Positions 1-64,000 of a DNA stretch of 64,000 bases are shown here, piece after piece. The notes under the pieces are model-generated. The model worked only from the letters and a program-made list of their open reading frames with translations, ran no database searches and was not told where the DNA came from. This DNA is from Roseburia sp. (GTDB lineage Bacteria; Bacteroidota; Bacteroidia; Bacteroidales; Bacteroidaceae): positions 1 to 64,000 of the forward strand of contig JAMPEL010000012.1 of the NCBI GenBank assembly GCA_023665185.1. Reading direction: 5' to 3'. The first letter of the stretch is position 1, and every line of letters begins with the position of its first letter. The position numbers and the translations under genes are program-made.

Positions 1-410
1 TCTTTTTTCGGGTTCAAAATCCATTTTTGTTTTTCGGGGCATGGAAAAGGCGGCTCTCGTCTTTTTGAGGACGTGATTCGGAAAAATGCCCGATTTTGGG
101 CCGAAAAACGGGCTTTGAAAATTTTGTGCGCCTTGAAAATAAATTTTGTTCACCTTGCGAAAAAAATCAGTGTGCCTTGGAAATAAATTTTCAGCACCTT
201 GTAATTTTGGGTTTTACTGGACTTTTGGGTGGGAAAGGTGTGTTTTAAGGTGAATTTATATATCTTTTAGTCGGTTGGATTGTTCTATTTGTCTCCTTGA
301 ATTTTGAGGATTAGAAGTCGCCGTAGAATCGCGTTTTTGCAACCTCGGCGGAGTCCGGTTCATTTTGAGGCGATTCTACGGAAGCGGGGTTTAACATATC
401 AAATTGTCAG
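1..410 (+). repeat. Intergenic structured repeat, copy A (cut by window edge)
   Basis: This non-coding stretch is clearly related to two others in the window (about 17750-18240 and 42340-42870). Shared blocks in order are the opening CGGGTTCAAAATCCATTTTT, the GCGCCTTGAAAATAAATTTT unit, ATCTTTTAGTCGG, a hairpin on CCGTAGAATCGC, and TTTAACATATCAAATTG. The hairpin lies at 321-381 with 12-bp arms. The left end is outside the window. An open frame crosses the right part (304-738) but has no family resemblance and no ribosome site, so I treat the region as non-coding. Confidence 0.8.
321..381. repeat. Hairpin of repeat copy A
   Basis: CCGTAGAATCGC (321-332) is the exact inverse of GCGATTCTACGG (370-381), with a loop of about 37 bases that holds TGCAACCTCGGCG and GTTCATTTTGAG. 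The same arms and the same loop words occur in copy C (42781-42848), and a weaker form occurs in copy B (18143-18203). Confidence 0.85.
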
Positions 411-772
411 CGTTTTACATATTCTCACTAACATATTAACAAATATCACACAGATATATCCAACAGAATCCTCAGCAAACATCTGTCAAATACATCATAA
501 GAGCCAAGTTCAGACTTTGTGTGGTGGAAGTGGCTTTCGACAGAACTCCTATCATATTAACAGAACCACGAAACTATTTACACCAAGCCTTCTGGCAAGT
601 CAGAATGTTAGCCCCATACAAAAAAATGCGGTTCAGATTACTTTTCTTTCCGAAACCAGCATTAAGAATCTTTTATTCGGTATTTTTGGAATAACAAGCC
701 GTAAAAATCACAAAGTTCACTTGCCGGCATTCAAGTAAATTTGCAGCAGAAAAATCAAAATCCAGAACAATT
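411..772. other. Intergenic region with operon leader
   Basis: No gene is supported here. The stretch joins repeat copy A to the redox operon. A Bacteroidota -7 element, TAAATTTG, lies at 736-743. No TTG stands about 20 bp upstream, so the -33 element is weak or absent. The short leader then carries an A-rich sequence before the ATG at 773. Confidence 0.5.
736..743 (+). promoter_or_regulatory. Promoter -7 element for the redox operon
   Basis: TAAATTTGC matches the Bacteroidota -7 consensus TAnnTTTG and sits about 30 bases before the ATG of the flavodoxin-esterase gene. I see no clear -33 TTTG at the usual distance, which could mean an activator is needed. Confidence 0.5.
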
Positions 773-2338
773 ATGAAAACAAAGCAATTCATCTTTTTAC
801 TTCTTGCGCTGTTGACCTTTGCATCATGCAGCGCAGATGAGCCAGAAATGCCAGAACAGCCTCAACCCGCACAACCGGAGGAAGGCAGCGGCTCAAATTA
901 TTTTTCCGGAAAGAAAGTGTTGATAGCTTATTTTTCATGGGGCGGCACAACCAAACGCATGGCGGAGCAGATTCAGGCTGTCACCGGTGGCGACCTATTT
1001 GAGATTGAGCCTGTCACCCCCTATCCCACCTCTTACACTCCATGCACTGAGGTTGCTTTGGAAGAACGCGACAACAATGCTCGTCCTGCAATAAAAGGCA
1101 GAGTGGCAAACTGGGATGAATACGATGTAGTTTTTCTTGGCAGTCCGGTGTGGTGGCATACCGCCCCGATGATTCTCCACACTTTTGCCGAAAGCTATGT
1201 TCTCGAAGGAAAAACCGTTGTGCCGTTCTGTACATTTGCCTCCACATATCGTGACGAGACTTTGCAGGCTATCATCGACATGACACAGGATGCCAATCAT
1301 CTTGACGGACTCGGACTCAACGGTTCTATCAACGAAAGCCAAATCAGAACTTGGATTGACTTAATCAATGAGCAATGGGGAAATCTCAACTCTGACAGCA
1401 CCACTGCCGCTCCAATGGAAGGAAAGGTGGAGCTGTGGCAGAAAGGCAACATACCCGGATTCAGGGAAAACATAAGCAACTCCGATGGTCCCGATTTCAT
1501 GCCAAACATGCTGGTATACACCGTGCCTGAGAACATACAGCCCAAAGGTGCGGTCATGATTTGCCCAGGTGGTGTCTTCGCTTTCCGCAGTATGCAGAAC
1601 GAAGGCTATGACATTGCTGATATGCTTGTGCCTATGGGCTATCAATGCTTTATTGTCAACTACCGCATCAATCCTTATTCGATGCAGGCCAGTGCCACAG
1701 ACTTGCAACGGGCTATCCGCTATGTAAAGGCTCATGCCGACGACTATCGTATCAATGCCGAGAACATTGCGCTTGTAGGCTTTTCTGCCGGAGGCATATT
1801 GAACGGTGAGGTTCTTCTCAACTGGCGGAATCTTACCAACGGCACCGCGCTCGATGCCTCATACCGTCCCGACGAACTTGACAAGATGCCCGTATCCGCT
1901 TGCGCTGTCGGCATGATTTATTCATTCTATGGTCGCTTAAGTGTGTCTATGAACAATGTGGAAACTCTCCGTGCCGCCAACCTTCCTCCCGCCTTCTATT
2001 GCTGGGGCACACGCGATGGTTTTGCCGGACAATTCACACAAAACTCCAATGCAGTGAAAGAAGCCGGAGTGAGAGTGGAAACCAAAGTGCTTGACGGATA
2101 CCCTCACGGATACGGAAGTGGAGGAAACGCTTCTGTATGGGGCAAGGACTTCGATGCATTTCTTACACCCATTATGCAGAACAACTCCTCCGCAGTCAAT
2201 GAAGTCAGCCGGGACATGACAGAGAACAATATCACAACATACTATGACCTGAACGGACGCATTGTTGCTCCCGAAACAGTCTCTACGGGAATTTACATTG
2301 TGAAATCAGGAAACAAAACGACTAAAGTGCTCAAATAA
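773..2338 (+). CDS. Lipoprotein: flavodoxin domain fused to alpha/beta-hydrolase
   Basis: A 521-residue lipoprotein. Residues 1-18 are a type II signal peptide with the lipobox ending at Cys19; the following S-A-D-E resembles the acidic surface-export signal of Bacteroidota lipoproteins (inference). Residues about 47-200 form a flavodoxin-like domain with an FMN phosphate loop (S55-WGGTT). Residues about 225-480 are an esterase-type alpha/beta-hydrolase: Ser338 lies in GFSAG, and Asp415 and His445 (YPHGYG) are the likely partners. The last 35 residues (YYDLNGRIV...GIYIVKSG) resemble a secretion-tail domain. It is the first gene of a run of same-strand reductases, with 6 bp to the next gene. 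Placing an FMN domain outside the cytoplasm and joined to an esterase is unusual. The natural substrate cannot be read from the sequence. Confidence 0.85.
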   Translation: MKTKQFIFLLLALLTFASCSADEPEMPEQPQPAQPEEGSGSNYFSGKKVLIAYFSWGGTTKRMAEQIQAVTGGDLFEIEPVTPYPTSYTPCTEVALEERDNNARPAIKGRVANWDEYDVVFLGSPVWWHTAPMILHTFAESYVLEGKTVVPFCTFASTYRDETLQAIIDMTQDANHLDGLGLNGSINESQIRTWIDLINEQWGNLNSDSTTAAPMEGKVELWQKGNIPGFRENISNSDGPDFMPNMLVYTVPENIQPKGAVMICPGGVFAFRSMQNEGYDIADMLVPMGYQCFIVNYRINPYSMQASATDLQRAIRYVKAHADDYRINAENIALVGFSAGGILNGEVLLNWRNLTNGTALDASYRPDELDKMPVSACAVGMIYSFYGRLSVSMNNVETLRAANLPPAFYCWGTRDGFAGQFTQNSNAVKEAGVRVETKVLDGYPHGYGSGGNASVWGKDFDAFLTPIMQNNSSAVNEVSRDMTENNITTYYDLNGRIVAPETVSTGIYIVKSGNKTTKVLK

Positions 2339-2344
2339 AATCAA

Positions 2345-3352
2345 ATGACAGAAAGAAGATTAAGCAATCTGACGGTCTCACCGATTGGTCTCGGCTGTAT
2401 GGGAATGAGCCATGCTTATGGTTTACCCGCAGACAAGAAAGAGATGAAGACCCTCCTTGCCAATGCGGTGGAAATGGGCTATACCTTGTTTGACACCGCT
2501 GAGGTTTATGGAACAGACTGCAATCCCCACGAAAATGAAGAACTCATTGGCGAGGCACTGAAGCCTTACCGCGACAAGGTGGTGATTACAACAAAGTTCG
2601 GACTGACTTTTGACAAATCGCACGAACCGGGACCATACCCGCTGAGACCAAACTCCAACCCCCACACAATACGCAGAGCTGTGGAGGGTTCTCTCCGACG
2701 TTTGCAGACCGACCATATCGACCTGTATCTTCAGCATCGTATTGACCCGGTTGTCGAACCGGAAACTGTTGCCGAAACCATGTCGGAGCTGATTAAGGAA
2801 GGCAAGATTCTCCACTGGGGCATCTCTGAAACAACAGCCAGCTATCTGCGCCGCGCCCACACTGTGTGTCATGTCACAGCAATACAAAACCGGTATTCGA
2901 TGATGGCACGATGGCATGAGGAGATTTTCCCCACTATCGAAGAGCTGAATGTGGGCTTCATAGCTTTCTCTCCGCTTGCCAACGGTCTGCTGTCGGGTTT
3001 CTATACAGCCGACTCGAAGTTCAATCCGCAAAACGATTATCGTGCCGCAATGCCGCAGTTCAGCCGCAAGAGCTTTGAGGAGAATAAAATGCTGCTCGGA
3101 CTTATCCGCAAGATTGCCGATGAGAATCATGCCACACCATCACAGATTTCATTGGCTTGGATGCTCTGTAAGAAACCTTATATCGTGCCTATCCCGGGCA
3201 CCCGTCACCTCTGTCGCCTGAAAGAGAACATCGGAGCGACTGACATAACCCTTTCATCCGAAGATGTGGAGGCTATAGACCGCCAACTTAACAGCACACC
3301 AATGAGTGAGGTTTTTGGCGGCTCAAAAATTGTCGAATCTCAAAAAACATAA
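2345..3352 (+). CDS. Aldo/keto reductase
   Basis: A 335-residue cytoplasmic NAD(P)H-dependent aldehyde/ketone reductase. The TIM-barrel family tetrad is visible: Asp50 and Tyr55 (FDTAEVYG), Lys84 (ITTKFG) and His131 (YLQHRID). The C-terminal PIPGTRHLCRLKENIGA is the usual cofactor-binding segment. Length and motifs fit the plant-auxin-induced/YajO-like branch. It starts 6 bp after the flavodoxin-esterase gene and ends 4 bp before the next reductase, so the genes are surely co-transcribed. The substrate is unknown; the company of YqhD- and DkgA-like enzymes suggests reactive carbonyl compounds. Confidence 0.92.
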   Translation: MTERRLSNLTVSPIGLGCMGMSHAYGLPADKKEMKTLLANAVEMGYTLFDTAEVYGTDCNPHENEELIGEALKPYRDKVVITTKFGLTFDKSHEPGPYPLRPNSNPHTIRRAVEGSLRRLQTDHIDLYLQHRIDPVVEPETVAETMSELIKEGKILHWGISETTASYLRRAHTVCHVTAIQNRYSMMARWHEEIFPTIEELNVGFIAFSPLANGLLSGFYTADSKFNPQNDYRAAMPQFSRKSFEENKMLLGLIRKIADENHATPSQISLAWMLCKKPYIVPIPGTRHLCRLKENIGATDITLSSEDVEAIDRQLNSTPMSEVFGGSKIVESQKT

Positions 3353-3356
3353 TGTC

Positions 3357-4286
3357 ATGATAAAAAAAATAATATTCGGACTGGCTCTATGCTTTGCTGC
3401 ATTTATAGCAAAAGCCCAGTCACAAGTTCCTTATACAGAACTCAATAACGGACAGAAGATGCCTCGTTTCGGTATCGGAACATTCAACGTGCCCAACGAC
3501 AGCATTATGGAAGATGCCATATCGTTTGCCTTGAGACAGGGTTATCGCCATATCGACACAGCCCATGCCTATCGTATTGAACGAGGAGTAGGCAAAGGCA
3601 TAAAGCAGAGCGGTGTGCCTCGTGAAGAAATCTGGTTGACCAGCAAAATATGGCCGACAGAATATGGTGAGGGTAAAACAGCCATAGCGATAGACGAAAT
3701 GCTTGAACGTCTTGGAGTGGATTATATCGACCTGCTTTATGTTCATCAGCCCATTGGAGATTGGCGCGGTGCATGGCGCGATATGGAAAAAGCAGTGGAA
3801 GCAGGAAAAGTGCGCGCACTTGGTATCAGCAATTTTGATGCCGCAGACTCCCTGTACAATGCTGTAATCGAGTTTGCAAGAATCAAGCCTGCCGTTTTCC
3901 AGATTGAATGCCATCCGTATGCCCAGCGTCTTGAATGGCGCAAACGCGCTGCCGCAAACAATATTCAGGTAGAATGTTGGTTTCCACTTGGCGGAGCGAT
4001 GAGTAAGGGAGCGTTGTTCAAAGACCCAGTGATAATGAGAATTGCAGAAGCGCATGGCAAGACCCCGGCACAAATTATCCTCCGATGGCACATACAGGAA
4101 GGACTTTCCGCTATTCCCGGCGCGACCAATCACGACTACATCACCGAGAATATCAGTATCTTCGACTTTGAGCTTACAACAGAAGAAATGGAAGCTATGC
4201 GTTCACTCAATAAAGAGCAACGTTTCTTCAATATGTCGCTTGAGGACAAGCAGAAATATCTGTTGAACATGAAAATAGAATATTGA
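3357..4286 (+). CDS. Exported aldo/keto reductase
   Basis: A 309-residue aldo/keto reductase. I place the start at 3357 because the protein then opens with a normal signal peptide (MIKKIIFGLALCFAAFIAKA, cut before QS); a longer reading from 3306 would overlap the previous gene by 47 bp. The catalytic tetrad is complete: Asp67 and Tyr72 (HIDTAHAY), Lys97 (TSKIW) and His130 (YVHQP). It resembles the DkgA-type branch. An NAD(P)H-dependent enzyme sent to the periplasm is odd because nicotinamide cofactors are not freely available there. Either the signal is not processed or the enzyme uses another arrangement. It is third in the operon. Confidence 0.88.
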   Translation: MIKKIIFGLALCFAAFIAKAQSQVPYTELNNGQKMPRFGIGTFNVPNDSIMEDAISFALRQGYRHIDTAHAYRIERGVGKGIKQSGVPREEIWLTSKIWPTEYGEGKTAIAIDEMLERLGVDYIDLLYVHQPIGDWRGAWRDMEKAVEAGKVRALGISNFDAADSLYNAVIEFARIKPAVFQIECHPYAQRLEWRKRAAANNIQVECWFPLGGAMSKGALFKDPVIMRIAEAHGKTPAQIILRWHIQEGLSAIPGATNHDYITENISIFDFELTTEEMEAMRSLNKEQRFFNMSLEDKQKYLLNMKIEY

Positions 4287-4287
4287 T

Positions 4288-5004
4288 ATGATGCCAAAAG
4301 TTATATGCCATATAATGAGTTCGGTTGACGGACGACTTCTTCCCAGACGATGGACTGCACCGTTTGACGGGACAAATCCGTCGGAGCTATTTAAAGAATA
4401 TGCGGCTATAGGTCAGAACCTCTGCACTGACGCATGGATGTTCGGTAAAGCCACTACTAAGGAAGTTTTCCCGAATTTATTCAAATCAAAAGGTGAGCCA
4501 ACAGAAGAAACCGGAAAAGTACATATCGGTAACAGAAACTCCACAAGGCTGTTCATCACAATTGACCCCGATGCGGATATACTCTTCACTTCCGACACAT
4601 TCCGAGGCGACAACATCCTTACCATTTTAGGAGCTAATGCCACAACCGACTATCTCGCAGCACTTGAAGAAAAGGGTATCTCGTACATTGTTATGGAGCG
4701 TGTCGATAACCTTAAACTTGCAATGGAACTTATCGCAAAGCATTTCGGTGTGAAATGTATCTCCTTGCAAGGTGGTGGCATCATAGACGGAGCCATGCTC
4801 GCACAAGGATTGCTTAGTGAGTTGAGCCTTGTGATATACCCTGGAATAGACGGACTTTCTACCATTCCTTCTATATTTGAGTATATCGGACAGGCGGAGG
4901 AAAAACCTGCTGAGGGTCAGGCATTACAACTTCTTTCAGTTGAGCAGAAGCCTCTTGGCATAGTATGGTTACATTATAAGTTTCACAAAAACAAACGGTT
5001 ATGA
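4288..5004 (+). CDS. RibD C-terminal domain (dihydrofolate-reductase-like) reductase
   Basis: A 238-residue protein of the RibD-C/DHFR-like fold. MSSVDGRLLP near the start and the later LQGGGIIDGAMLAQGLLSEL segment are the usual family marks. In riboflavin synthesis such domains reduce a ribosylamino-pyrimidine with NADPH, but the stand-alone copies are mostly of unknown substrate. No deaminase domain is attached and no riboflavin genes are near, so a role in general NADPH-linked reduction within this operon is more likely. It starts 1 bp after the preceding stop and overlaps the next start by 4 bp (ATGA), which indicates translational coupling. Confidence 0.85.
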   Translation: MMPKVICHIMSSVDGRLLPRRWTAPFDGTNPSELFKEYAAIGQNLCTDAWMFGKATTKEVFPNLFKSKGEPTEETGKVHIGNRNSTRLFITIDPDADILFTSDTFRGDNILTILGANATTDYLAALEEKGISYIVMERVDNLKLAMELIAKHFGVKCISLQGGGIIDGAMLAQGLLSELSLVIYPGIDGLSTIPSIFEYIGQAEEKPAEGQALQLLSVEQKPLGIVWLHYKFHKNKRL

Positions 5005-6155
5005 ACAGTTTTAATTATCAATATCCCGTAAAACAATATTTTGGCAAAGGATGTGCCGAAGATGCACTAAAGAAAGAAATGCCCGCAATGGGCAAAGTGG
5101 TAATGCTTGCATACGGCAGAGACTCGCTGAAACGCACAGGATTATACGATAAAATCCGTGGTTGGCTTGAAGAAGCTGGAAAGACGGTTGTTGATTTTGG
5201 AGGTATCATGCCAAATCCGACATATACCAAAGTTCAGGAGGGAGCTGAGATGGTACGCAAAGAAGGTGTAGAATTCATTCTCGCTATCGGCGGAGGTTCG
5301 GTAATCGACTGCTGCAAAATCATCTCCGCTCAGGCAAAGACAGATGAAGATGTATGGGACATGTTCTATAACGAGCATCGCTTCCCTACAGAATTCATAC
5401 CCATTGGAGCAGTCGTAACTGCGTCAGGTACAGGTGCAGAGCAAAATAACGGCGCGGTGATTACCCATGAAAGCAAGAACTTAAAACAGGCACTATTCGG
5501 AGCGTTCCACCGTTTCGCTGTGCTCGACAGCAACCTTACACTCACCCTCCCTATGACACAAGTTATCAGCGGTGCGTTTGATACACTGAGCCACTGCATG
5601 GAAACTTACATGGGACAGCCGTCTGACAACAACGTGTCGGACGAAATAAACGAAGCTATCATGCGCAATGTAATAAAGAATATACGTGCGTTGATGGCAA
5701 ATCCTGATAATGACTTTGCCCGCGGCGAATTGATGTGGGATTCCGCAGTGGCAGAGAACGGAATGTTGAAACTCGGCAAAGTTACCGACTTTCAGTGTCA
5801 TATGATTGAACATGCAATAGGAGCTTCTACTGATTGTAACCACGGTCAAGGACTTGCCGTGATACATCCGGCACTTTATCGTTGTTATCTGCCGGAAGGT
5901 GCATCAAAGCTGGCCCGTATGGCACGTCAGGTGTGGGGTGTTCAGGACAATGATGACATTTGTGCGGCAAACACAGGCATTGACATTCTTGAAGATTTTA
6001 TTCAGGAAATCGGTCTGCCTACCCGTTGGAGTCAAATGGGTATTACGGATGAAAAGGTACTGCGCAATTCCGCCGACACTTGTATTCTTACTCCCGGATG
6101 CTGTAAAAAGTTTACACGCGATGAAATTTTTGAGATTCTAAAAGGACAACTTTGA
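5001..6155 (+). CDS. Iron/zinc-containing alcohol dehydrogenase, YqhD-like
   Basis: A 384-residue group III metal-dependent alcohol dehydrogenase. The nucleotide-binding GGGSVIDCCK lies near residue 96. The metal ligands read directly from the sequence are Asp194, His198, His267 and His281, the same positions known for E. coli YqhD, an NADPH-dependent aldehyde reductase that clears short toxic aldehydes. Family members are also called butanol dehydrogenases. The next gene is a DkgA-like reductase, so the pair mirrors the E. coli yqhD-dkgA operon. It overlaps the RibD-like gene by 4 bp. Assignment to the family is firm; YqhD-type specificity is inferred. Confidence 0.92.
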   Translation: MNSFNYQYPVKQYFGKGCAEDALKKEMPAMGKVVMLAYGRDSLKRTGLYDKIRGWLEEAGKTVVDFGGIMPNPTYTKVQEGAEMVRKEGVEFILAIGGGSVIDCCKIISAQAKTDEDVWDMFYNEHRFPTEFIPIGAVVTASGTGAEQNNGAVITHESKNLKQALFGAFHRFAVLDSNLTLTLPMTQVISGAFDTLSHCMETYMGQPSDNNVSDEINEAIMRNVIKNIRALMANPDNDFARGELMWDSAVAENGMLKLGKVTDFQCHMIEHAIGASTDCNHGQGLAVIHPALYRCYLPEGASKLARMARQVWGVQDNDDICAANTGIDILEDFIQEIGLPTRWSQMGITDEKVLRNSADTCILTPGCCKKFTRDEIFEILKGQL

Positions 6156-6209
6156 AAAAACAAACAACAAATAAATTTGTTTTATCACAACAACAGGAAA
6201 AATCAGAAT

Positions 6210-7049
6210 ATGAAGACAGTAACTTTGAATAACGGGGTTGCGATGCCCCAAATTGGCTATGGAGTATATCAAGTTTCTCCGACAGAATGCGAGCGTTGCG
6301 TTTCGGACGCATTGAGTGTTGGGTATCGCATGATTGACACAGCTCAGGCTTATCATAATGAAGAAGGAGTTGGAGCAGCAGTCAAGAAGAGTGGCATTGC
6401 TCGCGACGAACTTTTCCTCGTGTCGAAAGTGTGGATTTCAAACTATGGCTATGAGAAAGCCAAAGCATCCATTGATGAGAGCCTGCGCAAACTTGGCACG
6501 GACTACATTGACCTTATGCTCCTCCACCAGCCATTTTGCGACCGCTACGGCGCCTACCGCGCTCTTGAAGCAGCATACAAAGAAGGCAAAGTCCGTGCAA
6601 TTGGTGTGAGTAACTTCTATCCCGACCATTTCATCGACCTTGCAAGCAATGTGGAAATTGTCCCAGCAATCAACCAAGTAGAGACTCATGTATTCAACCA
6701 ACAGGCAGAGGCTCAGGGATATATGAAGGAATTTGGCACTCATGTCATGGCATGGGCACCACTTGCCGAAGGGCGCAACAACTTCTTTTCCAACCCTATA
6801 CTTGAAGAAATAGGCAGAAAATATGGCAAGTCTGTGGCTCAAATTGCCCTCCGCTGGCTCATTCAGCGCGATGTCATCATCATACCTAAGTCAGTACATA
6901 TTGAGCGTATGAAGCAGAACATGGATATCTTCAACTTTGAACTGTCGAAGGAAGATATGAAAGCTATTGCGACACTCGACATAAGGAGCAGCCTGTTCTT
7001 TGACCATCATGCTCCCGAGATTACAAAAATGTTTATGGGATGGAGATAA
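6210..7049 (+). CDS. Aldo/keto reductase, DkgA-like (2,5-diketo-D-gluconate reductase type)
   Basis: A 279-residue cytoplasmic aldo/keto reductase. The start at 6210 is chosen because MKTVTLNNGVAMPQIGYG is the conserved family beginning; the upstream ATG at 6177 adds a poor, Asn-rich stretch. The tetrad is Asp43, Tyr48 (DTAQAY), Lys73 (VSKVW) and His106 (LLHQP). IIIPKSVHIERMKQN is the cofactor segment. It lies 54 bp after the YqhD-like gene; TAAATTTG in that gap could be a secondary promoter. It is the last intact gene of the operon. Confidence 0.92.
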   Translation: MKTVTLNNGVAMPQIGYGVYQVSPTECERCVSDALSVGYRMIDTAQAYHNEEGVGAAVKKSGIARDELFLVSKVWISNYGYEKAKASIDESLRKLGTDYIDLMLLHQPFCDRYGAYRALEAAYKEGKVRAIGVSNFYPDHFIDLASNVEIVPAINQVETHVFNQQAEAQGYMKEFGTHVMAWAPLAEGRNNFFSNPILEEIGRKYGKSVAQIALRWLIQRDVIIIPKSVHIERMKQNMDIFNFELSKEDMKAIATLDIRSSLFFDHHAPEITKMFMGWR

Positions 7050-7058
7050 GAATACATT

Positions 7059-7221
7059 ATGAGAGAGAATATATTGAGAACAATAAACTGGCGCGACACT
7101 GTAAAAAGGTTTTCCTGAATTCAATTGGCATACCGGATTGCGCTTCCCCGCAACCCCGGAACAAATAAAAAATTGGATAAAAAATAATCTCACACAAATA
7201 TTCAATCAAATACCCATATAA
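7059..7221 (+). pseudogene. Possible small gene remnant, frame broken
   Basis: An ATG at 7059 opens MRENILRTINWRDTVK and then stops at 7118. If one A is removed from the A5 tract at 7103-7107 the frame stays open to a TAA at 7219-7221, ending in ...EQIKNWIKNNL... and 53 residues long. The stop lies immediately before the operon terminator at 7222, which suggests true coding sequence. The NWRDTVKRF word recalls the start of some nitroreductases, but this is weak. It may be only chance. Confidence 0.25.
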
Positions 7222-7266
7222 AGAAAGTCAGTCATCAAGTAATTATTACCCGATGACTGACTTTCT
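7222..7266 (+). terminator. Terminator of the redox operon
   Basis: A 15-bp perfect stem (AGAAAGTCAGTCATC and its inverse) with a loop of about 15 bases, followed by TTCATTCTCTC. It stands between the plus-strand operon and the converging minus-strand rluA-family gene and could serve both. Confidence 0.8.
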
Positions 7267-7294
7267 TCATTCTCTCATATAACAGACTTACTCT

Positions 7295-8224
7295 TTATCC
7301 CTTATCCTTTGAAGATGCCAACAATCTACAGAAAGTATCCGGATATGGGGTCTCAAATTTCAGAATCTCTTTTGTAATCGGATGAACAAACTCTATTCTG
7401 AAAGCATGGAGACAGATTCGTCCTACAGGGTCTACATCGCAACCATATTTCAAGTCACCCACTATCGGATGGTGCAAATCCTGCATGTGTACACGTATCT
7501 GGTTCTTTCTTCCTGTCTCCAATTTCAGTTCCACCAATGACACTCCATTGGCACGCTTCAATGTCTGATAATGCGTCACGGCATACTGTCCGCCATTGTC
7601 TCTGACACTTGAATAAACCACAAACATCTTATTGTCTCTGAGCCATGAAGCTACAGTGCCGGAATCTTTTTCCATATCTCCCTGAACCACGGCGATATAC
7701 CTACGGTCAGTTACCAATCCTTTCCAGTTCTCAACAAACATCTGCTGCACATCACGACGTTTTGCAAAAAGCAGGAGTCCCGAAGTCTCACGGTCAAGCC
7801 TATGTACCGTATGGACACTCATCGTTCTGTTCTGACGCTTCACGTATTCATCAAGAATGCTTTTCACCGTAATTTGCTTCATACCCGGCTGGGCATTCGT
7901 GAGAATCCCTCTCTCCTTTTCCACCACCAGGATGAAAGCGTCCTCATACACGATTTTCACAAATTTGTTGTTAAAGGCATGTTTGTTTCCCCGCTTGCAA
8001 ATCTGCACAAGCTGACCTTTTGCAAGCGGCGCATTATACTGGGTCACAATGCGATGATCTACATAAACCATCTTCTGACTGAGAAATTCCTTTATTTTTG
8101 TTCGGTTGGCACCGGGAACCGTCTTCATCAAGAAAGACATCAGTTCGTCCTCCTCTCTCACTACATAGTCCGTATATTTGTTGGCAACCTTTTGGTAATA
8201 GTACGATTTTCTTTTATTTTCCAA
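7295..8224 (-). CDS. RluA-family pseudouridine synthase
   Basis: A 309-residue RNA-uridine isomerase. Residues about 27-75 form an S4 RNA-binding domain, and the catalytic core carries HRLDRETSG with the nucleophile Asp144. The C-terminal LETGRKNQIRVHMQDLHHPI is the second family signature. The target is probably large-subunit rRNA (RluD-type positions), but RluA, RluC and RluD types cannot be separated safely here. The gene lies downstream of a 23S rRNA methyltransferase gene on the same strand with a 35-bp gap, which supports a shared rRNA-modification role. Confidence 0.92.
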   Translation of the reverse strand: MENKRKSYYYQKVANKYTDYVVREEDELMSFLMKTVPGANRTKIKEFLSQKMVYVDHRIVTQYNAPLAKGQLVQICKRGNKHAFNNKFVKIVYEDAFILVVEKERGILTNAQPGMKQITVKSILDEYVKRQNRTMSVHTVHRLDRETSGLLLFAKRRDVQQMFVENWKGLVTDRRYIAVVQGDMEKDSGTVASWLRDNKMFVVYSSVRDNGGQYAVTHYQTLKRANGVSLVELKLETGRKNQIRVHMQDLHHPIVGDLKYGCDVDPVGRICLHAFRIEFVHPITKEILKFETPYPDTFCRLLASSKDKG

Positions 8225-8259
8225 AACTCTTTTCCTTTATATATTATAGAATCCAATTC

Positions 8260-9687
8260 TTACACAGCATCATTTCTCCTTTCCAGAAGCACCACATTCT
8301 CCACATGCTGGGTATGAGGGAACATATCAACCGGCTGAACAGCGACAACCCTATACGCTCCATCAAGCAAAAGCAAGTCGCGCGCCTGAGTGGCAGGATT
8401 GCAACTGACATACACAATACGCTTCGGAGCGGCAAACAAGATGGTGTCAACCACGTCCTGATGCATTCCTGCCCGAGGAGGGTCAGTGATAATCACATCC
8501 GGACATCCGTGTTCCTCAATAAAGTCACGGTTCAGAATGTCCTTCATGTCACCCGCATAAAACAACGTATTGTCTATCCCATTTATCTGCGAATTGACTT
8601 TTGCATCCTCAATAGCCTCCGGCACATATTCTATGCCTATCACCTTTCTTGCACTGCGAGCCACAAAATTGGCAATCGTACCAGTTCCCGTGTACAAGTC
8701 ATACACAAGCTCATTACCTGTAAGCCCTGCAAAATCGCGCGCCACCTTATACAGGTTATACGCTTGCTCCGTATTTGTCTGATAGAAAGATTTCGGTCCC
8801 ACCTTAAATCTGAGTCCTTCCATTTCCTCATAAATATGGTCCTCACCCTTAAAGACAACCACCTCTTGGTCGCCAAAGGTGTCGTTACATTTATGATTGT
8901 CCACATACAACAAAGATGTTATCTCAGGGAATGTGTCAGCGATATGCTGCATCAAGTCCTCCGCCTGCTTTCTCTCATCCTCATTCTCTATTCTGAATTG
9001 CACAAGCAACATCAGTTCGCCAGTATTGGAATTGCGTATCATCATGCTTCGCAGCAGCCCCGTATTGTTCCTCAGGTTGTAGAATACAAGACCATTGGCC
9101 AAAGCATATTCTCTTATATCATTGCGTATGCGGTTGCACACATCATCCATCAGCCAGCATTTGTTTATGTCCAGAATCTTGTCGAAAGCACCCGTGATGT
9201 GAAAACCAACGGCATTCATCTGCTCATACTTTACATCGTGGCTCACTTCCTCTTCCGTAAGCCAACGCTTGTCAGAAAAGCCAAACTCCAATTTGTTACG
9301 ATAGCACCGGGTTTTCTCCGAACCTATAATCGGGGATATATCAGGAAGTTCCACCTTGCCGATACGCACAAGATTGTCCACAACCTGCTGTTGCTTGGCT
9401 TTCAACTGCTCCTCATACTTGAGACATTGCCACTTACATCCTCCACAAACACCATAATGTTCACAAAAAGGAACGGCACGCAAAGAAGACTCTTTGTGAA
9501 CAGCCACAGCCACAGCCTCCATATAGCTGTTCTTTTTTCTCTTCACCTGAAGGTCCACCACATCGCCAGGTACCACAAAAGGCACGAAAACAACCTTGTC
9601 ATCCACTCTTGCCAAAGCTTTTCCTTCGGCTGCCACAGCTGTTATTGTCACATTCTCCAACAACGGAAGCGTTTTCTTTTTTCTCAT
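8260..9687 (-). CDS. rlmD: 23S rRNA (uracil-5-)-methyltransferase, RlmD/RumA family
   Basis: A 475-residue S-adenosylmethionine-dependent methyltransferase that makes 5-methyluridine in 23S rRNA. The N-terminal TRAM-type RNA-binding part is followed by an iron-sulfur cluster motif with Cys75, Cys81 and Cys84 (CEHYGVCGGC). VYDLYTGTGTIANFV is the SAM-binding segment and VSCNPATQARDL holds the catalytic cysteine. The length agrees with the family. It is upstream of the pseudouridine synthase and downstream of a membrane protein gene. Some Bacteroidota have two paralogues (RlmD and RlmCD), so the exact uridine is inferred. A long frame on the opposite strand is a shadow. Confidence 0.92.
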   Translation of the reverse strand: MRKKKTLPLLENVTITAVAAEGKALARVDDKVVFVPFVVPGDVVDLQVKRKKNSYMEAVAVAVHKESSLRAVPFCEHYGVCGGCKWQCLKYEEQLKAKQQQVVDNLVRIGKVELPDISPIIGSEKTRCYRNKLEFGFSDKRWLTEEEVSHDVKYEQMNAVGFHITGAFDKILDINKCWLMDDVCNRIRNDIREYALANGLVFYNLRNNTGLLRSMMIRNSNTGELMLLVQFRIENEDERKQAEDLMQHIADTFPEITSLLYVDNHKCNDTFGDQEVVVFKGEDHIYEEMEGLRFKVGPKSFYQTNTEQAYNLYKVARDFAGLTGNELVYDLYTGTGTIANFVARSARKVIGIEYVPEAIEDAKVNSQINGIDNTLFYAGDMKDILNRDFIEEHGCPDVIITDPPRAGMHQDVVDTILFAAPKRIVYVSCNPATQARDLLLLDGAYRVVAVQPVDMFPHTQHVENVVLLERRNDAV

Positions 9688-9716
9688 TTATGAAAAATAA
9701 TTATTATAAATACGTA

Positions 9717-10682
9717 TCAAACCATTGGCAACTCACTCTTCTTCTGCTCCTCAGCATCGTACACAAACGAGGCATACAGATACGACATCGGCACATAATT
9801 CACCCATTCAAGCAGGGTGGAAAGGAAAGAAGCCACAAATAAAATCAATATTGAAAACACGGCAAAATTATCAGGTAATGTCACTGGGTCGCCCACTACC
9901 ATGCTGTATGAAGCTGAATGCCGAACCATAGCTATTATAGCTGCCGGAGACAGAAGCAACAGAAAAAGCACTCCCATAAGCAAGGATGTCAAAACAGACA
10001 GAGCCATCGTCTTGCCAATCTTTCTCAGACCAAGCATATACCCATGCCACAGAGCAGGAAAGAAAGTTTTCCCGCCACACACCAATGCCGGTAACGACAC
10101 ATTGTACGGAAGATAAAAGACCCATGCCACAAGCAGCCACACTGCCACAAGAGCATACTTCACAAAGCTCAGTTCAATTCCGTTTTCAGGAATGGACAAA
10201 ATCAATATACAGACAAGGGTAACCAAACCAAGTATCACAGAAGAAAGAATGTTATACCCTAAAACCTTGACGAAATCGCTCCATATCGTTTTATACATTC
10301 CAGTCAAGGTCACAGCATCCAAATCCGCATTTTGGGAATGAAGCTTCACCAACCGGAATATAACACTTTGCAAGAGAACATTCACCACAACCATACCTGT
10401 CCCTATAAATCCAAGAGCATACATTTTACTCTCCAACAGCATAAACGACATGTCGAATACCATATAAACACATATAGCAGAGAAAGCCGCAAGTGGAATA
10501 CTTGCGGGAAGAGTGAGGCGCATAAAATGGAAAAAACGCTCCGTCACAAAACTTATGCCGTCAGCAACGCATTTGCCTATGTTCCTGTACTTATTGAATA
10601 CCTTTTTGCAGGATGCGTCCGTTCCTGCCTCTTCATCCACTAAATCGTCACCACTTCTGTCAATAAAATCTTGATTCTCCAT
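9717..10682 (-). CDS. Multi-pass membrane protein of unknown function
   Basis: A 321-residue protein. The start at 10682 (MENQDFIDRSGDDLVD) is chosen because a full promoter lies between it and the longer ATG at 10808. After about 60 polar residues there are roughly six hydrophobic helices (near 60-80, 90-115, 150-170, 180-200, 230-255 and 275-300). The layout resembles the DUF975/glycerophosphoryl-diester-phosphodiesterase membrane-domain group in a general way, but I cannot assign it. It is followed on the same strand by rlmD, 29 bp away. Confidence 0.75.
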   Translation of the reverse strand: MENQDFIDRSGDDLVDEEAGTDASCKKVFNKYRNIGKCVADGISFVTERFFHFMRLTLPASIPLAAFSAICVYMVFDMSFMLLESKMYALGFIGTGMVVVNVLLQSVIFRLVKLHSQNADLDAVTLTGMYKTIWSDFVKVLGYNILSSVILGLVTLVCILILSIPENGIELSFVKYALVAVWLLVAWVFYLPYNVSLPALVCGGKTFFPALWHGYMLGLRKIGKTMALSVLTSLLMGVLFLLLLSPAAIIAMVRHSASYSMVVGDPVTLPDNFAVFSILILFVASFLSTLLEWVNYVPMSYLYASFVYDAEEQKKSELPMV

Positions 10683-10712
10683 TGTGTCAATTCTTTTTAC
10701 ATTAGTATTTAG

Positions 10713-10743
10713 CAAAAGTACGAGAAAAAGGCTACTTTTGCAA
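10713..10743 (-). promoter_or_regulatory. Promoter of the membrane protein-rlmD-rluA group
   Basis: On the minus strand, TTG at 10743-10741 is followed after 20 bases by TACTTTTG (10720-10713), a complete Bacteroidota -33/-7 pair. The predicted transcript starts about 25 bases before the ATG at 10682, which rules out the longer open frame. Confidence 0.7.
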
Positions 10744-10852
10744 TTAGAACGTTCTTTTTTACGTTTTATTAATGCAGAACAACTATAAAAACAGTACAAA
10801 CCGAACATCTGGCAGATATATTATACACACGGATTTCAGAAAATAAGATTAT

Positions 10853-11845
10853 ATGAATAAAGAACACACAATAAGATGGGGATTCATTGGATGTGGAGAA
10901 GTGACGGAAAAGAAAAGCGGACCTGCATTCTCCATGATTGAAGGCTCATCAATCGTGGCTGTCATGAGCCGCGACAAGGAAAAGGCGCAATCATACGCAA
11001 AACGTCACAACATACCCAAGTTCTATACAGATGCCCAAGCTCTCGTGGCAGACCCTCAGGTGAATGCCATATACATTGCCACACCACCGTCTTCTCATGC
11101 CACATTCGCCATCATGGCAATGCGCGCCGGTAAACCGGCATACATCGAAAAGCCTTTGGCAGCAAGCTATGAGGACTGCGCGCGAGTGAACCGTATTTCC
11201 GAACTGACAGGCATTCCATGCTTTGTGGCATATTACAGACGTTACCTGCCATATTTCCAGAAAGTCATGGAATTGGCAGATAGCGGAAAAATAGGAAAAT
11301 TATTGTCCGTACAAATCAGGTTTGCCGTCCCTCCCCGTGAACTCGACTACAACAAGAACAATCTTCCGTGGCGGCTTCAGCCCGATATTGCGGGAGGCGG
11401 AGGATATTTCTACGATCTTGCCTCACACCAGCTCGACCTTCTGCAATATATGTTTGGAATCATTACTGAGGCTGAAGGTTTCTGCTGTAACATGGCAGGC
11501 ATATACAAAGTGGAGGACACGTTCAACGCATGTTTCAAGTTCGACAACGGACTGACCGGTTCTGCGTCGTGGTGCTTCGTGGCGCATAAATCGACACGTA
11601 CCGACAAGATTGAAATAATAGGAGAAAAAGGCATGATTAGTTTCTCTGTATTCGATTATGCTCCCATACAGGTCTATACGGAAGAGGGAGAAGAGGAATT
11701 GACAATTCCCAATCCGGAACACGTGCAACTCCCTCTCATAAAAGCCGTGGTTGAGCATCTGCAAGGAAAGTCGGTATGCGGATGCAATTCCATCAGCGCG
11801 ACCCCTACGAATTGGGTGATGGACAAGATTCTCGGCAGATTCTGA
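10853..11845 (+). CDS. Gfo/Idh/MocA-family oxidoreductase
   Basis: A 330-residue NAD(P)-dependent dehydrogenase, usually acting on sugars or sugar-like alcohols. The N-terminal Rossmann fold opens with WGFIGCGEVTEKKSG, and the family EKPLA motif follows near residue 97. The second domain carries GGGGYFYDLASHQLDLL, in which the histidine is the usual catalytic residue. No sugar genes are adjacent, so the substrate is unknown. A strong hairpin terminator follows at 11935. It is divergent from the membrane protein gene upstream. Confidence 0.9.
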   Translation: MNKEHTIRWGFIGCGEVTEKKSGPAFSMIEGSSIVAVMSRDKEKAQSYAKRHNIPKFYTDAQALVADPQVNAIYIATPPSSHATFAIMAMRAGKPAYIEKPLAASYEDCARVNRISELTGIPCFVAYYRRYLPYFQKVMELADSGKIGKLLSVQIRFAVPPRELDYNKNNLPWRLQPDIAGGGGYFYDLASHQLDLLQYMFGIITEAEGFCCNMAGIYKVEDTFNACFKFDNGLTGSASWCFVAHKSTRTDKIEIIGEKGMISFSVFDYAPIQVYTEEGEEELTIPNPEHVQLPLIKAVVEHLQGKSVCGCNSISATPTNWVMDKILGRF

Positions 11846-12183
11846 ACGGCCTATGACCGCCTTTTTCTGTATGACAAACAAGCTTTGCTACATCCGTCAG
11901 TAAGTTCAGCGACAGATTGACGGTAAATATATTGGGGCTTTTTCGTGATATGCTATCACGAAAAAGCCCTTTTGAAATCAAATTTGTTTCATTTATTGGC
12001 ATAAAAGACTATATACTAAAGCATTACAACACTAACCAAATTAAAATGCAAAGGGTATAAGCGAGTAAAAAACAAGAATCAGAAGAATAATCTCCAAAGA
12101 AACAATACACGCATCCCTCTCTACAATATTATTCCACAGAATAAATATACAGTAGAAATATATTCCTAACTTACTCTTTATTC
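11846..12183. other. Intergenic region before metY
   Basis: No gene is visible. It holds a small inverted repeat (CCGTCA...TGACGG, 11893-11922), the terminator at 11935-11969, and then AT-rich sequence up to the metY promoter. I looked for a SAM riboswitch-like leader and saw none in the predicted transcript, which is only about 38 bases long. Confidence 0.6.
11935..11969 (+). terminator. Terminator after the Gfo/Idh/MocA gene
   Basis: A 16-bp perfect stem (GGGCTTTTTCGTGATA and its inverse) with the three-base loop TGC, followed by TTTT. It is a clear intrinsic terminator about 90 bp after the oxidoreductase stop. Confidence 0.88.
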
Positions 12184-12214
12184 TTGCCTATTTTTTCCAA
12201 ACAGAATACCTTTG
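12184..12214 (+). promoter_or_regulatory. Promoter of metY-cysK
   Basis: TTG at 12184-12186, 20 bases, then TACCTTTG at 12207-12214: a full Bacteroidota -33/-7 promoter. Transcription would begin near 12221, so the ATG at 12259 is the real start of metY and the earlier in-frame ATG at 12184 is not transcribed. Confidence 0.8.
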
Positions 12215-12258
12215 CAGCAGAAAAAAGAAATAACGAACAAATAAAATACAAGATTATT

Positions 12259-13548
12259 ATGGAAAGAACAAAACTTCATTTCGAGACACTGCAACTGCAT
12301 GTAGGACAAGAACAACCAGACCCGGCGACTGACGCACGCGCTGTCCCTATCTACCAGACTACAAGCTACGTATTCCGCAACTCACAACATGCGGCTGACC
12401 GCTTCGGACTGCGCGATGCAGGCAACATCTACGGAAGACTGACAAACTCCACTCAGGGAGTTTTTGAGGAGAGAGTGGCAGCATTGGAAGGCGGTGTGGC
12501 AGGATTGGCTGTAGCAAGCGGAGCTGCCGCCGTGACATACGCTTTACAGAACATTCTCGGTGTGGGCGACCATATTGTAGCTGCGGACAATCTGTATGGC
12601 GGCTCATTCAATCTTATCACACATACACTTGCCAGTCAGGGTGTCACCCATACAATTGTCAATGTAAACGATTTGACAGCTCTCGACGCTGCCATTCAAG
12701 CAAACACAAAGGCTGTGTATGTGGAGACATTCGGCAATCCTAACTCTGATGTAACTAATATAGATGCGGTGGCAGAGGTAGCCCACCGTCATAATGTGCC
12801 CCTCATTGTAGACAACACATTCGGCACTCCATATCTTATACGCCCTATCGAACACGGAGCAGACATAGTAGTACACTCGGCCACAAAGTTCATCGGCGGA
12901 CACGGCAGCAGCCTCGGCGGTGTGATTGTAGACGGAGGAAAGTTCGACTGGAAAGCGAATGCCGACAAGTTCCCTACTCTCGCCAAACCAGACCCAAGCT
13001 ATCATGGGGCAATCTTTGCTGATGTAGCAGGCGCAGCAGCATTTGTCACCCGCATCCGTGCCGTTATCCTCCGTGACACCGGTGCAACAATCTCCCCTTT
13101 CAATGCGTTTATACTTCTACAGGGACTTGAGACATTGTCTCTCCGCGTAGAGCGTCATGTGGCAAATGCCCTCAAGGTGGTAGAGTATTTGTCAAGACAT
13201 CCGAAAGTGGCAAAAGTCAATCACCCGTCACTGCCTCAGCATCCCGACCACGAGCTTTACAAGCAACTCTACCCAAACGGAGGAGGAAGTATCTTCACAT
13301 TTGAGATAAAAGGCGGAGAAGCAGAAGCATGGAAATTCATCGACTCTTTGGAGATTTTCTCACTGCTTGCCAATGTGGCAGATGTAAAGAGCCTTGTCAT
13401 ACATCCTTATACAACCACTCATTCCCAGATGACTCCGGAAGAGCTTGCCCAGCAACACATCACCCCTTCAACTGTTCGCCTGAGCATCGGTACGGAACAC
13501 ATCGACGACCTCATTGCCGACATAGAACAGGCATTGGCAAAAATTTAA
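12259..13548 (+). CDS. metY: O-acetylhomoserine sulfhydrylase (Cys/Met PLP family)
   Basis: A 429-residue pyridoxal-phosphate enzyme of the Cys/Met metabolism class. The PLP lysine is Lys210 in [11 protein letters not shown]. The long central loop and the ending [20 protein letters not shown] agree with O-acetylhomoserine aminocarboxypropyltransferases, which make homocysteine from O-acetylhomoserine and sulfide. It is followed 19 bp later by a cysteine synthase gene, giving a two-gene sulfide-assimilation operon with its own promoter and terminator. Cystathionine gamma-synthase is the nearest alternative, but the length favours MetY. Confidence 0.92.
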
Positions 13549-13567
13549 TCATCAAACAACAATCACT

Positions 13568-14515
13568 ATGGCAAAAATCGCACAACAACTGACAGAGCTT
13601 ATAGGCAACACACCTTTGCTCGAACTCCAGTCTTATAGCAAGGCGGAAGGCACGGAAAGTGTCGTGACAGCCAAACTCGAATATTTCAATCCGGCAGGAA
13701 GTGTAAAGGACCGTGCGGCATTCAATATGATAAGGGATGCGGAGGAACGAGGAAAACTCGTTCCCGGAGCGACCATCATTGAGCCGACAAGCGGCAACAC
13801 GGGAGTGGGACTCGCCTTCGTCTCTGCCGTCAGAGGCTATAAACTGGTCCTCACCATGCCCGACACGATGAGTGTGGAGCGCAGAAACCTGTTGAAGGCA
13901 TACGGTGCCACATTGGTGCTCACCCCGGGAGCTGAAGGCATGAAAGGTGCCATAGCCAAAGCGAAAGAGTTGTGCGACAATATTCCAGGCGCCATCATCT
14001 TACAGCAATTTGAGAGTCCCGCCAATCCAGCCGCTCATTATGCGACAACAGCAGAGGAGATATGGAGAGACACCGACGGGAAAGTGGACATCTTCGTAGC
14101 AGGTGTGGGCACAGGAGGCACCGTCAGCGGTGTGGGCAAACGCCTGAAAGAACTGAATCCCTATGTACACATAGTGGCTGTGGAACCATCCACCTCCGCA
14201 GTACTGTCGGGAGAACCATCCGGAGCACACAAAATACAGGGCATAGGCGCAGGATTCGTTCCTCCGATATTCAACAAAGACGTTGTTGATGAGATTTTCA
14301 AGGTGGACAGCGACGCAGCCATCCTTGCCAGCCGCAAACTTGCCGCCCACGAGGGTCTGCTTGTCGGCATATCATCTGGTGCCGCCGTGTATGCGGCAAC
14401 ACAAATCGCCCAAAAGCCTGAGAACAAGGGCAAGCGCATTATCGCCCTGCTGCCGGATACTGGTGAGAGGTATTTGAGCACAGTTCTTTATGACACAGAG
14501 AACTATCCGTTGTAA
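13568..14515 (+). CDS. cysK: Cysteine synthase A (O-acetylserine sulfhydrylase)
   Basis: A 315-residue fold type II PLP enzyme that makes cysteine from O-acetylserine and sulfide. The PLP lysine is Lys47 in [16 protein letters not shown] follows near residue 77, and [12 protein letters not shown] binds the phosphate. The length and the ending with [10 protein letters not shown] are typical of CysK. It is second in an operon with metY, so the operon directs sulfide to both cysteine and homocysteine. A large hairpin follows. Confidence 0.95.
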
Positions 14516-14837
14516 AAATTGAATTTATAAGGTTGTGAGCAAAAAGTTTGTCATTGGTCCATTGTTCTTTCTTTTATGACAAAAACTCACAACCTTATAT
14601 TATTCTCAATCATACGACTTGCATCATACAAGAACCAGGCACTGAACTCAGCCGTATGGTCTCGACAAAACACATGGCTTATACGCACAAATCCTTTCAT
14701 TTCTATTCCTCTTTTCCTACATATCCTTTCTATTCCTTTTTTCCGGAAAAACATATTTTTCTCAAAATATTCTGACAATCCGGTTGTCTGTACAAGTAAG
14801 AGCTCTTGTAAACAAAACGAACATAAAACAAAGAATA
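14516..14837. other. Intergenic region between cysK and the barrel protein gene
   Basis: The first 90 bases hold the operon terminator hairpin. The remainder is AT-rich and has no supported gene; short frames on both strands are shadows. A small inverted repeat (TACAAG...CTTGTA, about 14790-14813) stands some 25 bp before the next ATG and could be a regulator site, without further support. Confidence 0.5.
14527..14603 (+). terminator. Large hairpin terminator after cysK
   Basis: ATAAGGTTGTGAG near 14527 pairs with CTCACAACCTTAT near 14586-14598, and the inner parts AAAGTTTGTCAT and ATGACAAAAAC pair further with small bulges. The loop is about 21 bases and rich in T. The stem is longer than a standard intrinsic terminator and may be bidirectional. 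Confidence 0.65.
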
Positions 14838-17171
14838 ATGAGAAAAGTATTTATTATATGGACATTACTATGCCTTTGGACTCATATTACGGCAGCACAA
14901 AACCGTTACCAAATAGAGGGATATGTTTATGAGGAGGACAAAGATTACACTCCTCTCCATTTCGCCACTGTACAACTGTTCAGCCGTGACTCAACCTTTC
15001 TGACAGGAACGACAAGCAACAGTGAGGGATATTTCAGTATAGCCGCCAACTCCGACACCGAATACATATTGTCGGTGTCGTACATCGGCTACGATACTGC
15101 GAGCATAAGGATTCCATCCGAGGGAAGAACCGACACACTGCGGATTCATCTGAGACAATCGGAATCAACACTGGACGAAATTACAATACAGGCCGGGACT
15201 GTCGTCATAAAAGACGACCGCCGCACCATCATTCCTAACAAGGAATTGGCAAGAACCGCCACGGACGGCGCCGACATTCTGCGCAAAGCCAACTTGCCCG
15301 GCATAACTGTAAATCAATACTCGGGTGAGATTGGAACATACGGGAACGGCAAGGTGACATTGTGCATCAACGGGGCGAAAGTGAGCTATACGGAAATTGC
15401 CGCCATTCCCGTTGAGGACATTCTCAGAATAGATTTCTATGACAGTCCGGGAGCGCGCTATGGAGATGCCGATGCCGTAATAGACTATATCACCAGGCAC
15501 CGAAATTCGGGTGGAAATATCAACGGCGACTTCTTCAATTGCGTTGGAGACGGAAAGAATGCCGCAATCGACCACATTTCACTGAAACATAATCAGGGAA
15601 AATCGGAATGGTCGCTCAACACCGGGGTGTTTATGATTGACCGCAACAACTGGATAAGAGATTACGATGAGACACGTGTGTATCCTGACAAAAAGGTTCA
15701 CAGGCAGGAAACAGGTTCTCCGGTTGCAATCGGACAAACCGGAATCAGGAGCAATCTGAGCTACAGTTTCATGAACGGCGACAAGAATTTTCTGAACATC
15801 CAACTCAGCCATTCATTCAATAATGCGCCAAACAGCGAGGAGGGAGACCGCAAAACCACACTGCTCACCTCGGATACCGACATGCCGGTGCGCATTTACG
15901 AACATCTGACAGAGAAAAGCAACTCTCCGTCAATGGATGTATATTTCCAACACAAACTGAACAAGAACCAGCAGCTTATATTTGACGTGACCGGAACATA
16001 CATAAGAACGCGCAGCCAGCGAACCTATCGGGAAAATGCCGACGAGGAACTTATCACAGATGTATTCTCCGACATCAGCGGCAACAAGTACTCCCTGATT
16101 GCGGAAGGAACTTACGAGAACCATACGGAGACTCACAAACTGACTGGCGGCATCCGACACTTGCAGTCATACACAAGCAACAAGTATGCCGGAACCACCT
16201 CACAGGATGTAGCCATGCGGCAAGCGGAAAGTGCCGTCTATACCGAATATTCCCGAAAGACAGGAAAATGGGGGTACATGGGCAACATCACTCTGTCGAG
16301 AATCTACTACGGACAAAACCGGATACACACCGAAAGATATTCCGTACAACCGTCGATAAGGGCAAGTTTCAGTCCGACAGAGAAATCATACATCAAATAC
16401 AATGGCAACCTGAAGAATGTCGCGCCCTCGCTTTCCGCCATGAATGATGTGGAACAGGATATAGAGCGGGACATGGTGCGACGCGGAAACCCCAATCTAA
16501 AGACCTTCCACATAATGACCCACAAGCTAAATGTCGGTTATAGCGGAAAAATCATAGATACCGACTTGTCACTCGAATACAGGCATGAGTTTAATCCTAT
16601 TATGGAGTCGGTATTGTTTGAGAACCAAACATTCATACGAACATACCGGAACCAGAAGGCATTCCAGCAATTAAGTGCCGAAGCCACCATTGTATGCCAC
16701 CCGTGGAAAAACCATCTGGACATATCCATTGCTCCTATTGTCAACCGTTTCATCAGTAAAGGAACGGATTATCTGCACACCTACACCATGCTGAGATTGT
16801 TGTGGAACGTTGATTTCGTCTATAAAAACTGGATGGCAAGCTACAATACATTGATGGGACCTGCCAACACGATGTATGGAGAAGAACTGATGGAGGAAAA
16901 GAACATGACAATGTTGTTGGTCGGATACAAAAAACCCGCATGGTCAATAAAAATGGGTGTTTTCAACCCGTTCATGAAAGAATACTGGATGGAGACGCAC
17001 AATTGGTCGGCAATCGCCTCGTCCGTTTCAAAAGCGCATTGCAACAAGAACATGTATTTCACCATAAAACTGAACTTCAACTTGAATTATGGCAGGCAGA
17101 TACAGCACAGACACAAGCAAATAAATAATGAGGATACCGATGCGGGCATCATGCAGGGAACAAAGAAATAA
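14838..17171 (+). CDS. TonB-dependent-receptor-like outer-membrane barrel protein
   Basis: A 777-residue outer-membrane protein. The start at 14838 gives a normal signal peptide (MRKVFIIWTLLCLWTHITAA); the earlier in-frame ATG at 14784 adds 18 residues before it. Residues about 22-115 are a carboxypeptidase-regulatory-like/CarbopepD_reg domain (IEGYVYEEDKDYTPLHFATV). Residues about 120-225 resemble a plug domain, and the rest is an outer-membrane beta-barrel of the OMP_b-brl_3 type. It is shorter than SusC transporters and has no SusD partner. The ligand is unknown. It is followed 27 bp later by a membrane-anchored ferredoxin gene. Confidence 0.85.
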   Translation: MRKVFIIWTLLCLWTHITAAQNRYQIEGYVYEEDKDYTPLHFATVQLFSRDSTFLTGTTSNSEGYFSIAANSDTEYILSVSYIGYDTASIRIPSEGRTDTLRIHLRQSESTLDEITIQAGTVVIKDDRRTIIPNKELARTATDGADILRKANLPGITVNQYSGEIGTYGNGKVTLCINGAKVSYTEIAAIPVEDILRIDFYDSPGARYGDADAVIDYITRHRNSGGNINGDFFNCVGDGKNAAIDHISLKHNQGKSEWSLNTGVFMIDRNNWIRDYDETRVYPDKKVHRQETGSPVAIGQTGIRSNLSYSFMNGDKNFLNIQLSHSFNNAPNSEEGDRKTTLLTSDTDMPVRIYEHLTEKSNSPSMDVYFQHKLNKNQQLIFDVTGTYIRTRSQRTYRENADEELITDVFSDISGNKYSLIAEGTYENHTETHKLTGGIRHLQSYTSNKYAGTTSQDVAMRQAESAVYTEYSRKTGKWGYMGNITLSRIYYGQNRIHTERYSVQPSIRASFSPTEKSYIKYNGNLKNVAPSLSAMNDVEQDIERDMVRRGNPNLKTFHIMTHKLNVGYSGKIIDTDLSLEYRHEFNPIMESVLFENQTFIRTYRNQKAFQQLSAEATIVCHPWKNHLDISIAPIVNRFISKGTDYLHTYTMLRLLWNVDFVYKNWMASYNTLMGPANTMYGEELMEEKNMTMLLVGYKKPAWSIKMGVFNPFMKEYWMETHNWSAIASSVSKAHCNKNMYFTIKLNFNLNYGRQIQHRHKQINNEDTDAGIMQGTKK

Positions 17172-17198
17172 GAACATCTAAAAAGCAAAAAAAAGATT

Positions 17199-17498
17199 AT
17201 GACAACCGTTATTATTGTATTATCAAGCATCTTTATAGGCTTGCAGATTATTCATTTTATACGACACAGACAAAGAAGAAATTACAGAATCTGTGTGGAC
17301 AAAGACAAGTGCAAAGGTTGTACACGCTGTGTGAGAAGATGCCGGCACAAGGTTTTGGACATTGAAAAGCAGGACGGTGTCCGCCCGTATGCGACAGTCA
17401 AAAAACCATCGCAATGTACCGCTTGTGCGCATTGCATCAACGAATGCAAGTTCAATGCTCTGAAATTAGTAAAGAAAGAAGTTTTACAGGCAAACTGA
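17199..17498 (+). CDS. Membrane-anchored 2x[4Fe-4S] ferredoxin
   Basis: A 99-residue protein. Residues about 3-22 form one hydrophobic helix (VIIVLSSIFIGLQIIHFI) followed by RHRQRR. Then come two cluster motifs, CKGCTRCVRRC and CTACAHCINEC, in the CxxCxxCxxxC form; the fourth cysteine of each lies in its own motif. By the positive-inside rule the ferredoxin part should face the cytoplasm. It would pass electrons to a membrane partner that is not visible nearby. It is probably co-transcribed with the barrel protein gene 27 bp upstream, which is an unexpected pairing. Confidence 0.88.
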   Translation: MTTVIIVLSSIFIGLQIIHFIRHRQRRNYRICVDKDKCKGCTRCVRRCRHKVLDIEKQDGVRPYATVKKPSQCTACAHCINECKFNALKLVKKEVLQAN

Positions 17499-17640
17499 AA
17501 GTGTGTCAGAAGGAAGTTTCCATACCATACGCAAGTTTGTAACAAGGACAATCCAAAATGGAGCAAACCGCCTGAAAACATCTGATGCAGGATTTTGCAG
17601 ATAAAATACAAACAAAGAAAATTGACATTCTGTCAGTTGA

Positions 17641-17712
17641 AAAAAGGAGACGATTTTAACATTTCAGGCATTAGTCTGTGGTTTGAAATGCATACAAATC
17701 CGTCTCCTTTTA
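17641..17712 (+). terminator. Hairpin terminator after the ferredoxin gene
   Basis: AAAAGGAGACG (17642-17652) pairs with CGTCTCCTTTT (17701-17711). Inside the loop CATTTCA and TGAAATG form a second stem. The right arm ends in a T run. It lies about 150 bp after the ferredoxin stop. Confidence 0.65.
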
Positions 17713-17749
17713 CGCTAAGCATCAGATAATCAAATAGATACAATTTCAC

Positions 17750-18240
17750 CTAAAAAGGTATAGTTTTAGTTCAAAAACCAAGCGTTGAGAGTAAAATAGA
17801 ATATCTTGATAATCAACATATTACAGCAAAGCCCATCAAAAACCATCATTTTTTGCCGCCAAAATTAAAATCTGTTTGACGAGGCACAGAAAACCGCCCG
17901 TAAACATATATTAAGGATTGCCATAAAACATGCACGATTTTAGCCCGAAATACGGACGTTTCAAAACTCGTGCGCCTTGAAAATAAAATTGCAAGGTGAA
18001 CCGCAAAAAATTGGTTGGCGCACGAGTTTTATTTTCACAGTACTCTAATTTCGGCAAAAACACGCTCAAATGTAAATATATGTATCTTTATTGGGTCAAA
18101 ATTAGCATGTTTTTACAAATCGCTTTCGACAACAAAAAACCGCTGTAGAATCGCTCAAATGCAGCTAAAGTAAGGTCTGGTTCATTTTAAGGCGATTCTA
18201 CGAGGTCGGACTTTAACATATCAAATTGACAGAAAACACG
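17750..18240 (+). repeat. Intergenic structured repeat, copy B (most diverged)
   Basis: This is related to copies A (1-410) and C (42340-42870) in the same orientation. Shared parts are AACCATCATTTTT near 17840, TGCGCCTTGAAAATAAA near 17970, TATCTTTATTGGGTC, the hairpin arms CTGTAGAATCGC and GCGATTCTACG, and TTTAACATATCAAATTGACAG at the end. The copy is more degraded than A and C, but the order of blocks is kept. Confidence 0.75.
18143..18203. repeat. Hairpin of repeat copy B
   Basis: CTGTAGAATCGC (18143-18154) faces GCGATTCTACGAG (18192-18204); the inner 11 bases pair exactly. The loop keeps CAAATGCA and GTTCATTTT, which themselves extend the stem (AAATG with CATTT). Confidence 0.75.
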
Positions 18241-18377
18241 CATCTTCACAAAACAAATAACAGACAATTGCTGTTTTTCATGTAAATCCTGCAAAATCCA
18301 TATCAAAAGGAGACTACAACATACACCCACATATTTTTACAGAAAGCAGAAACAAAAAATCATGCCAAAAGGAAATA

Positions 18378-18392
18378 TTTTCCAATGGAAAG
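18378..18392. promoter_or_regulatory. Operator candidate O1 upstream of the sulfur-transfer operon
   Basis: TTTTCCAATGGAAAG is a near-perfect palindrome (TTTCC and GGAAA around AAT). An almost identical copy lies 50 bp downstream at 18429-18442, so the two are about five helical turns apart and bracket the -7 element. The second gene of the operon encodes a MarR regulator, whose family binds such palindromes as a dimer. Confidence 0.6.
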
Positions 18393-18415
18393 TTTTTCAA
18401 ATCAGAAATTAGTTA

Positions 18416-18423
18416 TACATTTG
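18416..18423 (+). promoter_or_regulatory. Promoter -7 element of the sulfur-transfer operon
   Basis: TACATTTGC matches TAnnTTTG and would start transcription near 18430, inside the second palindrome. The -33 region (about 18393) is GTTTTTC rather than TTTG and touches the first palindrome. A repressor bound to both sites would cover the promoter. Confidence 0.6.
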
Positions 18424-18428
18424 CATAA

Positions 18429-18442
18429 TTTCCAATGGAAAG
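18429..18442. promoter_or_regulatory. Operator candidate O2 upstream of the sulfur-transfer operon
   Basis: TTTCCAATGGAAAG repeats the O1 palindrome and lies at the predicted transcription start, 33 bp before the ATG at 18475. Confidence 0.6.
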
Positions 18443-18474
18443 TATTTTTTTCAATACAAATTAAGAAGACATTT

Positions 18475-20913
18475 ATGAAATACGTAATTATTGGCGGTGT
18501 GGCTGGCGGAGCAACTGCGGCAGCCCGAATAAGAAGAAACAGCGAGCAGGCAGAAATCGTATTGTTCGAGAAAGGTGAGCACATATCTTATGCAAACTGC
18601 GGTCTACCTTATTATATAGGAGGCACAATTGCCGAGCGTGAGAAACTTTTTGTCCAGACTCCCGAGGCATTTGGCCGCAGGTTCAACATTGATGTCCGCC
18701 CACTGTCGGAAGTAATCAAGGTGGATGCGGAGAACAAAACTGTCACAGTACACCCACATAACGGCAAGGAATATACCGAGACTTACGACAAGTTGCTGCT
18801 GTCGCCCGGCGCGTCTCCAGTGCGCCCACCACTGCCGGGCATAGACACAGAGGGCATTTTCACTCTGCGGAACGTAACGGACACTGACACTATAAAGAAC
18901 TTCATCCAAGAGCGCAAGCCAAAGAACGCAGTCATCATTGGCGCCGGATTCATCGGACTTGAAATGGCTGAGAACCTGCACGAGGCGGGACTGGAAGTGG
19001 CGGTAGTGGAAATGGCAAATCAGGTGATGGCACCTATCGACTTTTCTATGGCATCGTTTGTCCATGAGCATCTCGCACAGAAAAGAGTCCGGCTGTATCT
19101 CGAAAAAGCAGTCGCATCGTTTGAGAAGTCCGCAACCAACATCAATGTGACATTCAAATCGGGTGAGATTCTCTCAACCGACATGGTAATCCTGTCAATC
19201 GGAGTGCGTCCAAACACGGCCCTTGCAGCCAATGCGGGTCTGGACTTGGGAGAGATGAGAGGAATAAAAGTGAACGATTTTCTTCAAACCTCCAATGAGG
19301 ATATATATGCCGTGGGCGATGCGATTGAGTTCCGCCACCCGCTCAGCGGCAAACCGTGGCTCAACTATCTTGCCGGACCCGCCAACCGTCAGGCGCGCAT
19401 TGTTGCCGACAATATGGTGTTTGGCAACATACAAAAGTATGAGGGGGCTGTCGGCACATCGGTAGCCAAAGTGTTCGACCTCACTGTGGCTGCCACCGGT
19501 CTGCCAGCAAAACGGCTCAAACAAACCGGCATCGACTACCTGTCGGCAACCATCCACCCAAGTTCTCACGCAAGCTACTATCCCGGTGCGCTCCCTATGT
19601 CGATAAAAATCACATTCTCGCCCGCCAATGGCAAACTGCTTGGCGCACAGATTGTGGGATATGACGGTGTGGACAAGCGCATAGACGAGTTTGCGTCCGT
19701 AATCAAGCATGGCGGCAGTGTCTACGACCTACAGGCCATAGAACAGGCATACGCTCCGCCATACTCGTCAGCCAAAGACCCGGTGGCAGTGGCGGGATAT
19801 GTGGCAGGGAATATTCTTTCAGGCAAGATGACACCGCTCTATTGGCGCAAGCTTCGGGATACAGACCGTTCAACAGTCACACTCATAGATGTCCGCACTC
19901 CCGACGAGTTTGCCCTCGGAGCATTGGACGGAGCAATAAATATTCCGCTTGACAACATGCGCGACCGCTTAAAGGAAATACCAGCTGACAAGTCTGTGTT
20001 CCTGTACTGCGGTGTGGGCTTGCGCGGTTATCTTGCGTCCAACATTCTCAAGCAAAACGGATTTAAGAATGTGCATAACCTCATTGGCGGACTAAAACTG
20101 TACAAATCCGCCACTTCGCCTGTTCCCGCACCAAAAAGTTTTACAGGAAGTATTGTCACGGACAAGCCTGCCGCCCACACCGCACACCGCACAATAAAGG
20201 TCGATGCCTGTGGAATAGCGTGCCCGGGGCCTATTCTCAAACTGAAAAACAATATCGGAACACTCACCGAAGGCGAACAGCTTGAAATCATCGCCACCGA
20301 CCCCGGTTTTCCGCGCGATGCCGAGGCATGGTGCCAGACAACGGGCAACCGCTTCATCTCATCATACTCAAACGGTGGCAAATACATGGTCGTAGTAGCT
20401 AAGGGCAACGGAACACCCGCATCGGCAGAAAGCACCGGAGACCAAAAAGGCAAGACCTTTGTCCTATTCAGCGATGACCTCGACAAAGCCCTTGCCACAT
20501 TCGTACTTGCAAACGGAGCTGCTGCAACCGGAAAGAAAGTGAGCATATTCTTCACATTCTGGGGATTGAATGCCATAAAAAAGGAAACGAAACCAACAGT
20601 AAAGAAAGACATATTCGGACGAATGTTCGGCATGATGCTTCCGTCAAGCTCCCAAAAGCTGAAACTGTCAAAGATGAACATGGGAGGCATTGGCTCAAAG
20701 ATAATGCGCCACATCATGAAAAACAAGAACGTGGACTCGCTTGAAGAACTGCGCGCCCAAACGATAGAGAACGGTGTGGAGTTCATTGCCTGCCAGATGT
20801 CGATGGATGTAATGGGAGTTGCCCGTGAAGAACTGCTTGACAATGTGACAATCGGTGGTGTCGCCACCTACATGAACCGTGCCGAACAAGCTAATGTAAA
20901 CCTTTTCATATAA
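18475..20913 (+). CDS. CoA-disulfide reductase-rhodanese-TusA-DsrE four-domain protein
   Basis: An 812-residue cytoplasmic flavoprotein. Residues 1-450 are an FAD/NAD(P)H disulfide reductase of the CoA-disulfide reductase type, with the single redox Cys42 (SYANCGLPYYIGG) and a dimerisation domain. Residues about 465-555 are a rhodanese domain with the sulfur-carrying Cys512 (YCGVGLRGY). Residues about 575-645 are a TusA/SirA domain with CPGP at Cys583. Residues about 660-812 are a DsrE-like domain with Cys773 (ACQMSMDVMG). Together they look like a relay that reduces polysulfide or CoA-persulfide and passes sulfur from cysteine to cysteine. The start at 18475 is favoured over the ATG at 18385, which lies upstream of the promoter -7. 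It is followed 7 bp later by a MarR gene. Confidence 0.92.
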   Translation: MKYVIIGGVAGGATAAARIRRNSEQAEIVLFEKGEHISYANCGLPYYIGGTIAEREKLFVQTPEAFGRRFNIDVRPLSEVIKVDAENKTVTVHPHNGKEYTETYDKLLLSPGASPVRPPLPGIDTEGIFTLRNVTDTDTIKNFIQERKPKNAVIIGAGFIGLEMAENLHEAGLEVAVVEMANQVMAPIDFSMASFVHEHLAQKRVRLYLEKAVASFEKSATNINVTFKSGEILSTDMVILSIGVRPNTALAANAGLDLGEMRGIKVNDFLQTSNEDIYAVGDAIEFRHPLSGKPWLNYLAGPANRQARIVADNMVFGNIQKYEGAVGTSVAKVFDLTVAATGLPAKRLKQTGIDYLSATIHPSSHASYYPGALPMSIKITFSPANGKLLGAQIVGYDGVDKRIDEFASVIKHGGSVYDLQAIEQAYAPPYSSAKDPVAVAGYVAGNILSGKMTPLYWRKLRDTDRSTVTLIDVRTPDEFALGALDGAINIPLDNMRDRLKEIPADKSVFLYCGVGLRGYLASNILKQNGFKNVHNLIGGLKLYKSATSPVPAPKSFTGSIVTDKPAAHTAHRTIKVDACGIACPGPILKLKNNIGTLTEGEQLEIIATDPGFPRDAEAWCQTTGNRFISSYSNGGKYMVVVAKGNGTPASAESTGDQKGKTFVLFSDDLDKALATFVLANGAAATGKKVSIFFTFWGLNAIKKETKPTVKKDIFGRMFGMMLPSSSQKLKLSKMNMGGIGSKIMRHIMKNKNVDSLEELRAQTIENGVEFIACQMSMDVMGVAREELLDNVTIGGVATYMNRAEQANVNLFI

Positions 20914-20920
20914 TCTCGCA

Positions 20921-21286
20921 ATGGAAAAAATAAAATCAATCTGTGTGATGCGCGAGCTGTTGAAAGCGATGAACGCTCTCGAATCACAACTGCAAAGCAG
21001 GTTTGGAGTATCAATTAATGAGGCCATGGCACTTTGCTGCATCGGTGGAGACACCCTCACCGCATCCAAGATTTCGGAAAATATAGGACTGACGCCATCC
21101 AACACTTCCAAAGTGATTCGGTCGATAGAGTCCAAAGAACTGGTCACACGCAGTCCGGGGGATACCGACCATCGCCAGATGTGCTTCACACTGACAGAAA
21201 AGGGAATGGAAAAGTTGCGGACAATCAAGAACAACGAAATTGAGATTCCCGAATTTATCAAGCCGTTGTTCGATTGCGAGCATTGA
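20921..21286 (+). CDS. MarR-family transcriptional regulator
   Basis: A 121-residue winged-helix repressor. LTASKISENIGLTPSNTSKV is the helix-turn-helix and TRSPGDTDHRQMCFTLTEKG is the wing, with the DxR-type residues of the family. It is a short MarR protein. It lies 7 bp behind the sulfur-transfer flavoprotein and the two palindromes before that operon are good candidates for its binding sites, so I infer autoregulation, perhaps through oxidation by reactive sulfur species of Cys8 or Cys37/38. Confidence 0.9.
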   Translation: MEKIKSICVMRELLKAMNALESQLQSRFGVSINEAMALCCIGGDTLTASKISENIGLTPSNTSKVIRSIESKELVTRSPGDTDHRQMCFTLTEKGMEKLRTIKNNEIEIPEFIKPLFDCEH

Positions 21287-21355
21287 GTAACATCGGCATG
21301 ACGAGTGGTCAAAATTGATAATATAACGGGATTAGAAAGTCTGTTACAAACGACC

Positions 21356-21391
21356 AAATTCTCAAATCAGCAGCTGCTGATTTGAGAATTT
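21356..21391. terminator. Perfect 36-bp palindromic terminator
   Basis: The two halves (18 bp each, meeting at CAG|CTG, 21373/21374) are exact inverses and T or A runs flank both sides. It lies between the converging MarR gene and the acetyltransferase gene and can stop transcription from either side. Confidence 0.85.
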
Positions 21392-21507
21392 TTCCGCACT
21401 ATTAATGCTTTTACCACATAGACAAAGAAACAGCCTTGGATATCCCCGAAAGTTTTACAGAACAATACAAATTACAGAAATCAGACAATAAAGGCTTATT
21501 GGAATGT

Positions 21508-22122
21508 TTACAACCTGAATATTTCTTGTTGTAGCAAATCAAGAAATCGGGCGGCATGAGCACCGTCCATTTGTGTATGATGAAATTGGAAAGATACGGT
21601 GAGGGTGGTCTTGAAGAACCGTTTCTTGTATTTGCCCCATATCATAAACGGGTTGTTGAAGATGCCGCTGTACATGCCTACAGCCCCGTCTATGTCATAT
21701 TGTGCAAGTGCGGACGTGCCGATTACCATACTATCGGCAATGTCGTGGCTCTCACAACTCTCGGATACCTGTCGGGTGAAGCGAAGATAATCGGAATTGA
21801 ACGCAGGCAAATCCTCTGAAAACGGAACATCACATGAGCTGACCTCACCCTGCCTGTTCGCCACAATAGTATTGACAGCTATCGTGTCGTACTTGATAAG
21901 TTTGTCACCAACCGGAAGCATATAAAACTCTTTCACTTGCGAGGCGGCACGACCTACGCACCAGCACATCAGCATATTGAATTTCAGACCTCGTTTACGG
22001 CTTATTTTCAACAACCGCGACACATCAAGCGTCTTGAAGAATGTCACCATTGGCATGGGCGCGTTCATCCACATCTCAAAAGCATATGCTCTTGTCGTCT
22101 CTCTTGGGTTTACTTCTCTCAT
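21508..22122 (-). CDS. CatA-like (chloramphenicol acetyltransferase family) acyltransferase
   Basis: A 204-residue protein of the trimeric chloramphenicol acetyltransferase fold. The catalytic signature HHTQMDGAHAARFL is present, with His182 as general base and Asp186 as the structural acid; QYDIDGAVGMYSGIF and SFQF are also family-like. True resistance enzymes are about 213 residues, and Bacteroidales chromosomes commonly carry relatives with unknown acceptors. I therefore do not call it a resistance gene. It stands alone on the minus strand. Confidence 0.85.
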   Translation of the reverse strand: MREVNPRETTRAYAFEMWMNAPMPMVTFFKTLDVSRLLKISRKRGLKFNMLMCWCVGRAASQVKEFYMLPVGDKLIKYDTIAVNTIVANRQGEVSSCDVPFSEDLPAFNSDYLRFTRQVSESCESHDIADSMVIGTSALAQYDIDGAVGMYSGIFNNPFMIWGKYKKRFFKTTLTVSFQFHHTQMDGAHAARFLDLLQQEIFRL

Positions 22123-22233
22123 TTTTTTTCGTCTAAAAATTTTGAAAGTCTCAACATTCTTTCTTTACTCAAATATCATTCTTAACATAGCAATATCCGT
22201 AATGCCTTGACAGAATGTCCTGTTCACAGACGG

Positions 22234-22241
22234 CAAAGTTA
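22234..22241 (-). promoter_or_regulatory. Promoter -7 element of the acetyltransferase gene
   Basis: On the minus strand TAACTTTGC fits TAnnTTTG. The leader to the ATG at 22122 would be about 105 bases. No clear -33 is seen. Confidence 0.45.
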
Positions 22242-22484
22242 ATCACAATATTAGAAATGCTGATGATATTGACGCTATTTTATTCCCATAGACCAAGAAC
22301 AAGATACAACATTTTATAAACAGATTTTTTGCACCGCCTTTTGCCTTCAGCTCACTTTTATATTCCAAACACCTTGTCAACAAGCATTCACAAGACTTTT
22401 ATCACTTTTTATTCGGCATTTCCAACGTTTTTGCGTAAGTTTGGAATAGCTTTCTTAGTTCCTTATAATAAGGAGATTGGGAGA

Positions 22485-22519
22485 ATTACCCGATTTTGAG
22501 GTAATGACTTGGCAACCGT
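22485..22519 (+). repeat. Att-like imperfect direct repeat, left
   Basis: The sequence has the form ATTACC-9-GGTAATGACTTGGCAACCGT. A related sequence, ATTACC-8-GGTAACGATTTGAAAACCGT, lies at 26477-26510, beyond the integrase remnant. The last 20 bases agree at 16 positions, and both contain the TTACC/GGTAA inverted repeat. This is a candidate left end of the island; the match is not exact, as a true recombination core should be. Confidence 0.35.
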
Positions 22520-22663
22520 GCCATTTGCAGCGTTCTGCTATGAATTGCATTCAAATAACTCTCTACAATACAAAGGTAAAACAAAATTTTCAGTGTACTA
22601 GAACTTTTCTCAAGCAAAATACTGATAATGTATTGAAACGGTCGTAATTTCATGGATAATAGT

Positions 22664-22671
22664 TACCTTTG
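22664..22671 (+). promoter_or_regulatory. Promoter -7 element of the first island gene
   Basis: TACCTTTG with a predicted start near 22678. This places the in-frame ATG at 22674 upstream of the transcript and supports the ATG at 22707. Confidence 0.5.
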
Positions 22672-22706
22672 TAGTGCTATTTAACTTCACAAATACTAAT
22701 TGTATT

Positions 22707-23591
22707 ATGATAGTATTAAAACCCAACATGTTTTATGCTCCGAGTAATTATCGGAGAGATAGATGTAATGTTCCAGCAGAAAATGGTGACTATACAATTG
22801 AAATACCATCATTGGAGCTTGGAGAGGAAAGTTATGCCTCGCTAAATATCGTAGGTCGTCAATTGCACGATGATGAAGGTCTACATTTTGGCTATATAGA
22901 ACTTGTAGGACTGAAAGTATTATGCAAAAGAGGAAAACCTCTTTATTATGGACTAAATGAGCCGAAGATATATAAGTACTGTTTGTCGCTATACCTACAT
23001 GATGTAAATGATGAATGGCAAACTTATGATTTACATGGGACAGATATCTGTTTTTTGTTATATACTATTTTGCCACTGCTTAATTTAGCATTAAAAGATG
23101 GTTGTCTTATCTCGCATTTGAATTTTGATTGGTTAGAGTGGCAATGTAATGCATGGGAATGGGGAGAAGCGAATGGTCAAGGTAGAGGATTTCTTTTTAA
23201 TGAGGACGATATCTACGACTTGGAGAGTCTTTACCGATACCTCAAATCTTTTAAGATTGAGGCAATCAAACAGTCCTTATACAAAAGAGGTGGGGGTGTA
23301 TATTGGACTGATGTCTGTATTTGTTTTAGATATATTGATAACTACATTTCTAACTTAATAAGCGATGCGCTTGGTGTGAAATTTATCATATCAGGAGATA
23401 CCTCAAAAGTTGTAAGCTATAAACTTGAATTAGATAAAGATGAATGTGATGGCTATTGCCCCAATAATAGTTCAATACTGCAAAATAATGAAGCCGAAAA
23501 GTATAGAGAACAGATTGAAATGAAGCTGATGATTCATGTGCTTAGAGCCTTTGATTTGATTGAACTTAAAAAGAATCGGCTTATAAAATAA
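22707..23591 (+). CDS. Uncharacterised protein, accessory island
   Basis: A 294-residue protein that I do not recognise. It is acidic, has no signal peptide and no clear membrane segment. It is unusually rich in Trp, Tyr and Cys (for example FDWLEWQCNAWEWGEANGQG). The base composition is clearly more AT-rich than that of the flanking housekeeping genes. The next gene follows after 69 bp on the same strand and is also unknown. The company of a SIR2-like gene and an integrase remnant suggests mobile cargo, perhaps defence or its immunity part, but nothing in the protein itself shows this. Confidence 0.7.
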   Translation: MIVLKPNMFYAPSNYRRDRCNVPAENGDYTIEIPSLELGEESYASLNIVGRQLHDDEGLHFGYIELVGLKVLCKRGKPLYYGLNEPKIYKYCLSLYLHDVNDEWQTYDLHGTDICFLLYTILPLLNLALKDGCLISHLNFDWLEWQCNAWEWGEANGQGRGFLFNEDDIYDLESLYRYLKSFKIEAIKQSLYKRGGGVYWTDVCICFRYIDNYISNLISDALGVKFIISGDTSKVVSYKLELDKDECDGYCPNNSSILQNNEAEKYREQIEMKLMIHVLRAFDLIELKKNRLIK

Positions 23592-23660
23592 TCTTTTGCT
23601 TGAAATAAACACTAAGAGAAAGACAATAGTATAAAAATAAAAGAACAAAGGTCAGAATTT

Positions 23661-24260
23661 ATGGATTTTGTAGGAGCTGTTATTAGAAACAAAATTAAGG
23701 AACTTGGTCAATTGTGGAAATCATCAGAAAATCACGTGAACGTTTCTATTGATGTATTAAATTCATGGGATACTTTGATTTCGGAATGGGCTGAAGATGA
23801 GAGTATGCCACTTATTATAAGGAAAGGTAGCAGTAGAGGACAAGAATTTACTCACCCGTCAGGGAGAAAAGTTATAATTTCCGATAATACATTTGCCTTG
23901 TGGGTGTACCGTAATGTTTTAGATGGAAAAACTTATAGTCTCTTGGAACTGAAAAACAAATTGAACAGCAATGAAATACCAATGGTTTATGCTTTAACAA
24001 AAGAAGATAAGAAAAAAGCAAAATACACCAAAACATTAGGCAAAGATGCATTGTCTGATGCGGATACAAAATGGAAATTATGCCATATTGAACCTGTTGG
24101 TATGAATAGCCGTAAGGATATTGTAAATTTGGATATAAATGAAATTATAAAGTATTTTAAGAGATATTCTAATCCTATGAATATGTTCATATTACCCAAA
24201 GAAATAGGCGGTTTAGGGGAAATTCAAGAATTTATAGATGAACAAAAATATTCAAGATAA
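23661..24260 (+). CDS. Uncharacterised protein, possible HNH-like nuclease
   Basis: A 199-residue protein with no signal peptide. Two conserved-looking stretches stand out: HPSGRKVIISDNTFALWVY in the first half, and near the end KLCHIEPVGMNSR followed by YSNPMNMFILPKEIGG. A His-rich strand followed at a distance by an Asn in a loop recalls HNH/beta-beta-alpha-metal nucleases of restriction type, but the second His is not clear and I cannot assign it. It is AT-rich and lies 69 bp behind the other unknown gene. Its stop is only 20 bp from the end of the converging SIR2-like gene. Confidence 0.65.
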   Translation: MDFVGAVIRNKIKELGQLWKSSENHVNVSIDVLNSWDTLISEWAEDESMPLIIRKGSSRGQEFTHPSGRKVIISDNTFALWVYRNVLDGKTYSLLELKNKLNSNEIPMVYALTKEDKKKAKYTKTLGKDALSDADTKWKLCHIEPVGMNSRKDIVNLDINEIIKYFKRYSNPMNMFILPKEIGGLGEIQEFIDEQKYSR

Positions 24261-24280
24261 GACACTGATAATTAGTAGTG

Positions 24281-25184
24281 TTAAACTTCTAATAACCCCT
24301 TGTAAATTTCTTCATAATTTTCAAGGGTAACCATTTCAAAACCGAGATAATCTAAATAAAATCTTTTCCCCTCTGAAATTTCATCTGATTTACATACATA
24401 CCACCCTTTTTTTTCTGCGTTCTGGGAAACGACGAAAATATTTAGCTCTTTCAATTAGCAACCATCTTAAAAAAGTTTCATTCTCATCCAAAGCTAACCC
24501 AAATATACATAGAGAACTATTAAAAATGATATGTAACCAGGTATTATATCCTTTCCAATTATTCTGATTTTTGAAATTGAAATCATCTATACTTTCTTCC
24601 TTATGGAGGAAAGAACGAACTCGTGCAGATAATCCCATATATTCTGATAAGCTAAGTTTTATGCTTCTACGATAGCCAACCATTCCATTAATATGCCATA
24701 CCGCAAAACCTTCCGTTGGATATGATAGAATAGTATTACCAAAATAAACATTCCAAGGATAAAAGTCGGTAAAACCGATATTACCATTTTCTAGTTTATT
24801 AAACCTTAATCCGTCATCTAAATTTCTGTCAAAATTAGTTGTCAAAAGAGGTACATTCCATTCTGCAACTTTATTTTGTAACCACTTGTAATACTCCACA
24901 GGTTGCCATTTATCTAGCGACTCAACCACTTTTAGCCTTACTTCATCAATAGAACCAGCTTCAAATTCCATAATATCATAAAATTCCGTCAAAGAAATTC
25001 CGTCTGAAATATTACTTAAAGTCCTATTTGAAATTTGTTGCCATACATCTAATAAGAGTGCATTCCATGATACATCTTGATTTTGAGCATAAGCAAATCT
25101 ATTGATGCCATTACCTGCAATAAATGCCAAGTTTGATTTATTGCGATTTAATACCTGTTTAATTACTGACAAATCAGATATCAT
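24281..25184 (-). CDS. SIR2-like protein (candidate NADase), frame-shifted near the C-terminus
   Basis: A SIR2-family protein of about 300 residues. Motifs: NLAFIAGNGINRFAY (nucleotide-binding loop), PLLTTNFDRNL (catalytic Asn) and VWHINGMVGYRRSIKLSLSEY (catalytic His and following Gly), with IFGLALDENETF near the end. Such stand-alone SIR2 proteins often degrade NAD+ in anti-phage systems. The uninterrupted frame ends at 24390 with RRKKRVVCM. If one A is removed from the A8 tract (T8 on plus, 24407-24414) the protein continues as RRKKGWYVCKSDEISEGKRF and ends at 24281 with EEIYKGLLEV, a normal family ending. I place the start at the ATG at 25184; the alternative start at 25220 is GTG. AT-rich and within the island. 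Confidence 0.75.
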
Positions 25185-25200
25185 ACGTTTACACCAACTA

Positions 25201-25611
25201 TTATAAATTATTAAATGCACTCTTATTTATAAAATCTATAGTATATTCGACGGAAACGATATTATTAAGGGCTTCCGAATAGAATCCGTACACAAATGCA
25301 AATTTTTCATTAGCATAAGCAATCACATAATATGCGTTATCCGATGTTTTCAATATTACTCTTTTGGCAAACCCATCGTACTCTACTTTTTTTCTGGTGT
25401 TGTGATAATTTCTCTTGATCAAAATCATCTTTTTTTATCACTATAAGATGTACGAATGATATAATTATTTTCGGGGGGTCCATATTCTAACAATTGTCTT
25501 GTTGTCATTAGGATGATGTGCTTTTATTATAAGTGTATTATCAGTTGAAGCAAATACACTTATACCGAAGAATAAAAAGATACAGGTAATTAAAAACTTT
25601 ATTGCTTTCAT
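25201..25611 (-). pseudogene. Small secreted protein gene, interrupted at three homopolymers
   Basis: The ATG at 25611 opens a signal peptide (MKAIKFLITCIFLFFGISVFA) and 48 residues before a stop at 25465. Removing one base from the C6 tract (G6 on plus, 25473-25478) gives ...RIWTPENNYIIRTSYSDKK. Removing one A from the next A7 tract (near 25431-25437) gives DDFDQEKLSQHQKK. Removing one A from the A7 tract near 25387-25393 joins the long open part VEYDGFAKRVILKTSDNAYY, which ends at 25201. The repaired protein has about 136 residues. Without repair, only the 48-residue peptide and a 75-residue frame from 25428 remain. It would sit just upstream of the SIR2-like gene in one transcript. I know no family for it. 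Confidence 0.5.
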
Positions 25612-25632
25612 GATTTTATATTATACGGCAAA

Positions 25633-25640
25633 GGTATAAA
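25633..25640 (-). promoter_or_regulatory. Promoter -7 element before the secreted protein gene
   Basis: On the minus strand TACCTTTGCC follows a T run and lies about 20 bases before the ATG at 25611. The T run is also the tail of the integrase terminator, so the two elements overlap. Confidence 0.45.
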
Positions 25641-25643
25641 AAA

Positions 25644-25672
25644 TCCGTGATACGGCATACCATTATCACGGA
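25644..25672 (-). terminator. Terminator after the integrase remnant
   Basis: A 9-bp stem (TCCGTGATA and its inverse) with a loop of about 11 bases, followed on the minus strand by a T run. It begins 12 bp after the integrase stop, which suggests it belonged to that gene or its fragment. Confidence 0.75.
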
Positions 25673-25684
25673 CTTTATTGTGAT

Positions 25685-26380
25685 TTACAACCTAATACCT
25701 TCATCTGTCAGATACTCACGCTCCTTTACATTCGGGCTGATGTGAAACTGAGCAAATGGATTCCTCAGTATCAGTCCGTTATAGTATGCACGCATTACGA
25801 CACCTTTAAGCCACATGCAGTTCAGCCAAATGGTGGCGTTTTTCAGTCCCCGTTCGGCGGTAAGATAAGCCGCAAACTCCTTGATGAAGTCTGGTGTAAG
25901 TTCCAACATCGACATATCGCTACGCTTGTAAAATGACTTTATAAAGGCTGCAACATAGTTCCTCGCCCTTACCATTACCTTGTATGTTCCGATGCTGCGG
26001 TCTTTCCCCACACGCTTGAGGAAGTTGGCACAGTCCTTATCGAATGCTCTGATAAGCGTTTCATATTCGCTTCCTATACCTTGGTAGGCATTGCGCACCA
26101 TTTCTGCCGTAACGTATGCCTCACGGTCTGAAATGCGCTGGTAGTGTTTGATGATTTGCGCCTTGATGTTATCCAAAGCGAGGTTTATTTCCCTCGCTTC
26201 GGCACTCTTGCCTTTGGCTCGGTTGCCTTTCGCATTCCATAGGGTTTTCGGGATGCTCTGCTTGCAGCTGAACTGCGCCACCGAACCATTGATTGTCACT
26301 CGTCCCATAATGGGGACAATACCATTTTTCTCCTTGCTGCCATTTACGTAAAACAGCACTTTGAACGTACTTCTTGCCAT
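25685..26380 (-). pseudogene. Tyrosine recombinase (integrase), N-terminal half only
   Basis: A 231-residue fragment. It contains the Bacteroidetes-type arm-binding domain (about 1-95, FKVLFYVNGSKEKNGIVPIMGR) and the SAM-like core-binding domain (about 105-215). It stops with KEREYLTDEGIRL, exactly where the catalytic domain of these about 400-residue integrases begins. The R-H-R-Y catalytic residues are therefore missing. The fragment still has a promoter -7 and a terminator. It marks the right side of an accessory island that can no longer move by itself. An inhibitor-like or regulatory role for the remaining DNA-binding part is possible but unsupported. Confidence 0.85.
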
Positions 26381-26476
26381 ACTCGTTTTTTGTTTGCAAA
26401 GTTAAATATCAACGAGTTATACCTTAATACGCAAATCAGTGACAAATGGTGCAAAAGCATCCTGTCTGTGTAAAAT

Positions 26477-26510
26477 ATTACCTTTTGTCGGGTAACGATT
26501 TGAAAACCGT
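26477..26510 (+). repeat. Att-like imperfect direct repeat, right
   Basis: It has the form ATTACC-8-GGTAACGATTTGAAAACCGT and matches the sequence at 22485-22519 in layout and at 16 of the last 20 positions. It lies about 100 bp outside the integrase start. See the left copy for limits of this call. Confidence 0.35.
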
Positions 26511-26645
26511 TCTCTTTCTATATTCCACTTTTTATTGCGTTTTACACTTTTCCGTCTTGTCATCACTTGTCACTGTAATAATATTGATGTTAAGACATTG
26601 AGCGTCATTTTCCCCATTTTTCGAGGTTATTCCAGCATTTTTGAT

Positions 26646-26653
26646 TAAGTTTG
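26646..26653 (+). promoter_or_regulatory. Promoter -7 element of the PBP1A gene
   Basis: TAAGTTTGC matches TAnnTTTG and lies about 23 bases before the ATG at 26676. Confidence 0.5.
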
Positions 26654-26675
26654 CAACACAATAAAAAGGGCAGAA

Positions 26676-29075
26676 ATGGATACAAAAGAACAAAATTCAG
26701 ATTTGATAGAAAAAAAACAGAAGAAGTCGAAAAAAAGATGCTACCGACTCATCGGTTGTCTGTGGGTTGTAGTGTTTCTCATCATTGCGGCAATGGGGCT
26801 GTCTATCTACTCTATCTCTCAGGGGTGGTGGGGTGAGCTGCCTCCAATTTCGGATTTGCAGAACCCGATAAACAAATATGCCTCAAGAGTGTACACTGCG
26901 GACGGTAAAGTAATCGGGACATGGAGTTATGCCTCCGAAAACAGAGTGATGATGAGCTATGACTCTCTTCCTGAAAATCTTGTCAAGGCACTTGTCGCTA
27001 CCGAGGACGTGAGATTTTACGACCATTCAGGTATAGACATGAAAGCATTGGCACGTGCTGTCGTGAAACGCGGTTTCATGAAACAAAAATCAGCCGGCGG
27101 AGGAAGTACCATCACACAACAGCTGGCGAAACAATTGTACTCGGATGTGGCGCGCGATACCAAGAAGAGAATGATGCAGAAACCGATTGAATGGTATATC
27201 GCCGTGCAACTTGAACGCTATTATACAAAGGAGGAAATCATCACCATGTATCTCAACTATTTTGATTTCCTCAATAATGCGGTGGGAATAAAGAATGCCG
27301 CCAACACTTATTTTGCAAAGCAGCCTTCGGAACTTTCTTTGGAAGAGTGCGCCACATTGGTCGGCATGTGCAAGAACCCGTCACTCTACAATCCGGTGCG
27401 GTTCAACGAAAGGAGTCGTGAGCGCAGAAATGTGGTGCTGTCGCAGATGCAAAAGGCAGGCTACATTACTACCGAGGAAATGGAGACAGCGCAAGCTACC
27501 GCACTCAATGTGGACAAGTTCCATGTCACAGACCATAAGGAAGGACTTGCCCCGTATTTCCGCGAATATCTGAGACGCATTATGATGGCGCGCAGACCTA
27601 ACCGGAACGATTACGCGTCATGGCAGTCGCAACAATATTACGATGACTCCCTGTCGTGGGAGACAAACCCTCTGTACGGATGGTGTTATAAAAACACGAA
27701 GAAGGACGGAACAAACTACAATATTTATACTGACGGTCTGAAAATTTACACATCACTCGACTCACGTATGCAGGCATACGCTGAGGCGGCTGCATACGAG
27801 CATGTGGCTGAGTTTCTGCAACCAAAATTCGAGGCGGACAATCAGGGAAAGCCAAACGCTCCGTACAGCGGTCTTACAAAAGCACAAGTTGACAAGATTC
27901 TGGCACGATATATGCGGCAGAGCGAGCGTTACAGGGTGATGAAGATTGCCGGACATTCGGAAGAAGAAATAGAGAAAGCTTTCAACACGAAAGTGAAAAT
28001 GACAGTATTCTCATATAAAGGCGATATAGAGACAGAAATGACACCTCTCGACTCCATCAGATATTATAAGAAATTCCTGCGCACGGCTTTCATGGCGATG
28101 GACCCAAGAAACGGTGATGTAAAGGCATACGTTGGCGGTCTGAGCTACAAGCATTTCCAATATGACAACGTGATGGGAGGAGGACGAAGACAAGTAGGTT
28201 CGACAATAAAGCCTTTCCTCTATTCGCTGGCAATGGAAAACGGATTCACCCCGTGTGACGTAGCCCCAAACGTGGAGCGCACATACATGGTGGCAGGGAG
28301 ACCGTGGACACCGCGTAACTCTGGCACATCGCATTACGGTGAAATGGTTACGCTGAAATGGGGACTTTCACAGTCGAACAACTGGATTTCCGCTTACCTC
28401 ATGTCGCAGCTCAACCCTCGACAATTGGTAGCCCTATTGCATGAGATGGGAATCACAAACAAGGATATACACCCATCACTGAGCCTTTGTCTTGGCCCGT
28501 GCGACATCAGTGTCGGAGAAATGGTCAGTGCCTACACTGCATTCGCGAATGCAGGTGTCAGGTTTGCCCCACAGCTTGTCACACGCATAGAGGATGCAGA
28601 CGGTAATGTGATTGAAAGTTTCACCCCGCGCATGAATGAAGTGATGAGTCCGGAATCGGCATACAAAATGATAACTATGCTTCGCGGAGTGATAGACTCC
28701 GGTACCGGACGCAGAATACGGACAAGATACAACATCACAGCGGACATGGGCGGCAAGACCGGAACCACTAACTCAAATGCAGACGCATGGTTCATGGGTG
28801 TCACTCCTAAGCTCGTTGTAGGATGTTGGGTTGGCGGAGAAGACCGTGACATACATTTCAGCTCCATGACATACGGACAAGGCGCAAGTGCCGCGCTACC
28901 AATATACGGACTGTTTATGAACAAAGTGTATGCAGACAAGAAATTAGGCATAGAGCAAACCGACTCTTTTTATATTCCTAAGGACTTTGAACTGTGCGCA
29001 GGTGAGTTTGACGGTCTGCAAGAAGGCGACCAAGTTCCTGAGGAAGAAATGGATATAGACGAAAGTTTCCAATAA
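26676..29075 (+). CDS. Penicillin-binding protein 1A (bifunctional transglycosylase/transpeptidase)
   Basis: A 799-residue class A penicillin-binding protein that polymerises and cross-links peptidoglycan. A lysine-rich cytoplasmic tail is followed by one membrane helix (about 24-46). The GT51 transglycosylase domain has catalytic Glu110 (ATEDVRFYDHSG) and GGGSTITQQLAKQ. The transpeptidase domain has Ser509 and Lys512 (GSTIKPF), a SQSN motif and KTGTT. The C-terminus is acidic. The gene name mrcA would be used in E. coli. kdsB follows 30 bp later, so two envelope enzymes share a transcript. Confidence 0.95.
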   Translation: MDTKEQNSDLIEKKQKKSKKRCYRLIGCLWVVVFLIIAAMGLSIYSISQGWWGELPPISDLQNPINKYASRVYTADGKVIGTWSYASENRVMMSYDSLPENLVKALVATEDVRFYDHSGIDMKALARAVVKRGFMKQKSAGGGSTITQQLAKQLYSDVARDTKKRMMQKPIEWYIAVQLERYYTKEEIITMYLNYFDFLNNAVGIKNAANTYFAKQPSELSLEECATLVGMCKNPSLYNPVRFNERSRERRNVVLSQMQKAGYITTEEMETAQATALNVDKFHVTDHKEGLAPYFREYLRRIMMARRPNRNDYASWQSQQYYDDSLSWETNPLYGWCYKNTKKDGTNYNIYTDGLKIYTSLDSRMQAYAEAAAYEHVAEFLQPKFEADNQGKPNAPYSGLTKAQVDKILARYMRQSERYRVMKIAGHSEEEIEKAFNTKVKMTVFSYKGDIETEMTPLDSIRYYKKFLRTAFMAMDPRNGDVKAYVGGLSYKHFQYDNVMGGGRRQVGSTIKPFLYSLAMENGFTPCDVAPNVERTYMVAGRPWTPRNSGTSHYGEMVTLKWGLSQSNNWISAYLMSQLNPRQLVALLHEMGITNKDIHPSLSLCLGPCDISVGEMVSAYTAFANAGVRFAPQLVTRIEDADGNVIESFTPRMNEVMSPESAYKMITMLRGVIDSGTGRRIRTRYNITADMGGKTGTTNSNADAWFMGVTPKLVVGCWVGGEDRDIHFSSMTYGQGASAALPIYGLFMNKVYADKKLGIEQTDSFYIPKDFELCAGEFDGLQEGDQVPEEEMDIDESFQ

Positions 29076-29105
29076 AATAAAAAACAATATCAAATATCAT
29101 CATAT

Positions 29106-29861
29106 ATGAAATTCATAGGAATCATTCCTGCACGATATGCCTCCACACGTTTCCCTGGCAAACCGTTGGCTATGCTTGGCGGAATGACAGTCATTGAAAG
29201 AGTGTACCGACAGGTAGAGAACATACTGGACGAGGTAATCGTGGCTACAGACGATGAGCGGATAGAAAATGCAGTGAAAGCTTTTGGTGGAAAAGTGGTC
29301 ATGACCAGCACATCTCATAGAAGCGGAACAGACCGTTGCTATGAGGCATTGACAAAAATAGGAGAAGAAAAATTTGACGTAGTTGTCAATATTCAAGGGG
29401 ACGAGCCTTTTATACAGCCCCAGCAGCTGAAATCCATCATAGAGTGTTTCAGCGATGATTCCGTTGACATAGCCACATTGGTAAAACCATTCACCACAGA
29501 TGACGGCATATCAGCCCTTGAAAATGCCAACTCGCCCAAAGTGGTTGTCAACAAAAACATGGAAGCCTTATATTTCAGCCGCTCCATCATTCCTTACATG
29601 CGCGGCAAGGACAAACACGAATGGCTTAAAGGACATACCTATTACAAACATATAGGACTCTATGCTTACCGTACCGAGGCATTGAAAGAAATCACCAATC
29701 TATGCCAGTCGCCTCTTGAGCTGGCAGAATCTTTGGAGCAGTTACGATGGCTTGAGAACGGATACAAAATCAAAGTCGGTATCAGTCATACGGAAACCAT
29801 TGGTATTGACACACCGGAAGATTTACAACATGCAGAAGACTTTTTGAGAAAACAGAAATGA
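29106..29861 (+). CDS. kdsB: 3-deoxy-manno-octulosonate cytidylyltransferase
   Basis: A 251-residue CTP:Kdo cytidylyltransferase, which activates Kdo as CMP-Kdo for lipopolysaccharide inner core or lipid A acylation steps. IIPARYASTRFPGKPLA opens the nucleotide-binding loop, VVNIQGDEPFIQP holds the metal-binding Asp, and IGIDTPEDLQHAE closes the protein. The length is standard. Its stop overlaps the start of the following M16 gene by 4 bp (ATGA). Confidence 0.95.
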   Translation: MKFIGIIPARYASTRFPGKPLAMLGGMTVIERVYRQVENILDEVIVATDDERIENAVKAFGGKVVMTSTSHRSGTDRCYEALTKIGEEKFDVVVNIQGDEPFIQPQQLKSIIECFSDDSVDIATLVKPFTTDDGISALENANSPKVVVNKNMEALYFSRSIIPYMRGKDKHEWLKGHTYYKHIGLYAYRTEALKEITNLCQSPLELAESLEQLRWLENGYKIKVGISHTETIGIDTPEDLQHAEDFLRKQK

Positions 29862-31156
29862 ACAGAAACATACAGCCGGAAATAAAGCCTCTGGAACAGC
29901 TTACAGTCTGCAATCCTGAGGTCATTACAATGGCAAATGGCATTGAACTGAAATATATAAAGACATACCAGACCGATATTATAAGGCTGGATTTCATGTT
30001 TAAGGGGGGACAATGGATACAAGAGATTCCATTACAGGCATTCTATGCTTTCAAACAATTGAAAGAAGGTACACAATCGTTCAAAGGCGAGGATATAGCG
30101 GAAAGACTGGACTTCTATGGAGCCACATTGGAAACATCGTCTAACATGTCATATTCCACAATCTCACTTTGTTGTCTGAAAAAGCATCTTGAACATGTTG
30201 TTCCCATATTGCAGTCTATTCTACAGGAACCAACCTATGCGCAGGACAAGCTGTCAATAGCCCTGACACAAGGAAAGGCTGCTTATGCCGCCAGCCTGCA
30301 AAGCGTAGGCACACAATGCAGACAGTTGTTCAGCAAAAACCTGTATGGGAAAGGACATCCAATGGCGCAATACCCATCACTTCAAAACTATGATATATTG
30401 ACTCCGGAGGATCTCCTGCGTTTCAGAAATATGAATATATGCTCGGACAACTGCAAGATGTTCCTTACAGGAACTTACGATGAGAATATAACAAGAATTG
30501 TCGCCGAAACTTTCGGACAAAACAAATGGGGAGGAAACGGTGGAAAATTCATTGGATACGCATCTTTCGCAATCCCCCAACCTGAGCACAATCGTTTTTC
30601 TTATCGAATGAACAACAAAACGGTTCAAGCGGCAATCAGAGTGGGACGCGTCTTTCCGGACCGCCGACATAAAGACTTCACAACCCTCAATGTGATGAGT
30701 ACCATCCTCGGCGGATATTTCGGCAGCCGACTCATGTCCAATATACGCGAAACGAAAGGGTATACATACGATATAAGTTCTGTCATATACCAATTACCAC
30801 ACAACACCACATTTATCATATCAACGGAAACCCCTGACGAATATACAGAATGTGTAATTGAAGAGATACACAAAGAGATGCTCCGACTGAGCAATGAACC
30901 TGTATCCAGCGAGGAACTCGCCAATGTAAAGAACTATCTTTCAGGACATATATGCCGCAATTGCGAGACCGGACTAAACACCTCATCTATGCTTATGCGT
31001 CTGGATGTCACCAATAGGACTACCAATGATGTCATTGAAGATTTTGAGAGGATGAAAAGAATCACACCGGAAGACATCATGAAATGCGCCTCGTCATATT
31101 TGCACCGTAAATCAATGATAGAGTGCGTAGCGGGATATTCTGAAAATAGTCGATAG
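29858..31156 (+). CDS. M16 peptidase homologue lacking the zinc-binding motif
   Basis: A 432-residue protein of the M16 (pitrilysin/processing peptidase) fold with two repeated halves. The stretch LQAFYAFKQLKEGT aligns with the usual LAHFxEHMLFKGT, so the HxxEH zinc ligands are replaced by A, A and F. The second half keeps the family word GSRLMSNIRETKGYTYDISS with the Arg/Tyr pair that helps substrate binding in partner subunits. It is therefore probably a non-catalytic subunit that pairs with an active M16 protein elsewhere. No signal peptide is visible. It is translationally coupled to kdsB. Confidence 0.85.
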   Translation: MNRNIQPEIKPLEQLTVCNPEVITMANGIELKYIKTYQTDIIRLDFMFKGGQWIQEIPLQAFYAFKQLKEGTQSFKGEDIAERLDFYGATLETSSNMSYSTISLCCLKKHLEHVVPILQSILQEPTYAQDKLSIALTQGKAAYAASLQSVGTQCRQLFSKNLYGKGHPMAQYPSLQNYDILTPEDLLRFRNMNICSDNCKMFLTGTYDENITRIVAETFGQNKWGGNGGKFIGYASFAIPQPEHNRFSYRMNNKTVQAAIRVGRVFPDRRHKDFTTLNVMSTILGGYFGSRLMSNIRETKGYTYDISSVIYQLPHNTTFIISTETPDEYTECVIEEIHKEMLRLSNEPVSSEELANVKNYLSGHICRNCETGLNTSSMLMRLDVTNRTTNDVIEDFERMKRITPEDIMKCASSYLHRKSMIECVAGYSENSR

Positions 31157-31316
31157 AGACATCAAAACAAGAAATACCCGCATTTACGGCATTTCTCGCG
31201 GTTCCCGTCATTTTTTGAGTGTCATTATACACTTTATCCTACAATAATTTTATCAGTTGTCTTTTTTATCGTACCTTTACATGGTTTAAGGTAATAAATA
31301 TATTAAAGAAAAGTAG

Positions 31317-34049
31317 ATGACAGATCAGGACAGAATTATCAAAGTAGACATCAACGAAACGATGAAGTCTTCATACATCGACTATTCAATGTCGGTGATT
31401 GTAGCTCGCGCGCTTCCTGATGTACGTGACGGATTCAAGCCGGTTCACCGCCGTATACTTTACGGAATGATGGAACTGGGCATTACTCAGGATAAACCAA
31501 CAAAAAAGTGTGCAAGAATTGTCGGTGAGGTACTTGGTAAATACCACCCTCACGGCGACTCATCCGTATATGGTGCTCTTGTACGTCTGGCACAGCCATG
31601 GGCTATGCGATATACACTCGTTGACGGACAAGGAAACTTCGGTTCTGTAGACGGTGACGGCGCAGCTGCCATGCGTTATACAGAAGCCCGGCTCACTAAG
31701 CTTGGCGAAGCAATGATGGAAGATTTGTATAAAGAGACTGTAGACTTCCAGAACAACTTCGACGACTCAATGCAGGAACCAAAAGTTCTGCCGACAAAAA
31801 TACCAAATCTGCTGGTCAATGGCGCAAGTGGAATCGCTGTGGGTATGGCTACAAATATTCCAACCCACAATCTTGGAGAAGTTATTGACGGATGTATCGC
31901 ATATATTGACAATCCAGACATTACGTCTCTTGAGCTTATGCAGTATGTCAAAGCTCCGGACTTCCCGACAGGAGGTATAATATGCGGCATTGACGGTGTT
32001 CGCGAAGCATACGAAACAGGTCGCGGACGCATTGTGATACGCTCTAAGACAGAAATTGAGACTGATGAAAATCATGACAAAATTATTGTCAATGAGATTC
32101 CATACAACGTAAACAAAGCTGAACTAATCAAGAAGATTGCGGAACTTGTAAACGAAAAGCGAATAGACGGCATTTCAAATGTCAATGACGAGAGTGACCG
32201 TGAAGGAATGCGTATTGTGATTGATTTGAAGCGTGATGCCAATGCCAACGTCATATTGAACAAATTGTACAAGATGACAGAATTGCAATCAAGTTTTAGT
32301 GTCAACTGCATCGCTCTTGTCGGAGCCTCAGCAAAAAGCTCTGGTAGACCAAAGTTGCTCACTTTACGTGATTGCATAAGCAACTTCATCGTCCACAGAC
32401 ATGATGTGGTCATCCGCCGCACACAATACGACAAACGCAAGGCGGAGGAACGAGCACATATTCTCAAAGGACTCATCATTGCATGTGACAACATTGACGA
32501 GGTGGTGCATATCATACGCGCTGCCAAATCACCACAAGAAGCAATATCCAATTTGATGAGCAGATTCAGTCTGGACGAGATACAAGCAAAGGCTATTGTA
32601 GAAATGCGCTTGCGCCAACTTACGGGTCTGGAACAAGACAAACTTCATGCAGAATATGACGAGTTGCAGAAACAGATAGACTACCTTAACAATATCCTCA
32701 ATGATCCGGAACTTTGCAAGAAAGTCATGAAAGATGAACTTATAGAGGTGAAGGAAAAATGGGGAGATACCCGCCGTACAGCAATAGATTATACAGCAAG
32801 CGAGAACTTCAACCCAGAAGATTTCTACCCGAATCTTCCGGTTGTCATCACAATCTCACATCTTGGTTATATCAAACGCACACCTCTTACAGAGTTCCGC
32901 ACTCAGGCACGCGGAGGTGTAGGCTCAAAGGGCAGCAATACGCGCGACAAAGATTTCATTGAGCATATCTATCCGGCAAACACTCACAATACAATGATGT
33001 TCTTTACACAAAAGGGACGGTGTTTCTGGATGAAAGTTTATGAAATTCCAGAAGGAAACAAAACCTATAAAGGTCGTGCCGTACAGAATCTGCTGAATAT
33101 AGACAATGACGATAATGTTACAGCATTCATCTGTATTGAGAATATCAATGATCAGGCATGGGTAAAGAGTCATAATCTCATTTTCTGTACAAAGAACGGA
33201 ACAGTCAAGAAATCGCGTTTTGAATTATACTCACACCCGCGTTCAAACGGACTCAATGCTATCAATATTGTAGAAGGAGACAAAGTAATAGAAGTATGCC
33301 TGACATCTGGCAACGATGACATAATCATTGCCAACCGCAACGGACGCGCAATCAGATTCAATGAAAACGCAGTCCGCCTTATGGGACGTACAGCTACAGG
33401 TGTACGCGCTCTCCGTCTTGATAACGATGGCGAAGATGAAGTAATAGGAATGGTCTGCATGGCTTGCAACCCACCTTTGACTCCGGAACAGTTGGCGGTA
33501 ACAGAAAACGAAGAAGAACTGCCAGAACAGATGGAAGATGTAACCGGCGACATAGAGGAGTCGGAAATCACAGAAGAGTCTTTGGCAGAAATTGCAGACA
33601 ATCCATCAGAAGAATATCCTGAAACCGTAATGGTTGTTTCTGAAAGAGGATTCGGAAAACGTTCATATCTTAGTGAATATCGAATCACCCACCGAGGCGG
33701 GAAAGGTGTGAAGACATTGAACATCACGGAAAAGACAGGCAAGCTCATAGCACTGAAAGCTGTCACTGATGACGATGACTTAATGATTATCAATAAAAGT
33801 GGCATCACCATCCGTCTTGCACTAAACAATATTCGAGTTCAGGGACGCAACACTCAAGGAGTATCGCTCATTAATCTTAAAAAGCGCAATGACATAATCA
33901 GCAGTGTATGTAAGGTAGAGCATGTTGATGAGGAAGAACTTGAAGATGCAGAAAACATTTCAGAATATACTGACGAAACAAACAACATGAATATTCCATC
34001 GGAAAACTCAAACAACCCAGAGGATTCATCAACATCACAGGCTGAATGA
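31317..34049 (+). CDS. gyrA: DNA gyrase subunit A
   Basis: A 910-residue type II topoisomerase subunit. The active-site Tyr121 lies in AMRYTEARL. The quinolone region reads HPHGDSSVYGALVRLAQPW, so the positions matching E. coli Ser83 and Asp87 are Ser82 and Gly86; Ser82 is the unmutated form. The C-terminal beta-pinwheel carries a GyrA-box-like segment (QARGGVGSKG). Odd points are an acidic insertion of about 50 residues near 716-770 within the pinwheel and a second acidic Asn/Glu/Ser-rich tail after about 870, making the protein longer than most. Related ParC proteins lack the GyrA box. TACCTTTA at 31272-31279 is the likely -7. Confidence 0.95.
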   Translation: MTDQDRIIKVDINETMKSSYIDYSMSVIVARALPDVRDGFKPVHRRILYGMMELGITQDKPTKKCARIVGEVLGKYHPHGDSSVYGALVRLAQPWAMRYTLVDGQGNFGSVDGDGAAAMRYTEARLTKLGEAMMEDLYKETVDFQNNFDDSMQEPKVLPTKIPNLLVNGASGIAVGMATNIPTHNLGEVIDGCIAYIDNPDITSLELMQYVKAPDFPTGGIICGIDGVREAYETGRGRIVIRSKTEIETDENHDKIIVNEIPYNVNKAELIKKIAELVNEKRIDGISNVNDESDREGMRIVIDLKRDANANVILNKLYKMTELQSSFSVNCIALVGASAKSSGRPKLLTLRDCISNFIVHRHDVVIRRTQYDKRKAEERAHILKGLIIACDNIDEVVHIIRAAKSPQEAISNLMSRFSLDEIQAKAIVEMRLRQLTGLEQDKLHAEYDELQKQIDYLNNILNDPELCKKVMKDELIEVKEKWGDTRRTAIDYTASENFNPEDFYPNLPVVITISHLGYIKRTPLTEFRTQARGGVGSKGSNTRDKDFIEHIYPANTHNTMMFFTQKGRCFWMKVYEIPEGNKTYKGRAVQNLLNIDNDDNVTAFICIENINDQAWVKSHNLIFCTKNGTVKKSRFELYSHPRSNGLNAINIVEGDKVIEVCLTSGNDDIIIANRNGRAIRFNENAVRLMGRTATGVRALRLDNDGEDEVIGMVCMACNPPLTPEQLAVTENEEELPEQMEDVTGDIEESEITEESLAEIADNPSEEYPETVMVVSERGFGKRSYLSEYRITHRGGKGVKTLNITEKTGKLIALKAVTDDDDLMIINKSGITIRLALNNIRVQGRNTQGVSLINLKKRNDIISSVCKVEHVDEEELEDAENISEYTDETNNMNIPSENSNNPEDSSTSQAE

Positions 34050-34103
34050 TTTTTTGACGGACAAAGAAATGTTTATAACACAACAATAATAAAAGTCAAT
34101 CGT

Positions 34104-35315
34104 ATGAGAAAATTATTATTCACTTGTGCAACCCTAATGGCATCATCTGCCATGTTTGCACAGAAGGCGAATGTGACAAAGGCAATGTCTGCAATCACAG
34201 CAGCAACAGCTAATCAGAAAGAAATCAACTATGAGAAGGTTGCTGAGGCATGGGAGCTTATACAGCCTGCAATGACAGATCCTGTATCTTCTGTCATGCC
34301 AGACACATGGTACATAGCTGGTCGTGTAAAGTGTCTTTACATGAACAAAATGCTCAACGACCGTGCTGCCGGTATCGAAATGGATATGGGAGAGTTCTTT
34401 AATAACCAATACGATATTGTCACATACTTCTCTAAATGTGATGAGCTTGAGCACACACCTAATGCAAAAGGTAAAATGCCAAAAGAGAAATACCGTACAA
34501 TGAACCAGACATTGGCAACAGGTCCACGCCAGAACCTTCTGATTGCAGCAAGTAACCTTGTCAACTCAGATGCCAAACAATGTGTCAAGTTCCTTGATTT
34601 GTATTTCGAATCATTCAACGACTCGCTCTTCCACGGCATTGACCTCGCAGCCAAAGACACCATGCGCAATGACGCAAAGTATATATATGCCACAGCACTC
34701 AAGGCAGAGGCAAAAACAGCCACAGACACAACTAAAGTGATGGAAGCCTACGAGCAGTCTCTGTCTTCAAAGACCTATGCAAAAAACGCTTGTTTTGAAT
34801 TGATGCAAATCTACAAAAATAAAGGTCAGATGGACATGTGGGAGAAATATTGCAACATGGGTGTAGAAAAATTCCCTGAGGAGACAATGTTCCCTAAAGT
34901 ACTTATCGTAGAATACATGAACGCTAAAAAATGGGCCGAGGCTACTAAGTTGTGTGAGAGTCTTATACAAAACCATCCGGAAGACGAATGGGCTTATTAC
35001 AATAAGGCACTGATAGAGTTCAATCAGGAAAAATATGAGGTTGCGCTTGAGGAATTCTTAAAGACTACAGAGATTAAAGACGACTATGTAGACGCTTGGA
35101 TGGCAGCAGGAAAAGCAGCTTGGAAGTTGGCGCAAGACAATGCCACAAACAAAGAGTTGTCAAAGAAATATTATGCCACAGCCATAGAATGTTTTGAGAA
35201 ATCCCGTGAGCTGGAGCCTGGCAAACCAGACCTTTGGGGATATTCGCTTTATGCTTGCTACAATAACTCCGGTAATATCGAGAAATCAAAAGAGTTCAAA
35301 CAGTATGTCAAGTAA
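34104..35315 (+). CDS. Exported TPR-repeat protein
   Basis: A 403-residue protein with a signal peptide (MRKLLFTCATLMASSAMFA, cut before QK). From about residue 200 on there are tetratricopeptide-like helix pairs (for example AYYNKALIEFNQEKYEVALE and YYATAIECFEKSRELEPGKP). It lies 54 bp after gyrA on the same strand. The next gene is a paralogue-like exported TPR protein. TPR proteins in the periplasm serve as scaffolds; the partner is unknown. A strong terminator follows. Confidence 0.85.
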   Translation: MRKLLFTCATLMASSAMFAQKANVTKAMSAITAATANQKEINYEKVAEAWELIQPAMTDPVSSVMPDTWYIAGRVKCLYMNKMLNDRAAGIEMDMGEFFNNQYDIVTYFSKCDELEHTPNAKGKMPKEKYRTMNQTLATGPRQNLLIAASNLVNSDAKQCVKFLDLYFESFNDSLFHGIDLAAKDTMRNDAKYIYATALKAEAKTATDTTKVMEAYEQSLSSKTYAKNACFELMQIYKNKGQMDMWEKYCNMGVEKFPEETMFPKVLIVEYMNAKKWAEATKLCESLIQNHPEDEWAYYNKALIEFNQEKYEVALEEFLKTTEIKDDYVDAWMAAGKAAWKLAQDNATNKELSKKYYATAIECFEKSRELEPGKPDLWGYSLYACYNNSGNIEKSKEFKQYVK

Positions 35316-35340
35316 TTGAGTATAAACCACAATAAGTTAC

Positions 35341-35386
35341 AAAAAGACCGTTTTGTTGGAAGAAAACAACAAAACGGTCTTTTTTT
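35341..35386 (+). terminator. Terminator after gyrA-TPR
   Basis: An 18-bp stem (AAAAAGACCGTTTTGTTG and its inverse) with an eight-base loop, followed by a T7 run: a textbook intrinsic terminator. Confidence 0.92.
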
Positions 35387-35403
35387 GTTTCAAGAATAAT
35401 ATC

Positions 35404-35411
35404 TAACTTTG
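35404..35411 (+). promoter_or_regulatory. Promoter -7 element of the second TPR gene
   Basis: TAACTTTGC fits the -7 consensus and lies just after the gyrA-TPR terminator, about 57 bases before the ATG at 35468. Confidence 0.5.
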
Positions 35412-35467
35412 CATAACTTATCGTTTTCGATGTATTCATGTGACAAAAAACAGACAATTATATAATT

Positions 35468-36721
35468 ATGCAAAGCAGAGTATTAATATTAGCCGCCTTA
35501 ATATCTTTTCTCTCATCTGTCCGCGCGCAAGAAGCAGACGGATACAAGCGCAAGGCTGTCATGAAAGAAATCAATTCAAACATAAAGTCTGAGAATTATC
35601 AGAAGGCAGACGAGCTGGTAAGAAATGCCATAGAAAAATATGAGGAAGCTAAAACAGATGCTGAGTATTATAATCTGGAAGTAAACATACAATATCAGCT
35701 GACACTTGCCGAAAACAGAAAGATGTATCTGAAATCCAATCCTGACACCACAAAATATTTCGGACACATCCTCAACATGTATCGGTACGGAATGCAATGC
35801 GACAGCTTAGACGCACTGCCAAATGAAAAAGGGGACGTCAAATATTCATACAGGGACAACATCTCCTCAAAGATGAAATCCCTCAGAAACAATCTTTGCA
35901 GTGCCGGCAAATACCACTACAAGAAAAAGAATTACAAAGAAGCATACGATTTTCTTGACATGTATATGAGCACAGCTCATTCTCCCCTTGTCAAAGAATC
36001 CAAGAACAATCAGAACACAGCAACTTCCAATAGCGACAGTGTCAAGTTGTCACAATTGGCTGTTCTGTCCGCATATGCTTCAAAACGATTTGACAAGGCA
36101 ATAAAATACATATCCACAGCCCTGCTTGATTCCGGGATGCGCGCACAGATATACGAAGTGGGAAGTACTGCCTATAGCGAACTTGGAGACACCGTCAAGA
36201 TGATTGACATGCTGTCCAAAGGATTCACGCATTATCCGAAGAAAGAATATTTCTACACTTTTCTCCTTAAATATTACAATGACAATGCCCAATATGGGAA
36301 AGCGATAGAGATAGCAAGAAAGGCAGTCCGATACAATCCGGAAAATCAGAAATGCTGGTATATAAAAGGAAAGATAGAGCGTTGTCTGAATATTCAAGAC
36401 TCTGCCATAGCGTCTTTCAGCCGCGCCATTGAGCTAAAGCCTGATGATGCGGAAACATATTCAAGTATCGGCAACATATACATGGAACAAGCGAACAACA
36501 AATACAAGAGTCTGAATATCCCGATAAGCAATCCGCATTATGCAGAAGCCAAACAAGAGATAAACTCGCTCTATAGTAAAGCAGAGGAATATTATGAGCA
36601 AGCCAGAAAGTATGACGAAAAGAACACGGAGCTATGGTTTCCATACTTGCGGGAAATATACTACAAGCTAAATAAAGGAAAGGAACTGAAGGCACTTGAA
36701 ATGTACGAGACTTCCAAATAG
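35468..36721 (+). CDS. Exported TPR-repeat protein
   Basis: A 417-residue protein with a signal peptide (MQSRVLILAALISFLSSVRA, cut before QE). It is rich in Lys and Tyr and is helical throughout; the clearest TPR units are near residues 275-345 (YGKAIEIARKAVRYNPENQK, then DSAIASFSRAIELKPDDAET). It is similar in build to the preceding TPR protein but is transcribed from its own promoter behind a terminator. The function is unknown. Confidence 0.8.
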   Translation: MQSRVLILAALISFLSSVRAQEADGYKRKAVMKEINSNIKSENYQKADELVRNAIEKYEEAKTDAEYYNLEVNIQYQLTLAENRKMYLKSNPDTTKYFGHILNMYRYGMQCDSLDALPNEKGDVKYSYRDNISSKMKSLRNNLCSAGKYHYKKKNYKEAYDFLDMYMSTAHSPLVKESKNNQNTATSNSDSVKLSQLAVLSAYASKRFDKAIKYISTALLDSGMRAQIYEVGSTAYSELGDTVKMIDMLSKGFTHYPKKEYFYTFLLKYYNDNAQYGKAIEIARKAVRYNPENQKCWYIKGKIERCLNIQDSAIASFSRAIELKPDDAETYSSIGNIYMEQANNKYKSLNIPISNPHYAEAKQEINSLYSKAEEYYEQARKYDEKNTELWFPYLREIYYKLNKGKELKALEMYETSK

Positions 36722-36750
36722 AGAATCATCATAAAATAAGATCCAACAAT

Positions 36751-36791
36751 AAAGCAGCCGACTATTCAATAAGGAATCAGTCGGCTGCTTT
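36751..36791 (+). terminator. Terminator between the TPR gene and panD
   Basis: A 13-bp perfect stem (AAAGCAGCCGACT and its inverse) with a 15-base loop, flanked by A and T residues. It may serve both converging units. Confidence 0.85.
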
Positions 36792-36886
36792 ACTTTCTAC
36801 ACCTATTATATTCTCCTAATACTATATATTCCGATTTTTGAGACTATCAACAAAGGGACTCCATTCTGCAAATTTGGTTTCCGGAA

Positions 36887-37240
36887 TTACCTCACCACTT
36901 TATTTGTCTCTGAATCGGGGAACACAACTTTGGGAGTAAATGTCTTGGCCTCCTCAAAGTCCATCAACGCATAGGATATGATGATGACAATGTCCCCAAC
37001 CTGAACCTTGCGTGCTGCCGCACCATTCAGACAAATACATCCGGAACCTCTTTCTCCCTTGATAATATATGTCTCAAAACGCTCACCGTTGTTATTGTCC
37101 ACAATCTGCACTTTCTCGCCTGCAATCAAGTTTGCGGCATCCATCAAGTCCTCGTCTATAGTTATGCTGCCCATATAGTTAAGATTAGCCTCCGTAACCT
37201 TCACACAATGCAGCTTAGACTTCATTACCTCTATCATCAT
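36887..37240 (-). CDS. panD: Aspartate 1-decarboxylase
   Basis: A pyruvoyl enzyme of 117 residues that makes beta-alanine for pantothenate. It is cut by itself at Gly24-Ser25 (NYMGSITID), where Ser25 becomes the pyruvoyl group. I place the start at 37240 because [20 protein letters not shown] aligns with the known beginning of the family; the longer frame from 37285 would run into panC. It lies 16 bp downstream of panC, so both substrates of pantothenate synthetase chemistry are under one transcript. Confidence 0.95.
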
Positions 37241-37256
37241 GAGCTTGCTGTAATTA

Positions 37257-38111
37257 TTATAACGCTTTATACTTGATATTGTCAATCAGACGAACCGGTA
37301 TCGCCCCACAGAATACAGTGATACATCCTACAATATAATCGGAATCTTCCCATGCAGAAAGGCTCTCCAAAGAATTGCCGTCCACAATCTCATAATACTG
37401 CACCTCAAGTCCGTCCACAGCATTAATGCAGTCTACAACCCATTGCTTTGTCTCAGAAAGGGTATGCGACTTGGCATATTCCACACTTTCAAAAAGAGTC
37501 TTCGATATATTGAGAGCTATATGTCTTTCATTCTCAGACAACAGCATATTCCGGCTGCTAAGAGCAAGTCCGTCCTTCTCGCGGACAATCGGACACGGAC
37601 ATATCTCCAGAGGATATTTCTTGTCGGCAACCATAGCCTTGATAACAGCCACTTGCTGGAAATCCTTCTCGCCAAAATATGCGCGATCAGGCTCTACAAA
37701 CAAAAATAATTTGCTTACAATTTGACAGACACCATTGAAATGTCCCGGACGGAAAGCACCTTCCATCACAGTGTCTGTCGGAGGATAGCTAAATGCACGC
37801 GTATCCGGCTCCGGATAAACTTCTTCCACAGACGGCGCAAATACAAGTGCCGCGCCCATAGCCTCAAGCAACTTGCAGTCGGCTTCAAGAGTACGGGGAT
37901 ACTTCTCCAAATCGTTTTTGTCATTAAATTGAGTAGGGTTGACAAAAACACTTACGACGGTAACGTCATTTTCCTTAACGCTTCTGCCTACGAGAGAAGC
38001 ATGTCCTTCGTGGAGCGCACCCATAGTAGGTACAAGTCCTACGGTTTTGTTGTCAGCTCTGAAAACTTTCAGTTTGTCTTTCAGTTCCTTAACTGTACTA
38101 ACGATTTCCAT
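37257..38111 (-). CDS. panC: Pantothenate synthetase
   Basis: A 284-residue ATP-dependent ligase joining pantoate and beta-alanine. [13 protein letters not shown] contains the HxGH nucleotide-binding motif, [16 protein letters not shown] is the central substrate region, and LSSRNMLLS is the KMSKS-like loop. The length is standard. It precedes panD in a panC-panD operon. Confidence 0.96.
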
Positions 38112-38365
38112 TTCTTTTTTACTTTTGAAACTTGCGATTAGTTTTCTTATCTTAGCTTCGTTCCTTCAATTTCAGAGTGCAAAGTAACGTATTATTTGGG
38201 AGACTATAAAACTTTTCAGTCAAAAAAAATCACCACTGACATCAATGTGCATTTCTATTTGAATTCTTCAAAAAGAACGCATTATATCACAACGCCGTGA
38301 AATTTTTTTTCGTAAATCTATGGAATTCATATTGTAATGGTATGTTTTAGATATTTATAGTGTTA

Positions 38366-40893
38366 CTAATTATTCTTCTTATAATTCTCTACTTGCTCCA
38401 GAACTTTTTGGAAGACCTCTTCATCCCATTGAGGAGGATAACCCTCTTTGTAAAGAAGATATGTAAGCTGGCTGGCAAGTTTGCTTTTTAGGTTGTCGTT
38501 ATTTAGCCAATCGGCATAAACTGCGGTATCATCAATCAGAGTCTTGATTTTCTTTGCCAACTCAATACAACACTCATCCGCATACTCAAAACCATGTTTG
38601 TCCCGCACCTCGACAAGTACATCGAAGAAAGCTTTCTCCTCGAAAGTGATACCCAAAACCTTGAATTTCTCGCTATCAGCTTTAAGCTCTTTCAGAATGT
38701 TCATCAGTTTGTTCGATAACCCATTGATTTTGTATGAAACAATGTCACATACATCATTCACCACATTCTGTGTCACTTCATTGGTGAATACCAACTTGTC
38801 CCTTGTATTATAGGCATCTATTGTATCTTCAAGCATTTTCTGGAAATGTTCAGCTTGTATCTTGTTTGTCTGGCTATATGCTCTGATTGCTTTGGCTACG
38901 AGTTTGCAGAGAATCTGGAACTTAGTGAATGGCATCTTTATATTTTCCACCTCTTTAGCAAATGAGTCGCTGAAAATATTTTCCTCAACACCTTCATTCA
39001 TTACTCGTTCCACACCACTTGCAAGAATTGCTTCCTGAACCATCTGTTCCACATGCCTGTTCATGCTTTCTGTGTCGTGATCCGTGGCAGTCATTTTGTT
39101 CACGTATGAGCAGATACCCATGAAGCATTGACTCCATGCCACCTCTTCTTCTGTCAGAATACCGGCAGGGTTACAGATATTGTAAGCAGAACGCAGGCGT
39201 TTGACATGTTCCTTGAAAAGTTTGAGAAAAGAAACCTCACCTTTTCGTTCCACACTGTTGGCAAGGATATATTCAGCCGCTTCCTGAATGAACTGAAGCC
39301 GGGCAAGGTCATTGTTCCCGAAAAAACGGTCAAATACCAGTCCTGCCAATCGCTCTTGCAAAAGTTGCAGTTCGTTCTGCAATACTTCATGTGCAACCTC
39401 CAAATCTTCCTGTGGCCCGGCTTCGCCACCATATTTTTTCATGGCTTTTTTCATCTCCTCGCGAATGCCTATGTAGTCGATAATAAAACCACACTCTTTT
39501 GTGCCGAATTTACGGTTTACACGCGAAATAGTCTGAATAAGCGTATGTTTAGATAGCGGTTTGTCATTATATAGCATCGTCAGGCAAGGCACATCGAATC
39601 CCGTAATCCACATATCTACATTGATAGAGATATGGAAATTCGATTTTTCCGATTTGAACTCAGAATCAAGGAATTTACGATGGTCTTTATCTCCAAGCAG
39701 ATTGTAAAGTTCCTTTTCGTCGTCCTTATCTCTGGTCATAACCATATTGACAAATGCGATGTCATTTAGCTTATTCTTTTCGTCCGCTGTCAATACAAGT
39801 TCATTCAATGCTTTCTTTTTCTCGAACCATTTGGGCTGCATCTCTCGCATGATTTTATACAACCTAAATGCTATCTTACGGTCTGCGCAAGTAATCATAG
39901 CCTTTTGCAAACGGTCTGTTGTTTCAGTCCGACACTTGTAATCTTCGATAATGTCTTTTGCAACACGGCGCAGGACATCTTCATCACCGATAATCACCTC
40001 CATGCTTGACATGGCGACCTTGCTCTTGGCAATATCCTCCGGCGTTGCACCCTCATCCGCACATAGACGATAATACTCTTCTACTTTCTCTGCCTGTTCT
40101 TTATTGAGAAACACACGAGCTAATCGAGGGTCATATTTAATTGGGACAGTGATGTCGTCATCCTCCGACTCCTTCATCGTATATTGGTCTACCACCTTCC
40201 CAAATACATATATAGTTTCGTCAATGGGAGTTCCGGTAAAACCTACGTATGTAGCATTCGGCAACGCATCCCGCAAGTATTTAGCAAATCCGTATGTAAT
40301 TTTCGCCCCTATCTTATCGACTTCTCCTTCGGTCTGTATAGATAGTTTCGATCCGATATTGTTCTGAGAACGATGAGCTTCATCACTTAGGCAAATGACA
40401 TTGGAGCGTTCTGTCAACAATCCTGTGGTTTCTGCAAATTTCTGGATAGTCGTGATATAGACACCTCCGGTTTTACGTGTGCTCATTTCTTCTGCAAGTT
40501 CTTTCCTTGTCTCAAAGACTTTCACTGCTTCGTCTTCAAGATACTGCTTCGAACGACAGAACAGTTTTCCGCTTTGTGTTTCCAAATCTTCCCGATCTAC
40601 TATGATGAGAATCGTAGGGCTACCCAGTTGCTTTCTGCATCGCAAAGCCAGTTGGCGCGCAAGGAACAGCATGGTATAAGTTTTCCCACACCCGGTGGCT
40701 CCGAAATATGTACCACCCTTACCATCACCTCCGACAGAACGCAAATGGTTCAGGATATGGTCTCGCAGCTTGCGCGTAGCAAAGAACTGAGGATAGCGGC
40801 ATACGATTTCAGTCGTGTCATCTTCTTTTGTCGGATCAGGGAAATAGACATAGTCCCGTAATATCTCTAATATGCGTTCCGGCGAAAGTGCTC
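38366..40893 (-). pseudogene. hsdR: Type I restriction endonuclease HsdR, N-terminus missing
   Basis: About 840 residues of a restriction subunit that is normally about 1000 or more. The reading frame enters from a junction near 40893 as GALSPERILEILRDYVYFPD without any start codon; a possible TTG at 40744 gives a 792-residue protein. Motor motifs are GATGCGKTYT (Walker A) and LSDEAHRSQ (DEAH box), and the C-terminal helical domain is complete. The N-terminal PD-(D/E)xK nuclease domain is missing, so DNA cutting is not expected. The sequence upstream belongs to a different gene (YhcG-like), which indicates a deletion. Confidence 0.85.
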
Positions 40894-41781
40894 CGCGAAT
40901 AGCACACCTATAGTGGGATTATCCGAAGGCTCTTTCATAAGGTCATCGAACATACGCACATACATGTCCAATTGTCCCACATCGGCATGTGTTACCTTAT
41001 GGGTCTTCAGTTCAAACAGAACAAACCTTTTCATTTTGAAATTGTAAAAAACCAAGTCAATGAAGAAATCATCGGTTTCCGTCACGATGTGTTTTTGTCT
41101 TTCTACAAAAGCAAATCCACGTCCTAACTCCATAATGAATTTCTCCAGATTGTCAATCAATGCCTGTTCCAAGTCACTCTCCGAGTACTTTGTGTCACGC
41201 TTGAAATTGAGGAACTCCGCCACCACCGGACTTTTTATGTACTCCTTCGGGTCATTCCCATTGAGGTTTTCAATCACAGGCAATACCTCGCCATCTCTTT
41301 TCGCTGCACATAGCCTGCCATAATATTGAATGGAGATGTTCCGGTCAAGCGTGCGGATACTCCACATTTCGCGGGAGGCCTCTTCTGCATACTACCGTCT
41401 GGCATCCGGATGCGGCACAGACATTATGCGCCGGAAGTGAGTCCATGTGAGATTTGGCACTCGCGAGTGCCAAATCAGCAAATCATTAAAATTCAAGTAG
41501 AACTGCCTATAATCCCGTAATCGCCGATCGGAGTAGTTTGTACCAAATTCGATTGACAACCGCTCCGCAATCAACTTAATCAACCGGGAGCCATATTGCG
41601 CACGGGCTTCTCCATGCTGTTCTTCCTCCACTATCCGCCGCCCGATATGCCAATAGGTAAGTACCGCGACCTGATTGACTGCCGCGTATGCTTGTTTCCG
41701 ATTTTGTTCTATGATTCCCCGAATGTCATCAATGAGTTTATCGGTTGTTATATCACAATGTTGCAACTTATTCTTTTCCAT
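40867..41781 (-). pseudogene. YhcG-like PD-(D/E)xK nuclease (DUF1016), amber codon and truncated end
   Basis: The first part (from 41781, MEKNKLQHCDITTDKLIDDI) is the DUF1016 N-terminal domain. It ends in WTHFRRIMSVPHPDARR and a TAG at 41394-41392. The frame continues without shift as YAEEASREMWSIRTLDRNIS into the C-terminal nuclease domain, with FFIDLVFYNF and VLFELKTHK as metal ligands. Homologues have Trp at the stop position (DARxWY), so a single TGG to TAG change explains it. The end (NPTIGVLFAEHFRRNAY) is not homologous to the family and shows fusion to hsdR sequence. Its start overlaps the hsdM stop by 14 bp. Confidence 0.85.
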
Positions 41782-42211
41782 ACCCTAAAACCTTAAAAGC
41801 GTTTACGAGTTCCGTTTCGTTTGCATCCCATCTTTTCTTCAACGCATCAAATTTATCACTCATCTCGGAAAGAGCAGTCTTATAGTCCATTTCCGTATCT
41901 CGATCTACAAACTCAATGTACCTGGAGGGTACGAGGGAATATCCTTTTTTTTGAATTTCATAATAATGCGCAGCATAGTATAATTCCGGCTCAGCATACT
42001 CAACAATATGTTCGGTTTGCCAGTTGAAATATATTCGACGCACACAGTCTATTTCCGTTTCCGAAAAGCGGACATATTTCTTCTCGTATATATTACTGTT
42101 CCAAGTCCGCAAGTCGATGAACAGAATCTCACCGGTACGGTCACGAAGTTGCCTTCCATGCCACGGCCCGCCTTTCTTGTTGTTGTTCAAAATCCAAAGA
42201 GTGACGGATAA
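41768..42211 (-). pseudogene. hsdM: Type I DNA methyltransferase HsdM, C-terminal fragment
   Basis: About 148 codons remain. They begin after a stop at 42214 with LSVTLWILNNNKKGG, which matches the LPxTLWFxNK region after the NPPF catalytic domain, and run through GEILFIDLRTWN and the HIVEYAEPELYYAAHYYEIQ tail to the natural stop. SAM-binding and catalytic motifs are lost. No hsdS specificity gene is seen. The fragment can make no working methylase. Confidence 0.8.
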
Positions 42212-42593
42212 TTACCGAATAGCAGTATGCAGACAATAAATACTGACATTATGTCACTTAAAGCAGAAAACGCGTTTTTAACATTTCCAGCTTAAACTGA
42301 GGCCGGATTGGCACTTGGTCCTCAAAGCCAAATCGATAAATTACTGATAATCAAGCAGATACTATTTTACAAAAAAGACGCGGTTTTTGATCAAAAACTA
42401 AGGGTTGAGCACAAAATAGGATGTATTGATTATCAGCGAGTTATGAGATCTCATTGTCAAAATCATCATTTTTCGGGTTCAAAATCCATTTTTGTTTTTC
42501 AGAGCACCGAAAAGCCGCTCATGGTCTTTTTGAGGGAACGACTTGGAAAAATGCCCAAATTTGACCCCAAAATAGGGCTTGGAAAATTTCGTT

Positions 42594-42619
42594 CACCTTG
42601 AAAATAAATTTTCAAGGTG
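42594..42619. repeat. Internal 26-bp palindrome of repeat copy C
   Basis: CACCTTGAAAAT and its exact inverse are separated by AA. In copy B the outer CCTTG/CAAGG pairing is kept (near 17971-17996), and copy A keeps the CACCTTG and GCGCCTTG words without the exact palindrome. Confidence 0.8.
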
Positions 42620-42780
42620 AAGCGAATAAAATTGGTGCGCCTTGAAATAAAATTTACTTCACCTTGTAATTTTAGATTTTAGCGGACTTTTTGGGGAATA
42701 AAGCCCAATCAGGCTTGAAATTGTTATCTTTTAGTCGGGCGAACTATTCTATTTTCTCATCCCGATTTTGAATCTCAAAA

Positions 42781-42848
42781 ACCTCCGTAGAATCGCCCAA
42801 ATGCAACCTCGGCGAGGCGAAGTTCATTTTGAGCGATTCTACGGAGGT
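42781..42848. repeat. Terminal hairpin of repeat copy C
   Basis: ACCTCCGTAGAATCGC (42781-42796) and its exact 16-base inverse (42833-42848) enclose 36 bases. The loop extends the stem (AAATG with CATTT) and contains a smaller hairpin CCTCGGCGAGG. It is the strongest hairpin in the window that is not a terminator. Confidence 0.85.
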
Positions 42849-42972
42849 CGAATTTTAACATCTCAAGAAAAGCATAAAGATATATAAATTTAGAATTTAA
42901 CAGCATTTTGTCAGCAAACAGAATAAAAGCAATTTCCTAAAAGCTCAAAGTATCACACTTTACGCATACGAT

Positions 42973-43740
42973 TCAGAGCACCGCAAACACCTGTGCCAAG
43001 TCACCGGCAGACGAGACAATAAAAGATATAGGGCTGGAATCATCCACAACATCCTGCATCCGCCCACAATTCTGCCATAGATTTCTCAACGAGGCGATTA
43101 CTCCCGCTTTCGATTCTCCCCACACAGGAATGAGCAGAGGCGCGCCACACAAAATAGCCTTTCCCGTCATGGTCACACGATACTGGCCCGTCTTTGGATG
43201 ACGGGATACGGCATAGAGTTTCTTGTCGGCAAGAAGCTCCATACAATGGGGGAATATAGATGCCGTGTGCATATCCTCCCCCACTCCAAGAATTATACAA
43301 TCGAATAAAGGAAGATTATCTAAGCTGCGGACTGACGCGCCAACCTCATTCTCATATCTGCCCGCCTCCACTTCCGGAACATTCTCGCCCCGTATCCGGT
43401 GAATATGCTCAGAAGGAATGCCAAGCGGCACAAACAGCAACTCGCGGGCATGGTGGTAATTGCTCTCCACACTGTCAGGAGGCACACATCGCTCATCAAC
43501 CCAGTAGAAACGGATTCGCATCCAGTCGATTTTCTCTGAATATTCTTCCGTCCACAATCGGAAAATGTCTTTTGCCGTCTCACCTCCGGAAAGGGCCAGA
43601 CAGAAAGGGTGGTCTCCGTCTTTTTCTGACATGTACAAGATGAGACACGAAGTAAGCTCGTGTACCGCCTCTTTTGAATTGGAATAAGAACTGAACATCA
43701 TACAGATAAACATTTTGGGATTTTGGAAATCATACGGCAT
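42973..43740 (-). CDS. pgl: 6-phosphogluconolactonase
   Basis: A sugar-phosphate lactonase of the NagB/Pgl fold that makes 6-phosphogluconate. LALSGGETAKDIF binds phosphate, FYWVDERCVP is the family marker and GVGEDMHTASIFPH is the active-site loop (Met in place of the usual Gly after the Asp). The 43740 start gives 255 residues; starts at 43713 or 43701 are possible because the first 14 residues are not family-like. It is 35 bp downstream of zwf, third gene of the oxidative pentose phosphate operon. Confidence 0.92.
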   Translation of the reverse strand: MPYDFQNPKMFICMMFSSYSNSKEAVHELTSCLILYMSEKDGDHPFCLALSGGETAKDIFRLWTEEYSEKIDWMRIRFYWVDERCVPPDSVESNYHHARELLFVPLGIPSEHIHRIRGENVPEVEAGRYENEVGASVRSLDNLPLFDCIILGVGEDMHTASIFPHCMELLADKKLYAVSRHPKTGQYRVTMTGKAILCGAPLLIPVWGESKAGVIASLRNLWQNCGRMQDVVDDSSPISFIVSSAGDLAQVFAVL

Positions 43741-43775
43741 TCAGTCCGTACTGTCGGAAAGAAGCCAAAACACAA

Positions 43776-45233
43776 CTAACACTCATGGCAAGCAGCGGTT
43801 TGCACACCAATTTTCTCACGCTCCGGCGGCCCGTCTTCTCCTTTATTGTAAGGATACAGCCCCACTCCGCCCATCTTTTTCCAATGCTCCGTTATCGGCT
43901 CCACAAACCGCCAGCTTGCCTCCAACGCGTCACTGCGCGCATAGAGTGTGGAATCGCCCGACATGGCATCCATGAGTAACCGCTCGTAAGCGTCCGGCAG
44001 GCGCACCCCATTGAGCGAATCATAATCAAATTTCATTGCCACCTGCCTGACTGTAAACCCGTTGCCCGGCTCTTTCAGTCCGAACATCAGCGTAATGCTC
44101 TCATCTGGCTGAATCCGAATCAGCAGCTTGTTGCATGAGTTTCCGGCACACTGCCCGGCAAACAAGCGGTGGGGAGTGGAACGGAAATTCACCACCACCT
44201 CCGATGTTTTCTCCGACATAGCCTTTCCTGTCACAAAATAGAAAGGCACTCCGCTCCATCTCCAATTGTCGATGAAGACTTTCATTGCAATGTATGTCTC
44301 CGTTTCCGACAAAGGATTCACATTGGGTTCGCCTCGATAACCTACATACTGCCCTCGCACAACGAAATCGTCAATCTCATGCGACGCATAAAGGCGAAGC
44401 GAGCGAAGTACCTTGCACACCTCATCGCGTATGGTCTCGGCATCGAAAGCCGAGGGAGGTTCCATTGCCACAAATCCCATTAGCTGCATAAGATGGTTCT
44501 GCACCATGTCTCTCAACGCACCGGAAGCATCGTAATATCCTCCGCGAGTCCCCACACCAAGCGACTCAGCGGCATGTATCTCTACGGAGTCAATATAGTT
44601 GCGGTTCCACAGCGGCTCGAATATTCCATTGGAAAAACGCAATGCCAGAATATTCTGCACGGTCTCCTTTCCCAGAAAATGGTCTATGCGGAAAATATCT
44701 TTCTCATCAAATATACGAAGAAGGTGCGCATTCAGCTTCTCAGCAGTAGACAGGCTTGTGCCAAACGGCTTCTCCACCACCATTCTGCGCCATCCGCCCG
44801 CACCCGGCACATTCATTCCTGCCAGACGGATACATTCCGATATGGTCTCATACATGAATGGAGGTGTGGCAAGATAAAAGACAATGTTATCCGGAAGCCC
44901 GACAGTTTTCTGCAAACGCTTCACCGTATCGCCCAACAATCCATACTGTTCTTTGTCTGTCGGGTCGATGGACACATAGTAGAGGTGGCCGGCAAAAGCC
45001 TCAAGTTGTCTATCGTCCACAGACTGTTCGGCCAATGCGGCACGTATATGTTCTGTCTGTTCGGCTCGGAAACTATGGTTGTCATACGGTGTGCGCCCGA
45101 CACCGAGAATACAAAAACGTGTCGGCAACATGCCGCGCAGATGGAGCTTGTAAAGCGAGGGCATAAGCTTGCGCCGCGTAAGGTCGCCCGAAGCTCCGAA
45201 AATGACAAACATCTGGTCTTTTGCTTGCTTCAT
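43776..45233 (-). CDS. zwf: Glucose-6-phosphate 1-dehydrogenase
   Basis: A 485-residue NADP-dependent dehydrogenase that begins the oxidative pentose phosphate pathway. FGASGDLTRRKL (12-23) is the dinucleotide motif, EKPFG lies at 154-158, and FRIDHFLGKE (181-190) holds the substrate-binding and catalytic residues including His185. The length is standard. It lies between gnd (50 bp upstream) and pgl, so the three enzymes of the branch are co-expressed. Confidence 0.96.
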   Translation of the reverse strand: MKQAKDQMFVIFGASGDLTRRKLMPSLYKLHLRGMLPTRFCILGVGRTPYDNHSFRAEQTEHIRAALAEQSVDDRQLEAFAGHLYYVSIDPTDKEQYGLLGDTVKRLQKTVGLPDNIVFYLATPPFMYETISECIRLAGMNVPGAGGWRRMVVEKPFGTSLSTAEKLNAHLLRIFDEKDIFRIDHFLGKETVQNILALRFSNGIFEPLWNRNYIDSVEIHAAESLGVGTRGGYYDASGALRDMVQNHLMQLMGFVAMEPPSAFDAETIRDEVCKVLRSLRLYASHEIDDFVVRGQYVGYRGEPNVNPLSETETYIAMKVFIDNWRWSGVPFYFVTGKAMSEKTSEVVVNFRSTPHRLFAGQCAGNSCNKLLIRIQPDESITLMFGLKEPGNGFTVRQVAMKFDYDSLNGVRLPDAYERLLMDAMSGDSTLYARSDALEASWRFVEPITEHWKKMGGVGLYPYNKGEDGPPEREKIGVQTAACHEC

Positions 45234-45283
45234 ATTCCTCTATTTCTGATTGGTCAAACATTCCTAAACTGTCAGGCAGCCGG

Positions 45284-46702
45284 TCAAAAGTCCCATACTG
45301 TATGGAACATTTTTCCCCGCTCGCAGTCCACTCTCTCATACTGATGGGCACCGAAACAATCGCGCTGTGCTTGTATCAGATTCGCTGACGAATGCAAAGT
45401 GCGCATCCCGTCAAAATAGCTCAAAGCCGAACCCATAGCCGGAAGCGGAAGCCCAGCAAGGGCTGCATACGAGACTATGCGCCTCCACGCACTGAGCGCG
45501 CCCGTCAGCTCTGTCACAAAATAATCATCGAGAAGTATGCTTTCCATCTCCGGCTGACTTCCGTATGCATCCCTTATGTGGCGGAGCAGGCCCGAGCGTA
45601 TGATACATCCGTTTTGCCATATCCGCGCAATAGTGGAAAGATTAAGATTCCAGCCGTATTTTTCCGATGCACGGCGCATAAGCGAGAATCCCTGAGCGTA
45701 TGAAATTATTTTTGAAGCATATAGTGCCTTGCGCACATCCTCCACATCGGGTTTGCGTATGTCATACGAAACAGCCTGCTGATAAATGCGGCTTGCCTGC
45801 ACACGCAGTTCCCTGTATGCCGAGAGCATACGGGCATATACAGACTCAGCCATGAGTGTCGCAGGCTCATCCTCATCGACCGATGCCATGACGCTCCATT
45901 TACCAGTACCTTTTTGCGAAGCCACATCGAGTATATTATCGACCAGGAAACTGCCGTCCGCATCCCGCTTCCGCAGTATGCCGGCAGTTATCTTTATAAG
46001 AAAACTGTCAAGCTGACCGACATTCCATCGGGCAAACACATCAGCCATTTCCATATTGCCTAAACCGCATCCCTTCCTCAGCAATGTATAAGCCTCAGCT
46101 ATAAGCTGCATGTCTCCATATTCAATCCCGTTGTGTACGGTCTTGACAAAATGTCCCGAACCGCCGTTGCCAATCCACTCACAACACGGTGTGCCGTCAT
46201 CAAGACGTGCCGCCATGCTTCTCAACATGCCGCCGGCAATGCGCCATCCTTCCAACGAGCCTCCGGGCATCACCGAAGGTCCCCGCAACGCTCCGTCCTC
46301 TCCTCCCGACACTCCACAACCGATATAATGTATACCGCGCTGCTCCAGCAAGACACCTCTGCGCTGCGTATCCCTGAAATCGGAATTTCCTCCATCAATA
46401 ATCACATCGCCAAAGGAGAGACAAGGGCAGAGCTGCTCTATCATCTCATCCACCGCATTTCCGGCACTCACCATCAGCATCACCACACGGGGCACACTCA
46501 ACGCAGCCGCAAGCTCAGACAGCGAATGTGCAGGCACAAACCTATTTCCGGTTCCGTAGTCAGACACGAACTTGTCTGCCACATCCTCGCGTCCCGGCTC
46601 AAAGCGGTTGTACACAGCCACTGTGAGTCCCTTACTTTCCATGTTTCTCGCAAGAGCTTTTCCCATGACTCCAAGCCCAATGATTCCAATATCCGCTGCC
46701 AT
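45284..46702 (-). CDS. gnd: 6-phosphogluconate dehydrogenase, decarboxylating
   Basis: A 472-residue dehydrogenase giving ribulose-5-phosphate, CO2 and NADPH. I take the ATG at 46702 (MAADIGIIGLGVMGKALARN), which is the conserved family start; the open frame extends upstream to 47095 only because it crosses the promoter and the opposite gene. GCGVSGGEDGALRGPSVMPG and GSGHFVKTVHNGIEYGDMQL (with the catalytic Lys) are the signatures. It is the first gene of gnd-zwf-pgl, divergent from mutS2. Confidence 0.96.
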   Translation of the reverse strand: MAADIGIIGLGVMGKALARNMESKGLTVAVYNRFEPGREDVADKFVSDYGTGNRFVPAHSLSELAAALSVPRVVMLMVSAGNAVDEMIEQLCPCLSFGDVIIDGGNSDFRDTQRRGVLLEQRGIHYIGCGVSGGEDGALRGPSVMPGGSLEGWRIAGGMLRSMAARLDDGTPCCEWIGNGGSGHFVKTVHNGIEYGDMQLIAEAYTLLRKGCGLGNMEMADVFARWNVGQLDSFLIKITAGILRKRDADGSFLVDNILDVASQKGTGKWSVMASVDEDEPATLMAESVYARMLSAYRELRVQASRIYQQAVSYDIRKPDVEDVRKALYASKIISYAQGFSLMRRASEKYGWNLNLSTIARIWQNGCIIRSGLLRHIRDAYGSQPEMESILLDDYFVTELTGALSAWRRIVSYAALAGLPLPAMGSALSYFDGMRTLHSSANLIQAQRDCFGAHQYERVDCERGKMFHTVWDF

Positions 46703-46759
46703 AAATAGTCCTTTGTTTAATCGTTTTTTTACTGTGTAACAGAAATGCCGCACGCTTTG

Positions 46760-46791
46760 TTTGCGCAACTTACAGCAAAGCAGTAATTTTG
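46760..46791 (+). promoter_or_regulatory. Promoter of mutS2
   Basis: TTTG at 46760-46763, 20 bases, then TAATTTTG at 46784-46791: a complete Bacteroidota promoter. The predicted start near 46798 gives a leader of only about 13 bases before the ATG at 46811. The gnd promoter must lie in the same 100 bp on the other strand. Confidence 0.75.
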
Positions 46792-46810
46792 CAGGAATAT
46801 TTTGTATGAT

Positions 46811-49387
46811 ATGATTTACCCGAACAACTACGAAGAGAAGATTGGATTTACGAATATCCGCAAGATTCTTGCGGAGAAATGTCTGTGCCGACTTGGTGAG
46901 GAGCGTGTGGAGCAAATGAGCTTTTCCATACAACATGCAGTGATAAAGCGACAGGTGAGGCAAACAATGGAATTTGTGCGTATATTGCAGGAAGAAGATT
47001 TTCCAGACCAGAATTTTTTCGATGTCAGGCAATCGCTGCGACGCATACGCATAGAAAACACCTTCCTTGAGGTGCAAGAGCTGTTTGACTTGCAACGCTC
47101 ACTCGACGTGATATGCCGCATTGTGACATTTCTGAAGAAATCGGGCAAGGCGGGAGTATCCGCCAATAACGACAATTATGATGACAACAATATGCCGCAA
47201 GATGAAGAGCCGGATTCTGTGGCATACCCTGCACTCCATCAGTTGTCTGCCGATGTGAGGACATACCCGCAATTCGTAAAACGGATAGACCAGATTCTTG
47301 ACAAATTCGGGCACGTAAAAGACACTGCATCACCTGAGCTGATGCGCATACGCAGGGAACTTGCCGCTACAACACAGGGCATATCGCGCTCACTCAACAA
47401 CATTCTGAAAAACGCAAAGAGCGAGGGGCTTGTCGATAAGGAACTCACTCCTACCATGCGCGATGGGCGACTGGTTATTCCTGTGGCTCCTGCCATGAAA
47501 CGGAAAATACACGGAATCGTGCATGACGAATCTGACTCAGGACGGACTGTCTTCATCGAACCGACAGAGGTTGTAGAAGCCAACAACAAAATACGTGAAC
47601 TGGAATCGGAGGAAAGAAGAGAGATTATCAGAATACTGACTGAATTTACCAGCACTGTACGCCCTGATGTCAAGGAAATCATGCAAAGCTACGAGTTTCT
47701 CGCCGACATTGATTTCATACGCGCCAAAGCCAAATTCGCAATCAGCACACAGTCGGTTGAGCCTGTCATTGAGGACAAACAGATAATAGACTGGAGCATG
47801 GCGGTGCATCCGCTCCTGCAAATGTCGCTTGCGCGTCACGGACGAAAAGTGGTCCCACTCGACTTGCTGCTAAACCGCAAACAGCGTATATTACTCATTT
47901 CGGGACCGAATGCGGGCGGCAAGTCCGTATGTCTTAAAACTGTCGGACTGCTGCAATACATGCTTCAATGCGGCATGCCTGTACCAATGGCAGAGAGCAG
48001 TGTTGCCGGGATATTCCAAAGCATTTTCATAGACATTGGCGACGAGCAAAGTCTGGAGAACGATTTGTCGACTTATTCGTCACACTTGCTCAACATGAAG
48101 AATACAATGCGCCATTGCAATGGTGCAAGCCTCATATTAATAGACGAGTTCGGTTCCGGAACCGAGCCTCAGATTGGCGGTGCTATGGCAGAATCCGTAC
48201 TGAAAAGATTCAACAACAAGCACGCATACGGAGTAATCACCACACACTATCAGAACCTGAAGCATTATGCCCAAAGTACGGACGGCATCATCAACGGAGC
48301 GATGCTCTACGACCGCCAACAGATGCAACCGCTGTTCCAACTGCGCATTGGCAATCCCGGAAGTTCTTTTGCCGTAGAAATTGCCCGCAAGACCGGTATC
48401 CCCGATGATGTGATAGCCGACGCGTCTGAGATTGTGGGACAGGATTATATCAATGCCGACAAGTATCTGCAAGACATTGTACGCGACAAACGTTACTGGG
48501 AAAACAAACGTCAGACAATCCATCAACACGAGAAGCAGATGGAGCAGACAATCGCGCGCTATGAGGAAGAAATAAAGAAATTGCATGAGGAGCGCAAGCT
48601 GATTATTGCCAAAGCCAAAGAAGAGGCTATGGAATTGCTGAAAAATTCCAATGCGCAGATAGAACAAACCATCAAGGCTATCAAGGAGGCACAGGCAGAG
48701 AAAGAGCGCACAAGGGAAATACGTCAGGGACTTGCCGACTTCAAGCAAAATGTGCGTGAAATCAATCCGGAGGAGATGGAGGAGCGCATACGCAAACAGA
48801 TGGAGAAACTGAAGGCAAGACAAAAGAGAAAGCAGGAAAAGAAATCGAATCCGAAAGACGCGGCAAACAAGCCTGCCACTTCAGGCAGCAGCACTTCAGG
48901 CATCACATCGGAAAAGAAGGATAAGGTGCTTGCTGTGGGCGACTATGTACGCATCAAAGGACAGACATCTGTGGGACAGATTACAAAGATAAGCGGAGAC
49001 GAGGCACAAGTGACATTCGGAATGATTCAGACCAACATCAAACTGAAACGTCTTGAAGGAGCCTCCGAGCCTAAAAAAGAGACACGCGCTGCGACCTTTG
49101 TCAGTTTGAAGACTCAGGACGACATACGCGAGACAACATTAAACTTCAAACAAGACATTGATGTACGCGGAATGAGAGGAGATGAGGCAGTGCAGGCTGT
49201 CACCTATTTCATTGATGATGCAATGGTTGCCGGTGTGTCACGTGTCCGCATACTGCACGGAACGGGTTCGGGAATACTGCGCACACTCATACGCCAGTAT
49301 CTGAACACAATACCGGCCGTGGCTGATTGCAGAGACGAGCATGTGCAGTTTGGCGGTGCCGGAATAACGGTTGTAGACTTGATTTAA
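46811..49387 (+). CDS. mutS2: MutS2 family ATPase/endonuclease
   Basis: An 858-residue MutS homologue that lacks the mismatch-reading domain and acts against recombination or in rescue of collided ribosomes, as known for the family. The ATPase has SGPNAGGKSVCLKTV with the Walker A at residues 365-373 and LILIDEFGSGTEP as Walker B/signature. A long coiled coil (about 560-680) follows, and the C-terminal Smr domain (about 775-858) has DVRGMRGDEA and ILHGTGSGILR. The ATG at 46811 is preferred to the TTG at 46802. An HD-domain gene follows after 30 bp. Confidence 0.95.
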   Translation: MIYPNNYEEKIGFTNIRKILAEKCLCRLGEERVEQMSFSIQHAVIKRQVRQTMEFVRILQEEDFPDQNFFDVRQSLRRIRIENTFLEVQELFDLQRSLDVICRIVTFLKKSGKAGVSANNDNYDDNNMPQDEEPDSVAYPALHQLSADVRTYPQFVKRIDQILDKFGHVKDTASPELMRIRRELAATTQGISRSLNNILKNAKSEGLVDKELTPTMRDGRLVIPVAPAMKRKIHGIVHDESDSGRTVFIEPTEVVEANNKIRELESEERREIIRILTEFTSTVRPDVKEIMQSYEFLADIDFIRAKAKFAISTQSVEPVIEDKQIIDWSMAVHPLLQMSLARHGRKVVPLDLLLNRKQRILLISGPNAGGKSVCLKTVGLLQYMLQCGMPVPMAESSVAGIFQSIFIDIGDEQSLENDLSTYSSHLLNMKNTMRHCNGASLILIDEFGSGTEPQIGGAMAESVLKRFNNKHAYGVITTHYQNLKHYAQSTDGIINGAMLYDRQQMQPLFQLRIGNPGSSFAVEIARKTGIPDDVIADASEIVGQDYINADKYLQDIVRDKRYWENKRQTIHQHEKQMEQTIARYEEEIKKLHEERKLIIAKAKEEAMELLKNSNAQIEQTIKAIKEAQAEKERTREIRQGLADFKQNVREINPEEMEERIRKQMEKLKARQKRKQEKKSNPKDAANKPATSGSSTSGITSEKKDKVLAVGDYVRIKGQTSVGQITKISGDEAQVTFGMIQTNIKLKRLEGASEPKKETRAATFVSLKTQDDIRETTLNFKQDIDVRGMRGDEAVQAVTYFIDDAMVAGVSRVRILHGTGSGILRTLIRQYLNTIPAVADCRDEHVQFGGAGITVVDLI

Positions 49388-49417
49388 ATTGCCTTACACA
49401 TTATATATATACACTCA

Positions 49418-50044
49418 ATGGAAGTTTCCAAGCATATCAAAGAATATGTGGAGCGGATGATTATTCCACGTTACGCGCATTTCGACAAGGCGCACCGTGA
49501 GGACCACGTGCGTATGGTCATTGAACGAAGCCTCCAATTGGCAATGAAGATGCTGCACCTGAATTGCGACATGGTATATATAGCAAGTGCTTTTCACGAC
49601 CTCGGACTGACAAACGGTCGTGAAAAGCACCACTATTATTCACGTACAATTCTGGAGAACGACAACTTTGTCCGCGAACATTTCACAGACGAGGAAATCA
49701 GGCTGATGGGAGAAGCGGTTGAAGACCACAGGGCATCAAATAAGTCAAAGCCCCGCAACGACTACGGTCTTGTTGTGGCTGAGGCTGACAGACTCATCAA
49801 TCCAGAGACAATTGTCCGCCGTACCGTCCAATACGGCCTTTCCAATTCCCCCGATTTCGACAGGGAAGAACAATATCAACGTGCAAAAGAGCATCTTTCC
49901 AACAAATACGGACGCAACGGCTACTTGAAAATTTGGATTCCGTGGAGTGACAATGCAGCACATCTTGAAAGACTTCATGAACTAATAGAGAACGAGAAAC
50001 AGCTTCGTGCAATATTCGACAGAATTTTTGCAGAAGAGACATGA
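49418..50044 (+). CDS. HD-domain phosphohydrolase
   Basis: A 208-residue HD-superfamily protein. The metal-binding residues seen are His30 (EDHVRMV), His60-Asp61 (SAFHDLG), His103 or 104 in the AVEDHRAS segment, and an Asp in AEADRLIN. The family removes phosphate from nucleotides or related compounds; a precise substrate cannot be given. It is probably co-transcribed with mutS2. Confidence 0.88.
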   Translation: MEVSKHIKEYVERMIIPRYAHFDKAHREDHVRMVIERSLQLAMKMLHLNCDMVYIASAFHDLGLTNGREKHHYYSRTILENDNFVREHFTDEEIRLMGEAVEDHRASNKSKPRNDYGLVVAEADRLINPETIVRRTVQYGLSNSPDFDREEQYQRAKEHLSNKYGRNGYLKIWIPWSDNAAHLERLHELIENEKQLRAIFDRIFAEET

Positions 50045-50338
50045 ATATGAGGTTAAAACTGCACTCGACAAATTAAACCGACTGTTTCTAAATAACATGA
50101 TTCCATTTTTTTCTTCTTGACATGCAGGAAAAGGCTTTCGACACTATGTCTGCTGATAAGAAGACAGAAGGTACGGTTTCAATACACTTGGTATTTGGGA
50201 AATGCACAACTGGTACAGGATTCATGGACAGCAGCATGATACAGAATACAAAAAATAAGCCGCGCCACAGAGACATAGAAAAAGGCTCTGTGTGCGCGGT
50301 CCATAAACATTCTTTCGACTCAACAGAATCTGCCACCA
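50045..50338. other. Intergenic region between converging genes
   Basis: No gene is supported; overlapping short frames on both strands lack family features. A GC-rich hairpin at 50260-50299 serves the flavin reductase gene. Confidence 0.6.
50260..50299 (-). terminator. Terminator after the flavin reductase gene
   Basis: CCGCGCACACAGAG and CTCTGTGGCGCGG (minus strand) form a GC-rich stem with one bulge, followed on that strand by CTTATTTTTTG. Confidence 0.75.
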
Positions 50339-50854
50339 TTATTCAGCAGACCAGACACGCAAAATACGACCATAATACCGTGTATGAATGCCACCCGCTA
50401 TTTTGCCATAGCATTTCTCATATACTGACTTGTCCTTGAAATTAGCCTCATCAAGTATATCAGAATAGACAGTCTCACACTCTATAATCAGTTTGGCACC
50501 CTTGAAAGTAACCATTCCTGACGGCAAAACATCAGCATCCAAGCCGGGATAGTGCATTTTATCAATCTCACGTCCACTCTTTGTTCCCATAACAGATAAT
50601 ACTTTCTTATACTCTGGTCCGAAGAAGGTCAGGGTGAAACGACCTTCACGCTCTACAAAAGATTTGGTATAACGCTGCTGACGTACAACCACCTCGACCA
50701 TATTCTCAAACCACAGTTCGCCCATCAGTCCCCAATTGGCAGTCATAGTATTAAAGTCATCCGCTGTTCCTGCCGTGATAAGCATCCAATCATTCTTGAT
50801 TAACCCAACTATATTCTCCTTAATTTCAGAAGCTTTTATCTCTTTCATTTCCAA
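50339..50854 (-). CDS. Flavin reductase-like (flavoredoxin) protein
   Basis: A 171-residue FMN-binding split-barrel protein. MLITAGTADDFNTMTANWGL is the family start and RQQRYTKSFVEREGRFTLTF is the flavin-binding segment. Such proteins reduce flavins or pass electrons from FMN; the electron acceptor here is unknown. It stands alone with its own terminator and is read in the same direction as rarA, 74 bp upstream. Confidence 0.9.
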   Translation of the reverse strand: MEMKEIKASEIKENIVGLIKNDWMLITAGTADDFNTMTANWGLMGELWFENMVEVVVRQQRYTKSFVEREGRFTLTFFGPEYKKVLSVMGTKSGREIDKMHYPGLDADVLPSGMVTFKGAKLIIECETVYSDILDEANFKDKSVYEKCYGKIAGGIHTRYYGRILRVWSAE

Positions 50855-50928
50855 TATTATTTATTTAGTGTATATATATGTATGGAGCACATCATTTGTA
50901 CAAGTGTTTCTTTCTATGACCTGCGTAA

Positions 50929-52215
50929 TCAATGAAACCTGTCGCCCCACAAATGCTGCATCCGCTCCTTTATCTTACTTTCCTGCGCATTCTCTTGCGG
51001 AATCCAGAAACGCTGTTCCTCCGCCCCGTCAGGAAGAAACTGCTGCGGCACAAAATTGCCTTTATAATCATGAGCATATTTATATCCATCGCCATAACCA
51101 AGCTGTTCCATAAGTTTGGTCGGGGCATTGCGCAGATGAAGAGGAACTGAAAGATTGCCTGTTTGATGTACAAACTGCAAGGCTTTGTTTACCGACATAT
51201 AGGCAGAATTGCTTTTGGGACTTGTGGCAAGGTAGACTGTAGCTTCGGCAAGCGGAATGCGCCCTTCCGGCATACCTATTTTCATGACAGCATCGAAAGC
51301 TGCATTCGCAAGCAACAAGGCATTAGGATTTGCCAAACCTATATCCTCACTCGCAGAAATAACCAAACGGCGGGCAATAAAAGCAGGGTCTTCCCCACCC
51401 TCAATCATGCGCGCAAGATAGTAAACAGCCGCATCGGGGTCGCTTCCGCGTATGCTCTTGATAAATGCGGACACAATATCGTAGTGCATTTCTCCCTCCC
51501 GGTCGTATGCCAACGGATTCTGCTGTATGCTATCTGTCACAAGGGCATCCGTTATCTCGATTTCTGAATCATCCGCCACAGAAAGGGCAGAAGCAGCCTC
51601 AACAACCAACTCAAGAATATTGAGCAACTTTCGGGCATCCCCACCACTATATCGGAGCATGGCACCGGTTTCCTTGAATACGATATTCTTCTGCTTCAAA
51701 TAAAAATCCTTCTCCACAGCGGTATGAAGCAAGGAAAGCAAATCTTCTTGCTCCAAAGATTTCAGCACATACACCTGACATCGGCTGAGAAGCGGACGGA
51801 TAACCTCAAAAGAGGGATTCTCGGTAGTAGCTCCGATGAGTATGACTGTTCCTTGCTCTACAGCTCCAAGCAATGAGTCCTGTTGAGACTTTGAAAAACG
51901 GTGTATCTCATCAATGAACAATATAGGATTTCCATTACCAAAGAAACGGCTTGAGCGCGCCTTTTCTATTACCTCACGTACATCCTTTACTCCAGATGTG
52001 ACAGCACTGAGCGTAAAGAAAGGCACTTCAAGACTTCGGGCAATGATATTCGCCAATGTGGTTTTACCCACACCGGGAGGCCCCCACAGAATGAATGAGG
52101 AAATGCGCTTCTGCTCTATCATACGGCGAATGACAGCCCCTTGTCCTACAAGATGCTGCTGCCCTGTATATTCATCCAATGTTTGTGGACGTAATCTCTC
52201 AGCCAGCGGTTTCAT
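50929..52215 (-). CDS. rarA: Replication-associated recombination protein A (AAA+ ATPase)
   Basis: A 428-residue RarA/MgsA-family AAA+ ATPase acting at stalled replication forks. Walker A is WGPPGVGKTT (residues 44-52), Walker B is LFIDEIHRF, and the sensor segment is GATTENPSFEV. The C-terminal part with RLVISASEDIGLANP and GYKYAHDY is the tetramerisation domain. The length is standard. Confidence 0.95.
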   Translation of the reverse strand: MKPLAERLRPQTLDEYTGQQHLVGQGAVIRRMIEQKRISSFILWGPPGVGKTTLANIIARSLEVPFFTLSAVTSGVKDVREVIEKARSSRFFGNGNPILFIDEIHRFSKSQQDSLLGAVEQGTVILIGATTENPSFEVIRPLLSRCQVYVLKSLEQEDLLSLLHTAVEKDFYLKQKNIVFKETGAMLRYSGGDARKLLNILELVVEAASALSVADDSEIEITDALVTDSIQQNPLAYDREGEMHYDIVSAFIKSIRGSDPDAAVYYLARMIEGGEDPAFIARRLVISASEDIGLANPNALLLANAAFDAVMKIGMPEGRIPLAEATVYLATSPKSNSAYMSVNKALQFVHQTGNLSVPLHLRNAPTKLMEQLGYGDGYKYAHDYKGNFVPQQFLPDGAEEQRFWIPQENAQESKIKERMQHLWGDRFH

Positions 52216-52233
52216 AAATAACCAAACAAAATC

Positions 52234-52989
52234 TTATAACTTTACATGATTAAAAACCTCGAACAATTGTATCCAGGAATCGGAGAGTTCCTGCATCGAC
52301 CCAAACAAAAGATTTGCTCCCTGACTGAGTAAAGCAGAATCGGGCAGAGGACCGGTATTTACTGCAATGGTAAAACAACCGGATGCTACTCCGGCCTTTA
52401 CTCCAAGCGGAGCATTCTCTACCACAAAGGACTGGTTTATCATGAGGTTACCGGCTTTCTGAAGTCCCATAAGATAAGGCTCAGGATTAGGCTTTCCATA
52501 TTTCACATCGAAAGCAGTCACCATCAGTTCAGAACTGAATATGTCTGGGAAATTGTGATTGAGACGCTCTATAAGCGACTTCTGTCCGGAACCCGTCACT
52601 ACCACAGGCACAATACCGGAAGCCCTCACCTGTTTCAACAGTTCGTATGCGCCCGGCATTCTCGGTGCTTCGGGACAAGCATTGAACAAACGGCTCTTAT
52701 ATCCATATATTTTCTCTATCTCTTCCTTATTGGACTCATAGCCACGCTCACGGACAGACACTAGATTTATTGTACTGGCACCAGTACGTCCCTCGTGCAT
52801 ATATGCCTCTTCAAGCGACATGTACATACCAAAATGCACCATTGTCTCATGCCAGCACCGAGCATGGTTTTTCATTGAATCAAACAAGACTCCATCCATG
52901 TCGAACATGGCAGACACGAGCGACATGCCTGTCAATCCTTTATCCTTCAAATAAAGATATAATGCTTCTTCAATCTTTTCACGTTCCAT
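52234..52989 (-). CDS. HAD-superfamily hydrolase, beta-phosphoglucomutase-like
   Basis: A 251-residue phosphatase or phosphomutase. The nucleophile Asp30 and acid Asp32 lie in AMFDMDGVLFDSM, VVVTGSG is motif II, and KYGKPNPEPY is motif III; the four-helix cap sits between. A charged extension of about 25 residues precedes the fold. The substrate is probably a sugar phosphate. It is 18 bp upstream of rarA on the same strand. Confidence 0.9.
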   Translation of the reverse strand: MEREKIEEALYLYLKDKGLTGMSLVSAMFDMDGVLFDSMKNHARCWHETMVHFGMYMSLEEAYMHEGRTGASTINLVSVRERGYESNKEEIEKIYGYKSRLFNACPEAPRMPGAYELLKQVRASGIVPVVVTGSGQKSLIERLNHNFPDIFSSELMVTAFDVKYGKPNPEPYLMGLQKAGNLMINQSFVVENAPLGVKAGVASGCFTIAVNTGPLPDSALLSQGANLLFGSMQELSDSWIQLFEVFNHVKL

Positions 52990-53056
52990 AGTTCAACTAT
53001 ACTCTTATACCTTATTAAATCTTATATTAGAAAAACACATTGCAATACTACTGTCA

Positions 53057-55165
53057 TCAGAATGTAAATCCGAGACTGACAAAGACATCCACTTTCTCTG
53101 TTATATTAGAACTACTTAATGTCAGACTTAGCGGTCCGACAAAACTGTCATACGAATAATTAATTCCGTATCCCAACATCAGATTCTCATTGATGATTTC
53201 ATGAAATCCATCACTATCCGAGCCGACATTAAATATGGCAGACACATAATGCTTCTGTCCCAAACGCATCCGTCCTTGCAAACGCGCCACAATCAAGGAA
53301 CGCTGTGCGCGTTCTATATTGGAAATTCCATAAAAAGGAATCTGCGCAGGCAAGTAATGACCATCCCATTGCCCGCCTACAATATTATATATTCCATATA
53401 TATTCGACTGCCTGTTCATGTAACGTATATATCCGGACGGAATAAGACAGAAGCGGGCAGATGTGGGACAATATACAGTAGTGAACGCATGAAAAGAATA
53501 CAGATAGTGATCTTTCGATGTAGTCACCTCATGCCCTCTGTACATGTTCGCTTCCGCATCCATCTTTATTCCATGAGTGGCAAAAATCTTCCTGTTTGTA
53601 GTGTTCACTCCCACATTCACGAAAAAGTCCCAGAAATTTCTGGAGCCTTCCATCGCCTCACTGAAATCAAGATTTGCATTAACCTTATCGACAAGAGTAC
53701 TCTTGAAGTTGTAGTTGTTAAAGCGCACACCACCTCCCACTTTGGCATACCGCCAGCTTTGTGCCACATTCAAAGATATAATATTATCTGAAAAGGTGGT
53801 ACTCAGCGAGTTTATACCCTTCTCATTAAATTTTACATCATTGTAGCCAACCTCATAATTGCAGCCCACATAAAATCCTTTTGCAGGCATACTTGAAAGA
53901 TTCAGCTTAAACTTATACCTCTTCCCCAAACGGATTGTCGTACCGACCTGAGTGGGCAAATTAAAGAACGGCACATGCACATATCCCTGCATGATAAGGC
54001 TTGCCATCTCTTCTTGATCGAAATTAGCTCCAAAACTAATTGCATCGGCAGGGAAAGGCTCAAACACATATTCCGGCGGCGAATAGAGTGAAACTTCATT
54101 TTTGAGTATGTCAAAATAAGTCCTGCGACGCTCCATGTATGCATTATTTCCTCCCATATCATCGGACAGTGACTTCAATGCATCGAACTGCTTGCGCGCC
54201 GCCTCCTCACCTCGGGCAATGAGTGTGTCAATCGCATTTTTTGTAAAACTTGCCGCATTGTATCCTGTCACATCTACTTTGATGTATATGTCTGTGTCTT
54301 TCTTGTTCCTTTTATATTTAGCAGAACCTGCAATGCCTGATATTTGATTGACAATGTCCATCACACTCTTTATCTTATCGACTTTCAGCATACCCTCTCC
54401 CAAATCCACTCCAATCACTATGTCTGCGCCCATCTCACGCGCTATATCTACCGGATAGTTGTTCAATATTCCACCATCAACCAGCAACATACTGTCTTTT
54501 CTTATCGGACGGAATACCCCGGGAATAGACATACTTGAGCGCATTGCCAGATTAATATCGCCACGGCGGAATACAATCTCATCACCGGAAACAATATCTT
54601 CCGCCACACAAGCAAAACGTATCGGAAGTTTGTCGAAGTCAATACTGTCTGGATATACCTTTGTCAGTTTACGGAACATCTTCATCACATTGACCCCCTC
54701 TATAATACCTGCTTTGGATACAGACAAAGAATCAGAACGCTTGATGCCAAGAGGGATATTCATAATATAATTATCCTGTCGCTCCCTTGCAAGAAAAGAT
54801 TCCTCACGACTCTCCTTTCTGTCAGTCAGCAATACCATCCAGTCTTGCACACGGAATATACTGTCAATACTTTCTGGAGTATATCCAGATGAATAGAGAC
54901 CGCCAACAATGGCTCCCATACTCGTACCCACTACAATATCAACCGGAATTCCTGCCTCCTCAATCACTTTCAAAGCACCAACATGAGCTGCTCCTTTCGC
55001 ACCTCCGCCACTCAACACCACAGCAATAACGGGACGCGCGCCGGCCTTTTTTACTTTTCGTTCCACATCATACTGATGTTTATTGCCAACAAACTCTATT
55101 GCATAGAGTCTCACTGACAGAAAAGCAGAAAAAAGAAAAATAAGAAAAAGGTTCCTTCTCATCAC
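53057..55165 (-). CDS. Patatin-like phospholipase with outer-membrane barrel
   Basis: A 702-residue protein with a signal peptide (about 1-22). The patatin domain has the oxyanion loop SGGGAKG (52-58), the nucleophile Ser82 in GTSMG and Asp230 in VDGGILNNYP. After a linker (about 340-420) comes a 16-strand-type barrel that ends with the Phe expected for BAM insertion (SLGFTF). This is the PlpD-like autotransporter layout, in which the lipase is displayed or released outside. The role may be lipid remodelling in the envelope or toward other cells. Confidence 0.9.
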   Translation of the reverse strand: MMRRNLFLIFLFSAFLSVRLYAIEFVGNKHQYDVERKVKKAGARPVIAVVLSGGGAKGAAHVGALKVIEEAGIPVDIVVGTSMGAIVGGLYSSGYTPESIDSIFRVQDWMVLLTDRKESREESFLARERQDNYIMNIPLGIKRSDSLSVSKAGIIEGVNVMKMFRKLTKVYPDSIDFDKLPIRFACVAEDIVSGDEIVFRRGDINLAMRSSMSIPGVFRPIRKDSMLLVDGGILNNYPVDIAREMGADIVIGVDLGEGMLKVDKIKSVMDIVNQISGIAGSAKYKRNKKDTDIYIKVDVTGYNAASFTKNAIDTLIARGEEAARKQFDALKSLSDDMGGNNAYMERRRTYFDILKNEVSLYSPPEYVFEPFPADAISFGANFDQEEMASLIMQGYVHVPFFNLPTQVGTTIRLGKRYKFKLNLSSMPAKGFYVGCNYEVGYNDVKFNEKGINSLSTTFSDNIISLNVAQSWRYAKVGGGVRFNNYNFKSTLVDKVNANLDFSEAMEGSRNFWDFFVNVGVNTTNRKIFATHGIKMDAEANMYRGHEVTTSKDHYLYSFHAFTTVYCPTSARFCLIPSGYIRYMNRQSNIYGIYNIVGGQWDGHYLPAQIPFYGISNIERAQRSLIVARLQGRMRLGQKHYVSAIFNVGSDSDGFHEIINENLMLGYGINYSYDSFVGPLSLTLSSSNITEKVDVFVSLGFTF

Positions 55166-55207
55166 AGACCATCAGATTTTTAAGACACCATCACCCAAAA
55201 TAAAAAA

Positions 55208-55280
55208 GCATAATGCAGAGATATACACAACAGTGTCCGCATCCATCCACAGACCACAATTCGTATATCCTGCATTATGC
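55208..55280 (-). terminator. Terminator after pgi
   Basis: GCATAATGCAG(G)ATATAC and its inverse pair across a loop of about 35 bases. On the minus strand the right arm runs into CTTTTTTATTTT. Confidence 0.75.
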
Positions 55281-55301
55281 GTCTCCAAACAAAGCAGAAT
55301 A

Positions 55302-56636
55302 TTATTTCAGTTTTTCCTGAATAGCCTTGCTCTCAGCCTCATAACCCGGTTTGTTGAGCAAAGCAAACATATTCTTCTTATATGCTTCCACACCCGGCTG
55401 GTTGAATGGGTTCACCTTTAACAACAAGCCGCTGATACCACAAGCCTTTTCAAAGAAATAGATAAGCTGTCCGAGATTATACTCATCAAGTTTGGAAACA
55501 GTGATACGCATATTAGGCACACCGCCATCCACATGCGCAAGCTGTGTTCCAAGTTCTGCCATCTTATTAACCTCATCAATACGCTTTCCGGCAAGGAAGT
55601 TCAAACCGTCAAGATTCTCCTCGTCAGATGGAACCTCAAGCATCGTATTTGGCTCAGCTACAGATATGACTGTCTCAAATATCGTGCGCTCACCTTCTTG
55701 AATCCACTGTCCCATAGAATGAAGGTCAGTAGTAAAGTCTACGGCAGCCGGGAAAATACCCTTGCCATCCTTGCCTTCGCTCTCTCCATAAAGCTGCTTC
55801 CACCACTCATTCATGTAGTGGAGCTTAGGCTGATAGTTTACAAGAATCTCTATCTTCTTGCCTTCTGCATAAAGAGCGTTGCGGACAGCAGCATACTGTG
55901 CTGACGGATTCTCAGCATAAGGCACATCCATTGCTGTGGCTTTCTCCATATCCTGAGCACCTTTTACAAGCTGCTCAATGTCAAAACCTGCACATGCAAT
56001 AGGAAGCAGACCTACCGGAGTAAGTACAGAGAAACGTCCTCCCACATTGTCAGGAATCACGAATGTCTTGTAGCCCTCCTTATCCGCAGTGGTGCGTGCG
56101 GCACCTTTCTTTGCGTCAGTCACAGCAACAATCACTTTCTTAGCCATTTCCTTACCCATCTTGTCTTCACAAAGTTTCTTCATGAGACGGAAAGTAATGG
56201 CTGTCTCTGTGGTAGTACCTGATTTCGAGATATTGATTACACCAAATTTCTTGTCGCTAAGGTAGCCTATAAGCTCCGACAAATAATCCTCACCGATGTT
56301 GTTTCCTGCAAAAAGGATACGCGGACTGTTACTTGGTTTCAACCATGCGAAACTGTCGCTAAGGGCTTCAATCACAGCACGGGCACCAAGATAGCTGCCA
56401 CCGATACCTGCAACAACAATTGCCTCACAATTCTCACGAAGCACATTTGCTGTAGCATTAATCTCATCAATAAACTCTTTTGTGATGGAAGAAGGAAGAT
56501 GTAACCATCCCAAAAAATCACTGCCAAGACAACTTCCTTTCTCAAGAGCCTCCATCGCAGCTTTCACTTCTGACTCGTAACCTGCTACGGCTCCAGACGC
56601 TGCAAACTGTGCAGCCTTACTGATATTGAGTTCCAT
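55302..56636 (-). CDS. pgi: Glucose-6-phosphate isomerase
   Basis: A 444-residue isomerase of the shorter bacterial type. [14 protein letters not shown] binds the substrate phosphate, [12 protein letters not shown] is the second phosphate loop, and [14 protein letters not shown] is a family signature; catalytic Glu and His lie in the C-terminal half. It lies downstream of gpsA in lysS-gpsA-pgi, an order common in Bacteroidales. It produces fructose-6-phosphate and links with the zwf operon elsewhere in the window. Confidence 0.96.
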
Positions 56637-56745
56637 AATTTATAATTTTATAGATGTAAATCTTTTTATTTTCCGCCGCATCCATCCGAACCATTATCTA
56701 TTCATCAGAAATGTATCCGGTACGACTCACGACGAAAGGTCATGC

Positions 56746-57747
56746 CTATCTGAAAGAATCAGACAGAATTTTTATCTCAACAGAAGGAGATATGCGCTCA
56801 TACAATATATTGTACACCGCATCAAGAATAGGCATATTGACATGATAACGTTTATTTATTTCCTTCATGCACTTCGTACCGTAATATCCTTCTGCAATCA
56901 TTTCCATTTCTAATTGGGCTGTCTTTACAGAATATCCCTGCCCAATCATCGTACCAAACACCCGGTTGCGCGAGAAGTTAGAATACATGGTCACAAGCAA
57001 ATCACCCAAATAGGCAGAAGCCGACACATTGCGCTCCTCCGGCTCCATCGTCTGCAAAAAACGATCCATCTCCTGTATGGCATTAGCGACCAGAACAGCC
57101 TGAAAGTTATCACCGCATTTCAAGCCGTGACAGATACCTGCAGCTATGGCATACACATTCTTGAGTACGGAACTGTATTCTATGCCCTCAATGTCGGTAC
57201 TTACAGACGTCTTCACTGCCTTGCATGACAATAGGTCAGCCACCACTCCGGCATTTTCCAGACAACGACAACCTACTGTAAGATAGCAAAGACGCTCAAG
57301 TGCCACTTCCTCTGCGTGTGACGGTCCTCCAATAGTGGCAACCTGATCTTCCGGAACATTATACGCACGCTGAAAATAGCGCGACACAGTAATGTTCTCA
57401 TCGGGCACAATACCCTTGATTGCCGTCACCACCAATTTTTCCCTCATGCTTGTCTTCAGTTTTTTCAGATGACTCTTCACATAAGGAGAAGGTGTCACAA
57501 AGATAAGGGTATCGGAACGCTTGACTATATCATTTATATCAGAAGAGAAGTTTATCCTGTTCACATCAAAGTGAAGACTGGTAAGATAAGCAGGATTGTG
57601 TCCCAGACGCTTAAAGTCCTCAATGCGGTCGTCACGTCTGATATACCAGTTTATACTTTCCTCATGATTAAGCACAATTTTTGCTATAGCGGTAGCCCAG
57701 CTTCCGCCTCCCATGATTGCCACTCGTCCGCAACTCTTAAACTGCAT
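56746..57747 (-). CDS. gpsA: Glycerol-3-phosphate dehydrogenase [NAD(P)+]
   Basis: A 333-residue enzyme making glycerol-3-phosphate for phospholipids. The start at 57747 gives MQFKSCGRVAIMGGGSWATA with the dinucleotide loop; the longer frame from 57819 adds a poorly conserved stretch. IGGPSHAEEVA and SSVLKNVYAIAAGICHGL (with the catalytic Lys) are the signatures. It is between lysS and pgi on the same strand. Confidence 0.94.
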   Translation of the reverse strand: MQFKSCGRVAIMGGGSWATAIAKIVLNHEESINWYIRRDDRIEDFKRLGHNPAYLTSLHFDVNRINFSSDINDIVKRSDTLIFVTPSPYVKSHLKKLKTSMREKLVVTAIKGIVPDENITVSRYFQRAYNVPEDQVATIGGPSHAEEVALERLCYLTVGCRCLENAGVVADLLSCKAVKTSVSTDIEGIEYSSVLKNVYAIAAGICHGLKCGDNFQAVLVANAIQEMDRFLQTMEPEERNVSASAYLGDLLVTMYSNFSRNRVFGTMIGQGYSVKTAQLEMEMIAEGYYGTKCMKEINKRYHVNMPILDAVYNILYERISPSVEIKILSDSFR

Positions 57748-57850
57748 AATCGTTTCCGTATTGTGATGAATACACAGAAGCCACAGTCTGCCGGCAGCAT
57801 CCTTTAATAGGAAAGCCATTGGTACACTGTAGTCCTGCCAACCATTTTCT

Positions 57851-59578
57851 TTAACTTATTCTCGCGACAATAGCATTCAGTTCATCCACACTCGGCTTCT
57901 GAATGTCAAGTTTGTATTTCTTGATAATCTCGCCAAGCTGCTGCTGTATTTTCTGAGCATTTCCTCCAGCAAGGTCAGATACGAGGTTATATCCTGCCTT
58001 CTGAAGCACAGGAACAATCTCCTCGCTGAACCCTACCTCCACATATTTAGCCACAGCATCCTTAGGAGCTTTTTTCTCTGGCTTCATCTGAGGAAAGAAC
58101 AAAACCTCCTGTATGGTTGTCTGTCCAGTCATGAGCATGACAAGACGGTCGATACCGATACCAATACCCGATGTAGGCGGCATTCCATACTGCAAGGCGC
58201 GCAAGAAATCTTGGTCGATAATCATCGCCTCATCATCACCCTTGTCAGCCAGACGCATCTGTTCTTTAAAACGATCTTCCTGATCTATCGGGTCATTGAG
58301 TTCGGAATAAGCGTTTGCAAGTTCCTTTCCGTTCACCATCAACTCGAAACGCTCTGTCAGTCCCGGCTTTGAGCGGTGCATCTTGGTCAGCGGAGACATC
58401 TCTACCGGATAATCTGTAATGAATGTCGGCTGAATAAATGTTCCCTCACAGAATTCGCCAAAAATCTCGTCTATCAGTTTGCCCTTGCCCATTGTGTCGT
58501 CAATATCCATGTTCAGTTTCTTACAAACTTCACGGATTTCATCTTCCGACTTGCCCTCAAGGTCGTATCCTGTCTTCTCCTTAATAGCTTCAAGAATAGG
58601 CAGACGTCGGTATGGAGCCTTGAAAGAGATGGTCTTGCCATCGACAACCGTCTCTGTGGTACCGTTGGCTGCGATACATATTTTTTCAAGCAACTGTTCT
58701 GTAAAGGACATCATCCAATTATAGTCCTTATACTGTACATACAACTCCATGCAGGTAAACTCCGGATTGTGTGTGCGGTCCATACCTTCATTACGGAAGT
58801 TCTTTCCAATCTCATACACACCCTCGAATCCGCCGACAATAAGACGCTTCAGATACAACTCTGTCGCAATACGACAGTAAAGATCAATATCGAGTGAGTT
58901 ATGATGGGTAATAAACGGACGCGCACTTGCCCCGCCCGGTATCGACTGAAGAATTGGTGTTTCCACCTCTGTATATCCTGCCTCATCGAGCACACGGCGC
59001 AACGTACTGATACATTTTGAGCGTTTCAAGAATGTCTCCTTCACTCCATCATTCACCACAAGGTCCACATAACGCTGACGGTATCTCAACTCAGGGTCTT
59101 CAAAAGCATCATATGCCACACCGTCCTTGTACTTAACGATTGGCAGCGGTTTGATACTCTTTGCCAGCACAGTCACTTCCTGTGCATGAACAGAAATCTC
59201 ACCGGTCTGGGTACGGAACACAAATCCCTTAATACCAATAAAGTCGCCCAAGTCCAAAAGTTTCTTGAACACTGTATTGTACATTTCCTTGTTCTCTTCC
59301 GGACAGATGTCATCGCGTGTCACATACACCTGTATGCGTCCTTTAGAATCCTGCAACTCCACAAACGAGGCCTTGCCCATTACGCGGCGGCTCATCATAC
59401 GTCCTGCGATGCAAACCTGACGTGGCTCATCCTCATCCTTGAACTCTGAAATTATATCAACAGAAAAAGCATTTGTAGGGTATTCCGCAGCCGGATAAGG
59501 CTCGATTCCCATATCCTTCAATGCCTGTAGATTATTTCTGCGGTTTATCTCCTGTTCATTAAGTTCCAATACGTTCAT
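57851..59578 (-). CDS. lysS: Lysyl-tRNA synthetase, class II
   Basis: A 575-residue class II aminoacyl-tRNA synthetase. The N-terminal OB fold (about 55-150) binds the anticodon. Motif 2 is [15 protein letters not shown] and motif 3 is [12 protein letters not shown]. The C-terminal extension of about 70 residues, after the catalytic domain, has a helix-hairpin-like ending ([20 protein letters not shown]) seen in Bacteroidota enzymes. It is the first gene of lysS-gpsA-pgi. Confidence 0.96.
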
Positions 59579-59705
59579 ATATGTATATATTCTTAATTTA
59601 TTAATCCGTAATCAATGCACAACGTGCATAAAGAAAAGCTTGGAGAAGCGGCACTGACACCCTTCGTCCATTGATTTTCAGAAAAAAGCCCGCGCTTTTT
59701 GTGTG

Positions 59706-59713
59706 CAAAGTTA
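59706..59713 (-). promoter_or_regulatory. Promoter -7 element of lysS
   Basis: On the minus strand TAACTTTGC fits the -7 consensus and lies about 128 bases before the ATG at 59578, leaving a long leader. No clear -33 is seen. Confidence 0.5.
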
Positions 59714-59755
59714 ATAAATACTTGTGACAATACCCCATATAGCAGGGGTCTTTCT

Positions 59756-61159
59756 TTACAAAATAATCTTCCACACGGAACTCGCATAGCAGCGGTTACG
59801 CATCAGCGGTGAGCATGTATGCACATAATCGAAGCTGAATCCCGCCGCATATTTCTTCGTACTGAGATAGTCGAAGGCAAATCCGCCCCCCACTTCAAAA
59901 CGGCTGTTGCCCGGCACATGCAAGAACGGCTGGCCTGTATCCGCATCAAGCATGTCCGCCTCATCCAAGAAACGCACTCCGGCAAATGCGCGCAACGAAA
60001 AACGGGAGGCAAGGGTGACGGGAAGAGAATATTTCAGTCCCATGTCGGTATGATACATATTGATGTTGCAACCGCCTACTGTGGGAGTCTCATTGGCAAG
60101 ACTTGCGAGAGAGGCCTTCGCCCGACTGTTGGATACTCGCGCCATAGCCTCCACCGCCCATTTGTCATTCAGAAACAACGAAGTCTCGAAACCCGCATAA
60201 AAGGTAGAACTCATGCTGACCGACATTTGCCCGTCGAAGCCGGAAAGAAGCTCATAGGCATCCGGAGATACGTTTCTCTTGCCAATCTCCGTACCGGAAA
60301 CAAGACTAAAAGAAGACGGACGTTCATTATATCTCATCACCCTCATCATGTCGCTTTTCATCATCCGCGGACGGTTTATTCCCCGTTCACCAAGCACCGC
60401 ATCTGTCAGGAAATAAGCCACATTGGTCGACACCACTCCTATTCCGGCACCAATGAACGTATCATTAATCCAATGGCGGCTGTTGCGCAGGCGGAGCAAC
60501 TGTGTGGCCGTAGCTGCCGTATATCCGCCTACACTTATCCAGGGACTATGGTGCCCGTATTCACGATGCAGAATCGTGGCACCTACAAAAGCCAACGTTG
60601 TGTGACCGGAAGGCATACTGTTCTCGTCCGAACCATCAGGACGTGTCTCCTTCACCGAGGCTTTCAGTCCGCTGCTTATGCCCGATGACAATGCCAGTGC
60701 CATTGCGTTTGCCATAAGCATACGCTGTGTCGTGCTCCTGCTCTCCACCCCAGCGACTTTCAGAATCCAGTTGGCGGCAAGCGGAGCGAGTGCCACTCCA
60801 TAGTCAGCCTTGTCATGATGGACACGTGTCAGGAATCCGCTTTTCTTATTAAAATTGTTGTCGGCAATTGAAAGTACTATTCCACGCAACAAAGGCTGCG
60901 TCTCTTCAAGATGCAGCGTCATCTCTTCCTGCAACAAACGCGCCTCATACTCAGCCACCGCCTTTTCCGCTTCCATTTCTTTGGATTTCTGAATCATCAA
61001 CGCTTCCACATCTTTCAGGTACGCAGAATCTACGGGCTGGAAATGTATGGTTGAATTAGCCGGCAGGGTGTCTCTGTCGCAATGCGGAGTACAAGTGTCA
61101 TTCGCAAAAACAGACACGGAGGCATACATATATAATATAATAATGTGTACGTATCTCAT
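59756..61159 (-). CDS. PAP2-family phosphatase with C-terminal outer-membrane barrel
   Basis: A 467-residue protein with a signal peptide (cut near SVFA-ND). A charged helical segment (about 45-85) precedes the PAP2 domain with Lys166-Arg173-Pro174 (KASVKETRP), PSGH (183-186) and Arg223-x5-His229-x3-Asp233, all catalytic residues being present. From about residue 285 there are alternating strands typical of an eight-strand outer-membrane barrel. The substrate may be a lipid phosphate such as lipid A or undecaprenyl pyrophosphate (inference). Confidence 0.85.
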   Translation of the reverse strand: MRYVHIIILYMYASVSVFANDTCTPHCDRDTLPANSTIHFQPVDSAYLKDVEALMIQKSKEMEAEKAVAEYEARLLQEEMTLHLEETQPLLRGIVLSIADNNFNKKSGFLTRVHHDKADYGVALAPLAANWILKVAGVESRSTTQRMLMANAMALALSSGISSGLKASVKETRPDGSDENSMPSGHTTLAFVGATILHREYGHHSPWISVGGYTAATATQLLRLRNSRHWINDTFIGAGIGVVSTNVAYFLTDAVLGERGINRPRMMKSDMMRVMRYNERPSSFSLVSGTEIGKRNVSPDAYELLSGFDGQMSVSMSSTFYAGFETSLFLNDKWAVEAMARVSNSRAKASLASLANETPTVGGCNINMYHTDMGLKYSLPVTLASRFSLRAFAGVRFLDEADMLDADTGQPFLHVPGNSRFEVGGGFAFDYLSTKKYAAGFSFDYVHTCSPLMRNRCYASSVWKIIL

Positions 61160-61187
61160 CTGACAATCAAAATTAGAATAGGATGGA

Positions 61188-61195
61188 CAAAGGTA
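61188..61195 (-). promoter_or_regulatory. Promoter -7 element of the PAP2 gene
   Basis: TACCTTTG on the minus strand, about 30 bases before the ATG at 61159. Confidence 0.5.
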
Positions 61196-61407
61196 GTAAT
61201 AAAAAGAATTTTTCTGTCACTTAAAGAAGGATATTACACAGAATTTGTTTGCTGATATATACAACATCAACACATCAAGCGGCAAACATCTTTACCTCGC
61301 ATCATAAGTTATCTAATCCCGAACTTATATGTAATAATGTCTGCGCTTTGTTGCAGATATCTTTTTTGTCCGCACCGCAAAAGCAAAAACAGCGTACGAA
61401 ATTCTCT

Positions 61408-61445
61408 AAACCGCACTGTGGTTTTTATAAACTACAGTGCGGTTT
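61408..61445. repeat. Inverted repeat in the divergent spacer
   Basis: AAACCGCACTGT and its exact inverse enclose 14 bases. No gene lies upstream on the plus strand to be terminated and the flanks have no good T run, so this could be an operator or an RNA hairpin rather than a terminator. Confidence 0.6.
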
Positions 61446-61642
61446 AAAAAATTACTAAGGTGGAAATGACTTTCAACAGCCGTCTTATCGCATTTGAAGA
61501 ACCGCAAAATGTTTTTTTGGAAGCAGCGGACACACCTTCCATCCAACCGAAAAAATCATATTGCGTATATATCCACGACCACAATGGAGTAAAAGTCACA
61601 AATAATGCCCCATTTGTAATAGGCTGAGAACCGCAACACATG

Positions 61643-61650
61643 TAATTTTG
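61643..61650 (+). promoter_or_regulatory. Promoter -7 element of the GH110-type gene
   Basis: TAATTTTGC fits the -7 consensus and lies 30 bases before the ATG at 61680. Confidence 0.5.
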
Positions 61651-61679
61651 CAGCATAGGAAAACTCAAAAGCATCAGAA

Positions 61680-63395
61680 ATGAAAAATATCAAGAAAACC
61701 GTACTGACGGCATCACTCCTTTTCTACGGTTCTTTGCTTTATGCAGAGAAAGAACATGTCGTTCATTTAAAAGCTACCAACGGAGATGCGACTCCATCCT
61801 TGCAACAAGCTATAGAAAAGGCGGCTCAATGGAAAGGGAAAAAAGTGACAATAAAACTGGAGAACGGTGACTACAACCTATACCGCACCTCGGCATCACA
61901 CCAAGTATATTATGTGTCCAACACCGCATCGGCAGAGGAAAATCCCGACCCCACCAAGCATATCGGGCTATGGCTGAAAAAGTTGAGAAACGTCACGATT
62001 GACGGTAACGGCGCAAGACTCATCACACACGGCGAGATGACGACATTTGTCATAGACAGCTGCGAGAATATAGTCATGAAAAACTTCACTCTCACTGCTG
62101 CCGACCCGTCTGTACCGGAAATGACTGTCATTGATACGGGAATGGATTACATTACAAGCCGCATCCACCCTTCATCGAACTACGAAATAAATGAGGAAAC
62201 ATTCAACTGGACTGGAGAAGGATGGCAATTTGGCGGCGGACTGGCACAGGTTTTCTATCCGGAAACAAATGTCACCAACCGTTGCGAATCGCCAATGAGC
62301 GGAATTGTCAAAGCTGAAGAAATGGGAAACGGAATTGTGCGGTTTCACTATGGAAAGACACACCCGTTCCATAAGGGAGAGGTGTATCAGATGAGGCATA
62401 CCATACGCAACGAAGTGTGCGGACTCATACAAAGGAGCAAGAATGTACGACTGGAGGACTTGCAAATATACTTTCTCGGCAACTTTGGTATTGTGGGACA
62501 ATATTCCGAGAACCTTACCTACCGCCATTTGTGGTGCGCTCCAGAACCCGGCAGCGGACGCACCTGCGCAGGATTCGCGGATTTCGTACAAATGTCGGGA
62601 TGCAAAGGCTATATTCGCATTGAGGACTCCTATTTTGAAGGTGCCCACGATGATGCAATCAATGTGCATGGCACTCATCTGAAAGTCACGGAATATATTG
62701 GCGGAAACCGCATAAGGGTAAGATTCATGCACGGACAGTCGTATGGATTTGAGGCATTCGCAAAAGGCGATAAAGTTGAATTGGTCGATGCCCATACACT
62801 GTTGTGCGTACTGGCAGCCACCGTCAGGCAAACGGAGTTTGTCGACCGCTATGAAAGTATTTTGACGCTCGACAAAGACATCAGTGCCGAGGTGAGTGGC
62901 AGAGACAACATTGTGGTAGAAAATGTGACATGGACACCGGACGTACACATTAAAGGCAATTATTTCTCGCGCCTGCCTACAAGGGGCATTTTGGTGACAA
63001 CCCGGGGCAAGGTGTGTATAGAGGACAACACATTCTACCGTCTGCCGATGCCGGCGATACTTATTTCAGACGATGCCCGCAGCTGGTATGAGTCGGGACC
63101 GGCACGCAACGTGACAATATGCCACAACAGATTCATCGAGGGCGGTTCGCCAGCAATTGCCATCATGCCGGAAAACGACTTGTATGAGGGTGCCGTACAC
63201 AAGAACATACTCATCAGGTCCAACCGTTTCAATATCACATCCGGACATATTGTCGAGGCACGCTCTTCCGACCACATTACTGTGACAGACAATGTGGTGG
63301 AGACATCTTCAGACGGCGAGTGTGCCGATTACATGAGTTTCGAAAGATGTAACGATGTAGAGATTAAAAACAACAGGCTGACTCACAGAAAATAA
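61680..63395 (+). CDS. GH110-type alpha-1,3-galactosidase (right-handed beta-helix)
   Basis: A 571-residue secreted protein (signal peptide about 1-22). The beta-helix repeats and the words GAHDDAINVHGTHL and AILISDDARSWYESGPARNV agree with glycoside hydrolase family 110, known from Bacteroides to remove terminal alpha-1,3-galactose (including blood group B antigen). The paired Asp residues in AHDDAINVHG are likely catalytic or metal-linked. No other glycan genes are adjacent, so it is not in a classic PUL. A host-mucin niche is suggested. Confidence 0.85.
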   Translation: MKNIKKTVLTASLLFYGSLLYAEKEHVVHLKATNGDATPSLQQAIEKAAQWKGKKVTIKLENGDYNLYRTSASHQVYYVSNTASAEENPDPTKHIGLWLKKLRNVTIDGNGARLITHGEMTTFVIDSCENIVMKNFTLTAADPSVPEMTVIDTGMDYITSRIHPSSNYEINEETFNWTGEGWQFGGGLAQVFYPETNVTNRCESPMSGIVKAEEMGNGIVRFHYGKTHPFHKGEVYQMRHTIRNEVCGLIQRSKNVRLEDLQIYFLGNFGIVGQYSENLTYRHLWCAPEPGSGRTCAGFADFVQMSGCKGYIRIEDSYFEGAHDDAINVHGTHLKVTEYIGGNRIRVRFMHGQSYGFEAFAKGDKVELVDAHTLLCVLAATVRQTEFVDRYESILTLDKDISAEVSGRDNIVVENVTWTPDVHIKGNYFSRLPTRGILVTTRGKVCIEDNTFYRLPMPAILISDDARSWYESGPARNVTICHNRFIEGGSPAIAIMPENDLYEGAVHKNILIRSNRFNITSGHIVEARSSDHITVTDNVVETSSDGECADYMSFERCNDVEIKNNRLTHRK

Positions 63396-63436
63396 TCGTT
63401 GGAAAAAACTTCGTATCGTATAATATCAAGAAAATT

Positions 63437-63487
63437 GCAGGGGAGGAATAAAACCACGCATTGTGCATGGTTCCATTCCTCCCCTGC
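63437..63487. terminator. Bidirectional terminator between GH110-type gene and MATE gene
   Basis: A 13-bp perfect stem (GCAGGGGAGGAAT and its inverse) encloses about 25 bases. It lies between the two converging genes. Confidence 0.8.
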
Positions 63488-63505
63488 ATATACCAAACAG
63501 ACAGT

Positions 63506-64000
63506 CTATTTTCTATTTGCACAATACACAAGAAAAATGACGAGTAATGTCAGAGCCTCCGAAACAGGAATTGCCAACCAAAATCCGGAGATACCAATCA
63601 GTTCCGGTAACAACCGCAAACAAGGCACAACAAATATCATGCCTCGCAAAAGAGTGAAGACGGTGGCTTTCGTGGATTCCTTGACGCTTTGGAAATAGCC
63701 GATAAAGACAATGTTGAGCGCGAAGAAAATGCCACACAAAGCAAATTCAGGCAGTCCGGCACAAGCAAGTTCAAAAGGCTCTGTACCGGAGGCGAGAAAC
63801 ATCATCACCAAATATCTCGCACCGCCCGATATTGCAACCACTTCAATTATGCCACAAATAAGGGCTGCCACAACAGCTGTACGCAATGCCTTTTTGACAC
63901 GTGCCATGTCGCCTGCCCCGAAATTAAAACTGACAATAGGTTGCACAGCCTCAGCCACTGCGTTATTGACTGAGAAAAGGAAGGGAAACAGATAGCAGGC
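63506..64000 (-). CDS. MATE-family efflux transporter (partial)
   Basis: The C-terminal 164 residues of a multidrug/toxic-compound or sodium-coupled exporter; the gene enters from beyond the right edge, where the frame is open (...LFSVNNAVAEAVQPIVSFNF). The QPIVSFNFGAGDMARVKKAL segment is typical of MATE proteins and four or five hydrophobic helices follow. The substrate is unknown. The true start is outside the window. Confidence 0.85.
   Translation of the reverse strand, partial: ACYLFPFLFSVNNAVAEAVQPIVSFNFGAGDMARVKKALRTAVVAALICGIIEVVAISGGARYLVMMFLASGTEPFELACAGLPEFALCGIFFALNIVFIGYFQSVKESTKATVFTLLRGMIFVVPCLRLLPELIGISGFWLAIPVSEALTLLVIFLVYCANRK

Follow-up and report, generated by a model that had tools for sequence, protein, structure and literature searches.

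An evenly spaced family of intergenic elements with a 22-bp array

We found that the genome of a Roseburia sp. (assembly GCA_023665185.1; GTDB family Bacteroidaceae; here G000) carries a large family of non-coding elements which are evenly spaced, share a fixed architecture with a central array of sites phased at 22 bp, and have homologues in two congeneric genomes, G001 and G002. Because their spacing is regular in two species and positions are shared between these, a chromosome-organising site is the best fit among the candidate functions that the original prediction had listed for three repeats of this family. Judging from sequence comparison, we give a probability of roughly 45% to the reading that the elements are genus-specific, host-maintained sites which act at the DNA level and are bound by a protein array; we infer that a protein binds the sites, that the two co-evolve and that the elements play an architectural part.

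Copies in the window and in the genome

The window, that is, the whole stretch of 64,000 nucleotides analysed here (contig JAMPEL010000012.1, positions 1 to 64,000 of the forward strand), contains three stretches which, as predicted, are homologous, non-coding and all on the + strand, as judged by a profile HMM whose underlying alignment included copies B and C but not A. Copy A, of the main subfamily, occupies 1-410 (nhmmer, 432.7 bits, model positions 227-636) and lacks its 5' part, since the first base of the window is also the first of the contig. Copy B, a full-length member of the second subfamily, lies at 17621-18234 (449.3 bits, model 3-638), and copy C, a divergent but full-length main-subfamily copy, at 42242-42866 (532.6 bits, model 3-628). 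The limits given earlier for A were correct, while B and C begin about 130 and about 100 bp before the starts stated there. The profile HMM also placed a fourth copy just beyond the window, on the - strand at contig positions 65305-65597.

The family extends far beyond these copies, since searches of the 3.38-Mb assembly located 161 copies or pieces, a count that includes partial copies and four close pairs, each made up of pieces at a single place. Long gaps and the starts of two contigs, when searched, contributed nine of the 161, and a search of the 32-42 kb gap intervals in C115, C49 and C71 gave no copy. Family members were present on most contigs examined, and none of 152 HMM matches fell inside a gene predicted by a purpose-written simple gene caller (7 of 61 aligned rows had been removed from the HMM alignment beforehand as opposite-arm or partial matches). 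A protein-coding element was rejected, since the longest stop-free stretch was mostly 70-100 codons and there was no period-3 signal. In pattern searches, a 19-base pattern had 184 strand matches in the genome versus 1 for its reversed control, some of the 184 being the opposite hairpin arm of a copy already matched, and a left-end motif pattern had 137 exact strand matches versus 0, whereas a pattern from the left-middle of copy B (16 strand matches versus 3 in the control) was too degenerate for use. Full-length copies numbered 104, namely 86 of the main subfamily (about 634 bp) and 18 of the second (611 bp).

Architecture of the element

The element, about 640 bp in G000 and roughly 700-900 bp in G002, has fixed ends, TTGACATNATGTCA ... 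TTTTAACA on the left and, on the right, an inverted repeat followed by TTTAACAT. Pattern matching placed the left-end motif of copy B, GACATTNTGTCA ... TTTTAACA, at 17624-17661 and that of copy C at 42245-42283, both on the + strand. The 3' inverted repeat, also on the + strand, was found by sequence match at 321-381 in copy A (CCGTAGAATCGC / GCGATTCTACGG) and at 18143-18203 in copy B, and by an inverted-repeat search at 42781-42848 in copy C, where its 31-nt arms are 84% complementary. CCGTAGAATCGC is present as an inverted pair in all three copies; as a lone 12-mer it is within chance in the window (6 found with at most 2 mismatches versus 3.7 expected), but the family as a whole exceeds chance, as the HMM scores of the three copies and the genome-wide counts of the 19-base pattern show.

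In the central array, four to five short sites recur with a period of 22 bp, close to two turns of the helix, and are joined by A/T-rich linkers. Reading of the sequence placed CCTTG in copy A at 131, 153, 175 and 197 (131-201, + strand), a strict 22-bp spacing with A/T-rich DNA between the sites, and in copy C at 42596, 42640 and 42662 in 22-bp register (42596-42666, + strand), where an inverted CAAGG at 42613 replaces the second site. Four CCTTG exactly 22 bp apart were present in 76 of the 86 aligned main copies, none of which had two CCTTG at any of eight other periods, and it is for the main subfamily, not the second, that the regular array is established in G000. The same phase was found in both congeners with a different site sequence in each species, CCTTG in G000 being replaced by CAGTGCGCTG in G002 and CACCGCGGTG in G001. 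With one mismatch allowed, five sites at 22 bp were present in 8 of 18 G002 copies and three in 9 of 18; in G001, CACCGCGGTG-type sites recurred at 22 bp, with five in copy L307, and one copy had a 20-bp step. Loop-less 10-bp palindromes occur in G001 and G002, and conservation over the whole element showed no helical periodicity of 10-11 bp.

Plasmid iterons, too, are short sites with a period of about 22 bp adjoining A/T-rich DNA, and such phasing is what we observed in the main subfamily, G001 and G002. The present arrays differ from iterons in being chromosomal and dispersed in more than 100 modules, and the Rep_3 initiator (PF01051) had no match in G000, G001 or G002.

Spacing along the chromosome

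The 81 within-contig gaps in G000 averaged 15.9 kb with a CV of 0.50, whereas the null had a mean CV of 0.92 and the lowest of 2000 simulations reached 0.66; no gap was 0.7-5 kb long, against a null mean of 19.9 and minimum of 8. Spacing was even more regular in G002, where 49 elements in 652 kb gave 27 gaps with a CV of 0.34, the shortest being 6.05 kb, and 0 of 2000 simulations was as regular. The distribution along the chromosome is non-random in both genomes, as would be expected of chromosome-organising sites, although spacing alone could also arise from target immunity. matS and parS are short single sites confined to part of the chromosome and read by a DNA-binding protein; the elements resemble them in being dispersed and, as we propose, in having a protein reader, but they are long modules that contain an array, and they occur on most of the contigs examined.

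Relatives in other genomes

The families of the two congeneric genomes, detected with the profile HMM, are homologous but highly diverged; the G002 and G001 stretches used were not random, having been picked by contig number and some for holding matches. Of the genes next to G000 elements, 36 had an orthologue-like match in the sampled G002 DNA; 20 of these matches lay within 1.5 kb of a G002 element (background 0.30, p 0.0013) and 17 had it on the corresponding side (background 0.15, p 5e-6), the element orientation being the same in 9 of these 17 shared positions. Genes far from elements were near a G002 element in 8 of 27 cases, so that on proximity alone the contrast between adjacent and far genes is weak (Fisher p 0.046). 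For two G000 loci, the genes on either side of the element adjoin each other in G002, separated by only about 205 and 175 bp that hold no element, and elements have therefore been gained and lost; at both of these empty loci a G002 element sits on the far side of one flanking gene.

Searches beyond the genus revealed no copy of the family. The order-wide search of 393 genomes, which like one further search is a weak negative because two candidates per genome were scored, gave long matches in this genome only, and the 23-52 bp matches in 11 other genomes of the order (E 3e-5 to 1e-3) were taken as chance. Exact patterns, which diverged relatives would escape, had no match in genome_contigs or viral_contigs, nor was there any blastn match in plasmid and phage collections. 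In a G6PD search the relatives reached 62% at best, with Bacteroidales at the top. The left motif occurs once each in G478 and G578, which belong to a different genus within the family, and the remainder of the element is missing there; it stands between a divergent gene and an RNA that we take to be rnpB, some 600-700 bp before the latter. Literature searches yielded no paper with a title or abstract that describes such a family.

Evolution within the species

The rate, LD and covariation tests were based on the 86 main full-length copies, the 18 second-subfamily copies being left out. Constraint was uneven, with 37% of alignment columns at a relative rate of 0.04 and 16% at 3.4, and 82% of the tree length was in terminal branches. 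Each copy carried 99.5 substitutions and 0.73 deletions relative to the consensus, insertions not being counted, and the changes were mostly transitions (ratio 1.54). Recombination switch points within copies indicate that copies recombine with one another; no near-identical full pair was found, the best reaching 95.7% and itself showing a switch. Two other processes were rejected: local homogenisation, since identity was 77.8% within 30 kb versus 77.5% on different contigs, and single-base-targeted hypermutation, since changes from A, C and T were 5-7% each and from G 10%, with no A-only pattern. The proposal that structure rather than exact sequence is kept does not describe copies within the species, whose arms are conserved in sequence without covariation above the simulated null, but suits the comparison between species, where the sites change and the 22-bp phase stays.

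Alternative explanations

The alternative that survives best, although we consider it unlikely, is the non-autonomous mobile element of the original prediction, for which a hypothetical transposase with target immunity would block insertion near an existing copy and so set a minimum spacing, the 22-bp array representing transposase sites. Tn7 and Mu have arrays of about 22-bp transposase sites together with target immunity, and the observed minimum spacing, the loci occupied in G000 and empty in G002, the lack of copies within genes and the existence of partial copies all agree with this explanation. However, comparison of offsets around both ends with shuffled left/right pairs, in the 79 of 104 full-length copies having both anchors and 150 bp of flank, revealed only weak 3-mer excesses and no target duplication above the shuffled pairs. 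Moreover, inspection by eye suggests only about 6 bp of terminal inversion, the array is central instead of terminal, and the constraint on terminal branches, the rarity of deletions and the site-specific constraint are unlike those of dead insertions. The best full pair being recombinant and no closer than 95.7%, the sharing of positions between two species above background, and the lack of blastn matches in the plasmid and phage sets and of exact-pattern matches in viral contigs also argue against mobility. Y1_Tnp (PF01797), the only transposase family sought, had no match in G000 or G001 and one below-cut-off match in G002; in a control search, 5 of 14 known genomes gave a match.

REP/BIME units are short palindromes, from which the present element differs in being several hundred bp long at a spacing of about 14-16 kb, with no Y1_Tnp match in G000 or G001. 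Porphyromonas gingivalis, in which the BrickBuilt MITEs occur, belongs to the Bacteroidales. According to PMC2817692, REP/BIME with RAYT have more than 100 extragenic copies, species-specific sequence and palindromic parts, as our family does, and also a suggested role in chromosome organisation and protein co-evolution, which are here only proposed. PMC4596501 describes 19 BrickBuilt elements in one strain, which have terminal inverted repeats and, in three of the four copies studied there, target duplications; these resemble our elements in being non-coding, intergenic and several hundred bp long, whereas here 161 were located, with no target duplication and with even spacing.

It appears improbable that the elements serve as recombination or DNA-exchange sites (a homologous recombination hot spot, uptake or packaging), with their even distribution serving gene exchange. 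Copies do recombine with one another, and in two cases the sequences on either side of a single G002 element map next to two separate G000 elements, but recombination may merely follow from repeated sequence, and the exact pattern had no match in viral contigs.

We regard a many-copy structured non-coding RNA gene, another function considered in the original prediction, as more doubtful still, even though the element has several inverted repeats and its 3' hairpin gives a consensus folding. A G-test with APC on the 86 copies against 20 tree-simulated alignments found no pair covarying at E<=1 and two at E<=10 versus ten expected, so no pair in the arms exceeded the null, which itself has more linkage than the real data, such that weak covariation could be missed. 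Rfam 15 at gathering scores had 0 matches in the window and 0 in family loci L277, L356, L034 and L023, the loop-less palindromes of G001 and G002 resemble protein sites, and orientation to neighbouring genes is not conserved across species.

Least probable is a portable regulatory module whose left-end regulator site acts outwards on the neighbouring gene, a role hinted at by an orientation bias that counts against the organising-site reading, the gene at the left end pointing outwards in 66 of 100 cases, and by the left-end motif standing alone in G478 and G578, since the right neighbour is unbiased (70 to 68), the median distance from the left end to such an outward-reading gene is about 350 bp, orientation is not conserved between species, and the even spacing is left unexplained.

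Implications of a possible chromosome-organising site

If the elements are chromosome-organising sites, a sequence-specific protein would bind the sites of one array cooperatively, roughly on one face of the helix, and the array complexes would partition the chromosome into segments of about 14-16 kb, or tether it at such intervals, as loops, supercoil domains or anchor points. As a more specific and tentative form of this proposal, the chromosome may be divided by about two hundred evenly spaced boundaries, each a module whose 22-bp-phased array binds protein cooperatively. Recombination would keep the sites alike within a species, whereas sister species would have sites newly specified, so that array and binder would co-evolve like centromeric repeats.

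Bursts of mobile elements do not usually produce dispersed repeats that are so evenly spaced and conserved in architecture. If the organising-site reading is true, the genus would provide domain marks in a bacterial chromosome that are directly visible and defined by sequence, and its three species with different site sequences would form a test system for how bacterial domains are set, how a binder and very many sites change together, and what effects concerted evolution has in bacteria. Even if the elements are mobile, a family this large with a built-in minimum spacing would represent an unusual target immunity shaping the chromosome.

Anatomy of the element

The original prediction held that three stretches of the window are related, and the profile HMM confirmed them as copies of a single non-coding element, at 1-410 (copy A, truncated by the contig start), 17621-18234 (copy B) and 42242-42866 (copy C), all on the forward strand; the stretches themselves were real, but B and C had been given starts that were too late, as the HMM put both earlier. 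Among 79 copies of the source genome with both anchors and 150 bp of flank, full-length size was 634 bp in 43 and 632-636 bp in 68, the rest being mostly ~611 or ~622 bp. The left end consists of TTGACATNATGTCA, ~18 mostly variable bases and TTTTAACATTTC. Next comes a stretch that is hypervariable in sequence but nearly constant in length. An A/T-rich part carrying two TTGATAATCA boxes precedes the central array, and the right end is formed by an inverted repeat, CCGTAGAATCGC ... GCGATTCTACGG, then TTTAACATATCAAATTGTCAG. The HMM also found partial copies retaining the right end without the left part (C71:75136-75686, C126:50318-50572 and C60:39242-39456), two of which start at model position 381.

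The central array contains four CCTTG boxes exactly 22 bp apart in 76/86 main-subfamily copies, and no two boxes in these 86 were spaced at any of eight other periods checked. In the second subfamily, to which copy B belongs, related sequence occupies the array position, the regular 22-bp CCTTG array of the source genome being established for main copies. In the congener G002 the sites are 10-bp palindrome-like sequences, CAGCGCGCTG and CAGTGCGCTG, at 22 bp, with five sites in 8/18 copies and three in 9/18 when one mismatch was allowed. Of five loci inspected in the other congener, G001, three have CACCGCGGTG-type sites at 22 bp; one step at locus L356 measures 20 bp. Array phase is kept between species while site sequence changes.

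Distribution in the source genome

Further copies were searched for in the source genome, and merging pattern, HMM and gap searches located 161 copies or pieces, probably a lower bound since the HMM read only ~1 Mb. Pattern search gave 184 strand matches versus 1 control match, DNA search at least 40 long copies, and the HMM revealed that many contigs end within copies. None of 152 HMM matches lay inside genes predicted with our own simple gene caller. Where full copies were flanked by two genes (n=87), the pair was divergent in 30, tandem in 44 and convergent in 13 cases; the right neighbour was transcribed away from the element in 70/138 and the left in 66/100, a 66:34 bias that would suit a rival, gene-regulatory role but does not alter our confidence in the preferred reading.

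Within-contig gaps (n=81) averaged 15.9 kb with a CV of 0.50. Four, below 0.7 kb, each separate pieces at a single place, and none measured 0.7-5 kb, versus a mean of 19.9 (minimum 8) in 2000 runs of random placement on the same contigs. Treating long gaps as a prediction of missed copies, we took 20 stretches. C104 yielded two copies and C38 three as well as an end fragment; further copies came from C11 and C49, from C82 (with an internal deletion) and from C60 (truncated at the beginning of its contig). Gap intervals of 42 kb on C115, 35 kb on C49 and 32 kb on C71 held no copy, and neither did the final 25 kb of sequence taken from C38. Gaps in G002 (n=27) ranged from 6.0 to 25.2 kb, with a CV of 0.34.

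Divergence and recombination

Main copies on different contigs share a mean pairwise identity of 77.5% (best pair 95.7%), and their tree is star-like, terminal branches making up 82% of its length. Each copy differs from the consensus by on average 99.5 substitutions and only 0.73 deletions, and site rates are very uneven, many near-invariant columns standing beside strongly polymorphic ones. Linkage (r2) was 0.14 at 1 bp and had dropped to 0.014 at distances above 240 bp, against a chance level of 0.012. The C41 and C42 copies are 36-84% alike in the left half and 96-100% in the right, and their right flanks are identical over 180 bp; C66 and C126 have the reverse pattern. Identical runs of 150 bp or longer occur in five copy pairs, versus a column-shuffled maximum of 86. 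Linkage decay, half-switching identity and long identical runs together indicate that the copies recombine. No covariation among main copies exceeded a simulated null, a conservative test because this null held more linkage than the recombining data.

Relatives and shared positions

Copy C as DNA query matched none of 60 relatives, and the profile HMM picked up a family in G002, missed by that search, with the same order of parts. G001 also carries the family, mainly at contig ends; no copy occurred in the 200 kb analysed from each of two genomes of other genera, G007 and G011. A G002 copy, searched against 301 genomes of the taxonomic family, matched only G001 and G002; it missed the source genome, and this search is therefore blind to distant versions. 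Given these searches, the element is common to the three genomes of the genus examined, and a diverged form may exist beyond it. Copies are more alike within species than between.

A G002 element also lies near 20/36 genes adjacent to elements in the source genome (30% expected), on the same side in 17/36 (15% expected), and near 8/27 genes far from such elements. Orientation agreed in 9/17, and one intergenic region (C49_51464) holds oppositely oriented elements in the two species. At two source loci lacking an element in G002, the G002 element lies beyond one of the two flanking genes.

Neighbouring repeats and motifs

A second dispersed, REP-like repeat, CTCCTCCGTCACTTCGTGACACCTCCCCTAACTTAGGGGAGG (unit ~170 bp), occurs in the right flank of source copies, for example at L038 and neighbouring loci, and in G001 (L066, L312); its first 10 bases lie no more than 150 bp from the right end of 42/79 copies and equally close to the left end of 2/79. 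A conserved CAGTATGCGGACAAG-like left extension lies upstream of 34/79 copies, and the C66/C126 left-flank identity extends ~140-150 bp outwards. In the window, two TTTCCAATGGAAA copies 50 bp apart (18375-18447), perhaps a regulator site, lie just upstream of a multidomain gene (Pyr_redox_2, rhodanese, TusA, DsrE). A G002 CRISPR array (L067 2350-3754; repeats ATTTCAATTCCATAAGGTACAATTAAAAG) adjoins a phosphogluconolactonase gene. The left-end motif GACATTTTGTCAGTT...TTTTAACA stands alone in two genomes of another genus of the same taxonomic family, G578 (L255 1501-1535) and G478 (L256 1501-1535), between a divergent gene and an RNA that we take to be rnpB-like; it may represent a regulator site that predates the element.

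Nature of the element

A mobile element with target immunity would account for both spacing and turnover, but it explains less well the constraint on copies and the absence of target duplication. Intergenic, evenly spaced, position-sharing and length-constrained, and with a phased site array, the modules resemble DNA sites on which selection acts and which recombination homogenises; we infer that the element may have an architectural role in the chromosome.

Follow-up and report, generated by a model that had tools for sequence, protein, structure and literature searches.

A pair of identical palindromes that brackets the promoter of a redox operon is very probably the platform on which a MarR regulator of the BmoR type represses its own operon, with predicted operators placed at the regulator's own promoter. 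The pair lies in a 64,000-nucleotide stretch of DNA, referred to here as the window. We take the pair for a very likely binding platform of BmoR, a known self-repressing regulator, because related gut bacteria keep the layout. Overall, the kind of regulation is an ordinary one, to which useful detail is added; what is new is the rigid twin layout, the 21-bp operator and the wider predicted regulon.

Palindromes and promoter in the window

The two palindromes share the core TTTCCAATGGAAA, found at 18379-18391 and again at 18429-18441, and each core sits within one copy of a direct repeat that is 23 bp long and 91% identical. Their starts are exactly 50 bp apart, and both copies are where the initial annotation had placed them; its observation that a -7 box sits between the two is likewise borne out. 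The predicted operator site 1, ATATTTTCCAATGGAAAGTTT (18375-18395, on the forward strand like the other promoter features), abuts the -33 region, a weak TTTTTC element at 18393-18398. This element, directly 3' of site 1, was assigned from its position 17-19 nt 5' of the -7 box, and orthologues have TTTG or TTG at the same place. The -7 promoter box itself is TACATTTGC (18416-18424), in which TACATTTG at 18416-18423 and the C that follows make a full match to TANNTTTGY, the Bacteroides -7 consensus as quoted in PMC12632263. The predicted operator site 2, ATAATTTCCAATGGAAAGTAT (18425-18445), is expected to cover the transcription start, which would lie at about 18429-18432 judging from the -7 box. 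A search of the region upstream of the operon against Rfam returned no RNA family.

Conservation of the sites and their spacing

The sequence 5' of the redox gene was taken as the promoter in many genomes of the same family and in named Bacteroidales. This gave 74 non-redundant orthologous promoters, unselected for the motif, in which a site was defined as TTTCCnnnGGAAA with at most one mismatch. At least one site is present in 54 of the 74, and 21 carry a pair, with spacings of 50 bp (two promoters), 51 bp (ten), 52 bp (eight) and 53 bp (one). No pair at a spacing of 48-54 appeared in 200 sets of shuffled promoters; when the full set of 80 promoters was shuffled, a site occurred in 0.6 promoters on average and pairs never. 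Since so many unselected promoters are paired at 50-53 bp and the shuffles are without pairs, conservation settles the question: the twin palindromes are real and beyond chance. The 75 orthologous sites give a 21-bp operator consensus, ATAnTTTCCAWTGGAAAnTAT.

The position of the sites relative to the promoter is also kept. In every pair the start of site 1 lies 36-38 bp 5' of the -7 box, and site 2 begins 13-16 bp past the start of that box. Promoters with a single site retain just one of the two, either site 1 or site 2, or have a site near the start codon; the last arrangement is found in part of the genus Bacteroides, without a clear TTTG -7 box. Two sites are not essential, because many promoters of the genus Bacteroides carry one, in some cases at a different place.

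The spacing raises the matter of looping. The initial annotation had proposed that a five-turn spacing suits cooperative binding or looping, and the spacing of the pairs is indeed narrow, with a mode of 51-52 bp that is near five helical turns. Under such a reading, dimers would touch across the promoter, either by binding cooperatively or by forming a short loop of DNA, and the spacing itself would be the functional feature. We consider this unlikely, and it has been down-weighted as the main idea. The constant element is the distance from site 1 to the -7 box, whereas the stretch between the -7 box and site 2 differs in length, as it would if the polymerase footprint set the place of each site. 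With 10.5 bp to a helical turn, the 50-bp spacing seen in the window amounts to 4.76 turns, so the five-turn proposal is not supported there; moreover, promoters with either site alone are common, and the approximately 29 bp between the 21-bp operators would be too wide a gap for side-by-side contact of dimers and would make a very short loop. Because the tightest constraint runs from site 1 to the -7 box and not from site to site, direct blocking of RNA polymerase fits better than a loop, with the promoter fixing the geometry. Cooperativity could nonetheless benefit from a spacing close to five helical turns.

The operon and its MarR protein

The first gene of the operon (18475-20913, forward strand) encodes a fusion protein of 812 aa, in which Pfam and NCBIfam recognize four successive domains: CoA-disulfide reductase, rhodanese, TusA and DsrE2. 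Its start is the ATG at 18475, which is backed by orthologues; the longest open frame begins at an ATG at 18385, within site 1. The second gene (20921-21286, forward strand) follows after 7 bp and encodes a MarR regulator, in agreement with the initial annotation, and in orthologous loci the MarR gene is also directly downstream.

The product of the second gene is a short regulator of 121 aa, assigned to the BmoR type from Pfam, orthologues and an AlphaFold model. The Pfam families HTH_27 and MarR both score above cut-off, which indicates the winged helix-turn-helix of the MarR fold. The model (pLDDT 91.6) has the same fold and resembles MepR, SarZ and others; its C-terminus, the region of the long dimerization helices in the MarR family, is short, with a helix at 93-104 and then a short helix at 114-117. 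A named homologue from Phocaeicola vulgatus is 71% identical. The protein scores under every equivalog cut-off of NCBIfam, and an identity as OhrR is not supported, as the OhrR model gives 19.5 bits against a cut-off of 200.

The thiol-switch MarR proteins OhrR and SarZ/MgrA combine the MarR fold with a conserved N-terminal cysteine in helix 1. The likeness of the window protein to them lies in this fold and in its helix 1 cysteine, Cys8, whereas its modelled C-terminus is shorter, a second conserved cysteine (Cys39) is present in helix 2, and the other genes of the operon are different. Both are nearly invariant, Cys8 being kept in 63 and Cys39 in 65 of 66 homologues. The two residues are natural candidates for a thiol switch, consistent with the redox function of the operon.

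The surroundings of the operon include a sulfur-assimilation neighborhood a few kilobases upstream (12259-14515), with genes for O-acetylhomoserine sulfhydrylase and cysteine synthase. Past the operon, on the opposite strand, lies a gene for a CatA-like O-acetyltransferase, family 2 (21508-22122; NCBIfam NF040637, 367 bits). The redox fusion and the MarR gene are both absent from the two genus mates that were searched (G029 and G052), and a Muribaculaceae assembly (L071) and Phocaeicola gave the closest relatives in the search; horizontal acquisition of the operon, or its loss from the genus mates, may therefore have taken place.

Comparison with known systems

The closest described system is that of Bacteroides fragilis, where BmoR is the product of the MarR gene directly 3' of BF638R_0572 (Teixeira et al. 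2018, PMC6158253). Deletion of bmoR raises the expression of BF638R_0572 by about 50-fold, and in an EMSA the protein binds a 151-bp fragment of the promoter of the BF638R_0572 operon, which it represses (PMC6158253). The operon of the window has in common with this one the four-domain redox fusion, the MarR gene directly after it and a TTTCC inverted repeat at the promoter, and on this architecture of gene order and domains the two operons are regarded as probable orthologues. They differ in the number of sites: the authors concluded that only one inverted-repeat site was available at the B. fragilis promoter (PMC6158253), whereas two perfect sites bracket the promoter here. A further difference concerns trxP, which was judged an indirect target of BmoR in B. 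fragilis (PMC6158253), while in other genomes a thioredoxin gene has a twin operator together with a MarR paralogue.

A more distant parallel is offered by MarR of E. coli, a self-repressor with two palindromic sites (marO) at its own promoter (PMC6158253). A MarR-fold repressor, two palindromes and self-repression, the last as a prediction for the window, are common to both, whereas the half-sites are TTGCC in marO and TTTCC here, and the promoter type, partner genes and operator positions differ.

Association of the motif with the MarR gene

Among 49 genomes with the redox gene, a site is present in 31 of the 41 with a MarR homologue but in just one of the eight without (Fisher p = 0.0014); when six operons with the MarR gene first were left out, the counts became 31 of 35 against 1 of 8 (p = 7e-5), although the genomes behind both tests are related, so that the p-values overstate independence. 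The sole site-bearing genome without MarR (G039) has the gene cut by a contig end, and one genome (G143) has an adjacent MarR gene and no site. Operons with the MarR gene first have only decayed left-hand sites, and a decayed site is seen before several MarR genes.

The twin pattern was also searched for in DNA only, with no use of protein; the search covered 393 genomes at the level of the order and 301 at that of the family, and 35 twin sites were examined. In 34 of them, a -7 box is present at an offset of 36-38 and the site is directly 5' of a gene for CoA-disulfide reductase (18 cases), thioredoxin (12, several of them followed by a MarR gene), TolC (three) or MarR (one). A reversed control pattern gave one match in the family search and none in the order search. 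One genome, G348, was left out because its seven matches to the twin TTTCC/GGAAA pattern (L135, L138-L141) belong to a repeated element without a -7 box, as judged from the one copy examined (L135). In two genomes (G015 and G043; L143 and L146), two target types stand in one operon, the twin site being followed by thioredoxin, CoA-disulfide reductase and MarR genes; in a third (L145; G141:C1:127542-127604), the twin site is 5' of a thioredoxin gene and then a TolC gene. The motif thus travels with MarR regulators of this kind rather than with any single target: thioredoxin-MarR and TolC loci also have these twin sites, and in an unchanged register.

These data bear on whether another regulator, for example Crp/Fnr or another redox factor, binds the palindromes while the MarR gene is a passenger. 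Such palindromes are not diagnostic of any protein family, and the role of MarR in the window is itself predicted from sequence. However, the presence of the motif goes along with that of the MarR gene, also at the thioredoxin and TolC loci to which the two have moved together, and BmoR binds the counterpart promoter in B. fragilis (PMC6158253), which leaves a different regulator very improbable. The twin operator therefore keeps its reading as one that serves the operon's own MarR protein, the part of the initial annotation that is supported, on the tracking of the gene and the BmoR precedent; the part on five-turn cooperativity and looping is not supported.

Copies of the motif in this genome

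At two mismatches the motif alone is nothing unusual within the window, where it has 7 matches against 3.6 in shuffles, and 7 was reached by 8 of 100 shuffles. This is the one point in favor of chance palindromes, or of a structural feature of AT-rich upstream DNA, a reading refuted with near certainty by the conservation of the two sites, their register and their spacing over several Bacteroidales families and by the absence of pairs from shuffles. The perfect motif TTTCCAWTGGAAA has three copies in the 3.38-Mb genome, two at the operon promoter and the third inside the coding sequence of ilvC; a one-mismatch copy at window position 44623 is also within a coding frame. A genome search for the motif had been suggested as a way to find the regulon. 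When 15 other perfect, near or degenerate matches were examined, 14 were inside open frames and none was in promoter register, with a -7 box at the right distance. A genome-wide regulon is thus ruled out in this genome, and the operon is the sole target there because no other match is in promoter register.

Proposed mechanism and significance

In the mechanism that we propose, a MarR dimer would bind each 21-bp palindrome, as inferred for this protein. Occupancy of site 1 would cover the edge of the -33 element, and occupancy of site 2 the transcription start; with either or both sites filled, RNA polymerase would be barred from the TACATTTGC promoter. This would hold down the levels of the redox fusion enzyme and of its repressor. 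A thiol or a disulfide/persulfide signal, with Cys8 and Cys39 as its probable sensors, would free the repressor and turn the operon on; both the identity of the signal and the sensing residues are put forward here as candidates.

A broader proposal, to which we give about even credence, is a Bacteroidales-wide thiol-stress regulon of short two-cysteine MarR repressors, whose members would be the CoA-disulfide-reductase fusion, a thioredoxin that is secreted and an export operon of the TolC type, each with the same rigid twin-site promoter and with a Cys8/Cys39 disulfide or persulfide switch.

The predicted sites would give BmoR a precise operator sequence and geometry and would account for the shut-off of the promoter. 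The paired layout in relatives adds to the single-site reading in B. fragilis, and thioredoxin and TolC are predicted as further direct targets. The arrangement is also a compact natural design of a repressible promoter, usable in Bacteroidales genetics.

A 610-bp repeat upstream of the operators

Just 5' of the operators, at 17620-18233, the window holds a non-coding repeat of 610 bp, which has 69 BLAST matches in this genome. About 11 copies are near full length; these are intergenic and 77-81% identical. Inverted repeats within it, such as AAAACTCGTGCGCC...GGCGCACGAGTTTT and GTAGAATCGC...GCGATTCTAC, are strongly conserved, and the repeat shows little covariation and no match to Rfam. In 60 other genomes of the family it is absent, except for one 37-bp scrap in a genus mate. 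The repeat family seems to be private to this lineage, which is odd given its diverged copies. Partial pieces of it also occur elsewhere in the window, at 42346-42866.
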